34,614 bases of DNA from a virus: the IMG/VR virus record IMGVR_UViG_3300030012_002060, positions 1 to 34,614 of that record, one strand, 5' to 3'. Below are positions 1-34,614 of the stretch, one piece after another. The translations under genes were made by a program, and so were the position numbers. How positions within the stretch are numbered: the stretch's first letter is position 1; every line of letters starts with the position of its first letter. Below the pieces are notes generated by a model, which saw only the letters and a list, made by a program, of their open reading frames with translations, was not told where the DNA came from and did no database searches.

Positions 1-1074
1 CCTGATCGTAATTTTCAAGCAGATCAAATTACTTTTCCGCCAACTGATGATTCTAGTTTGCCAAGTGCAGATCAACACGCAACTATGAAAACTGCTGATG
101 GTGGTTTTTTGTTAGAGGGAAGATTTGATTTTGCAACTATTACAAGTCCTTATCAAGCGGAAGAAATGGCAGAAATTATATTAAGAAGATCTAGAGAAAG
201 TTTAGGATTAAATATCACTGCTGGATTCAATGCTTACAAACTACATATTGGAGATATTGTAAATATTACATTATCTTCATTAGGATTTAATGCTAAAGCA
301 TTTAGAGTAATAGAAATGGTTTTTAATGCAGATTATACAATCACTTTATCATTAGTAGAACATCAAGATAGTTTTTATACATTTGCTACAAAAGGACAAG
401 TAGCTTCAACACCAGCTACAACTCTTCCTGATCCTTTTACAATACAACCACCAGCTTCTGTAACTCTTTCAGATGAATTAATAGAATATGCTGATGGAGT
501 TGTATTAACTAGATTAAATATATTAATTGGAGCATCAACAGATCAGTTTGTTCAATATTATCAAGTGGAAGCAAAGAAAGAGACAGAATCAGATTTTAAG
601 ATTATATCTAGTGGAACACAATTAAATCACGAATTTATAAATGTTGTAGATGATATAACTTATAATGTTCGTGTTAAAGCTATTAATAGTTTTGGAGTGT
701 CAAGTACATATACTTCAGCAAGTAGAAAAATTATAGGTGCTACTGAAATTCCAAGTGATGTAACAGATCTATCAGTATCATTAGTTGGATCTAATCAAAT
801 GGAACTATCTTGGACTCCTGTTCTAGATCTTGATATATCTTGGTATGAAATAAGATTCCAGAATGTTACGAGTGGAGCTACTTGGAACGAAAGTACACCT
901 TTAGCAAAAGTTGTCAGAAGAAAATCAAATAGTCTAGTTGTGAACTTTCAAACAGGAACTTTCTGTGTTAAAGCAGTAGATAAATTAGGTAATACAAGTG
1001 CAAATGCTTCGTTTGTATCAACTAATATTAGTGGTCAAGCAAACTTTGTAAGAACTCAAACAATAAGTGAATAA
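1..1074 (+). CDS. J-like tail tip (host specificity) protein, 5'-truncated by the window
   Basis: This is the C-terminal 357 residues of a siphovirus tail-tip protein of the lambda J type, which sits at the distal tail and helps recognise the host. The reading frame is open from base 1, so the gene begins before the window. The last ~110 residues look like a fibronectin type III domain, with an MELSWTP strand and a later KAVDKLGN segment. It aligns along its whole length with residues 347-703 of the complete J-like protein at 31044-33155, with many synonymous differences, so the two are homologous but not identical copies. It overlaps the next gene by one base (TAATG). Family assignment is by gene order and by similarity to the downstream copy; a partial paralogue or a second strain's allele are both possible. 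Confidence 0.8.
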   Translation, partial: PDRNFQADQITFPPTDDSSLPSADQHATMKTADGGFLLEGRFDFATITSPYQAEEMAEIILRRSRESLGLNITAGFNAYKLHIGDIVNITLSSLGFNAKAFRVIEMVFNADYTITLSLVEHQDSFYTFATKGQVASTPATTLPDPFTIQPPASVTLSDELIEYADGVVLTRLNILIGASTDQFVQYYQVEAKKETESDFKIISSGTQLNHEFINVVDDITYNVRVKAINSFGVSSTYTSASRKIIGATEIPSDVTDLSVSLVGSNQMELSWTPVLDLDISWYEIRFQNVTSGATWNESTPLAKVVRRKSNSLVVNFQTGTFCVKAVDKLGNTSANASFVSTNISGQANFVRTQTISE

Positions 1075-1874
1075 TGGCAGATTTTTTAGGAACAAGAGAT
1101 TCAAATGTAGCAATATCAACTGATAATGCTAATAGAAAAGTATTAATTCTAGATACAATAACTAGATTTGATTCAACTGTTGGAAATTTTGAAAGTGCAG
1201 AAGGACGATTTGATTTAGGCGGTACAGATTCAACATCTAATCCTACTAATTTTGAAGGTAATATTCAAAGCTCAGGTTTTTATACATTTGCTAATACACT
1301 TACTTTTGATGCTATTTATGATGTTACTTTAGGGGGTATTATTGGAATGAGTTCGGAAGATGAATATGATCTATTTGATGAAGGTCGTGGAGCTACATTA
1401 TTTGAAGATGCAAAAGCACCTTTTGATGGTTCTTCGGAAATACAATGTGGAGCAGAAGTACAAGTTGGAGCAAGTACAACAAGTCTTGGAGATGTAACCA
1501 CATTTCAAAAGATTGCCCAACAAAGTACGATCAAAGGAAGATATTTTAAATTTAAATGCAAGATTACGAGTGATGATAATAAAGTTAGAGCAAAAGTACA
1601 CGATTTAAAATTTACTGTTAATTTTGAAAAAAGAACAGAATCAGGTGAGGATATTACTTCTTCAGCATCAGGTACAACTATTACTTTTACAAATGGATTT
1701 TTTGCTACACCTTCAATCGGTATAGCAGGACAAGGACTACAAACAGGCGATTATTTTTCGCTTACAAGTAAGTCAAAAAATGGTTTTACAATTCAATTTT
1801 TTAATAGTAGTAATGTGGGTATTAGTAGAGTTTTTGATTTTCAAGCCATAGGACACGGCTTGTCAAGTACATAA
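1074..1874 (+). CDS. tail-tip-associated protein, 266 aa (upstream copy)
   Basis: The function is not recognised. The protein is 266 residues, rich in Ser, Thr, Phe and Gly with few Lys runs, as expected for a beta-rich tail or fibre component. It has no signal peptide and no membrane segment. A clear homologue of 265 residues lies at 33158-33955, again directly after a J-like gene. Both share blocks such as FDLGGTDSTSNP, SEDEYDLFD, FQKIAQQSTIKGR and KNGFTIQFFNSSNVGIS. Its start overlaps the J stop codon (TAATG), so translation is probably coupled. Conserved position after J suggests a tail-tip or fibre-attachment role; this is inference. Confidence 0.8.
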   Translation: MADFLGTRDSNVAISTDNANRKVLILDTITRFDSTVGNFESAEGRFDLGGTDSTSNPTNFEGNIQSSGFYTFANTLTFDAIYDVTLGGIIGMSSEDEYDLFDEGRGATLFEDAKAPFDGSSEIQCGAEVQVGASTTSLGDVTTFQKIAQQSTIKGRYFKFKCKITSDDNKVRAKVHDLKFTVNFEKRTESGEDITSSASGTTITFTNGFFATPSIGIAGQGLQTGDYFSLTSKSKNGFTIQFFNSSNVGISRVFDFQAIGHGLSST

Positions 1875-1893
1875 AAAGAAGGTATAAAAAGAT

Positions 1894-2211
1894 ATGGCAC
1901 AAGTTTCGGATGTAACATTAGATAACCAAGGATTTGCAAGTTTTAGAACTGAATTGAATAATATTTTAGCGGCAATCAATTCACAACATTTAGGAACTTC
2001 AGCTCCAGGTTCTGTGGCTCAAGGAAGTTTATGGATTGATTCAAGTTCTTCAGGTGTCCTAAAACTTATGATGAATGACGGAACTGATAATGTTGAATTA
2101 TTACAAGTTAATATTTCATCAAATGCAATAACAAGTAATATGTCCGTAACAGGAACAATAACAGAAGCCGACCCAAATGCTATTCCTTTTGCGGTCGCAT
2201 TGGGGAGTTAA
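1894..2211 (+). CDS. small tail/fibre protein, 105 aa (upstream copy)
   Basis: A 105-residue protein of unknown function, preceded by an AGAAGG ribosome-binding sequence. The middle has a motif seen in many phage fibre-region proteins, HLGTSAPGSVAQGSLWIDSS, followed by a repeated-strand segment ending NVELLQVNIS. This type of segment is commonly annotated as a tail fibre or baseplate wedge fragment, with a short N-terminal helix and beta-strands. Its homologue at 33978-34292 (104 aa) shares the same motif and the same C-terminal SNAITSNMSVTGTITE block. The gene sits between two other genes of the duplicated module. The role in fibre attachment is inferred from context only. Confidence 0.75.
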   Translation: MAQVSDVTLDNQGFASFRTELNNILAAINSQHLGTSAPGSVAQGSLWIDSSSSGVLKLMMNDGTDNVELLQVNISSNAITSNMSVTGTITEADPNAIPFAVALGS

Positions 2212-2214
2212 AAT

Positions 2215-2535
2215 ATGGCAAATAATTTTGATGACGCAACAGTAGCAATATCTAATAATAGTTTAACGGATATAGTAACTGCTAGTTCAAAGTCTTTAGT
2301 AATTGCTGGAACATTATGTAATACAGGGGGAACATCAATCAATGTTACTCTTAAAAAGTATGATAATGGTTCAACAACTGCTTTTACGATTTTAAACACA
2401 GTTCCTTTACCAAGTGGCTCTTCATTAGAAATACCTAAAATTGTTTTGAATAGTTCTGATAAAATACAAGCACAATCAGACAATTCTTCAGGTAATCTTA
2501 CAGTTGCGTTACAATTATTAACACAGGTATCGTAA
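2215..2535 (+). CDS. small beta-rich tail protein, 106 aa (upstream copy)
   Basis: A 106-residue protein with no recognised domain name. Alternating hydrophobic residues and an LPSGSSLEIP turn suggest a small beta-sandwich, similar to small phage virion-decoration or tail proteins. The partial gene at 34302-34614 is its diverged counterpart, sharing the (L/V)CNxxxTS(I/V)xxxxK(K/L) and (P/I)SGSSLE-type segments. It lies three bases after the preceding stop and overlaps the next gene by one base (TAATG), so it belongs to the same transcription unit. No catalytic motif is visible. It is probably structural. Confidence 0.7.
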   Translation: MANNFDDATVAISNNSLTDIVTASSKSLVIAGTLCNTGGTSINVTLKKYDNGSTTAFTILNTVPLPSGSSLEIPKIVLNSSDKIQAQSDNSSGNLTVALQLLTQVS

Positions 2536-3833
2536 TGGCTTATATAGGCAGAGTTCCATCAGCAGTTCCACTTGCAGTAAGTGATGTACCTGATTTGCCA
2601 ACAAGCAAAATTACATCAGGAACATTTGCAGATGCAAGAATATCAAGTTCAAGTGTATCTCAACACGCAACAAGTTTTGATGATAACAATATAGTAAATG
2701 ATTTATCTACTTTAGGATTAAGAGTACACACTCAAGAAAATCTTAATGCGTCTAATACTAACTCTGCATCTTTTGATGTATTTCAAGATAGTTCTGGAAT
2801 TACGAATTTAACTGATGCTTCTAGAGATAGTGCAGAGTTTATTTCATGTGTTGGATTAGGCGAACACACAAACGATAGTGATACACAAAGTTTAGTTCAT
2901 TTTAACAATAATGTGACAGATGAAAATTCTAATGTCACTTGGACAAATAACAACGTTACATTTAATAGTTCAATTAAAAAATTTGGTACACACTCAGGTT
3001 CTTTTAATGGTTCTAATGCTTATCTTACAGATGATAGCGGAAATTCGCAATTTTATACTTCAGGCGATTGGACGATAGAAAGTTGGTTTTATTTAACAAG
3101 TGCTTCAAGTGGTCAATCTAATCAAATATTTGAATGGAGTAATGGTAGCACCTCTAAACAAAGTGTTTTATTTGGATATTTAGATCCAGGTAATATGCGC
3201 TATGAAGTTTATGGTGGTTATAGTGGGGGGTGGAGCCTTGATGGAAGTAATTTAAACACAGGAAATAATACTATTAACTTAAATACTTGGCAACATCTTG
3301 CTTTAACAAAACAAGGAAGTACAACAAGATTATATTTAGATGGTGTTCAAAAACAATCAGTAACAACATCATGGAGCTTTTATAACGATACTAATATTGT
3401 AAGTATCGGTGGTATAAATCACGCTTATTTTAATGGTTATTTAGATGAATTTAGATTTTCTCATGTTAATCGTTATCCTGATGGAACAACTTTTACACCA
3501 AATTTAGTTTCAAATGCAACTGGTTCATTTGAAGGTAATGCAATTACAGCAGCATCAACTAACAAAATGGGTGCAGTAATTACATATCAAGATAATGCTG
3601 GAACTAATACTTTAAACACAGATATAATTTTAAAACTTTCAGCAGATAATGGTTCAAACTATTCAACAGCTACACTTACTGCACTTCCAGACTTTGCAAC
3701 AGGAATCAAAATGGCAAAAGTAAATGATTTAAGTGTAACTGCTGGAACTCAACTTAAATACAAAATAGAATTTGCAAATCAGGCATCAGGAAGCAAAGAA
3801 GCAAGAATCAGAGGAGTGTCTTTACAATATTAA
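2535..3833 (+). CDS. tail fibre protein with LamG-like (concanavalin-type) domain, 432 aa
   Basis: Probable receptor-binding fibre. The N-terminus starts MAYIGRVPS, resembling the MSYIGKIPA start of the fibre gene at 5117, which suggests a shared virion-attachment segment. Residues ~115-325 have the layout of a LamG/concanavalin-like jelly roll: an LVHFNNNVTDE strand, WTIESWFYL, the WQHLALTK strand, LYLDGVQ and a late GYLDEFRFSHVNRY segment. The last ~100 residues (from GSFEG) closely match the end of the next gene, and residues ~58-100 also match it, so the two fibres are paralogues with conserved flanks and a more divergent centre. LamG-type folds bind carbohydrates, so surface glycan recognition is likely but inferred. 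Confidence 0.8.
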   Translation: MAYIGRVPSAVPLAVSDVPDLPTSKITSGTFADARISSSSVSQHATSFDDNNIVNDLSTLGLRVHTQENLNASNTNSASFDVFQDSSGITNLTDASRDSAEFISCVGLGEHTNDSDTQSLVHFNNNVTDENSNVTWTNNNVTFNSSIKKFGTHSGSFNGSNAYLTDDSGNSQFYTSGDWTIESWFYLTSASSGQSNQIFEWSNGSTSKQSVLFGYLDPGNMRYEVYGGYSGGWSLDGSNLNTGNNTINLNTWQHLALTKQGSTTRLYLDGVQKQSVTTSWSFYNDTNIVSIGGINHAYFNGYLDEFRFSHVNRYPDGTTFTPNLVSNATGSFEGNAITAASTNKMGAVITYQDNAGTNTLNTDIILKLSADNGSNYSTATLTALPDFATGIKMAKVNDLSVTAGTQLKYKIEFANQASGSKEARIRGVSLQY

Positions 3834-3834
3834 T

Positions 3835-5115
3835 ATGGCTATAATTAAATTAAATAACAACGCATTAACAAGTGTTACAGAACTTCCAAGTGGAGTAGGT
3901 GCTGACCCTAATGTCAAAACAGATTTAGCAAGATTAGGTTTAAGAGTTTTTACAAATCAAAATTTAGTAGCAACAAATTCTAATTCTGCAAGTTATGATG
4001 TTTTCCAAGACTCTTCAGGAATTCAAAATTTGACGACTTGTTCAAGAAATTCAAGTGAATTTATGGAATCTAAAACAACTACTCAAACAGATGTAACAAA
4101 TGGAAGTACAACATTTACAGACGGATCAAGTGAGGGTCATACTATCACATCTTTTGCATCACAATGGAATACAGCAAATGGTGGTGCTTTAGGTGGTAGT
4201 GCTGGTATTTATCAAAGAGTTGGTGGAAGTAATGGATATTTAAATATTGCAAATAATAATAGTTTTATACATCAATTTGGTGATAGTGATTTTACAATAG
4301 AATTTTTTCAATACGAAACAGCAAGTAGTTCTCATAGAGGAATAATGGGTTTTTCTGATAGTGGTGTTCAACAATATCAAGTTGCAACTAATCCTACAAT
4401 TTCAATTAGATGGTGGGCTAGTGATGATGGTTCAAATTGGGATCATGGTAACGGAGATAGAATTTCCGATGATAATATGAGTGGACCAGGAAATAGTGCA
4501 TGGTCACATTGTGCTGTTGTAAGAAGTGGAAGTAATTTTTATGGTTATAATCATGGATCAAGACGAGCAAGTTGGTCAGGATCAGGTGTCTTAAATGATG
4601 AAAACTCAGATTGGAGACTTGGAGCAACTGGAAATGTTGGAGATGTTCATCATGGATATATAGACCAAGTTAGAATTTCAAATATTGCAAGGTACACAGG
4701 AGGAACATACACGATCCCTTCAGGAACAAGTGGTTATACAGATGATGCAAATACAAAATTAATTATTGGTTCAAGATTTAATCCATTATCTACAAGTGCA
4801 ACAGGAAGTTTTGAGGGAGTAGATGTAACCCCAGCTTCAGCTGTTACAAAAATGGGTGCAGTTATTACTTATGAAGAAACAGGAACAAACACTTTAAATA
4901 CAGATATAGTCTTAAAATTAAGTGCTGATTCAGGAAGTAATTTTACTACTGCAACATTAACTGCGTTACCAGATTTTGCAAGTGGTGTGAAATGTGCTAA
5001 AGTTAGTGATGTAACTGTAACATCAGGAACACAATGTACTTATCAATTAAATTTTGCAAATCAATCAGCAGGAGTTAAAGAAGCAAAAATAACAGGAATA
5101 TCATTACAATATTAA
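3835..5115 (+). CDS. tail fibre protein with LamG-like domain, 426 aa (paralogue of the preceding gene)
   Basis: Second LamG-type fibre. The chosen start is the ATG one base after the previous stop (TAATATG); an in-frame ATG 63 bases upstream would run into the preceding gene and has no support. Residues ~25-70 (DLARLGLRVFTNQN to the FMES segment) and the last ~100 residues from GSFEG match the gene before it, while the central ~230 residues are diverged but keep jelly-roll landmarks such as DFTIEFFQYET, WSHCAVVR and GYIDQVRISNIARY. It looks like an old tandem duplication with a re-diversified binding domain. Two receptor specificities, or a hetero-oligomeric fibre tip, are both possible. Confidence 0.8.
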   Translation: MAIIKLNNNALTSVTELPSGVGADPNVKTDLARLGLRVFTNQNLVATNSNSASYDVFQDSSGIQNLTTCSRNSSEFMESKTTTQTDVTNGSTTFTDGSSEGHTITSFASQWNTANGGALGGSAGIYQRVGGSNGYLNIANNNSFIHQFGDSDFTIEFFQYETASSSHRGIMGFSDSGVQQYQVATNPTISIRWWASDDGSNWDHGNGDRISDDNMSGPGNSAWSHCAVVRSGSNFYGYNHGSRRASWSGSGVLNDENSDWRLGATGNVGDVHHGYIDQVRISNIARYTGGTYTIPSGTSGYTDDANTKLIIGSRFNPLSTSATGSFEGVDVTPASAVTKMGAVITYEETGTNTLNTDIVLKLSADSGSNFTTATLTALPDFASGVKCAKVSDVTVTSGTQCTYQLNFANQSAGVKEAKITGISLQY

Positions 5116-5116
5116 T

Positions 5117-6250
5117 ATGTCTTATATAGGTAAAATACCAGCAACAGGAAACTTTGTAAAACTAGACGCAATAAGTGTAGTCAATGGTCAAGCATCTTAC
5201 ACTATGCAAAGTGGTTCTGTTAATTTTACCCCAGAGAGTGTAAATCACATGTTGGTCTCCCTTAATGGTTTGATTCAAAATCCTGGATCTTCTTTTACTA
5301 TTTCAGGAAGCACAATTACATTTGCATCAGCTTTAAGTACAGGCGATGTTATAAATTTTATAATGGTCTATGGAAATGTTTTAGATATAGGAACACCAAG
5401 CGACAATACAGTTTCAACTACTAAATTAGTTGATACTTCTGTTACTGCTGGAAAACTAGCAACAGATTCAGTTATAGAAGCTAAAATACAAAACGATGCA
5501 GTTACAAGAGATAAAATAAATGCAATATCAACTTCATCAGCACCAAGTTTTGAAGCAAAAGGAACATCAGGTCAAACTGATGGATACATTCAGCTTAATT
5601 GTGAACAAAACAGTCATGGAATAAAATTACAATCGCCACCTCATAGTGCTGGACAATCTTACAAAATTATTTTTCCATCAGGAAATATAACTGCTGGTAA
5701 ATTTTTAAAAGTAGATTCAGTATCAGGTTCAGGAACAACAGGTGTTGGTACTATGACTTTTGCTGATGGTGGAGGTTTTACTCTTGGAACACCAGTAACA
5801 GGGAGTGGTTCTAATATTACTTTTACAGGAATACCATCAACTGCTAGATTAATAATAGTAAGTTTTGATAACATCTCACATAATCATGGTAGTAATTCTG
5901 ATTTTAAAGTCATACTTGGAGATAGTGGAGGTCTAGAAACATCAGGATATACTTCAAATGTAATTTATACAGGGTCGGGAAACGATCAAGGAGGAGGATC
6001 ATACACAAACGGACATACTTTTTATTATCAAGCTGGTGCTTCTACTACAATTTATGGATCAGTTATTATTAGTTGTGTAGATGCTAGTAATAACAAATGG
6101 TCTTTATTATCTCATGCTGGAACTTCAGCAAATTATATTAGTGATGCCGCAGGTTCAAAAACTTTATCAGGAACATTAACACAAGTACAAGTAATGTCAG
6201 GTGCAGGTGGTGGAATAGATGCTGGAACGGTAAATATTATGTATCAATAG
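5117..6250 (+). CDS. tail fibre protein, 377 aa
   Basis: Phage fibre of a common marine-phage style. The N-terminal ~90 residues form a small beta domain (VSLNGLIQNPGSSFTISGS and INFIMVYG). Residues ~95-140 contain repeated short units of the form T(x)KL-V-D-TSVTAGKLATDS and VIEAKIQNDAVTRDKI, typical of trimeric fibre shafts. A C-terminal Gly/Ser-rich beta domain follows, probably the distal binding head. It begins one base after the previous stop and is followed ten bases later by a small acidic gene with a GGAG ribosome-binding site. The repeats support a trimeric fibre; the receptor is unknown. Confidence 0.8.
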   Translation: MSYIGKIPATGNFVKLDAISVVNGQASYTMQSGSVNFTPESVNHMLVSLNGLIQNPGSSFTISGSTITFASALSTGDVINFIMVYGNVLDIGTPSDNTVSTTKLVDTSVTAGKLATDSVIEAKIQNDAVTRDKINAISTSSAPSFEAKGTSGQTDGYIQLNCEQNSHGIKLQSPPHSAGQSYKIIFPSGNITAGKFLKVDSVSGSGTTGVGTMTFADGGGFTLGTPVTGSGSNITFTGIPSTARLIIVSFDNISHNHGSNSDFKVILGDSGGLETSGYTSNVIYTGSGNDQGGGSYTNGHTFYYQAGASTTIYGSVIISCVDASNNKWSLLSHAGTSANYISDAAGSKTLSGTLTQVQVMSGAGGGIDAGTVNIMYQ

Positions 6251-6260
6251 GAGTTAAATT

Positions 6261-6473
6261 ATGAAAGAATTAATTGTAAATTTACAAACAGGTGAACAAA
6301 ATTTAGTTGAGTTAAGTGAAGAACAAGAAGCTAAATATGATGCTATGAAAGAAGAAATACAAGAAAAGTATGATGAACAAACAGAAAAAAATAATAAAAA
6401 AGCATCAGGCAAACAAAAGCTAAAAGATTTAGGATTAGATGACGATGAGATCAATGCTCTACTAGGAGTCTAA
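6261..6473 (+). CDS. small acidic helical protein, 70 aa
   Basis: A 70-residue protein of unknown function, rich in Glu, Lys and Gln, with a predicted coiled coil through residues ~20-50 and a C-terminal LKDLGLDDDEINALLGV amphipathic helix. It has no signal peptide or membrane segment. It has a good ribosome-binding site (AGGAGTTAAATT before the ATG) and lies between the last fibre gene and the endolysin, one base before the endolysin start. A fibre chaperone or assembly factor would fit the position, but nothing in the sequence proves it. Confidence 0.65.
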   Translation: MKELIVNLQTGEQNLVELSEEQEAKYDAMKEEIQEKYDEQTEKNNKKASGKQKLKDLGLDDDEINALLGV

Positions 6474-6474
6474 A

Positions 6475-6969
6475 ATGCAATTATCAAAACATTTTAAATT
6501 AGAAGAATTTACAAAATCTCAAACTGCAATTCGTAAAGGTATTAACAATGAGCCAGGATCAGGAGATATAAAAAATTTAGAAAATCTTTGTTATGAAATT
6601 CTTGAACCTATCCGTGCAAAATTTGAGAAACCAATAACCATTACTAGCGGATATAGGTCAGAGGAACTCTGTGAAGCAATAGGTTCAAAAAAAACTTCTC
6701 AACATGCAAAAGGTCAAGCCGCGGACATAGAACTATTTGGAATACCTAATATTAAGGTTGCATATTGGATACAAAACAACGTAGATTTTGATCAGTTAAT
6801 TTTAGAGTACTGGACCCCAAAAAATAAGAATGATATAAATAGTGGATGGATTCATGTCAGTTATAATGAAAAAGGAGCTAATAGAAAACAAGTTTTAACC
6901 TTTGATGGTAAGACTTATGAAAATGGCTTACCTGATATGAAATGGCAAGATGGAGAGGTAATAGCATAA
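6475..6969 (+). CDS. endolysin, M15-family peptidase (M15_3 type)
   Basis: Probable peptidoglycan-cleaving endolysin. The protein is 164 residues, the usual size for single-domain M15 zinc peptidases. It shows the family layout: an N-terminal FKLEEFTKS segment, TITSGYRSEEL around residues 54-65, the zinc motif SQHAKGQAAD with His77 and Asp84, and GWIHVSY with His127 as the third metal ligand. Such enzymes cut D-amino-acid-containing peptide bonds in the cell wall. There is no signal peptide, so it should need a holin to reach the periplasm; holin candidates lie at 7848-8045 and 9037-9414. Its stop overlaps the next start (TAATG), tying it to the cationic mini-gene cluster. Confidence 0.88.
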   Translation: MQLSKHFKLEEFTKSQTAIRKGINNEPGSGDIKNLENLCYEILEPIRAKFEKPITITSGYRSEELCEAIGSKKTSQHAKGQAADIELFGIPNIKVAYWIQNNVDFDQLILEYWTPKNKNDINSGWIHVSYNEKGANRKQVLTFDGKTYENGLPDMKWQDGEVIA

Positions 6970-7067
6970 TGGCACTAACAAAAAAACAAAAGAAACTACC
7001 AATAGCTTTACAAAAAGCTATACTTAAAAAACAAAAACAAACTAAAAAAACAAAGAGGAGGAAATAA
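6969..7067 (+). CDS. very short basic protein, 32 aa
   Basis: A tiny gene encoding 32 residues, about half of them Lys or Arg and the rest mainly Gln, Leu, Ala and Thr. It has essentially no acidic residue. It begins inside the endolysin stop codon (TAATG) and ends with an AAGAGGAGGAAATAATG sequence that provides a strong ribosome-binding site for the following gene. A single amphipathic helix is likely. The coupling on both sides makes it a real reading frame rather than chance, although its function is unknown. Confidence 0.6.
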   Translation: MALTKKQKKLPIALQKAILKKQKQTKKTKRRK

Positions 7068-7156
7068 TGCCTAGAGGTGTTGGATATGGGTCAACAAGAC
7101 CTATGAAAAAAAAGAAAAAAAAGAAAAAAACAAAAATGAAACCAAGTAGAAGATAA
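7067..7156 (+). CDS. very short poly-lysine protein, 29 aa
   Basis: A 29-residue product starting MPRGVGYGSTRPM, followed by eight consecutive lysines and a short basic tail ending KPSRR. It is preceded by an excellent AGGAGGAA ribosome-binding site and begins in the previous stop codon (TAATG). The following gene also begins in its stop codon (TAATG). The PRG(V/M)GYG-type head with a Lys-rich tail recurs, from memory, in marine phage genomes as an unannotated small protein. Nucleic-acid or lipopolysaccharide binding is plausible by charge alone. Confidence 0.6.
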   Translation: MPRGVGYGSTRPMKKKKKKKKTKMKPSRR

Positions 7157-7338
7157 TGGTTAAAGTTGCATCTATAAAAAATATAATAAAAGACCTTAAA
7201 CCAAGACAACAAAAAACCATGAGGTCTCACGCTAGACATCACAGTCTTAAACACATGCGATCAATGGCTTTAGCCATGAAAAAAGGTGCAACTTTTCAAA
7301 CCGCACACAGAAGAGCAATGAGGAGTGTAGGTAAATGA
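7156..7338 (+). CDS. basic protein, 60 aa, His/Arg/Lys/Met-rich
   Basis: A 60-residue protein with two predicted helices: IKNIIKDLKPRQQKTMRSHARHH, and MRSMALAMKKGATFQTAHRRAMRSVG. The HHSLKHMRSMALAMKKG-type segment is strongly basic and amphipathic. No Cys, signal peptide or catalytic motif is present. It is translationally coupled upstream (TAATG) and overlaps the next gene (ATGA). It could bind DNA in the capsid or membranes at lysis; there is no direct evidence for either. Confidence 0.7.
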   Translation: MVKVASIKNIIKDLKPRQQKTMRSHARHHSLKHMRSMALAMKKGATFQTAHRRAMRSVGK

Positions 7339-7448
7339 GTGGATTTACAACAAGCACAACATTAAGGGAGATGATAAATAAGTTTCCCATGAGAAAAAGA
7401 AAAAGAAATGTCAAAAAAAAGAAAAAAAAGAAGAGTAGCAAGAGATAA
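7335..7448 (+). CDS. very short basic protein, 37 aa
   Basis: A 37-residue product beginning MSGFTTSTTLREMINKFPM, with a C-terminal run of Lys/Arg (RKRKR, seven lysines, then SSKR). Its start overlaps the previous stop as ATGA. Its last 41 bases are shared, in a different frame, with the first codons of the next gene, and both frames encode Lys/Arg there because the DNA is almost pure adenine and guanine. The N-terminal half is not low complexity, which supports a real gene, but confidence is limited by size. Confidence 0.5.
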   Translation: MSGFTTSTTLREMINKFPMRKRKRNVKKKKKKKSSKR

Positions 7449-7596
7449 AGAAACTGATCTACCTAAAAAGTATTTAAGTGGTCTTAAAGGTTCTAAAAGA
7501 ACTACAAGAGCAAGACTTATTAAAAAGGTATCATCTATATATAAATCAGGTGGATTTATACCAAGAGATTTATTAAGAAGGAGAACAAAAGCATAA
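7408..7596 (+). CDS. basic protein, 62 aa (DUF5872-like by memory)
   Basis: A 62-residue protein with a Lys/Arg-rich head, then DLPKKYLSGLKGSKRTTRARLIKK and a C-terminal SIYKSGGFIPRDL segment. The LPKKYLSGL(K/S)G pattern followed by Arg/Lys-rich helix is one I associate with a conserved small family seen in marine phages and large DNA viruses (DUF5872-type); this name is from memory and unverified. The product is strongly positive. It overlaps the previous gene by 41 bases and its stop overlaps the next start (TAATG). Confidence 0.7.
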   Translation: MSKKRKKRRVARDKETDLPKKYLSGLKGSKRTTRARLIKKVSSIYKSGGFIPRDLLRRRTKA

Positions 7597-7844
7597 TGGC
7601 ATCAAAATTTAGACGACCACTATCTGCAGCTGTTAAGTCAACATTAAGACGTAAAGCTAAAGCAAGAAAAAATATTACTTATGGAACTTTAGTAAAAGTT
7701 TATAGAAGAGGACAAGGTGCATTTCTCAGCGCAGGTTCTCGAAGAGTTTCAATGGCAGCCTGGTCAATGGGAAGAGTTAACAGTTTTCTTCGGGGTTCAA
7801 GAAAACATGATCTTGATTTGAGACGAAAAAGTCGTAAAAGATAA
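7596..7844 (+). CDS. basic protein, 82 aa (DUF5824-like by memory)
   Basis: An 82-residue basic protein. The central segment TYGTLVKVYRRGQGAFLSAG followed by MAAWSMGRVNSFLRG and an RKHDLDL tail matches a pattern I associate with a small conserved viral family (DUF5824-type, unverified). Unlike its neighbours it has a folded-looking core with aromatic residues, so it is likely a globular domain. It is coupled to the gene before it (TAATG) and is followed three bases later by the holin-like gene. DNA binding or capsid association are possibilities; the family function is not known to me. Confidence 0.75.
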   Translation: MASKFRRPLSAAVKSTLRRKAKARKNITYGTLVKVYRRGQGAFLSAGSRRVSMAAWSMGRVNSFLRGSRKHDLDLRRKSRKR

Positions 7845-7847
7845 ATT

Positions 7848-8045
7848 ATGGCAACAGTTAGTCAAAAAAACAAAGAACACTTAATCCGTATAGAAGGAGA
7901 GATTGCTTTACTAAAGCATGAGATTCAAACTATACGAGGAAATCATTTAGTTCATTTAGATCAAAGAGTTTCAAGAATGGAAAAAGTTATGTGGACTATT
8001 TGTATGGTTGCTGTAACTCATCTTCTTTACACAGTCCTTAACTAA
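7848..8045 (+). CDS. small membrane-anchored coiled-coil protein, possible holin-associated (XhlA-like layout)
   Basis: A 65-residue protein with an N-terminal coiled coil (residues ~10-45, heptad-like NKEHLIRIEGEIALLKHEIQ) and one C-terminal membrane segment at about 47-64 (VMWTICMVAVTHLLYTVL). This architecture is that of XhlA/hemolysin-type accessory lysis proteins and of some class III holins. It lies four bases after the cationic cluster and shortly after the endolysin, which supports a lysis role. It could instead be a small virion membrane protein. Confidence 0.65.
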   Translation: MATVSQKNKEHLIRIEGEIALLKHEIQTIRGNHLVHLDQRVSRMEKVMWTICMVAVTHLLYTVLN

Positions 8046-8047
8046 AT

Positions 8048-8076
8048 TTGCTTTTATACATTATTCACGTTATAAG
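8048..8076 (+). promoter_or_regulatory. weak sigma70-like promoter candidate
   Basis: TTGCTT at 8048-8053 and TATAAG at 8071-8076 are separated by 17 bases, in one of the few gaps of the late plus-strand block. Transcription would start just before the phosphoesterase gene at 8085. In DNA this AT-rich such pairs occur by chance, so this is a weak call. Confidence 0.25.
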
Positions 8077-8084
8077 CGAAGTAT

Positions 8085-8780
8085 ATGAAAAGGATACTCG
8101 TTATATCAGATATGCACATACCATATCAGCATAAAGATAGTTTAAATTTTTTACGAGAAATAAAAAAACAATTTAAACCTGATTTTATTGTAAATATTGG
8201 AGATTTATTAGATTTTCACGCCATAAATATGCACACACATGACCCAGATCTTTACTCTCCTGGTCATGAGCTAAACGCATCAAAAGTAATTGTTAAAGAG
8301 TTAGAGTCTATATTTCCTAAAATGATTGAAGTTGATTCGAATCATTCAAGTTTGGTTTATAGAAGAGCTGTAAAGTTTGGAATGAGTCGTCAATTTTTAA
8401 AAGACTATGGAGATTTTTTAGGTACTAAAAAATGGAAATGGATAGATGATTTAACCCTTAAAATGTCAAATGGGAAAAAATGTTTTTTTACTCATGGCAG
8501 ATCTGCTGATGTTTTAAAAGTATCTCAAACTATGGGAATGAGTGTAACGCAGGGTCATTATCATACAGCTTTTACTATTAAATATTGGGCAAACCCTGAT
8601 GATATTTTCTGGGGCATGAATGTGGGCTGTCTCATAAACCAAAAGTCGCTTTCAATGTCTTACGCTAAAAATTTTAGAACTCGGTTTATTCTTGGATGTG
8701 GGATTATTCTTGATGGTATTCCCCGATTGCTTCCTATGGTATTGAACTCTAAAGGTAATTGGATTAAAAGATTAGTATGA
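8085..8780 (+). CDS. calcineurin-like metallophosphoesterase
   Basis: A 231-residue enzyme of the metallophosphoesterase superfamily, which uses two metal ions to hydrolyse phosphate esters in nucleotides, nucleic acids or proteins. The motifs are visible in order: SDMH (Asp9, His11), NIGDLLD (Asp40), a divergent SNHS at 85-88 where the family usually has GNHE/D, FFTHG (His137) and GHYH (His158, His160). The metal ligands are therefore retained despite the changed third motif. It overlaps the next gene as ATGA. Phages often carry such enzymes, but the substrate cannot be told from sequence. Confidence 0.85.
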   Translation: MKRILVISDMHIPYQHKDSLNFLREIKKQFKPDFIVNIGDLLDFHAINMHTHDPDLYSPGHELNASKVIVKELESIFPKMIEVDSNHSSLVYRRAVKFGMSRQFLKDYGDFLGTKKWKWIDDLTLKMSNGKKCFFTHGRSADVLKVSQTMGMSVTQGHYHTAFTIKYWANPDDIFWGMNVGCLINQKSLSMSYAKNFRTRFILGCGIILDGIPRLLPMVLNSKGNWIKRLV

Positions 8781-9052
8781 TAGATAAGGTTGACGAAAAA
8801 AAGGTCATTAGAAGCAAAATAAAGCGTTTTAAGAGGGGTTCAGCGTTAGATAAGCAAATTGGTGGGGAACATTACAAGAACGCAAAAATAGACCCAATAG
8901 AGCTTATTGTGGCACATAATCTTGATTTTATTGATGGAAATATTATAAAATACGCAATTCGTAAAAAAAACTATGAATCTCAAAGAGAAAAGTATGAGAA
9001 AATTAAACATTACTGTGAAATAGCATTGGAGTTAAAATGTGGTTCACATTAG
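8777..9052 (+). CDS. DUF3310 family protein
   Basis: A 91-residue protein carrying the DUF3310 signature from about residue 23: ALDKQIGGEHYKN, then IDPIELIVAHNLDFIDGN, IIKYAIRKK and a C-terminal helix KYEKIKHYCEIALE. DUF3310 proteins are common in phages and are sometimes annotated as nucleotide kinase-like, but no kinase P-loop is visible here and the biochemical role is not established. It starts inside the phosphoesterase stop codon (ATGA) and overlaps the holin gene by 16 bases. Confidence 0.8.
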   Translation: MIDKVDEKKVIRSKIKRFKRGSALDKQIGGEHYKNAKIDPIELIVAHNLDFIDGNIIKYAIRKKNYESQREKYEKIKHYCEIALELKCGSH

Positions 9053-9414
9053 GAAAACTAGCACTTAAAACTGGTGCTGAAATATACAAAAACAAAAAAA
9101 GAGCTAAACTTCTTGAAAGCGAAGCTGAAGTAAAACACATGGAGAGAGCTGTAAGTGGAGAAGTACAATTACAAAAAGTTATCCATGAAAAACAATCTAA
9201 TGATTTAAAAGATGAATTCTGTCTTATCTTATTAAGTTTGCCTCTGTTAATTCTAGCATATTCTGTGTTTTTTGGAGATGCTGAATTGCAAGAACGAGTC
9301 GATTATTTTTTTATGAAATTCGAATCACTACCTTACTGGTATCAAGGTCTTGTAATTGGTGCATTTTCTACAATTCTGGGTATTAGAGGAGTCTCCGCAT
9401 TTAAAAAAAAATAG
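9037..9414 (+). CDS. holin candidate (3TM/GTA-type)
   Basis: A 125-residue protein with a Lys-rich, partly helical N-terminal region (residues 1-55) and two clear membrane segments: about 58-80 (FCLILLSLPLLILAYSVFF) and about 99-121 (YWYQGLVIGAFSTILGIRGV). The KDEFxLILLSLPxLxLAY and YWYQGLxIGA patterns match what I recall of the holin family near gene-transfer-agent and pelagiphage lysis genes. It would make the inner-membrane lesion that lets the M15 endolysin out. The start has a GGAG site. Which of this and the protein at 7848 sets lysis timing is unknown. Confidence 0.75.
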   Translation: MWFTLGKLALKTGAEIYKNKKRAKLLESEAEVKHMERAVSGEVQLQKVIHEKQSNDLKDEFCLILLSLPLLILAYSVFFGDAELQERVDYFFMKFESLPYWYQGLVIGAFSTILGIRGVSAFKKK

Positions 9415-9449
9415 TAAAAATTTAAGTTCATATATGTTAAGAACAAAGT

Positions 9450-9692
9450 ATGAACATAGAAGATTTTATATTTGTTGATGCTGAGTTTTTCTTTGCTCCA
9501 CTAGAAGATAATGAACCATTGGGTAAAGCTATATCTATTTCTTACATAGATAAATACCCATCCTTTTCACATAAAAAAGAAATATTACAAAATTTTCAAG
9601 ATAATGGTTTGATACTTGTTGATTACAATATTAGTTATAGACCTATTAGTGAGGTAGATAATTTAAACCACTACAATATTACAAAACACTAA
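9450..9692 (+). CDS. hypothetical protein, 80 aa
   Basis: An 80-residue protein with no recognised family. It is slightly acidic with many Asp, Glu, Asn and Tyr residues, has no membrane segment or signal peptide, and looks like a small alpha/beta fold. The ribosome-binding site is weak (AGAACAAAG). It is the last plus-strand gene of the lysis block; its stop codon overlaps the stop of the convergent minus-strand gene at 9689-9811, leaving no room for a conventional bidirectional terminator. Confidence 0.55.
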   Translation: MNIEDFIFVDAEFFFAPLEDNEPLGKAISISYIDKYPSFSHKKEILQNFQDNGLILVDYNISYRPISEVDNLNHYNITKH

Positions 9693-9811
9693 AAGATAAT
9701 AGAACCTAAAACAAATCCACAAATAAAAATAATTATTTCAGTTCTATAATATAAACCTTTTACACCTAATTCTTTTTTCCAATCTTTAGGAGTCTTTCCA
9801 AATATAATCAT
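9689..9811 (-). CDS. single-pass membrane mini-protein, 40 aa
   Basis: A short minus-strand gene. It encodes 40 residues: a soluble head (MIIFGKTPKDWKKELGVKG) and one hydrophobic segment at about residues 25-40 (IIIFICGFVLGSIIF). It starts one base after the stop of the upstream gene, with a GAGG site seven bases before the ATG, and so is the last gene of the minus-strand early operon. It shares its final bases with the stop of the convergent gene at 9450-9692. A membrane role such as superinfection exclusion or host interference is possible but unproven. Confidence 0.6.
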   Translation of the reverse strand: MIIFGKTPKDWKKELGVKGLYYRTEIIIFICGFVLGSIIF

Positions 9812-9812
9812 A

Positions 9813-10196
9813 TTAACCCTCTTGTCCTAATGCGTTAAATTCAAGATTTTGTTTTACTTCACTTTGTAAAAGCATGATCTTTGTTTTTAATTTATCCCAA
9901 TCAGTTTTTGCTTTCAAATGTTTTTTTTTAGCTTCATTTAAGTCTTTAATAATTTCTCTCATTGTTGGTTCAACTATAATCAAAGACTTAATTTCTTCTG
10001 CTGATCTTTTAGTAGCATCTTCCTTATATGATATATAAAGTTTTGCATTGTGGACTTTTACCTTATCTTCAAGATCAGTAAGTATATCGTAGGCACTTGT
10101 AAATTCTTTTGAAGTTTTATCTAAAATTAAATTTATTTTTTGTCTATCAAAAGTAAGTGCATCAATATTAGAACTGGTCATCCCACTCATCATCAT
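9813..10196 (-). CDS. coiled-coil protein, 127 aa, unknown
   Basis: A 127-residue mostly helical protein with long Lys/Glu/Leu heptads from about residue 25 to 120 (for example LTDLEDKVKVHNAKLYISYK and LNEAKKKHLKAKTDWDKLKTK). Three adjacent ATGs precede AGTGGG and a fourth ATG; the third has the best spacing to a GGAG sequence, so the true start may be a few codons inside the coordinates given. The start overlaps the end of the SSB-like gene. Conserved position next to SSB and nuclease genes suggests a recombination or replication accessory, which is inference. Confidence 0.65.
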   Translation of the reverse strand: MMMSGMTSSNIDALTFDRQKINLILDKTSKEFTSAYDILTDLEDKVKVHNAKLYISYKEDATKRSAEEIKSLIIVEPTMREIIKDLNEAKKKHLKAKTDWDKLKTKIMLLQSEVKQNLEFNALGQEG

Positions 10197-10611
10197 CTCC
10201 AGGTTGTCTTATTGGTTCTTTATAACTTTGTTGAGCTTGTGGTTGAGGTTGATAAGTTTGTTGAGGTCTAGGCATTGTTTGAGCTACTGTTTTGAAAGTG
10301 CCAACGCTTCTAGGTTTTGTCATATAAAACACAACCTCTAACAAATTATCATCTCCATGTTTATTTTCTATGGTTGATCTTCTCATACCATATTTTCCAA
10401 CATAACCAGCTTTGATATATTCTTGAACTTCTGGTGTCATTGCCCATTCGTTAATTTGACTTAATTTATATTTTTTTTTAGTTAAGCTACATTTCCACAT
10501 ACTATTTGACATTGCGTAATATTCAAATTTAGGTGCTTGTTGACCTGTAGCTCTCATTGTAAGAGTAAGTCCGCAAAACGGCTTATCAAATGTTTTCTTT
10601 TGACTATACAT
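10168..10611 (-). CDS. putative single-stranded DNA-binding protein
   Basis: A 147-residue protein with a compact N-terminal domain (about 1-105, rich in Lys, Tyr and beta-type segments), a Gln/Pro-rich flexible linker (about 110-135) and a terminal acidic tail DDDEWDDQF. A disordered linker ending in an acidic tail with a terminal Phe is the hallmark of bacterial and phage SSBs, where the tail recruits partner proteins. The N-terminal domain is not one I can name. It sits directly after a RecB-like nuclease gene, overlapping it by 8 bases, which fits a replication-recombination module. The call rests on tail and context. Confidence 0.6.
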   Translation of the reverse strand: MYSQKKTFDKPFCGLTLTMRATGQQAPKFEYYAMSNSMWKCSLTKKKYKLSQINEWAMTPEVQEYIKAGYVGKYGMRRSTIENKHGDDNLLEVVFYMTKPRSVGTFKTVAQTMPRPQQTYQPQPQAQQSYKEPIRQPGDDDEWDDQF

Positions 10612-11389
10612 CTTGTTTATTCTCCTTTTTCCATTTACTTACTTTTTTGTTAAATTTAGACTCAAGGTTTTCAAGAAATCTTGATGCCTTGAACCCTTTA
10701 AAATATACATCCTCCATTTTAAGTTTCATCATAGAAACTTGTTTGTTTGGGTCTTTAGGTATATTCACTATCCCTAAATAGTGTATTTTAAAGTCAGTAG
10801 TCTCTTCTATAAAACGCTTATAAGTTTCAATTTGAATAGCTTGATCTACATAAAAGTCTTTACTAGACTTCCAATCTAATAAAGCATTTTTACCCTTCCA
10901 TTCTTTTTTGGTAACTATAACGTCAGTACATCCTGCTAAATCATATTTAGGACTATATAAAGGAAGTTCGCTTACAACCACTTCAAACTTTTCTTCCTCC
11001 CACCATGCTTTAAACATATCTACCATTCTTTTAAGAGTTTTCTCTTCTGGCAAACTTGGATTTTTACCTTTTAAATAAAGATCAATCCATTCATGCAAGT
11101 TAGTTCCAACATCTCTAGCATAAGATTCCATCTCTTCTGTTCTATTAACAACCTCTTTTATCAAAGTATTTATTTTATCAATAGGTTCATTTTTTTTTAA
11201 TAAAACATCTTTAAGACCATCTAAAACCATTTTACGCTTCCAATACAAAAGACCATTTTTGTTTTGATGATTGCCAATAATTGTAGTTACGCTTTTTTTA
11301 CCAACACCATCAACTTTATATCTAAAACCTTTTGCTTTGTTATCGAATAAAATGTTGTTATTTAATTTGTTGACTATCTTGATCGTCAT
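10604..11389 (-). CDS. RecB-like PD-(D/E)XK exonuclease
   Basis: A 261-residue nuclease of the RecB/Cas4-like PD-(D/E)XK superfamily. Motifs are in the expected order: GTNLHE (His99), LAGCTD at 151-156 (the conserved Asp), LLDWKSSK with Asp172 and Lys174, then QIETYKRF. Such phage enzymes process DNA ends for recombination or degrade host DNA. The start chosen is the ATG preceded by GGGAGGG at good spacing; an upstream in-frame ATG 54 bases earlier lies deep in the XRE gene and lacks support. It overlaps the XRE gene by 32 bases and the SSB-like gene by 8. No annealing protein is apparent next to it. Confidence 0.85.
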   Translation of the reverse strand: MTIKIVNKLNNNILFDNKAKGFRYKVDGVGKKSVTTIIGNHQNKNGLLYWKRKMVLDGLKDVLLKKNEPIDKINTLIKEVVNRTEEMESYARDVGTNLHEWIDLYLKGKNPSLPEEKTLKRMVDMFKAWWEEEKFEVVVSELPLYSPKYDLAGCTDVIVTKKEWKGKNALLDWKSSKDFYVDQAIQIETYKRFIEETTDFKIHYLGIVNIPKDPNKQVSMMKLKMEDVYFKGFKASRFLENLESKFNKKVSKWKKENKQDV

Positions 11390-11696
11390 ATTTGCCCTCC
11401 CTATGCTTAAATGCTGAAAACATCCATTTAAAAGAAAACCCAAGATATTTAGATAAATTCCAAAGTTTTCTAACCTTTACTTCATTAGACCCTTTTTCGT
11501 ATTTCTGTATCTGTTGAAAAGTAACGTTAATCTTTCGACCAACTCTAGCTTGTGTTTTACCTCTTACTTCTCTAGCAAATCTTAATCTACTTCCAAGTAA
11601 CTTATTAAAGTTTATCTCATTAGGGTTAATGTGATATTCTCTTGCTAATTGTTCCATTGTTTTTTTAGTTCTTATAACATTGCCTCTTCTACTCAT
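11358..11696 (-). CDS. XRE/Cro-CI type transcriptional regulator
   Basis: A 112-residue DNA-binding protein. Residues ~33-90 form a typical XRE helix-turn-helix: LGSRLRFAREVRGKTQARVG, then INVTFQQIQKYEKGSNEVKV and LWNLSKYLGFSF. The IQKYEKG motif is characteristic. An N-terminal extension of ~30 basic residues precedes the domain and the C-terminal tail is short and polar, so there is no LexA-type cleavage domain. It lies within the minus-strand early operon and could act on the control region at 13114-13408. It may be a Cro-like switch rather than a lysogeny repressor, since no integrase was found. Confidence 0.85.
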   Translation of the reverse strand: MSRRGNVIRTKKTMEQLAREYHINPNEINFNKLLGSRLRFAREVRGKTQARVGRKINVTFQQIQKYEKGSNEVKVRKLWNLSKYLGFSFKWMFSAFKHREGKYDDQDSQQIK

Positions 11697-11929
11697 TATT
11701 TAGTCCTCCATAATCTAAATTCATAACCACCTCGATTATTTGGGAGTCTTCTACAAGTGCAACTACCATTCCCATAAAGATCAACTACATATCTTCTAAA
11801 ACCCTCCATCTCTTTTTGAGATTCAAATTTTATTGAGTAACCAATCTCTAATGATTTTGCTATTTGTACTTTTTGAGGGTCTTTTTGTTTTCCTCTAACT
11901 GGTATTGGTATGTCTTTATCTATTTGCAT
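11696..11929 (-). CDS. small conserved-type phage protein, 77 aa
   Basis: A 77-residue basic protein. The pattern IPIPVRGKQKD, then LEIGYSIKF, and a C-terminal GGYEFRLWRTK resembles a small phage family I remember with the layout Pro-rich head, GDSF-type strand and GxRVWR end; the identity is unverified. Residues Cys57 and Cys59 form a CxC. Its stop shares one base with the XRE start region (11696). It is likely a small alpha/beta protein of the early operon with unknown function. Confidence 0.65.
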   Translation of the reverse strand: MQIDKDIPIPVRGKQKDPQKVQIAKSLEIGYSIKFESQKEMEGFRRYVVDLYGNGSCTCRRLPNNRGGYEFRLWRTK

Positions 11930-11939
11930 ATTATCCTTC

Positions 11940-12251
11940 CTAGTCTAATACAGAATGACCTCTGTTAGTTAGACAATTTCTATTGATTGTTTTTGATTTA
12001 AGTTCTTTAGCTTCAATTAAACCTAAAGTTCCCATTTCTACATATTTAGCAAAAGCAAATTTTGAGTAATCAATAACAAGATTAACATTGTCTTTTACTA
12101 ATTTTTTACAATGTTGCTTATCGTCAGTTAGCTCTTCTGCTCTCGAAAATTCAAATGTACCTGATCTTCCTTTTGTATCAACGACCATATTTGGTACGCA
12201 CCCTATTAAAAGAGTCACAAGTAGCGTCATCCCTAGTATCCTTTTTAACAT
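11940..12251 (-). CDS. predicted lipoprotein, 103 aa
   Basis: The N-terminus is a lipoprotein signal: basic MLKR, hydrophobic core and the lipobox L-I-G-C at residues 15-18. The mature protein would therefore be lipidated at Cys18 and sit in the inner or outer membrane facing the periplasm. Two further Cys residues (48 and 94) could form a disulphide. A GGGAGG ribosome-binding site supports the start. The gene is in the early minus-strand operon, not beside the lysis genes, which favours a superinfection-exclusion or cell-surface-alteration role over a spanin. The C-terminal NRNCLTNRGHSVLD segment resembles small host lipoproteins of SAR11 by memory, so host origin is possible. Confidence 0.75.
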   Translation of the reverse strand: MLKRILGMTLLVTLLIGCVPNMVVDTKGRSGTFEFSRAEELTDDKQHCKKLVKDNVNLVIDYSKFAFAKYVEMGTLGLIEAKELKSKTINRNCLTNRGHSVLD

Positions 12252-12264
12252 TTTAACCTCCCTA

Positions 12265-12420
12265 TTAAGTTTTAATGTCTTTTATCTCAAACATTTTTGG
12301 AGCTAAATCTCTTCTCTTAATCTCCAATTTTCTCAATTTCTCTTTTGTGAACCTTATCTGATCCACTACCTTGAAATACTTTTGAGATTGTTTGAGGTTT
12401 TTGATTGTGTTTAGTTGCAT
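12265..12420 (-). CDS. candidate overlapping gene, 51 aa
   Basis: A minus-strand frame of 51 residues, starting MQLNTIKNLK and ending FEIKDIKT. It starts inside the gene at 12317-12541 and overlaps it by 104 bases in another frame. It has a good GAGG ribosome-binding site four bases before its ATG (AAAGAGGTTATATG) and fills the otherwise empty 65-base gap before the lipoprotein gene. The product is basic and helical with Lys/Leu heptads. Overlap this long is unusual, so either this or the neighbouring frame could be spurious; both look protein-like. Confidence 0.45.
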   Translation of the reverse strand: MQLNTIKNLKQSQKYFKVVDQIRFTKEKLRKLEIKRRDLAPKMFEIKDIKT

Positions 12421-12541
12421 ATAACCTCTTTATTGTTTTCTCCACTTCTACTATTGGAGTGTTTGGCGTGAATACCACGCCAAATTTCTTTTTAACATCT
12501 TCTAACAAATCAAATGATGGTGTTTTAAAAATTATAGTCAT
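12317..12541 (-). CDS. hypothetical protein, 74 aa
   Basis: A 74-residue protein of unknown family. The chosen start is the ATG after GAGGCATC, overlapping the end of the preceding gene by 17 bases; a longer in-frame start lies further inside that gene and lacks a ribosome site. The N-terminal half has an alpha/beta look (FDLLEDVKKKFGVVFTPN), followed by a helix EVEKTIKRLYATK and a polar basic tail. It shares 104 bases with another frame at 12265-12420. Confidence 0.55.
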   Translation of the reverse strand: MTIIFKTPSFDLLEDVKKKFGVVFTPNTPIVEVEKTIKRLYATKHNQKPQTISKVFQGSGSDKVHKREIEKIGD

Positions 12542-12860
12542 GATGCCTCGATGCTTTATTACTAATTGAGTATTTATTTCCACCTGAGCATCTCCATTTT
12601 CCATCTTTATGAAGTCTTACTCTTCTAGTGAAACCATCTTTATTAGATGTAATATTCCATTTTTGAGTAGCATTGTTAGTACAATGACCTGCAAAACCAC
12701 CTGGTATTACTTCTGGTTTCCATCCATTAAAAAGTTCACTATCCATAGTTCTTATCTCTATGGTTTTATTAGAAATAACTTTTGTTATTTCATTAGGATG
12801 TATATCGCTATAACCAATTTGATTAGCAAACATTCCAACTTTTATTTCATCTTTTTTCAT
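12525..12860 (-). CDS. conserved-type small phage protein, 111 aa
   Basis: A 111-residue protein with an N-terminal SH3-like or KOW-like strand region (KVGMFANQIGYSDIHPNEI) and a middle PGGFAGHCTNNATQKW segment, ending in a basic domain with DYNF at the C-terminus. I remember a widespread phage family with the same landmarks (GGFxGH, then Q-W, R, and a final YDYNF), but have no function for it. The start has a strong AGAGGAC site. It is second in the minus-strand early operon. No catalytic motif is evident; nucleic-acid binding is a guess. Confidence 0.7.
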   Translation of the reverse strand: MKKDEIKVGMFANQIGYSDIHPNEITKVISNKTIEIRTMDSELFNGWKPEVIPGGFAGHCTNNATQKWNITSNKDGFTRRVRLHKDGKWRCSGGNKYSISNKASRHHDYNF

Positions 12861-12870
12861 ATTGTCCTCT

Positions 12871-13113
12871 TTATGCTCTCTCCATTTCTACAGCTTTGAC
12901 ATCTTTAAGAGATTTAACGTCTTTAAATTTTGCGTTAATTTCTCTCCATAATGGTTTATGTAAAAGGAATAAATTATTTAACTCTAAATATACTCCTCTT
13001 GCTATTTCCTGAAGTGATCTTTTCCATTCAGGGTTTTTTTCTTCTTTAATCTTGAAACTTAACTCATAGAAGTTTTTTAAATTTAAGAAGATTTTTAGTT
13101 TTACTTTGTTCAT
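12871..13113 (-). CDS. first gene of the minus early operon, 80 aa, unknown
   Basis: An 80-residue, Lys/Leu/Glu-rich, largely helical protein with no recognised family. The start is the ATG preceded by AAAGGAGAAAGC, a near-ideal ribosome-binding site; a longer frame begins 72 bases upstream without such a site. It is the promoter-proximal gene of the minus-strand operon, so its product should appear very early after infection. That position is often used for host-takeover or regulatory proteins. No other statement about function is supported. Confidence 0.65.
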   Translation of the reverse strand: MNKVKLKIFLNLKNFYELSFKIKEEKNPEWKRSLQEIARGVYLELNNLFLLHKPLWREINAKFKDVKSLKDVKAVEMERA

Positions 13114-13165
13114 GCTTTCTCCTTTATTTTTTTTAGTTTTTTTAACATTAATCAAATGGTTACTC

Positions 13166-13214
13166 AAAGTTGCAATAAAAGTCAAATAAAAAGTTGTATT
13201 TAAAAGTTAATAAA
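13166..13214 (+). repeat. four phased AAAGT direct repeats (iteron-like)
   Basis: AAAGT starts at 13166, 13178, 13190 and 13203, giving a 12, 12 and 13 base period, each followed by an A/T-rich half (TGCAATA, CAAATAA, TGTATTT, TAATAAA). The spacing is close to one helical turn and a bit. This could be an operator cluster for the XRE protein or iterons of an origin. The DNA is A-rich, so chance is not excluded. Confidence 0.4.
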
Positions 13215-13290
13215 ATAGCCATTTTTAAACACTTTATACAAATTATAATAGAAATATTGAACTTATTTATATAATGTTGTATTGATTCGT

Positions 13291-13350
13291 AAAAAAGGAT
13301 AAAAGGGAATCAAAGTAGCTTTATTAGGTTATTTTTAGTTATCCTTTTTT
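13291..13350 (+). repeat. 12-bp perfect inverted repeat with 36-base spacer
   Basis: AAAAAAGGATAA at 13291-13302 is the exact reverse complement of TTATCCTTTTTT at 13339-13350. As RNA on the plus strand this forms an A-rich/U-rich stem ending in a U run, similar to a weak intrinsic terminator or an attenuator in the leader of the plus-strand early block. Confidence 0.5.
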
Positions 13351-13363
13351 TAGTTTAATAACA

Positions 13364-13391
13364 TGGTGGCGTTGCTCCCTCAACGCCACTA
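13364..13391 (+). promoter_or_regulatory. GC-rich leader hairpin before the first plus early gene
   Basis: GTGGCGTTG (13366-13374) pairs perfectly with CAACGCCAC (13381-13389), extended by a G-T wobble and a T-A pair, around the loop CTCCCT. It stands out in this AT-rich DNA. The loop bases TCCCT (13376-13380) are complementary to AGGGA (13396-13400), part of the ribosome-binding site of the gene at 13409, so a loop-to-SD pseudoknot could control its translation. No T-run follows, so a simple intrinsic terminator is unlikely. A nine-codon frame (13363-13392) exactly spans the hairpin. Confidence 0.6.
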
Positions 13392-13408
13392 AAAAAGGGA
13401 AGGATAAT

Positions 13409-13708
13409 ATGATAAAAGTAGAAGTTAAAAAAATATGGCTTGGTAAGGTATCAGTTAGGGATTACGTCTATAAAAAAGCATTACGCCAAAAAGAATCATT
13501 AGGTATAGTACATGGCAAAGAATTTATGATTATACCTTATGAAAATCTTAAAAAAGCTAAACAATATACAAAGACCACAATTCAATCAAAGTTTAATAAT
13601 AAAACATATACTTTGATAGATTTTGATTGGAAACCTTATAAAGAACCAAATAAAGATCAAGGGAACTTATGGGAAAATACAAAACCAAACTTGAACGAGA
13701 ACATTTAG
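13409..13708 (+). CDS. first gene of the plus early block, 99 aa, unknown
   Basis: A 99-residue basic protein with no recognised family, a mixed alpha/beta composition and no membrane segment. It is preceded by AGGGAAGGA and by the unusual GC-rich leader hairpin, which suggests that its expression is controlled at translation. Its last 40 bases overlap the Ref-type nuclease gene. As the first plus-strand early gene it may be regulatory or target the host, but this is inference only. Confidence 0.65.
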   Translation: MIKVEVKKIWLGKVSVRDYVYKKALRQKESLGIVHGKEFMIIPYENLKKAKQYTKTTIQSKFNNKTYTLIDFDWKPYKEPNKDQGNLWENTKPNLNENI

Positions 13709-13962
13709 ATAAAGTGAGTCAACTTGGGTGTATTTGTTGTGGTGCAATAGCAGAAATTCATCATATACGGGATAAGGTAGGCATGGGTCGTAGGTCCAGT
13801 CATTTCGAAACGCTACCCTTATGTCCAATTCATCATAGACTTGGAAAAGACTCAATACATTTAGGTAAGAAAAATTTTATTAAAAAGTTTGGAACTGAAC
13901 GAGAACTATTAAAAAAAGTGAGGGAGATATTAGATGGACAAAAAACAGAACTCTTTATTTGA
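13669..13962 (+). CDS. Ref-family (RecA-dependent) HNH nuclease
   Basis: A 97-residue protein that matches the layout of the phage P1 Ref nuclease family (recombination enhancement function, RecA-dependent nuclease): CICCG at residues 21-25, EIHHI (His31, His32), a Gly-Arg segment MGRRSSHFETLPLCPIHH with Cys52, His55 and His56, then SIHL (His64) and the helix FIKKFGTERELLKK. The Cys/His set should bind zinc and form an HNH-type active site. P1 Ref cuts DNA displaced by RecA filaments. It overlaps genes on both sides and lies in an early block with modification and replication genes. Confidence 0.8.
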   Translation: MGKYKTKLEREHLDKVSQLGCICCGAIAEIHHIRDKVGMGRRSSHFETLPLCPIHHRLGKDSIHLGKKNFIKKFGTERELLKKVREILDGQKTELFI

Positions 13963-14188
13963 GGAGCTAAAAGAGGATTGGCAAGAACATTGGGAAGGTA
14001 TGCCAGAGTTTGTTCAACAAGAACAAGATTGTTACGCCAAAATAATTATAAGATTTAGAAATGAGGATGATCTTCAAGACTTTGCAAAAAAGTTAGGTCA
14101 AAAGGTCAATAATAAAACTAAAAGTATTTGGCATCCAAAACTTACATTTCAAGATCATTACTCTAAAAGGTATAAGAGTGAATCCTAA
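13934..14188 (+). CDS. TAGT-associated small protein, 84 aa
   Basis: An 84-residue protein with the core YAKIIIRFRNEDDLQDFAKK followed by LGQKVNNKTKSIWHPK. I recall the same core (IxFxxEDDxxxFAxxxGQxxxxKTKSIWYP) as a small unnamed phage protein often located next to DNA-modification genes, including glycosyltransferases like the one that follows here; this is unverified memory. The ribosome-binding site AGGGAG is at good distance. It overlaps both neighbours, so it is translated together with the TAGT gene. It may be its partner or regulator; the function is unknown. Confidence 0.7.
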   Translation: MDKKQNSLFEELKEDWQEHWEGMPEFVQQEQDCYAKIIIRFRNEDDLQDFAKKLGQKVNNKTKSIWHPKLTFQDHYSKRYKSES

Positions 14189-15035
14189 TTTTCCAATATT
14201 TGTAATATCAAAAGGTAGGTGGGAAAGTAGATTAACAAGTAAAACTTTTGAGAGAACAAATATACCTTATCGTATTGTAATTGAACCACAAGAATATGAT
14301 GATTATGTAAAGTTTATTAATAAAGAAAAAATAATTAAATTACCATTTTCTAATTTAGGTCAAGGTTCTATTCCAGCAAGAAATTTTGTTTGGGATTTTG
14401 CAATAAAAGAAGGACACAAAAAACATTGGATTATAGATGATAATATTTATGATTTTTATAGATTTAATAGAAACGCAAAAAATATAGTAGAGGATGGAAC
14501 TATTTTTAAATGTGCTGAAGATTTTGTTGATAGATATGAGAACATAATGTTAAGTGGATTTAATTATTGCAAGTTTTGTATAGCAAGTGAGAAATATCCA
14601 CCATATTTATTTAACACAAGGATTTATTCTACAATTCTTATAGATCATAGACTCGATTTAAGATGGAGAGGTAAATATAACGAGGACACAGATCTGTCCA
14701 TTAGAACATTAAAACTTGGTCATTGCACAGTTCAATTTAATGCTTTTTTAGCAGAAAAAGCTACAACTATGAGATTAAAAGGTGGAAACACAGATAGTAT
14801 ATACCAAAACGAAAATTTAGATTATCAAGATGGTGTATTAGAAAAATCAAAATCTTTGCAAGAACAACATCCTGATGTTGCAAAAGTTGTATGGAGATGG
14901 AATCGTTGGCATCATTTCGTAGATTATTCTGTGTTTAAAAGAAATAAACCAATATTTAAAAAAGACATAAAAATACCAAAAGGTATAGATAATTATGGAA
15001 TGAAACTTAAAACTTTCGAGGAATATGTCAAATAG
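14178..15035 (+). CDS. TET-associated-type glycosyltransferase (TAGT)
   Basis: A 285-residue glycosyltransferase of the TAGT family, described computationally in phages as acting on modified bases in DNA. Landmarks are ISKGR (10-14), VIEPQEYDDY (34-43), PARNFVWD (66-73), the DxD-like HWIIDDN (83-89), NTRIYST (146-152), YNEDTDLS (167-174), MRLKGGNTD (198-206) and HHFVDYS (245-251). The start is GTG with AAAAGG eight bases upstream. The usual partners, a TET/JBP dioxygenase or a pyrimidine hydroxymethylase, are not seen anywhere in the window, so the acceptor is unclear. It overlaps its 84-aa neighbour and the replication-type gene after it. Confidence 0.82.
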   Translation: MNPNFPIFVISKGRWESRLTSKTFERTNIPYRIVIEPQEYDDYVKFINKEKIIKLPFSNLGQGSIPARNFVWDFAIKEGHKKHWIIDDNIYDFYRFNRNAKNIVEDGTIFKCAEDFVDRYENIMLSGFNYCKFCIASEKYPPYLFNTRIYSTILIDHRLDLRWRGKYNEDTDLSIRTLKLGHCTVQFNAFLAEKATTMRLKGGNTDSIYQNENLDYQDGVLEKSKSLQEQHPDVAKVVWRWNRWHHFVDYSVFKRNKPIFKKDIKIPKGIDNYGMKLKTFEEYVK

Positions 15036-15609
15036 TGGTTATTTTCTTGCTTTTCGTAGTGTTTGGAGACATCCTGCTTTTAAAAGTGTAATTGAGTCAG
15101 CAATATGGCTATATATTGTGTCAAACGCCTCTCATAAAGACAAAGAGCTTAAATTTATGGAAAACCCAATATTTGTTAAAAGGGGAGAGCTTATTTTCCC
15201 ATTACGAAAAAATGCTAAAATATGGGGTATCACTTATCCAAGAATGAGGTTATTTATACAAAGATTGAAAACAAAAAAAATGATTAATATTAGATTAGCC
15301 ACTATGAATCCACATAGAGACCACAAGTACGCAAAAGTCAGCATCATTTCTGTTGTAAATTATGACAAATTCCAACAATATGATCTTACACCTAACCAGT
15401 ACAAAACCACTACAAACGCATTACTAAATAACAAACTAAATAATAATACTAACATTAGTAAGGATAAAAAGGATGTTAATAGTGGTAATAACTATGATGG
15501 TTCATATAAGGTTGTATCCACTTGGGGAGACGAAGATATAGTAGAGAAAAATGGAAAAAAATACGTCAGGCACAGATGGAAAGGAACGATAAAACCACTA
15601 GACAAATAA
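15025..15609 (+). CDS. winged-helix replication-initiator-like protein, 194 aa
   Basis: Residues ~5-90 look like the winged helix-turn-helix of phage replisome organisers (lambda O/DnaD-loader type N-domains): an AIWLYIVSNASHKD helix, the strand RGELIFPLRKNAKIWGI and the recognition-type helix YPRMRLFIQRLKTKKMINIR. Residues ~115-165 are Asn/Lys/Asp-rich and flexible, and the C-terminus is a small basic segment. The length and layout fit a DNA-binding initiator that recruits host helicase. As the window has no polymerase, primase or helicase, this would be the main replication specificity factor. A transcription regulator is the alternative. Confidence 0.6.
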   Translation: MSNSGYFLAFRSVWRHPAFKSVIESAIWLYIVSNASHKDKELKFMENPIFVKRGELIFPLRKNAKIWGITYPRMRLFIQRLKTKKMINIRLATMNPHRDHKYAKVSIISVVNYDKFQQYDLTPNQYKTTTNALLNNKLNNNTNISKDKKDVNSGNNYDGSYKVVSTWGDEDIVEKNGKKYVRHRWKGTIKPLDK

Positions 15610-15734
15610 AATGTCCAACTTGTAAAGGTAAGGGATTTTATAGTGTTGATTATGCTCTTGTAAAAGAGGAAATGCACGTCCGTTGTGAAGATTGCAATGG
15701 TAAAGGAAATATGGAATATGAAAAAGAAATCTAA
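15576..15734 (+). CDS. small zinc-binding protein with two CxxCxGKG motifs, 52 aa
   Basis: A 52-residue protein containing CPTCKGKGF (Cys13, Cys16) and CEDCNGKGN (Cys37, Cys40). The pair of CxxCxGxG motifs is that of the DnaJ cysteine-rich zinc finger, here reduced to a single zinc site. The start chosen is the ATG directly before the first motif; an upstream in-frame ATG lies deeper in the previous gene. It overlaps genes on both sides. Such stand-alone fingers may bind RNA, DNA or unfolded protein; nothing narrows this down. Confidence 0.65.
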   Translation: MERNDKTTRQIKCPTCKGKGFYSVDYALVKEEMHVRCEDCNGKGNMEYEKEI

Positions 15735-15999
15735 ATTTAGACACATTCAAATAGATAAAAAAAAATATTATTTTTATGAGATAACTTGGGTTGACCCAAC
15801 TGGAGATAGTGGTTGGGCTGATGCTAAAACATTTGGAAAAATGACTTGTTCAAATGTAATAACAAATGCTTACGTTTTTAAAAAAGATAAAAAACATCTA
15901 TGGACTTTTGGAAGCTATGACACAAGCGAACAAAGTTTTAGTGATCGCAATGTTTTTCCTATTGGATGTATAGTTTCTATGGTAAAAATCGAGGTGTGA
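15718..15999 (+). CDS. hypothetical protein, 93 aa
   Basis: A 93-residue basic protein with many aromatic residues and a beta-rich pattern (KYYFYEITWVDPTGDSGWADAK), ending in IGCIVSMVKIEV. No known motif is recognised. The pattern ExxWxDxxGxxxW resembles small phage beta-barrel proteins often placed near nuclease or methylase genes, but this is a loose impression. It overlaps the zinc-binding gene by 17 bases and ends in a GTGA overlap with the methyltransferase start. Confidence 0.6.
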   Translation: MKKKSKFRHIQIDKKKYYFYEITWVDPTGDSGWADAKTFGKMTCSNVITNAYVFKKDKKHLWTFGSYDTSEQSFSDRNVFPIGCIVSMVKIEV

Positions 16000-16532
16000 A
16001 ATTACCAAAAAAAAAATACAATATAATATATGCTGACCCTCCTTATAGATTTAAAACATATTCTGATAAGGGTAAAGGACGGAGTGCTGACAACCATTAT
16101 GTTTGTATGCCTTTGGATGATATTTGTAGGTTACCTATTAGCGATATATCTGCTGATGATTGCATCCTATTTATGTGGATTATTGACCCTTTTCTTAAAG
16201 ATGCTTTTAAGATTATTGAATCGTGGGGTTTCACTTATAAAACGATAGCTTTTACATGGTGCAAAATAAATAAGGTAAGTGATAGTTGGTTTACAGGCAT
16301 GGGATATTGGACTAGATCGAACCCAGAGATGTGTTTATTAGCAACTAAAGGAAAACCAAAAAGAGAATCAAAATCAGTAAAACAATTAGTTTTTAGTAGA
16401 TTACAACATCATAGTAAAAAACCTGATGTAATAAGGGAGAAAATAGTAGAATTATGTGGAGATTTGCCAAGAATTGAACTATTTGCTAGAAATAAGTATA
16501 AAGGTTGGGATAGTTGGGGTAATGAGTTATAA
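15996..16532 (+). CDS. MT-A70 family DNA adenine N6-methyltransferase
   Basis: An adenine methyltransferase of the MT-A70 type. The catalytic DPPY lies at residues 14-17 of the 178-residue form, followed by conserved-type segments ADDCILFMWIID, WGFTYKTIAFTW, GYWTRSNPEMCLLATKG and a C-terminal RIELFARNKYKGWDSWGNE that usually closes this family. It transfers a methyl group from S-adenosylmethionine to adenine N6. I prefer the GTG start that overlaps the previous stop (GTGA); an in-frame ATG ten codons earlier is possible. No cognate restriction enzyme is seen, so this is an orphan methylase, probably for protection or regulation. Confidence 0.88.
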   Translation: MKLPKKKYNIIYADPPYRFKTYSDKGKGRSADNHYVCMPLDDICRLPISDISADDCILFMWIIDPFLKDAFKIIESWGFTYKTIAFTWCKINKVSDSWFTGMGYWTRSNPEMCLLATKGKPKRESKSVKQLVFSRLQHHSKKPDVIREKIVELCGDLPRIELFARNKYKGWDSWGNEL

Positions 16533-16905
16533 AATGGACAATATTAAGACAACAACACAAAAAAGACATAATCAAGTTGGGAGACCAAAACTTGTTGTAG
16601 ATTTACAAATACTAGGAAATCTTGCACAAATAGGATGTCCTAATTATGAAATCGCTTCTGTATTAGGTATTTCTCAAAGAACTCTTAAAAGGAATTTTGC
16701 CAATTTTATTGAGGAGAATCGAGAGAAGGGTAAAGCTAGTTTAAGAAAAAAGATGTGGGATAAGGCAGTTAAAAAAGACAACACTCACATGCAGATCTGG
16801 CTGTCTAAAAACTATTTAAACATGAGAGATAAAGTTGAGACTCAAAATGTTACTGAGCCATTGCCATTAATTATTGAAGCTGACGCAGAAGTAGTAGATG
16901 GCTAA
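16522..16905 (+). CDS. terminase small subunit candidate
   Basis: A 127-residue protein with an N-terminal helix-turn-helix (about residues 33-63, IGCPNYEIASVLGISQRTLKRN), a central basic helical part (EENREKGKASLRKKMWDKAVK, then MQIWLSKNYLNMRDKVE) and a short acidic C-terminal tail. This layout, with DKVE close to the C-terminus, is typical of phage small terminases, which recognise the packaging start and load the large subunit. The large subunit lies two kilobases downstream on the same strand. The start overlaps the methylase end; a second ATG four codons later is also possible. Confidence 0.7.
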   Translation: MSYKMDNIKTTTQKRHNQVGRPKLVVDLQILGNLAQIGCPNYEIASVLGISQRTLKRNFANFIEENREKGKASLRKKMWDKAVKKDNTHMQIWLSKNYLNMRDKVETQNVTEPLPLIIEADAEVVDG

Positions 16906-17038
16906 AAAGAAAAATCTATTTGGTGTAAATACTTATCATAAAAGGACCAGGAAAAAGCGACCAGGTAGGCATAGTAAGAAACCCAATAAAAATACAAAAG
17001 AATTTAAGAGGAAAAGATATAGAGGACAAGGTAGATGA
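16898..17038 (+). CDS. small basic protein, 46 aa
   Basis: A 46-residue protein starting MAKKKNLFGVNTYHKRTR and made of about 45% Lys/Arg. It overlaps the end of the small terminase gene by 8 bases and the next gene by 4 (ATGA). I recall the MAKKKNLFG(V/I)NTYHK...RPGRH pattern from marine phage genomes, always as an unnamed small protein near packaging genes. DNA binding is plausible by charge. The conserved-looking N-terminus and exact coupling support it as real. Confidence 0.65.
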   Translation: MAKKKNLFGVNTYHKRTRKKRPGRHSKKPNKNTKEFKRKRYRGQGR

Positions 17039-17238
17039 AGAGATCAAACTTTTATCCTGATGGAGTATTTATACCTTATCAAATGCCACAAGATTTTAGA
17101 CCATCACAAGGTAGAGGGTCATGTGGTAACTGCGGATTATATTCTAATAAACATGGTTTCTGTGGAGTGTATCGAACTAAAGGGGTCAAAGATACTTACG
17201 TTTGCAACAAATGGCGACAAAGACATTTCAAAAGATAA
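17035..17238 (+). CDS. small four-cysteine protein, 67 aa
   Basis: A 67-residue protein with Cys at positions 30, 33, 43 and 57 (CGNCGLY, GFCGVY, YVCNKW). The spacing is suitable for one zinc ion or an iron-sulphur cluster, reminiscent of high-potential iron-sulphur-like small proteins, but a zinc knuckle is the simpler reading. The ends are basic. It starts by ATGA overlap and its stop overlaps the next start (TAATG). The function is unknown. Confidence 0.65.
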   Translation: MKRSNFYPDGVFIPYQMPQDFRPSQGRGSCGNCGLYSNKHGFCGVYRTKGVKDTYVCNKWRQRHFKR

Positions 17239-17444
17239 TGGAACTTATAATTTTAAATGATGGTGTTTATCAATTAATCCCTGTAACAAAAGATATTTTA
17301 AAAGGTATCGAGATTATAAGTGAAGCTACTTGTTTTGATGTGTGCGATATTTTAAGACTCAAACTATCAGGATATGTAGATAGTCTTAACCTTCATGTTA
17401 TGAATGATGGCTCAGGTTATCTTTTTGGGTGCATTTGTAGATAA
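17238..17444 (+). CDS. hypothetical protein, 68 aa
   Basis: A 68-residue protein of unknown family, near-neutral with a mixed alpha/beta pattern (MELIILNDGVYQLIP, then GIEIISEATCFDVCDIL). Three Cys are present. The start is the ATG overlapping the previous stop (TAATG); a longer in-frame start exists inside the preceding gene but is less likely. It has no membrane segment and no recognised motif. It is one of a run of tightly packed small genes before the large terminase. Confidence 0.55.
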   Translation: MELIILNDGVYQLIPVTKDILKGIEIISEATCFDVCDILRLKLSGYVDSLNLHVMNDGSGYLFGCICR

Positions 17445-17463
17445 TTAATGCTATTTACAATTC

Positions 17464-17742
17464 ATGGCAAAATTCAAAGGCAGATCTGTAAAACTTAATA
17501 AACCATTTAGGACTCCATCAGCTTCTAAAAAGTTTGGTGTATATGTAAGAAATAAATCAACTGGTAGAATACAAATAGTTCGCTTCGGTGCTAAAGGGAT
17601 GAGTATTAAGAAAAATATACCATCAAGACAAAAAAGTTTCTTTGCTCGGTTTAGACCAATACTAGCAAGAGTAAGAGGTCAAAAAAGTCTCAGCCCCGCT
17701 TTCTGGGCAATTCAAAGTTGGAAAAAAGGATTTAGAATATGA
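17464..17742 (+). CDS. basic protein, 92 aa, marine-phage family by memory
   Basis: A 92-residue strongly basic protein. The N-terminal KFGVYVRNKSTGRIQIVRFGAKGMSIKKNIPSRQKSFFARF region matches a pattern I recall in many marine phages and viruses (KFxVYVKNxxGxxxxVxFGxxxMxIKxxxPxRxKSFxARH). In those relatives a Cys-containing segment follows; here the Cys and His residues are replaced (RFRP, and FWAIQSWKKG at the end), so any metal site seems lost. It is probably virion-associated, but this is inferred. It ends in an ATGA overlap with the next gene. Confidence 0.7.
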   Translation: MAKFKGRSVKLNKPFRTPSASKKFGVYVRNKSTGRIQIVRFGAKGMSIKKNIPSRQKSFFARFRPILARVRGQKSLSPAFWAIQSWKKGFRI

Positions 17743-17867
17743 GCTTATGGTTAAGAAAATTAGTTGTTAAAATTAGAATGAAATATGCTGACATAAGAGG
17801 TCATCATGGGAAAAGATGGGATTATGAGCCAGGAGATTATTATATGGGTAGAAGGAAAAAGAAATGA
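17739..17867 (+). CDS. small basic protein, 42 aa
   Basis: A 42-residue basic product starting MSLWLRKLVVKIRMKYADIRG and ending in Lys/Arg. The first 20 residues could form an amphipathic cationic helix, and the second half contains the aromatic/acidic stretch RWDYEPGDYYMG. It begins with an ATGA overlap and ends with another ATGA overlap, with GAAGGAAAAAG as ribosome-binding site for the next gene. Its function is unknown. Confidence 0.6.
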   Translation: MSLWLRKLVVKIRMKYADIRGHHGKRWDYEPGDYYMGRRKKK

Positions 17868-18268
17868 AAAAACTAGAACTATCCGATAACACAGGAATAC
17901 AACTACCAGCTAGAAATCTGATCACAATAATAGGTGCATGTTTAGTTGGTGCATGGTTTGGATTTGGAGTCATTGAACGTATCAATGTATTAGAGACTCA
18001 AAACAAACTTAATTCAAAAGACATAGAAATGAATACTGAGTTTAGGATAAAGTGGCCGTTAGGAGAGTTAGGTTCATTACCAGCTGATAGTGAACAATTT
18101 TTACTGATTGAGGATTTAGTAAAAGACGTAGAGAAAATTCAAGAACAAATGGAGTCTATGATGCACAATAAGGTAAATATACAAAGACTTCAAAAAGATG
18201 TAGATAAAATTATTGACCAATTAGAAATTGTCAAAGACAAGGTAAGAGCAAATGGAGGATACAAATGA
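17864..18268 (+). CDS. membrane-anchored coiled-coil protein, 134 aa
   Basis: A 134-residue protein with one membrane segment at about residues 18-37 (NLITIIGACLVGAWFGFGVI) and a long C-terminal coiled coil (about 80-130, heptads through LVKDVEKIQEQMESMM and LQKDVDKIIDQLEIVKDKV). The short N-terminus without a cleavage site suggests a type II or III inner-membrane anchor. From memory, similar proteins precede terminase genes in pelagiphages, without assigned function. A spanin-like or virion membrane role is possible. Confidence 0.7.
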   Translation: MKKLELSDNTGIQLPARNLITIIGACLVGAWFGFGVIERINVLETQNKLNSKDIEMNTEFRIKWPLGELGSLPADSEQFLLIEDLVKDVEKIQEQMESMMHNKVNIQRLQKDVDKIIDQLEIVKDKVRANGGYK

Positions 18269-18474
18269 TTGAGGTAGTTGTAGCATTAATTTTAACTTTA
18301 AATGGTTCTGTAATAGAGCATGTTTATAAAGATAAATTAAGCGATTGTTTGAAATCAAAGCGTGTAGCAGAACGGGAAGTTAATCCTGAAAGAGTCGTAT
18401 TTAGTTGTAAAAAGGTAAAGGCACAAACAGAGATTTACATGGGTCAAAAGAAAATATTAAAGATTATTGAATGA
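18265..18474 (+). CDS. small protein with N-terminal hydrophobic segment, 69 aa
   Basis: A 69-residue protein whose first ~15 residues (MIEVVVALILTLNGS) are hydrophobic and could be a signal peptide or an anchor. The remainder is basic with two Cys (28 and 48) spaced to form a disulphide if exported. It overlaps both neighbours as ATGA. The layout of a short hydrophobic start, then Cys pair, resembles the protein at 18749. It is unknown but probably periplasmic. Confidence 0.6.
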   Translation: MIEVVVALILTLNGSVIEHVYKDKLSDCLKSKRVAEREVNPERVVFSCKKVKAQTEIYMGQKKILKIIE

Positions 18475-18752
18475 TGCAAAAATACACAGATCTGGAAAAA
18501 AAGGTTTTAAAACCACTTGCAAAAAATAAACTTAATTTAAGAAATAAAGGCACAGCTGATTTAGAAGTACAAATAGAAACACTAAAAAAAGAAATAGATA
18601 CTCTTAAAGCTGTAATAGATTTAAAAGATTTTGAAATATCCACATTGTCAAATAATCTTAAAAAAGAGAAGGATGAAAATAATAAAAAGATTGTTGATAA
18701 GTGGTTAGACGATTTAGCAAACAATACTCCACATGCTGAGCAATTTAAATGA
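18471..18752 (+). CDS. coiled-coil protein, 93 aa
   Basis: A 93-residue almost wholly helical protein with leucine heptads (LEVQIETLKKEIDTLKAVIDLKD, then FEISTLSNNLKKEKDE). It lacks a membrane segment and is highly charged. Two consecutive ATGs are possible starts; the first overlaps the previous stop. It may oligomerise or interact with the coiled coil of the protein at 17864. The function is not known. Confidence 0.6.
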   Translation: MMQKYTDLEKKVLKPLAKNKLNLRNKGTADLEVQIETLKKEIDTLKAVIDLKDFEISTLSNNLKKEKDENNKKIVDKWLDDLANNTPHAEQFK

Positions 18753-18997
18753 AGTTTATACTAACGCTGGTCATGTGTTCAATTATAGAAGGTAAAACTA
18801 CATGCTTACCACCATTTCAATCACAAATAGAATATGTAGATGCTTATGATTGTATGATTGATGGATACCAAAAATCGCATGATAAAATAGTAGAACTTGG
18901 TAGAGAAGATGTTAATAAATTTAATATCTATATAAGATTTGGATGTAATGAAAGTCAATCTAACAAAACCCCAATATCGAGTATCAACTTCAAATAA
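18749..18997 (+). CDS. small exported-type protein, 82 aa
   Basis: An 82-residue protein starting MKFILTLVMCSIIEGKTTC, which reads as a signal peptide; a lipobox is not clear. Cys residues at 10, 19, 34 and 66 could form disulphides in the periplasm. It has the same style as the gene at 18265, so the two may be related small secreted proteins. Its last 50 bases overlap the start of the large terminase gene in another frame. Confidence 0.6.
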   Translation: MKFILTLVMCSIIEGKTTCLPPFQSQIEYVDAYDCMIDGYQKSHDKIVELGREDVNKFNIYIRFGCNESQSNKTPISSINFK

Positions 18998-20225
18998 AAG
19001 ATTTAGAGTCCTTATTAGTGGTCGTAGATTTGGTAAAACATTTTTAACAATTATTGAGATGATGAAATACGCATCTCAACCTAATCAAACTATTTGGTAC
19101 ATTGCTCCAACTCTTAAAATGGCAAAAGAGATTTGTTGGAATGATCTAAAAGAAACTTTGAATAAATACAAATGGGTAGAAGATATAAATGAAACTACTC
19201 TTACCATAAGAATTAGAAAAACTAATAGCATCATATCACTAAAGGGAGCTGAGAACTTTGATAGTTTGAGAGGTAGTGGAATAGACTTTTTGGTTCTTGA
19301 CGAATTTGCTGACATTGACAAAAGGACTTGGTTTGAAGTTTTAAGAGCTAGTGTTGCAGATACAAAAGGCAAAGTGCTTATGTGTGGAACTCCAAGAGGT
19401 TACGGAAACTGGTCCTATGAAATGTACCTAAAAGGAAAGCATGATGACGAGTGGGAGTCTTTTCAATACACGACTCTACAAGGTGGTATTGTTACAAAAG
19501 AAGAGTTAGAACAAGCTAAACAAGATATTGACATAAGGACATTTAGACAAGAGTTTGAAGGCACTTTTGAAAATTATGCTGGTCAAGTCTATTACAATTT
19601 TCATCCTGTAGAAAGTGTCCAAGATTATAAGCTAGATTTATCAAAACCATTACATATCGGTATGGATTTTAACGTAGATCCGATGTCTTGTTGTGTAGCT
19701 CACATAGAAAAAGATAAGGTTTATTTTGTTGATGAAATAGTAATTTATTCAAGTAATACTGATGAAATGTGCCAAGAGATAAGAGATAGATATGGAAGCA
19801 AAGCTAAAATATTTGTTTATCCTGATCCTGCTTGCAAACAAAGAAAAACAAGTGCTGGAGGTAGAACTGATTTGTCTATTTTACAAAACTCTGGCTTTAA
19901 TGTTAAAGTTAAAAACAAACACACAGCAATAAGAGATCGAGTCAATAATGTAAATTCAAGACTTAAAGATTCAAATGGCGAAAGGCATATTTTCATTGGA
20001 AAAAATTTAAAAATATTGTTAAAAGGATTACAGAGACAAATTTATAAGGAAAACACAAACATTCCAGATAAAGAGGAAGGATTCGACCACATGAATGACG
20101 CTCTAGGATATTTGATAGACTATATAAAACCTTTGACTATTAAAACTCCTGGTAGTATTCCTCAAAGATGGAATCTAAAAGGAAATTATGGCGTACAGCA
20201 AAGACGAGGCACTAGATACTCATAA
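18948..20225 (+). CDS. terL: terminase large subunit
   Basis: The packaging motor, 425 residues. Walker A is SGRRFGKT (24-31), Walker B is FLVLDE (114-119) and the coupling motif is GTPR (147-150). The C-terminal nuclease domain begins near HIGMDFNVDP with the first catalytic Asp, followed by YPDPAC and HMNDALGY. Both the ATPase and nuclease parts are complete. I place the start at the ATG three codons after the first possible one because MKVNLTKPQY is the more family-like beginning; neither has a strong ribosome site. It overlaps the portal gene by 38 bases. The packaging type (cos or headful) cannot be told from sequence alone. Confidence 0.95.
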   Translation: MKVNLTKPQYRVSTSNKRFRVLISGRRFGKTFLTIIEMMKYASQPNQTIWYIAPTLKMAKEICWNDLKETLNKYKWVEDINETTLTIRIRKTNSIISLKGAENFDSLRGSGIDFLVLDEFADIDKRTWFEVLRASVADTKGKVLMCGTPRGYGNWSYEMYLKGKHDDEWESFQYTTLQGGIVTKEELEQAKQDIDIRTFRQEFEGTFENYAGQVYYNFHPVESVQDYKLDLSKPLHIGMDFNVDPMSCCVAHIEKDKVYFVDEIVIYSSNTDEMCQEIRDRYGSKAKIFVYPDPACKQRKTSAGGRTDLSILQNSGFNVKVKNKHTAIRDRVNNVNSRLKDSNGERHIFIGKNLKILLKGLQRQIYKENTNIPDKEEGFDHMNDALGYLIDYIKPLTIKTPGSIPQRWNLKGNYGVQQRRGTRYS

Positions 20226-21594
20226 AGATTATAGAGAGACAATTAATAATTGGGAGTATTTTATTAGAAGTTATAATGGTGGTTATGACTACACAATAGG
20301 TCAATACTTGAATAGATATAATCTTGAGTTAGATAACGAGTTCAATCAAAGACTTGCTAATACTCCATGCGATAATCATTGTAAAAATATTATACAAATT
20401 TATTCATCATTTCTTTTTAGAGTAAAACCATCAAGAGACTTTGGTTCTATGAGTGAAGAACCTAGTTTAGAATCATTCTTAAAAGACGCTGACCTAGAAG
20501 GTAATAGTTTTAACAACGTAATTAAACAAGCTCAAAACTATGCTTCAATCTATGGTCATTGTTTTATGATTTTAGATAAACCAACAATACAAACAAGAAC
20601 AAGGGCAGATGAACTTAATCAAGATATAAGACCTTATATTTCTATTGTGACTCCAGAAAATGTTTTGGATTGGAATTTCAAAAGAGAAGTAAATGGTAAA
20701 TATTATTTAGATTATTTAAAAATAAGAGAAGAGGTAGATAAAGATGGAGGAACGTATTTTAGAATTTGGTATCCTGATAGAATAGATACTCTTTATCAAA
20801 AAGATCAACAAGACCCTTCCGTTATAGATACTGCCGATAATCTGATTGGCAAAATACCAGCAGTTATTTTATACAATTCCAAATCGCACAAGAGAGGAAT
20901 TGGTCAATCAGACCTTACTGATATAGCTGACTTACAAAAATCAATTTACAATGAATATAGCGAAATAGAACAATTAATTAGATTAACGAATCATCCATCA
21001 TTAGTTAAGACTCCAAGTGTTAATGCAAGTGCTGGAGCTGGTGCTGTAATCGAAATGCCTGACGAGATAGAACCAAATCTTAAACCATACTTACTACAAC
21101 CATCAGGAGCTAACTTAAATGCAATTATGGATTCAATCCAACACAAAGTAGAAGCTATAAATAGAATTGCACACACAGGAGCTATTAGAACTACCAAACA
21201 ACAAGTATCAAGTGGAATAGCTTTACAAACTGAGTTTGAATTACTTAATGCTAGATTATCAGAAAAAGCTGATAATTTAGAAATAGCAGAGGAACAAATT
21301 TTTAGATTATACGCACTATTTCAAAATGTTAATTATGATGGAGAGATTAATTATCCTGATAGTTTTAACATAAGGGATTACGCTACTGACCTTCAATTTT
21401 TTTCAATGGCAAAAGCAATGAATCTACAATCTCCAACTTTTAATAAAGAAGTAGATAAAGAAATTGTAAGAGCTGTAATTGATGATGATGAAAAACTAAC
21501 ACAAGCATTTGACGAAATAGATGGTCAAGCTGAAGTAGGTCAATTCACACAAGACGAAGTTCAAGAAGAAGATGTTGAAGATGAAGATGTTTAA
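20188..21594 (+). CDS. portal protein
   Basis: A 468-residue portal, the dodecameric ring at the capsid vertex through which DNA enters and leaves. It follows the large terminase and precedes the MuF-like gene, as expected. The sequence shows the usual helical stem and wing organisation: an N-terminal NCKNIIQ-type region around 60-80, a YGHCFMILDKP strand near 120, WNFKREVNGKYYLDYLKIREE, and a long C-terminal helix QQVSSGIALQTEFELLNARL. The C-terminus is very acidic (DEVQEEDVEDEDV). GGAAATT precedes the ATG. Its stop codon lies within the left inverted repeat at 21591. Confidence 0.85.
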   Translation: MAYSKDEALDTHKDYRETINNWEYFIRSYNGGYDYTIGQYLNRYNLELDNEFNQRLANTPCDNHCKNIIQIYSSFLFRVKPSRDFGSMSEEPSLESFLKDADLEGNSFNNVIKQAQNYASIYGHCFMILDKPTIQTRTRADELNQDIRPYISIVTPENVLDWNFKREVNGKYYLDYLKIREEVDKDGGTYFRIWYPDRIDTLYQKDQQDPSVIDTADNLIGKIPAVILYNSKSHKRGIGQSDLTDIADLQKSIYNEYSEIEQLIRLTNHPSLVKTPSVNASAGAGAVIEMPDEIEPNLKPYLLQPSGANLNAIMDSIQHKVEAINRIAHTGAIRTTKQQVSSGIALQTEFELLNARLSEKADNLEIAEEQIFRLYALFQNVNYDGEINYPDSFNIRDYATDLQFFSMAKAMNLQSPTFNKEVDKEIVRAVIDDDEKLTQAFDEIDGQAEVGQFTQDEVQEEDVEDEDV

Positions 21595-21615
21595 CACTGT
21601 GATATAGTAGGTGGT
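21591..21615 (+). repeat. left arm of inverted repeat around the reverse gene
   Basis: Begins TTAACACTGTGA and continues TATAGTAGGTGGT. It is nearly the reverse complement of 22194-22220: 24 identical positions, one mismatch and two single-base gaps. Its first bases contain the portal stop codon (TAA, 21592-21594), so the repeat abuts the portal gene exactly, and its inner end stops three bases before the reverse gene's stop. Confidence 0.8.
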
Positions 21616-21617
21616 AA

Positions 21618-22172
21618 TTATTTATTTAATCGTTTAAGTTTAGCTTTATATTTTTTAAGATAGGTGTTCGCTCTTTTTATTTTTGTTTCCCACCTTAAAA
21701 TGTTTGCCTCAAACCTTTTTATCTTAATAACTTTTTTCTCATCATTAGATAATTTAGGTAAAGGTTTTGGTTTCAAAGAACCATTTAGCCAACCTGATTT
21801 TAAAACATACTCACAAATTTCTGCTTCTAAATCAGCTTGAAATTTACAATGATCAGGTAACCCTGGACTTCTCCATGAAAAAATATCATGGGCAACGTCA
21901 TGAATTAAACGTCTCCAACCATTGTGTAATGTTGATGGATTTCCACTTAAACAAACCCAAACTTTTCTAGGTCTATTATAAGTTCTTGGACTCATTTTAA
22001 CTTTTTTCCAAGTACCCAAAAACATTTTTTCTTTTTTACCAAACTTTCTAACAAGTAGCTTGTATGCTTTTTCTGCTTCCTTGTTTTCAATGTAAGGTAG
22101 TTTTTCAGGAAGGGTTGAATTTGCTTTTGAGTAAGCTACCTCCAACCCAACTTTATCACTTGTTGTTTTCAT
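21618..22172 (-). CDS. reverse-strand cassette gene, putative HDxxH zincin-like protein, 184 aa
   Basis: A 184-residue basic protein on the minus strand within an otherwise all-plus head operon. Residues 86-131 carry WRRLIHDVAHDIFSWRSPG (His91-Asp-Val-Ala-His95), then His108, an acidic helix (Asp114, Glu116, Glu118) and SGWLNGSLKPKPLPK. The HxxxH plus downstream His/Glu layout suggests a zinc-binding, zincin-like site, with Asp in the place of the usual catalytic Glu. The C-terminal ~50 residues form a basic helix (FEANILRWETKIKRANTYLKKYKAKL). I recall this family from phages and prophages as unnamed. AGGGAGG gives a good ribosome site. Flanking inverted repeats suggest a separately acquired and expressed cassette. 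Confidence 0.75.
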   Translation of the reverse strand: MKTTSDKVGLEVAYSKANSTLPEKLPYIENKEAEKAYKLLVRKFGKKEKMFLGTWKKVKMSPRTYNRPRKVWVCLSGNPSTLHNGWRRLIHDVAHDIFSWRSPGLPDHCKFQADLEAEICEYVLKSGWLNGSLKPKPLPKLSNDEKKVIKIKRFEANILRWETKIKRANTYLKKYKAKLKRLNK

Positions 22173-22193
22173 AAGAACCTCCCTGTTCTTTTA

Positions 22194-22220
22194 ACCAACC
22201 TACTATATTCACAATGTTAA
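22194..22220 (-). repeat. right arm of inverted repeat around the reverse gene
   Basis: On the minus strand this reads TTAACATTGTGAA followed by TATAGTAGGTTGGT, nearly identical to the plus-strand left arm at 21591-21615. It lies 21 bases upstream of the reverse gene's start codon, so its TATAGT could also serve as a promoter -10 element for that gene. Between 22221 and 22404 no further gene or clear signal was recognised. Confidence 0.8.
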
Positions 22221-22404
22221 ATAGCTAATTAAAAATTTATAAAAAAACTTTTAATATCCCATTATACCAAATTGACTTTTGCAAAATTTTAAGTTTTGAC
22301 GAACTTGTTGAAAAGTAGAAGGTCTAAAATTAGAGGGGTTCAAAACTAGATGCGACACAAAAACACTTTTTGCATTTTTTAGGTTTTTTTGATAAGTCAT
22401 TTTT

Positions 22405-23397
22405 ATGGCTGATAAAGTAAGACAATTCACGATATATCGAATCAAAAATTTAGATAGAGCAGAGCAAGAATATTATAGAACATTACAAAGAACTTTAGAT
22501 AAAATAGAAAATGATGTTGTTGCTTTAGCAGGTCGAGAACTACCAACACAAAAAGGAAAACTTATAGAGTTGCAAGCAGCCGTAGCGATTCGACCTAAAA
22601 TAAGAACTATCTTACAAACAGAATTTTTAGGATGGGCTGACACAGTTACTAAAAAAGGATTTAATAGACAAGCAAAACGAATCGAGAGAGCTTTTAGAAC
22701 TATTGGTAATATACCAGAGGAGTTTCTGGTCCTTACAAAAGGAGATTTAGAATTAGTTAAAAATTTAAAGCTACAAACATTTACTCAATTCAAAGATATA
22801 TCAAACACATTTACAAAAAGACTATCTGATAAGATTTATCAAGATACACTTGTTGGTAGAGAATTTGTAGAATTAGAAAAAGAATTAAGACAAACGATCA
22901 ATGGCATTTATAGTAAAACAAATGACAAAGAAGCACAAAAGCTAGTAAATTTTGTAAAAAGAAATAAAAATGTTAAGTCAATGCAATCAAGAGTTGACAA
23001 AGCAGTTGCAACTTTACAATCAAAATTTGGTAGAGATCGAGCTGGGGAAAACATGAGAAGATACTCTAGTCAATTATTGAATGATGGATTAAGAGAATTT
23101 GATGCCCAAGTTAATGCTAAAAAATCTCTTGATGCTGGTCTTACTCATGTCAAATATTTTGGAGACATAATTCCTGAAACAAGAAGGATTTGTAGAGATG
23201 TATTAAGTGGTGTATATAGAAAAAGGAAGAGTAATCTCTTCACTATTGACGAAGTGAGAAAACTATGGACTCAACAATCTTGGAGTGGCAAAAAGCCAGG
23301 AGACCCATTAGTTGTTAGAGGTGGTTATAATTGCAGACATCAATGGACTTACGTCAATCCTGATTGGTATGACGCAAATGGACAATTAATAATATAG
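22405..23397 (+). CDS. MuF-like (SPP1 gp7-type) minor head protein
   Basis: A 330-residue head morphogenesis protein. Residues 1-220 are helical; the C-terminal ~90 residues have the typical MuF signature: YFGDIIPETRRICRD, TIDEVRKLWTQQSWSGKKPGD and RGGYNCRHQW. The Cys and His of NCRH and the upstream RRICRD Cys may bind zinc. MuF proteins associate with the portal and can be ejected into the host with DNA. The gene follows the inverted-repeat cassette; in related phages it directly follows the portal, which suggests that the cassette interrupts an ancestral portal-MuF pair. Confidence 0.85.
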   Translation: MADKVRQFTIYRIKNLDRAEQEYYRTLQRTLDKIENDVVALAGRELPTQKGKLIELQAAVAIRPKIRTILQTEFLGWADTVTKKGFNRQAKRIERAFRTIGNIPEEFLVLTKGDLELVKNLKLQTFTQFKDISNTFTKRLSDKIYQDTLVGREFVELEKELRQTINGIYSKTNDKEAQKLVNFVKRNKNVKSMQSRVDKAVATLQSKFGRDRAGENMRRYSSQLLNDGLREFDAQVNAKKSLDAGLTHVKYFGDIIPETRRICRDVLSGVYRKRKSNLFTIDEVRKLWTQQSWSGKKPGDPLVVRGGYNCRHQWTYVNPDWYDANGQLII

Positions 23398-23405
23398 GAG
23401 AAAAA

Positions 23406-24113
23406 ATGTCAGAAGAACAAAAGGTTAATCAACCGCAAAATGATGCACAAGAAGTTGTGGCTAAAGAAACTAAAACTGACGAGGTAAAACAACAAAACAC
23501 ATTTACCCAAGAACAGCTTGATAACATTATCAAACAAAGACTTGAAGCTGAAAAACAAAAGCATCAAAGAATGTTAGATGAACAAAAGAAAAAAGAAGAT
23601 GAAGCTCTTAAAGAAAAGCAAGTACAAGAAGCTAAAACAAAAGCTGATCTTGAAAATTTAATGAAACAAAGAATAGCTGAAAAAGACCAAGAAATAATGA
23701 ATTACAAAGAAATGATGAAAAAAGAAAAGATAGATAATTCTTTATTGTCAGAAGCGTCTAAATACAAAGCTATTAATCCATCACAAGTAGTTGAGCTTGT
23801 TAAGAGTCAAGTAAGATTAAGTGATGACAATAGAATTGAAATACTTGATAATAATAAAAACATTAGGTATAACTCAAAAGGAGAGCTATTTACTATTGAA
23901 GATAAAGTAAAAGAGTTCCTAGATGCTAACCCACATTTCCGTCAAGGGTCTTACGCTGGAGCAGGAAGCCAGTCTAGTATCGAAGGTAAAACTGTAAAAC
24001 CTTTTAATATTCAGGATTTAGATATGAGCAATCCAGAGGATAAAAAACGATATGCAGAATATCGTAAGCAAAGAGACTCTGGACCAGTTCGTATTAATTT
24101 AAATAATAAATAA
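23406..24113 (+). CDS. capsid scaffolding protein
   Basis: A 235-residue, highly charged protein with a long Lys/Glu/Gln coiled coil between about residues 30 and 115 (FTQEQLDNIIKQRLEAEKQK onward), and a C-terminal part containing ANPHFRQGSYAG. Coiled-coil scaffolds of this shape (GP20/DUF4355 style) sit directly before the major capsid gene and direct procapsid assembly. No protease domain is seen here or nearby. It has AGGAGAAAA before its ATG, and the capsid gene follows 15 bases later. Confidence 0.8.
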   Translation: MSEEQKVNQPQNDAQEVVAKETKTDEVKQQNTFTQEQLDNIIKQRLEAEKQKHQRMLDEQKKKEDEALKEKQVQEAKTKADLENLMKQRIAEKDQEIMNYKEMMKKEKIDNSLLSEASKYKAINPSQVVELVKSQVRLSDDNRIEILDNNKNIRYNSKGELFTIEDKVKEFLDANPHFRQGSYAGAGSQSSIEGKTVKPFNIQDLDMSNPEDKKRYAEYRKQRDSGPVRINLNNK

Positions 24114-24128
24114 TAGAGGACAAAAACA

Positions 24129-24986
24129 ATGGCAAACGAAAGCACAAGTTCTACACTATCGGAACTATACACAGAGATAGTGGCAGAGGCATTGTTCGTA
24201 GCAAGTGAGAGATCAATTATGAGACCACTTGTAAGAAACTATGCTGTGACTGGTGGTGGAAAGTCAGTTGAAGTTCCAATTTACTCAGCAGTTTCAGCTG
24301 CAGCAGTATCGGAAGCATCTGATTTATCTAACACAGCGATTGACCCTACTTCAAAAACAATTACTTGTTCAGAACATGGGATAATGACAACTCTTACTGA
24401 TCTAGGTAGAAACGCAGCTCCAAGAAATGTTGCTGCAGATATTGGTAGATTATTTGGAGAAGCAATCGCAAAAAAAATAGACAAAGACTTAACTGCTCTA
24501 TTCGGTGGTTTTTCAACTACTGTTGGTTCAGCTTCAACTGCAATGTCGGCAAGTTTAATCTTCCAAGCAGTAGCGAAGTTAAGAGCAGCAGGTGTACCTG
24601 GAGAAAATTTATCTGCAGTTATCCACCCACAAGTAGCATTTGATTTAAAATCAGGTCTTACAAATACATTTGCTAACCCGAATCCAGGCGTTGGTAATGA
24701 AGCATTAAGAACTGGTCTTGTAGGTCAAATAGCTGGAGTAAATATATTTGAAACTTCAAATATGGCAGACGCATCTGGTAATGACCCTGGAACTACAGGA
24801 GATTACAAAGGTGCTGTATTCCACTCTGATGCTTTAGGTCTAGCAATGATGCAAGATCTTAAAATTGAAACTCAAAGAGATGCGAGTTTAAGAGCTGACG
24901 AGATAGTAGCAACAGCAGTTTATGGAGTTGGCGAATTAGATGACTCTAAAGGTTGTGAAGTCGAATCTGACTCATCAATCCAATAA
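24129..24986 (+). CDS. major capsid protein
   Basis: A 285-residue major capsid protein, most likely HK97-fold. It is rich in Ala, Ser, Thr and Gly with regular domain-type segments: an N-terminal helix TLSELYTEIVAEALFVASE, GKSVEVPIYSAVSA (E-loop region), TTLTDLGRNAAPRNVAADIGRLFGEAIAKKIDKDL (spine helix), and AVIHPQVAFDLK with VNIFETSNM in the A-domain. Codon use is less AT-biased than in neighbouring genes, as expected for a highly expressed gene. It follows the scaffold and is followed by a hairpin that may trim downstream transcription. Confidence 0.88.
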   Translation: MANESTSSTLSELYTEIVAEALFVASERSIMRPLVRNYAVTGGGKSVEVPIYSAVSAAAVSEASDLSNTAIDPTSKTITCSEHGIMTTLTDLGRNAAPRNVAADIGRLFGEAIAKKIDKDLTALFGGFSTTVGSASTAMSASLIFQAVAKLRAAGVPGENLSAVIHPQVAFDLKSGLTNTFANPNPGVGNEALRTGLVGQIAGVNIFETSNMADASGNDPGTTGDYKGAVFHSDALGLAMMQDLKIETQRDASLRADEIVATAVYGVGELDDSKGCEVESDSSIQ

Positions 24987-24999
24987 TAATTGGATACTT

Positions 25000-25025
25000 T
25001 GTGAGGGTGGGAGACTGCCCTCACA
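25000..25025 (+). terminator. hairpin after the major capsid gene (attenuator-like)
   Basis: TGTGAGGG (25000-25007) pairs perfectly with CCCTCACA (25018-25025) around a ten-base loop. It lies 14 bases after the capsid stop codon. No T-run follows, so full Rho-independent termination is doubtful. A partial terminator or an mRNA 3'-end stabiliser would explain higher capsid expression than the genes downstream. Confidence 0.55.
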
Positions 25026-25046
25026 TTAAAATTAAATGGAGGAATT

Positions 25047-25262
25047 ATGGACATTAGATTAACGAATGGTAAAAAAATTATTGTAAAACCAAAAAAATAC
25101 TATGAAGCTAATATAGGATTTTATCAAAGAAATGGTTTTGCTCCTGTCGATGAAGTAAAAAAAGAAATTAAAAAGGCGACAAAAAAAGACATTACTGATA
25201 AAGTAGTTAAACAAAAACCAAAGAGAAAAAAAAATGTTAAAAAAGTTAAAAAGAAAGTTTAG
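25047..25262 (+). CDS. small basic head protein, 71 aa
   Basis: A 71-residue protein with a folded-looking N-terminus (MDIRLTNGKKIIVKPKKYYEA, NIGFYQRNGFAPVDEV) and a Lys-rich C-terminal tail. It has a strong AAATGGAGGAATT ribosome-binding site. The position directly after the capsid gene is often used for head decoration or head completion proteins, but no family is recognised. The basic tail could bind packaged DNA. Its last codons overlap a possible 21-residue frame. Confidence 0.6.
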   Translation: MDIRLTNGKKIIVKPKKYYEANIGFYQRNGFAPVDEVKKEIKKATKKDITDKVVKQKPKRKKNVKKVKKKV

Positions 25263-25299
25263 AAAAATTATAAAGTGGATCGTAGGAAGTTATGGCTAA
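25234..25299 (+). CDS. possible 21-aa cationic overlapping peptide
   Basis: A short frame overlapping the end of the previous gene and the start of the next one. The product MLKKLKRKFRKIIKWIVGSYG would be a cationic amphipathic helix. Its ATG lacks a clear ribosome-binding site (only an AAGAG further upstream), and the A-rich DNA favours Lys codons in any frame, so this is a low-confidence call recorded because it bridges a gene gap. Confidence 0.2.
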   Translation: MLKKLKRKFRKIIKWIVGSYG

Positions 25300-25777
25300 T
25301 TTTACAGGAGCAGATGTAATTGTTGCTAGTGATGTAACAAAGTATCAACCTGATTGTTTTGAATTTGGTATTGCGTCAGGTTCTACAGAAGCAACTAATT
25401 TTTTTGCACAAACTACAAATGACATTTTAAGAGAATTAAGAATTAAATGGTGGCCAGTCTATAAAACAAATGTCTATACTGACATCACTGTTTTAAACAC
25501 AGAAGAGATGGATAATACCAAAGTCAATCTGGACCAATTTGAACGAGCTGGTGTTTATTTATTTCTTGGAAGATTCTTATTACCAGCGTTGACTAAATTT
25601 AGACCAGAGGCAGAAAAAGATAGATTTGAAAGAATGGGAGAATATTATATGTCAGAATATAATAAAGAATTTAGATCAATACTTGAAGATGGTGTTGAGT
25701 ATGATTCTAAACAAGATGCTTCCATTGGTGTCAATGAGAGAGAGCCGTTACACGGATTTAGAAGATTGACTAGATAA
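25292..25777 (+). CDS. head-tail connector (adaptor) protein, 161 aa
   Basis: A 161-residue protein placed between the capsid and tail-completion genes, where siphoviruses encode their head-tail adaptor (gp15/gp6 type). The sequence is mainly helical with aromatic residues (ELRIKWWPVYKTNVY, FLGRFLLPALTKFRPEAEKDRFERMGEYY). Its size fits the family. It has AGGAAG before the start and shares one base with the next gene (TAATG). The assignment is by gene order and size rather than by a diagnostic motif. Confidence 0.65.
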   Translation: MANFTGADVIVASDVTKYQPDCFEFGIASGSTEATNFFAQTTNDILRELRIKWWPVYKTNVYTDITVLNTEEMDNTKVNLDQFERAGVYLFLGRFLLPALTKFRPEAEKDRFERMGEYYMSEYNKEFRSILEDGVEYDSKQDASIGVNEREPLHGFRRLTR

Positions 25778-26235
25778 TGCTTAATGTAAGAGTAATATCT
25801 AATCAAAAGCATGTCTCAAAAAAAATAGATCAATTCTTTAGACAAATACCAAGAGCTACAGAAAAAGCAGTACAACAAGCTGGGTTTCAATTAATAGCGA
25901 TAATAAGAAAACTAACTAAACAAGGTGTTGATTTTAGGAGACGTAGATTTGCTCCATACTCTGAACAATATATTAAAAGGTTACAAAGAGAAGGTAAAAG
26001 GACTAATGTTGATTTAATTTATAGTGGAGAGATGTTAGGTTCATTAACTTCAAAAGTAAGAGGTAAAGGAAAAGCAACTGTTTTTTTTAATCGAGCAAGT
26101 ACAATGAAAAGAGCTTTATTTAATCAAGTGATGAATAGTCCAACAAGAGAGTTTTTTGGGTTTGACAAAAGGACTGAACAAATTATACAAAAACAATTTA
26201 GGAAAACTGTAGAAAAATTAATGAAAAGAGTATGA
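25777..26235 (+). CDS. tail completion / virion morphogenesis protein, 152 aa
   Basis: A 152-residue very basic protein with the pattern of the HK97 gp10/Mu gpG-type morphogenesis family: an N-terminal helix with QAGFQLIAIIRKLTKQGVDFRRRRFAPYSEQYIKRL, then VDLIYSGEMLGSLTSKV, and a C-terminal EFFGFDKRTEQIIQKQF helix. The (G)V(D/F)xxxxxFAPYSxxY and LxxSGxMLxSL landmarks are typical. These proteins join the head neck to the tail. It is coupled to the gene before (TAATG) and overlaps the terminator gene (ATGA). Confidence 0.75.
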   Translation: MLNVRVISNQKHVSKKIDQFFRQIPRATEKAVQQAGFQLIAIIRKLTKQGVDFRRRRFAPYSEQYIKRLQREGKRTNVDLIYSGEMLGSLTSKVRGKGKATVFFNRASTMKRALFNQVMNSPTREFFGFDKRTEQIIQKQFRKTVEKLMKRV

Positions 26236-26669
26236 GTGTAAGAGAAAATATAGCATCAAATGTAGCTTCAACAATAAGTGGTATTTCGAGTCCTAGTATT
26301 AAAAAGGTTACTAGACAACCATTTGATATTGATGAATTAAGCGATAAACAATACCCAGTTGTAATTGTTCAAACTAGCGAAGAGACAAGAGAAGATATTG
26401 AATTAGGAACTGGGGCAAAAACAAGGCAAGGAACTATTGACTTTGTTTTAAGTGGTTTTGTTAAAGGTGCAGAAGCAAATATTGACACAAAAAGAAATCA
26501 ATTAATCACAGCTATTGAAACTGAGCTAGAAAATGATATTACTAGAAATGGTAATGCACTTGATACACAAGTCATATCTGTGGAAACAGACGAAGGGACT
26601 CTATTCCCAGTCGGTGGGATACGGATGACTATTAGGTGTATGTACACATTTAATTCAGGAACACCGTAG
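26232..26669 (+). CDS. tail terminator protein, 145 aa
   Basis: A 145-residue protein in the position of the lambda gpU-type tail terminator, which caps the tail tube and stops its growth. The sequence has an N-terminal helix (RENIASNVASTISG), a YPVVIVQTSEE strand, a long central strand RQGTIDFVLSGFVKG, the helix RNQLITAIETELEND and a final strand GIRMTIRCMYTF. This matches the alpha/beta layout of terminators (tail-completion, minor tail Z/U type). It overlaps its upstream neighbour by four bases. The assignment is order-based plus fold impression. Confidence 0.7.
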   Translation: MSVRENIASNVASTISGISSPSIKKVTRQPFDIDELSDKQYPVVIVQTSEETREDIELGTGAKTRQGTIDFVLSGFVKGAEANIDTKRNQLITAIETELENDITRNGNALDTQVISVETDEGTLFPVGGIRMTIRCMYTFNSGTP

Positions 26670-26677
26670 GAGAAAAG

Positions 26678-26875
26678 ATGGCAAGTAAAGATAAAGTTAT
26701 TGATAAAATAGAAAAAAAAATTGATGCAATAGAAAAATTACACGATAAAGAATCTTTATTGTGTGAGGAAGTAAAAGACCTTTTAAGCGAGATTAGAGAA
26801 GATCAAGTTGAAGAGGATGAAGATTGGGATGAAGAGGATATTGAAGATGAAGATGATTCCCAAGATGATGAATAA
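26678..26875 (+). CDS. small acidic protein, 65 aa
   Basis: A 65-residue protein with a helical, amphipathic first half (KVIDKIEKKIDAIEKLHDKE) and a very acidic tail of Glu/Asp (DEDWDEEDIEDEDDSQDDE). The ribosome-binding site is AGGAGAAAAG. It lies between the tail terminator and the tail tube gene. DNA-mimic or chaperone-like functions are conceivable for such a tail, but no family is recognised. Confidence 0.6.
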   Translation: MASKDKVIDKIEKKIDAIEKLHDKESLLCEEVKDLLSEIREDQVEEDEDWDEEDIEDEDDSQDDE

Positions 26876-26903
26876 TTATTTGACGATAAGTATTAAATAT
26901 AAT
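26876..26903 (+). promoter_or_regulatory. weak promoter candidate before the tail tube gene
   Basis: TTATTT at 26876-26881 and a consensus TATAAT at 26898-26903 are 16 bases apart; a TTGACG also overlaps the first box but with only 12 bases to TATAAT. The 52-base gap here is one of the largest in the head-tail operon and precedes a highly expressed gene. The call is weak because the region is AT-rich. Confidence 0.3.
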
Positions 26904-26927
26904 AAAAGCTAATTCATAGGAGGAAAA

Positions 26928-27314
26928 ATGGCTGTACATCATGGAAAAGAAGGAGAAGTTACAGTAGGAGGTTCAGCAGTTGGCGAACTTACAAACTTCA
27001 CTTTAGAAACTACAGGAGATGTTGTTGAAAGCACAAAAATGGCAGATGGTGCAAAATCATTTGTAGCTGGTAGAACATCTTTTAGTGGAACTTTAGACAT
27101 GCACTTTGACGAAGCTGATAGTGTGCAAACACAATTAACTGCTGGTGCTAGTGTTACTTTCAAATTATTACCTGAAGGAAGTCAATCAGGCGATAGAAAA
27201 TTTGAAGGTGCTGGTATCATTACAGGAATGTCAGTTACTCAACCGTTAGACGGAATCGTAGCAAGAAGCGTTACTTTTCAAGGAACTGGTGCATTGACAA
27301 TAGGAACTGAATAA
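26928..27314 (+). CDS. major tail (tube) protein, 128 aa
   Basis: A 128-residue protein of the siphovirus tail tube type. It is beta-rich with clear landmarks: GEVTVGGSAVGELTNFTLE, ETTGDVVESTKMADGAKSF, TSFSGTLDMHFDEAD and a final ARSVTFQGTGALTI. Such short tube subunits form stacked hexameric rings around the tape measure. The ribosome-binding site is the strongest in the operon (ATAGGAGGAAAA). Gene order (before the frameshifted chaperone and tape measure) supports it. Confidence 0.85.
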   Translation: MAVHHGKEGEVTVGGSAVGELTNFTLETTGDVVESTKMADGAKSFVAGRTSFSGTLDMHFDEADSVQTQLTAGASVTFKLLPEGSQSGDRKFEGAGIITGMSVTQPLDGIVARSVTFQGTGALTIGTE

Positions 27315-27320
27315 TAATTT

Positions 27321-27674
27321 ATGTCAATAATAGATCGAGTCAAAACACATTTTGATTCTCTAAAGACTATAACTATTGAAGTTCCAGAGTGGGAAGATGA
27401 AGAGGGAAAACCCTCTATATTCTATTCCGAGCCATTAACTCTTGAAGAGAAAAACATAATCTTTAAAAAGTCTAATAATTTTACTGACTTAACCGTACTT
27501 GTTGATTTATTGGTAATGAAACTTCAAGTTAAGGATGAGAAGGGTAATCTTAAAAAAGCGTTTAAATTAGAAGATAAATTTGAATTAAGACGTAAAGCTG
27601 ACTCTAATGTAATCGCTGGTATCTCAAATAAAATACTAGCTGATGCAAATTACGAGGAAGCTGAAAAAAAGTAA
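27321..27674 (+). CDS. tail assembly chaperone, short form (lambda G-like), 117 aa
   Basis: The zero-frame product of the two-form tail chaperone gene. It is 117 residues, with a beta-type start (TITIEVPEWEDEEGK), the SEPLTLEEKNIIFKKS segment and helical C-terminal half ending SNKILADANYEEAEKK. The gene lies between the tail tube and the tape measure, the standard position of lambda G-type chaperones, which keep the tape measure soluble during tail assembly. The last codons GAA AAA AAG contain a slippery heptamer used to make the longer form at 27321-27844. Confidence 0.8.
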   Translation: MSIIDRVKTHFDSLKTITIEVPEWEDEEGKPSIFYSEPLTLEEKNIIFKKSNNFTDLTVLVDLLVMKLQVKDEKGNLKKAFKLEDKFELRRKADSNVIAGISNKILADANYEEAEKK

Positions 27675-27844
27675 ATAGCGACCCTAACATTCAATCTATT
27701 TTAGTGGTCGCTGATAGACTAAAACTTCCAATACAAAAAGTTTTAGATATGCCTATACTTCATTTTAATCTATGGTTAGCTTACTTGAAAAAAGAACAAG
27801 AAGAGTATAAAAACCAAGAGAACATAGCAAAGTATAAGAAGTAA
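27321..27844 (+). CDS. tail assembly chaperone, -1 frameshift fusion (lambda GT-like), 174 aa
   Basis: The long form made by -1 ribosomal frameshifting at A AAA AAG (27665-27671), just before the zero-frame stop. After the shift, reading continues from base 27671 for 57 codons to TAA at 27842-27844. The extension (VNSDPNIQSILVVADRLKLP onward, ending IAKYKK) is protein-like, with FNLWLAYLKKEQEEY, and has no ATG start or ribosome site of its own. Its end is four bases before the tape measure start. The G/GT ratio is conserved in long-tailed phages and is needed for tail assembly. Coordinates span both frames; residues 1-117 are zero frame. Confidence 0.85.
27665..27712 (+). other. programmed -1 frameshift signal
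   Basis: Canonical slippery heptamer A AAA AAG at 27665-27671 in the correct codon phase, a five-base spacer, then a stem of AGCGACC (27677-27683) and GGTCGCT (27706-27712) with a 22-base loop. The zero-frame stop TAA lies directly after the heptamer. Spacing and order match known bacterial and phage -1 frameshift cassettes. Confidence 0.85.
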
Positions 27845-27848
27845 ATAA

Positions 27849-29693
27849 ATGGCGAATCAAACACTTAAAATAGATGTAGTAGCACAAGATAAAACCAAAC
27901 AAGCTCTTAATAGAGTTCAAGGTGGTTTGCAAAAAGTAAGACAATCAGTATTTAATTTAAGAAATGCTTTTATAGGTCTTGGTGCTGGTGTAGTTGTAAA
28001 AGGTTTTTTTGATGCTGGGATACAAATAGAAAATCTTGGTGTTCAATTAAATGCTCTTACAGGATCAGCTGCTAATGGACAAAAGGCACTAAAACAAGTT
28101 ACTGATTTTGCATCAGGTACTCCATTTGAATTAAAAAATATTCAACAAGGTATTACTGCATTAGCAACAGTAAGAGAGAGAGCTGAAAAACTAGGTATAT
28201 CTTTTGATGAGCTTCTAAAAATAACTGGTAACACAGCCACAATTTTAGGTGGAGATTTTGCTTTAGCATCCTTACAAATACAAAGATCATTTAGTGCAGG
28301 TATTGGAAGTGCCGAGTTATTTAGAGAACGTGGTGTAAGAGCAATGGCAGGGTTCAAAGAAGGAGTCCAAGTAAGCGTAGATGACTCTATTCTTGGTTTA
28401 TCAAAGGCATTTGGAACTGGTGGTAAATTTGGAAATCTTATAGATGATTTAAGTAAAACTTTATTTGGAACAATATCAAATTTAAAAGACGCATTTTTCT
28501 TATTTCAAGTAGAAGTATCAAAAGGGTTTTTTGAAGCACTTAAAAAAAATCTTGGAGATTTAAAGAAAACTGTTGAAACCAATAGAGAATCAATAAACGA
28601 ATTTGGACAAACAATAGGTACAGGATTAAGTAAATTAATTCAAGGAACTGCAGCTACAGTTAAATTTTTAAAAGAAAATTTAGATTTATTAATAGCTGGT
28701 TTTAAATTTTTCATAGCTCTTAAATTAGTTAAGTTTTTTGCTGGTCTTACAATAGCAATTAAGGGAACAAATTTAGCAATGCTTACTTTTAATAAAACAG
28801 TAAGAAAAAATCTTTTGATAGGTTCAATAGCTCTAATAATTTCTCAAATAGATATTTTTATTAAGAAAATAAAAGAACTTACTAGAATAGGTAGTGATGA
28901 CATAGAAGATCAATTAGCTCCTGGTTTAAAATTGATGACTGTAATTGATCGTTTTGGAAATGAAATCAAAATTGTTGTTAAAGATTTAGAACATGCCTCA
29001 AACGTAATTGAGGTTGGTATGTTGCCTCCTATTAAAGAAGCAGAAACAAGATTCCAAAAAATGTTACGTCATATTAAAGAAACAATTAAAAAGTTTGAGG
29101 ACTTAAACAAAGATTCTTTAGAAAAAGCAAAAGAGAAGTTTAAAAATATAGGGGATACTTTAGCAAAAGCTGCGAATGAAAGTATTAAAAAATTAAGCGA
29201 TACTTTAGCTAGATCTGTAATTATGGGAGAAAATTTAGCAGATGCCTTTAGAAAAATGGCACAAGAATTGGCAGTAAAAGTATTAAGTGCAGTTATTGAA
29301 ATTATAGCAAGAAAAACTGTTGAACTTATGATTGAGAAATTAATTACAAGGGAAAAGAAACAACAAAGAGAACATGCTGAAGCAACTGCCATGTTATCTG
29401 GTAATCCATTAGGTTTTTTATCATTCTTTGGTGCATTTGCACATGGAGGAGCTGTATCAAAAGGAAAACCAATTATGGTTGGAGAACGTGGTCCAGAGAT
29501 GTTTGTTCCAAATAGTACAGGGCAAATAGTTCAAAATGCAAGAGGTCATAGTGGTGGACCAGTTAGTGTTAATTTTAATATTAATGCTATCGACTCTACA
29601 GGGTTTGAGGAAGTGTTAATTAATAATCGAGGAACTATTACAGCTATTATAAACAATGCTTTAAATGAACAAGGGAAAGCGAGTCTAGTATAA
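27849..29693 (+). CDS. tail tape measure protein, 614 aa
   Basis: A 614-residue tape measure, the helical ruler that sets tail length. The N-terminus (TLKIDVVAQDKTKQALNRVQGGLQ) is typical, followed by hydrophobic segments (FIGLGAGVVVKGFF, LLIAGFKFFIALKLVKFFAGLTIAI) and long helices. The C-terminus shows the family ending GKPIMVGERGPEMFVPNSTGQIV. At roughly 1.5 angstrom per residue this would give a tail of about 90 nm, rather short for a siphovirus (rule of thumb only). No lysozyme or peptidase domain is apparent. It starts four bases after the frameshifted chaperone stop. Confidence 0.9.
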   Translation: MANQTLKIDVVAQDKTKQALNRVQGGLQKVRQSVFNLRNAFIGLGAGVVVKGFFDAGIQIENLGVQLNALTGSAANGQKALKQVTDFASGTPFELKNIQQGITALATVRERAEKLGISFDELLKITGNTATILGGDFALASLQIQRSFSAGIGSAELFRERGVRAMAGFKEGVQVSVDDSILGLSKAFGTGGKFGNLIDDLSKTLFGTISNLKDAFFLFQVEVSKGFFEALKKNLGDLKKTVETNRESINEFGQTIGTGLSKLIQGTAATVKFLKENLDLLIAGFKFFIALKLVKFFAGLTIAIKGTNLAMLTFNKTVRKNLLIGSIALIISQIDIFIKKIKELTRIGSDDIEDQLAPGLKLMTVIDRFGNEIKIVVKDLEHASNVIEVGMLPPIKEAETRFQKMLRHIKETIKKFEDLNKDSLEKAKEKFKNIGDTLAKAANESIKKLSDTLARSVIMGENLADAFRKMAQELAVKVLSAVIEIIARKTVELMIEKLITREKKQQREHAEATAMLSGNPLGFLSFFGAFAHGGAVSKGKPIMVGERGPEMFVPNSTGQIVQNARGHSGGPVSVNFNINAIDSTGFEEVLINNRGTITAIINNALNEQGKASLV

Positions 29694-30313
29694 TGAGTGG
29701 TGCATTTCCAATATCATCTGCAGCTTTTGAAACACTTGGTATAAAAACTATTCAACCAACAATAATTTCAAAAACTGATAGTGGCAAAAGATTAACAAGA
29801 CAAATTCAAGGTCAAAGATTTGCATTTACTGCTTCTATTATAACAGCAAAACGAAGTGATGTTTATGGAGAACTTATGGCTTTTATAATAAAACAAAGAA
29901 GTTCAAAAGAAAATTTTACAATTATTCCTCCCGAGTTAGAAGATGCAAGAGGTGTAGAATCAGGTACGTTAGCAGTTAATGGTTCTCACACTTCTGGCGA
30001 TACAACAATAGCCATTGATGGTTTTGCATCTGATACAGCTAATAGATTACGAGCTGGAGATTTCATAAAATTTAATGGACATACAAAAGTCTATATGGTT
30101 GTCTCTGATGTAACAAGTTCATCAAACGCAGCAACAGTAACTATTGAACCACCTTTAGTTTCTAATTTATCTGATGACGAAGTTGTTAGTTATGATAACA
30201 TTCCATTTACTGTTTATCTAACTAATGATATTCAAGAATTTGGCGTAGTAGGTGCTGATAAAGATGGTAACCTGTTATACAAATTTGAATTAGATGTCGA
30301 AGAAGCGTTATAA
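29693..30313 (+). CDS. distal/minor tail protein, 206 aa
   Basis: A 206-residue, beta-rich protein directly downstream of the tape measure, where siphoviruses encode the distal tail protein or minor tail protein M/L equivalent. The N-terminal 85 residues are followed by a second beta domain (about 90-165) with a repeated strand-turn pattern, including RLRAGDFIKFNGHTKVYMVV, which resembles an inserted barrel of the kind seen in tail hub proteins. No enzymatic motif is visible. It is coupled with the tape measure gene (TAATG). Assignment is by position. Confidence 0.65.
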   Translation: MSGAFPISSAAFETLGIKTIQPTIISKTDSGKRLTRQIQGQRFAFTASIITAKRSDVYGELMAFIIKQRSSKENFTIIPPELEDARGVESGTLAVNGSHTSGDTTIAIDGFASDTANRLRAGDFIKFNGHTKVYMVVSDVTSSSNAATVTIEPPLVSNLSDDEVVSYDNIPFTVYLTNDIQEFGVVGADKDGNLLYKFELDVEEAL

Positions 30314-30512
30314 AATAAGATATTATATCAATGTTGATGTATTAGCTGAAGAAATTGTTGATGCTAATGAGATTGATGTAGAAAATTTAAAATTGAATCA
30401 AAAGGATTTTCCTAGTAAAAACGCTAAATGGATTATTTATGATGATATGAAAATATCAAGAAAAACAATAGAGGACTATGACGAGATCACTAACAACAGC
30501 GATAAAAAATGA
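30294..30512 (+). CDS. small protein, 72 aa, in the minor tail cluster
   Basis: A 72-residue protein that overlaps both the preceding and following genes (20 and 35 bases). Its sequence is polar with many Asp, Glu, Lys and Ile, in a strand-helix-strand pattern (YKIRYYINVDVLAEEIVDAN, AKWIIYDDMKISRKTIEDYD). No family is recognised and the ribosome-binding site is weak. The double overlap and non-repetitive composition support it as a real gene; its role in tail assembly is unknown. Confidence 0.6.
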   Translation: MSKKRYKIRYYINVDVLAEEIVDANEIDVENLKLNQKDFPSKNAKWIIYDDMKISRKTIEDYDEITNNSDKK

Positions 30513-31044
30513 ACTTGCTACAGGAAACATACAACCTGTTCATTTACTTACTATTGGGTTTTCAACACCACAAAATTTAACTGATTGTACTTTTGATTTA
30601 ACATCTTCTATATCTGGCTCTAGTGTAACTTATAGTTCAAGTTCTTTTCTCTTAGGTGTAAGTGAATTTACAGAAGAGACCGATATTACAAAAGCGTCTA
30701 TAACAATTCAATTAAGTGGAGCTAATCAAACATTTATTGCTTTAGTTTTAAATGAAAATGTAGTGAATGATAGTGTTACTATTTTTAGAGGTTTTTTAGA
30801 TAGTAGTAATGCCCTTATTAGCGACCCTTTTTTATTATATAAAGGTCAAATTGATACTTTTGACATTCAAGAAACAGAAAACTCATCTATTGTAGCTTTA
30901 GGTGTAGTTTCCCACTGGGCTGATTTTGAAAAACAAAATGGCAGAAAAACAAATAATACTTCTCAACAAAGATTTTTTGCAAATGATGTAGGCATGGATT
31001 TTTCAAGTCAAACTGTGCAAGATATTAAGTGGGGTAGAACATAA
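30478..31044 (+). CDS. minor tail protein (DUF2163-like position), 188 aa
   Basis: A 188-residue protein. The N-terminus RSLTTAIKNELATGNIQPVHLLTIGF and the later SSFLLGVSEFTEETDITKASITIQLSG pattern match what I recall of the GTA gp13/DUF2163-type hub proteins, with strands VFRGFLD and DTFDIQETENSS. The final part, ENGR-type, lies before the J-like tip. It probably belongs to the baseplate hub joining the tube to the tip. It shares one base with the J-like gene (TAATG). Confidence 0.65.
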   Translation: MTRSLTTAIKNELATGNIQPVHLLTIGFSTPQNLTDCTFDLTSSISGSSVTYSSSSFLLGVSEFTEETDITKASITIQLSGANQTFIALVLNENVVNDSVTIFRGFLDSSNALISDPFLLYKGQIDTFDIQETENSSIVALGVVSHWADFEKQNGRKTNNTSQQRFFANDVGMDFSSQTVQDIKWGRT

Positions 31045-33155
31045 TGGGTTTAAGAAAATTTTTTAAAAGTGTTACTAAAATATTTAAACCAATTATAAAG
31101 ATAGTAAGTAAAGCTATATCTTGGCTTGTTCCTAAACCACCAGAATTACCAGATTTTGGAACTAGCGAATTTGACGATTTTGAAAAAGGTATTTTAGTAA
31201 ATAAACAAAGTAATGATGCTTCAATCCCTGTAATTTATGGCACAAGACTTGTCGGAGGCACTCGGGTTTTTCTGCAAACTAGTGGTACAGATAATAATTT
31301 TTTATACATAGCTCTTGTATTATGTGAAGGCGAAATCAATGGAATTACAGAAATAAGAGTAGATGACAAGGTAGTTACTTTTGATGGAAGCATGGCTGAT
31401 AATACTCAAAGGAGTGTTGCTAGCAGTGACTCTAATTTCTATAAAGATGGAGTAAGTTATATCACGATTGAACCTCATTTTGGAAGTGATAGTCAAACTG
31501 CATCAAGTTTATTATCAACACTTTCTAATTGGGGAACAAATCATAGGTTACGAGGTGTTTGTTATTTAGCTTTACGTTTTAAATGGAATCAAGATATTTT
31601 TGGTTCAATACCAAAAGTTCAAGCTATTGTTCAAGGTAGAAAAATATCTACTTTCGATAATAGCTCGAATGAAACTACAAATCAATTTAGTTCAAATCCT
31701 GCTTTTTGTTTATTAGACTATTTAAGAAATGAAAGGTTTGGAAAAGGTTTAGCACTTACTGACATTGATATTCCAAGTTTTTTTCAAGCATCACAAGTAT
31801 GTGAAACACAAGTAACACCTTTTTCTGGTGGCTCTCAAATAAATTTATTTGATTGTAACGCTGTTCTTGATACCTCAAAAAAAGTGATAAATAATGTAAG
31901 AGATTTAATAAAAGGTATGAGAGGATTTATGCCTTATGTTGAAGGTAAATATAAATTAATTATAGAAACAACAGGTACAGCTTCTATTACTTTAAATGAA
32001 GATGATATTGTTGGTGGATACACTTTATCGAGTCCAAGTAAAAGCGATAAATATAATAGAGTGATCGTTTCATATATTAATCCAGATCGTCAGTTCCAAG
32101 TTGACGAGACTCAATTTCCACCAATAGATGATAGTTCTTTACCTAGTGCTGATCAACATAATACAATGAAAACAGCTGATGGTGGATTTTTATTAGAAGG
32201 TCGGTTTGATTTTAAAACATTGACCAACACCTATCAAGCGACAGAAATGGCAGAGATTATTCTCCGTAGAAGCCGAGAACAATTATCTTTAGACATTAAT
32301 GTTGGGTTTGATGCTTATGATCTTGCTATTGCTGATATTGTAAATATCACTCATTCATCTTTAGGTTTTACAAATAAACCATTTAGAGTCATGGGTATTA
32401 CTTTTAATAGTGATTATACAATACAATTAAGTTTAGTTGAACATCAAGACTCTCACTATACTTTTGCAACGCAAACACAAGCTCCAACTATACCATCTAC
32501 ATCATTACCCAATCCTTTTGTTATTCAACCACCAGCTGGCATAACTTTAAGTGATGAAATGATTGAATATGCTGATGGAGTTGTGATTACAAGATTAAAT
32601 ATAGTTATTACTCAATCCCCTGACTCTTTTGTTCAATACTATCAAGTTGAAGCAAAAAAAACGTCAGAGGCAAATTTTAAAATTATTTCTAGTGGTACTG
32701 AATTGAGACATGAATTTTTAAACGTAATTGATGGAGAAAATTACACAGTCCGTGCTAAATCAATCAATGCTCTAGGAGTTTCAAGTTCTTTTGTAAGTGC
32801 AACTCACACAGTTGTTGGTGCAACTGATACACCACAAGATATAACAGATCTATCTGTATCAATGGTAGGTTCAAATCAAATGGAGCTGTCCTGGACCCCC
32901 GTTACTGATCTGGACATAAGTTTTTATGAGGTAAGATACCAAAACGTAACAAGTGGTTCTACATGGAACGCTAGTACACCTTTAGCAAAAGTTGTAAGAC
33001 GTAAATCAAACTCTTTAGTTGTGAATTTTTTACAAGGAACATATTGTATAAAAGCAGTAGATAAGTTAGGAAATAGTAGTGCTAATGCTAGTTTTGTAAC
33101 GGCTAGTATTAGTGGACAACAAAATTTTACACAAACACAAAGTTTTAGCGAGTAA
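31044..33155 (+). CDS. J-like tail tip / host specificity protein, 703 aa
   Basis: The complete tail-tip protein. Its N-terminal ~40 residues are basic and amphipathic (LRKFFKSVTKIFKPIIKIVSK), followed by the tip core (VNKQSNDASIPVIYGTRLVGGTRVFLQTSG near 55-85) and the GYTLSSPSKSDKYNRVIVSYINPDR hub segment. Residues ~590-700 form a fibronectin type III domain (MELSWTPVTDLDISFYEVRYQN). These proteins recognise the receptor and open the route for DNA. Residues 347-703 have a diverged counterpart at window positions 1-1074. Length is shorter than lambda J but usual for marine phages. Confidence 0.85.
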   Translation: MGLRKFFKSVTKIFKPIIKIVSKAISWLVPKPPELPDFGTSEFDDFEKGILVNKQSNDASIPVIYGTRLVGGTRVFLQTSGTDNNFLYIALVLCEGEINGITEIRVDDKVVTFDGSMADNTQRSVASSDSNFYKDGVSYITIEPHFGSDSQTASSLLSTLSNWGTNHRLRGVCYLALRFKWNQDIFGSIPKVQAIVQGRKISTFDNSSNETTNQFSSNPAFCLLDYLRNERFGKGLALTDIDIPSFFQASQVCETQVTPFSGGSQINLFDCNAVLDTSKKVINNVRDLIKGMRGFMPYVEGKYKLIIETTGTASITLNEDDIVGGYTLSSPSKSDKYNRVIVSYINPDRQFQVDETQFPPIDDSSLPSADQHNTMKTADGGFLLEGRFDFKTLTNTYQATEMAEIILRRSREQLSLDINVGFDAYDLAIADIVNITHSSLGFTNKPFRVMGITFNSDYTIQLSLVEHQDSHYTFATQTQAPTIPSTSLPNPFVIQPPAGITLSDEMIEYADGVVITRLNIVITQSPDSFVQYYQVEAKKTSEANFKIISSGTELRHEFLNVIDGENYTVRAKSINALGVSSSFVSATHTVVGATDTPQDITDLSVSMVGSNQMELSWTPVTDLDISFYEVRYQNVTSGSTWNASTPLAKVVRRKSNSLVVNFLQGTYCIKAVDKLGNSSANASFVTASISGQQNFTQTQSFSE

Positions 33156-33157
33156 AT

Positions 33158-33955
33158 ATGGCAAATTTTTTAGGTACTAGAGATGAAAATGTAGCATTAA
33201 CATTTGATTTTTTAGATAGACTATCTTTGACACTAGATACTATCACTAAATTTGATGACCCTCCTGTGAATTTTGACCAACCAGAAGGTAATTTTGATCT
33301 TGGAGGAACTGACTCTACTTCTAATCCAAATCACTTTAATTCAAATGTTCAACCAAGTGGAACGTATGACTTTAGCAACACTTTTGACGCTGGAGATGTA
33401 TTTGATGTAACTTTAGGTGCTATTGTAAGTATGACAAGTGAAGATGAATACGATTTATTTGATAGTGGGCGTGGAGCTACACAGTTTGATAATGCTAAAG
33501 CTCCCTTTGATGGAAGTCCTGAAATAAATTGTGGAGCTGAAATACAAGTTGGTTTTGATGATACGAGCTTTGCAAATATTACTAGCTTTCAAAAGATAGC
33601 TCAACAAAGTACAATTAAAGGTAGGTTTTTTAAATTTAGATGTAAGCTAACAAGTGATGACAATAAAGTAAAACCTAAAGTGCATGATTTAACTTTTACA
33701 GTCAATTTTGAGAAAAGAACAGAGACAGGAGAGGATTTAGTAGCAAGTGCGAGTGGAACTACAATAACATTTACAAATGGGTTTTTTAGGACTCCAAGTG
33801 TCGCTATTATGGGTCAAGGCATGAGTGCTGGAGACTTTTTTACGTTATCAAGTAAGACTAAAAATGGTTTTACAATTCAATTTTTTAATAGTAGTAATGT
33901 AGGTATTAGCAAAACTTTTGATTTTCAAGCAACAGGAATTGGCTTGAAATCTTAA
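33158..33955 (+). CDS. tail-tip-associated protein, 265 aa (downstream copy)
   Basis: Homologue of the protein at 1074-1874, about two thirds identical by eye, in the same position after a J-like gene. Differences are concentrated in residues ~14-50 and 70-95, while the block from FQKIAQQSTIKGR to the end is well conserved. It has no recognised domain, no signal peptide and no membrane segment. It has a TAAAT spacer before its ATG and a following AGGAGTAAAAGGA ribosome-binding site for the next gene. It probably belongs to the tail tip; the exact role is unknown. Confidence 0.75.
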   Translation: MANFLGTRDENVALTFDFLDRLSLTLDTITKFDDPPVNFDQPEGNFDLGGTDSTSNPNHFNSNVQPSGTYDFSNTFDAGDVFDVTLGAIVSMTSEDEYDLFDSGRGATQFDNAKAPFDGSPEINCGAEIQVGFDDTSFANITSFQKIAQQSTIKGRFFKFRCKLTSDDNKVKPKVHDLTFTVNFEKRTETGEDLVASASGTTITFTNGFFRTPSVAIMGQGMSAGDFFTLSSKTKNGFTIQFFNSSNVGISKTFDFQATGIGLKS

Positions 33956-33977
33956 TTAAGTAGGAGTAAAAGGAATC

Positions 33978-34292
33978 ATGGCACAAGTAAATGACGTTAA
34001 TCTGGCAAATATTTCATTCGCTAGTTTTAGAAGCGAATTAAACTCAATATTGGCAGCGATAAATTCTACTCATTTAGGAACATCAGCTCCAGGATCAGTT
34101 GCACAAGGAACTATTTGGGTTGACAGCAATACAAGTGGAAAATTAAAAGTTAAGATCAATGACGGATCTGATAATGTAGAATTATTTGAAATTGACATAT
34201 CTTCAAATGCAATAACAAGTAATATGTCAGTTACAGGAACAATAACAGAAAGCGACCCTAATGCTTTACCATTAGCGATAGCATTAGGATAA
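33978..34292 (+). CDS. small tail/fibre protein, 104 aa (downstream copy)
   Basis: Homologue of the protein at 1894-2211, with the same HLGTSAPGSVAQGTIWVDS motif, the NVELFEIDIS strand and the SNAITSNMSVTGTITE block. It lies in the same order as in the upstream copy. The function is unknown, probably fibre attachment or tail tip. Ribosome-binding sequence AGGAGTAAAAGG precedes it. Confidence 0.75.
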   Translation: MAQVNDVNLANISFASFRSELNSILAAINSTHLGTSAPGSVAQGTIWVDSNTSGKLKVKINDGSDNVELFEIDISSNAITSNMSVTGTITESDPNALPLAIALG

Positions 34293-34301
34293 GGAGAATA
34301 A

Positions 34302-34614
34302 ATGGCAAATACTTTTAAAGTCAAAACAAATGCTGCGATGCCTGCAAGTGCAGGAACACCATTAACACTTTACACAGGAAAAAGTGCTACTACAACTGTG
34401 GTAATTGGTTTAGTTCTTTGCAATGTTCATTCAACATCAGTCACAGCTTCAGTTAAATTGGTATCAAACACATCAGATACAGAAACTAATGAAGATGTAT
34501 TATTAGTAAAAGATGTATCAATTCCAGCTGGAAGTTCGTTAGAGCTTTTATCAGGTGGTAAAGTGGTTATTCAAGCAACTGATGTAATACAAATTGATTG
34601 TTCAGTTGCAAATA
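34302..34614 (+). CDS. small beta-rich tail protein, 3'-truncated by the window (downstream copy)
   Basis: The first 104 codons of a gene homologous to 2215-2535. It carries the matching VLCNVHSTSVTASVKL and IPAGSSLELLSGGKVVIQATD segments. The gene is cut by the window end, roughly a dozen codons before the end expected from its 106-residue counterpart. It has AAGGAGAATAA as ribosome-binding site. Downstream genes are not visible; in the upstream copy the next gene is a LamG fibre. Confidence 0.7.
   Translation, partial: MANTFKVKTNAAMPASAGTPLTLYTGKSATTTVVIGLVLCNVHSTSVTASVKLVSNTSDTETNEDVLLVKDVSIPAGSSLELLSGGKVVIQATDVIQIDCSVAN

Follow-up and report, generated by a model that had tools for sequence, protein, structure and literature searches.

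The DNA analysed here (the window) spans an entire virus record, 34,614 bases long and with 31.7% G+C; it is most likely a contig of an uncultured ocean Pelagibacter phage akin to HTVC026P. Its genes run, from left to right, through the last part of a host-specificity gene J, three small tail genes, two lectin-type fibre genes, a third fibre gene and an endolysin, and further on through the terminase, portal, capsid and tape measure genes to a complete J, which is again followed by three small tail genes (Table 1). The nearest described phages in a search of the phage record collection are the Pelagibacter phages HTVC026P (MN698240), HTVC202P, HTVC112P and HTVC111P, with DNA identities of 75-77% in the first-aligned pieces and 66-73% in wider alignments. 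The likeness to HTVC026P comprises both gene order and DNA similarity over the head and tail genes: from terminase to tail, 36% of a 24.6 kb query was matched in pieces at 75.1%, and over the last 8 kb of the window 77% was covered at 71.4%. All four isolates share the order terminase, portal, capsid, tape measure, J, fibres, endolysin and phosphodiesterase, the endolysin being an M15 peptidase in the isolates, with a lysozyme instead in HTVC111P. Their G+C content (30-31%) is close to that of the window, and all are units of about 32 kb. They differ from it in their fibre/lectin and early genes and in having a single J, whereas J sequence stands at both window ends. SAR11 is the probable host of the window phage, given the records of these isolate relatives.

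Table 1. Genes and segments of the window, with the matches that bear on them.
Feature	Position	Strand	Match or remark
J (central tail fibre / host specificity), copy A, C-terminal 357 codons	1..1074	+	phrog_31 E 6e-36; contig starts inside gene
Small tail gene 1, copy A, 266 aa	1074..1874	+	69% aa to 33158-33955
Small tail gene 2, copy A, 105 aa	1894..2211	+	75% aa to 33978-34292
Small tail gene 3, copy A, 106 aa	2215..2535	+	phrog_26609; 38% aa to right copy
Stretch joining copy-A arm to backbone B; place not fixed	2535..6462	+	identity drop to copy-A relatives
Lectin-type fibre gene 1, 432 aa	2535..3833	+	Pfam Laminin_G_3 E 2.5e-18
Lectin-type fibre gene 2	3835..5115	+	start by eye: internal ATG of ORF 3772-5115
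Tail fibre gene 3, 377 aa	5117..6250	+	phrog_18673 E 3.7e-55
Backbone, strain B	6463..34606	+	near-identical relatives tile all except 12536-13090
Endolysin	6475..6969	+	phrog_894 E 6.6e-49; aligned with HTVC026P peptidase M15 gene
Terminase large subunit	18939..20225	+	phrog_2 E 5.7e-48
Portal	20188..21594	+	phrog_145 E 3.9e-63
Major capsid protein	24129..24986	+	phrog_267 E 4.9e-28
Tape measure protein	27849..29693	+	phrog_973 E 4.5e-13; HTVC026P match covers annotated tape measure gene
J, copy B, complete, 703 aa	31044..33155	+	phrog_31 E 3.9e-87; aa identity 100% L007, 97% L029
Small tail gene 1, copy B	33158..33955	+	pair alignment with copy A
Small tail gene 2, copy B	33978..34292	+	pair alignment with copy A
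Small tail gene 3, copy B, cut by contig end	34302..34614	+	phrog_26609; closest among examined loci L140, 90.4%

A first-pass annotation of this DNA had pointed out that 1-2535 and 32082-34614 hold the same four genes (the C-terminal part of J followed by three small genes) in matching order but not identical, and had counted by hand 39 matches in the first 60 bases. Both points are borne out, since the recount gave exactly 39 and a blastn search of the window against itself (cut-off E 1e-3) aligned 1-2229 with 32082-34316 at 71.05% identity over 2249 columns, with 17 gap openings and E = 0. An identical terminal redundancy is thus ruled out: the ends are 71% alike and have no exact overlap. 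At the gene level, the pairs agree at 70.9% of nucleotides and 72.3% of amino acids for the J C-terminus (357 codons), 70.1% and 69.4% for the second gene, small gene 1 (265 codons), and 72.8% and 75.0% for the third, small gene 2 (104 codons). The fourth pair, small gene 3, is a weak match (48.6% and 38.0% over 92 aligned codons), and despite this both of its copies match phrog_26609. The comparison of codon divergence that the annotation had proposed gave a dS between the copies of 1.14-1.30, near saturation; dN was 0.77 in the fourth pair and 0.20-0.26 in the other three. With dN so far below dS, at least the first three pairs look like working genes under purifying selection and, dS being near saturation, the two versions reflect an old divergence between working genes and not sequencing error. 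The contig ends truncate both copies: of the 703 codons of J, the left copy is missing the first 346, and the right small gene 3 breaks off at codon 104, the version in locus L007 having 116 codons. On the genome of HTVC026P both ends map to the same single stretch, the left one to 22,887-25,120 (73.9%) and the right one to 22,899-25,414 (71.5%).

How many J genes does a phage of this group carry? The search with the J protein was made over 50 records (the window, the four isolates and 45 IMG/VR contigs), 38 of which matched J and 12 of which did not. Every J-matching record other than the window (37 of 37) has a single J, counting as one the two match stretches of HTVC112P, which lie in one reading frame, and with G040 contributing only a partial J at a contig end; G037, a relative of 35.9 kb, also has one J. 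The wider search drew on IMG/VR viral contigs and the phage record collection, each protein scan covering at most the best 80 loci. Among the matches listed, there was no second J C-terminus in 158 loci examined (a set that includes two window pieces, refetched pieces and overlapping loci of the same contig) and no second J in 191 J loci, 152 of them distinct by DNA. One J each is also the count in the 25 loci (21 records by contig name) that extend from a tail gene upstream of J as far as the endolysin. Starting from the other side, none of 181 loci carrying small gene 1 showed a J downstream of it or a second copy of small gene 1, among the matches listed, and there was room after small gene 1 of at least 2.5 kb in 108 of these loci and of at least 5 kb in 64 (79 and 45 distinct by DNA, respectively); overlapping loci of the same contig are also contained in the 25-locus and 181-locus sets. 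Thus, no J follows a first adsorption module in the loci examined. In the window itself one copy lies at each end, and whatever joins the contig ends lies outside the sequence.

The length of the contig is informative as well. The isolate genomes (HTVC026P, 202P, 112P and 111P) measure 31,577-32,480 bases, with one J in each of the four, and the distance from copy to copy in the window is 32,081 bases, that is, one turn of about 32.1 kb, which matches the isolate sizes and therefore points to one genome of the HTVC026P group. Since the window shows J sequence twice, a unit of about 32 kb with one J holds only if the overlap consists of two alleles.

Furthermore, different segments of the window are near-identical to different genomes, as would be expected of a chimera. 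The left arm, copy A, has its closest relatives in L087 (97% of nucleotides over 1-2825) and in L088/L089 (94% over 1-2719), and in the latter the J of copy-A type comes after tail genes that are only 70-75% like those of the window. The remainder, backbone B, is matched by L383 (95% over 6463-6998), L141 (99.3% over 6898-12535 and 96-97% over 13091-14652), L385 (97.3% over 14179-20901) and L384, which reaches into copy B (98.4% over 18894-34001). Copy B is also matched by L383, at 97.8% over 30668-34606, after which this contig continues with its own fibres and then an endolysin. The J tree gives the same picture: in a midpoint-rooted tree of 103 distinct J C-termini, including the two window copies and leaving out partial sequences and identical ones (e.g., that of L007, identical to copy B), copy A stands beside L087/L089 and copy B beside L029/L008, their common ancestor spanning 83 of the 103 distinct sequences. 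A recent duplication within the lineage of this phage would make A and B sisters, and a tree that places each nearest to the J of other phages argues against it. A possible assembly link between L383 and L141, which both end at window 6898-6998, was left unused because they have no exact overlap.

The place where the A arm passes into backbone B can be narrowed down in part. Identity to the copy-A relatives is 94-97% at 2401-2550 and falls to 76-83% at 2551-2700, 51-81% at 2701-2850 and about 40% from 2851 onwards, which would favour a join within the first 300 bases of 2535-6462, covering the start of lectin gene 1 and its N-terminal segment; the position is not fixed. L087 becomes similar again at the end of lectin gene 1 (94% at 3601-3750 and 89% at 3751-3900), a region conserved in many relatives. 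For the stretch 2826-6462, the lectin 2 and fibre 3 proteins were each used in a scan, and among the matches listed there was no near-identical relative; the best reached 69% of amino acids along all of lectin 2 and 80% along residues 1-220 in fibre 3. With no near-identical kin there and with the likeness to L087 at 3601-3900, the lectin genes could be those of strain A, which leaves the join unfixed.

At the opposite end, the cut copy of small gene 3 is 90.4% identical to L140, 82.5% to L093 and 77.7% to L383. Although L383 matches the window without a difference between about 33150 and 34050, its small gene 3 is a different one and its fibres are others, so strain B itself varies there. A pattern search for the continuation of the right end returned eight contigs, of which L140 was useful and the other seven aligned at 64-85%. 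In L140, eight bases separate small gene 3 from a lectin 1-like gene, after which come a lectin 2-like gene and, further on, the endolysin, and in L093 a lectin 1-like gene also comes next after small gene 3. This order indicates that the natural continuation of base 34614 is a lectin gene; with L140 as a guide, a lectin start (e.g., that at 2535) would be expected about 46 bases past 34614. The true ring would then close the right end to about base 2535, giving a genome of about 32.1 kb with one module.

Taken together, the single module of the relatives, the one-turn length, the separate near-identical kin of each arm and the neighbour of small gene 3 in L140 and L093 speak for alleles and not for a duplication. 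The contig is thus very probably slightly more than once round an ordinary phage genome of about 32.1 kb, its ends being two strains' alleles of a single tail-tip module. In such a scheme, the genome would be a circularly mapping unit of that size with one adsorption module (J, three small genes, lectins/fibres and endolysin), in a population holding at least two versions of the part from J to small gene 3. The assembly path would start inside version A, go through the lectin genes and once round the backbone into version B, and stop about 46 bases before version B would meet the lectin gene again, so that the ends would represent two strains' alleles of one locus and not two loci in one genome. 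The join would be the work of the assembler and not of natural recombination, and both strains are assumed to have been present in one sample.

Unit-length relatives provide a measure of how unusual such ends are. All eight IMG/VR records of at least 31 kb with J in the 50-record search, the window apart, were compared end to end. In four of them (G007, G020, G034 and G043, of 31.1-33.3 kb) the ends overlap by 98-127 bases at 99-100%; in G020 and G043 alone the overlap is exact up to the final base. Two more have a diverged end overlap, G005 over 251 bases at 96.4% and G025 in pieces of 80-96% that are out of register, and the other two have no clear overlap (none in G026, scattered short matches only in G037). 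A diverged end overlap is not unique to the window, whose 29% over 2.2 kb is the largest seen. Besides the unfixed join and the variation of strain B at small gene 3, two observations weigh against the allelic reading: this 29% divergence is far above that of G005, and none of the contigs examined has an exact overlap of at least 25 bases with either window end, so there is no direct assembly link.

Among the alternatives, the one that survives best, itself unlikely, is that the two versions were joined in nature, as a recombinant concatemer from a co-infected cell cut so that the packaged molecule carries versions A and B at its opposite ends. Terminal-redundancy heterozygotes are known from phage T4, and a unit length plus 2.5 kb with different end alleles is the layout expected of them; the four unit-length relatives that close on themselves would also suit circular permutation or terminal redundancy. 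As in the T4 heterozygotes, such a molecule would differ in allele between its two ends. However, this would need a packaged molecule and headful cutting, and nothing in the data requires a packaged heterozygous molecule, which would moreover be visible in a consensus contig only if it were common or read singly. A broader form of this idea, with recombination during co-infection so frequent that packaged genomes often bear a different adsorption module at each redundant end, would have the consequence that a single burst could release particles of either or mixed host specificity, and it seems distinctly improbable.

A real tandem duplication, with two adsorption modules in a row and two usable receptors, had been one of the three readings offered by the first-pass annotation, and of these it is the join of two strains of a genome of about 32.1 kb that finds support. 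The contig does carry both modules, dN is well below dS in the first three gene pairs, the lectin genes next to them are a true tandem pair, and the size of G037 suggests that genomes of the wider group can be larger. Nonetheless, the count of J genes in close relatives, which the annotation had suggested as a check, gave one in all 37 others, G037 included; no J follows small gene 1 in the 181 loci listed, including the 108 with room for it; and the tree sets A and B each nearest to other phages' J instead of to one another. In addition, once the 346 codons that J copy A lacks are added to the 34.6 kb, a duplicated genome would come to no less than 35.6 kb, more than any of the four isolates, and it is a lectin gene and not J that comes after the right-hand type of small gene 3 in L140 and L093. 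Each J version being single in its near relatives, and no J-J tandem being present in the records and loci examined, two receptor-binding sets in one genome are highly improbable, and the duplication is rejected on the J counts, the neighbour tests and the J tree. Finally, if two prophages lay side by side and the contig reached from one tail region into the other, diverged tail modules spaced by a full genome would likewise result. This has a negligible probability and is rejected, since no integrase was found among 39 distinct window proteins (of 63 listed) searched against PHROGs and the genes between the two copies come in the order of HTVC026P, an isolate that is a single genome long.

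Chimeric contigs arising from co-existing related viruses are a documented error of virome assembly in the account of Roux et al. (Roux et al. 2017, PMC5610896). The chimeras described there have in common with the window two contig segments with separate near-identical kin, and co-existing related viruses as the cause; the window differs in that the probable chimera appears as a diverged end overlap, as also in G005 and G025. A simple check follows for other contigs: a diverged end overlap, together with a one-turn length equal to the genome size of the relatives, points to a contig that goes once around a genome present as a mixture of strains. Genome-length contigs such as G005, G025 and the window would escape a test for identical end repeats. 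For the phage itself, a false lead, that of a small phage with two tail-tip sets, is removed.

The biological interest that remains is that of a known pattern, in which J and the lectin/fibre genes vary among phages with a near-identical backbone. In the work on metaviromic islands, molecular-recognition genes are given as the most frequent identifiable genes of these islands (Mizuno et al. 2014, PMC3909814). The likeness lies in the prominence of tail fibre, lectin-like and carbohydrate-binding genes where otherwise similar phages vary: L383 and the window are 97.8% identical up to 34606 and 95% from 6463, with unlike fibres in between. The islands are defined by read under-recruitment (Mizuno et al. 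2014, PMC3909814), the window region by sequence comparison. Similarly, Skadi-type pelagiphages are described as having a hypervariable region that includes a lectin-domain protein (PMC10504331), and a Sargasso Sea study calls long reads critical for recovering such regions (PMC11094077). The window fits this published picture of variable host recognition.

A further feature of the region, absent from the first-pass annotation, is that lectin genes 1 and 2 (2535-5115) form a true tandem pair. Their products agree at 60% in an N-terminal segment of 55 aa, at 36% in the middle and at 69% over the 100 aa of the C-terminal end; lectin gene 2 has no Pfam match of its own. The only other match of the window to itself at the cut-off used pairs 3564-3840 with 4849-5122.

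The two lectin-type genes that follow the left-hand tail module of the window represent a real tandem pair, whose members share an N segment of 55 aa (60%) and a C end of 100 aa (69%), the middle between these common ends being less alike (36%). The C end is present as two copies 1.1-1.3 kb apart in 23 of the 42 loci that carry it, and as one copy in the other 19, with the proviso that some of these loci may overlap. This layout, a variable middle flanked by constant ends, would favour recombinational swapping. In each of the loci L301-L304, one gene matches the N segment of lectin 1 (window 2676-2847), nearly all of lectin 2 (window 3934-5119) and also the C end of lectin 1. Such a gene looks like a collapsed form of the pair, or like a single gene from which the pair arose.

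The tail module at the right end was compared with L383, a near-identical relative of the window backbone. Identity is complete from about 33150 to 34050 and then drops to 74-75% in the third small gene. This sharp drop, in window 34150-34614, looks like a recombination boundary within the module. Ahead of J, the spacing between the J query region and the tail gene upstream of it falls mostly into two groups (~1.7-1.9 kb and 2.2-2.3 kb). In L003, the stretch concerned is 21400-21813. Directly upstream of J, the Pelagibacter phages HTVC026P, HTVC111P and HTVC112P have an annotated acyltransferase gene (lysine or RTX toxin acyltransferase); at this spot, the HTVC202P annotation has no acyltransferase gene. 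In the window, a search for ORFs of at least 60 aa between 30478-31044 and J returned none.

Two unit-length relatives, G005 (L386/L387) and G025 (L392/L393), have diverged overlapping ends, and would therefore both escape a test that looks for identical repeats at the ends.

Finally, a glycosyltransferase gene and, ~1 kb beyond it, a DNA methyltransferase-like gene suggest DNA modification in the window phage. Compared with the window, the near-identical L141 has 0.8 kb of additional DNA immediately ahead of the glycosyltransferase gene.

Lectin-type and putative DNA modification genes of the window
Feature	Position	Match
Lectin 1	2535-3833	
Lectin 2	3835-5115	
TET-associated glycosyltransferase	14178-15035	PF20691 (E 2.1e-37); phrog_842
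DNA methyltransferase-like gene	15966-16532	phrog_359
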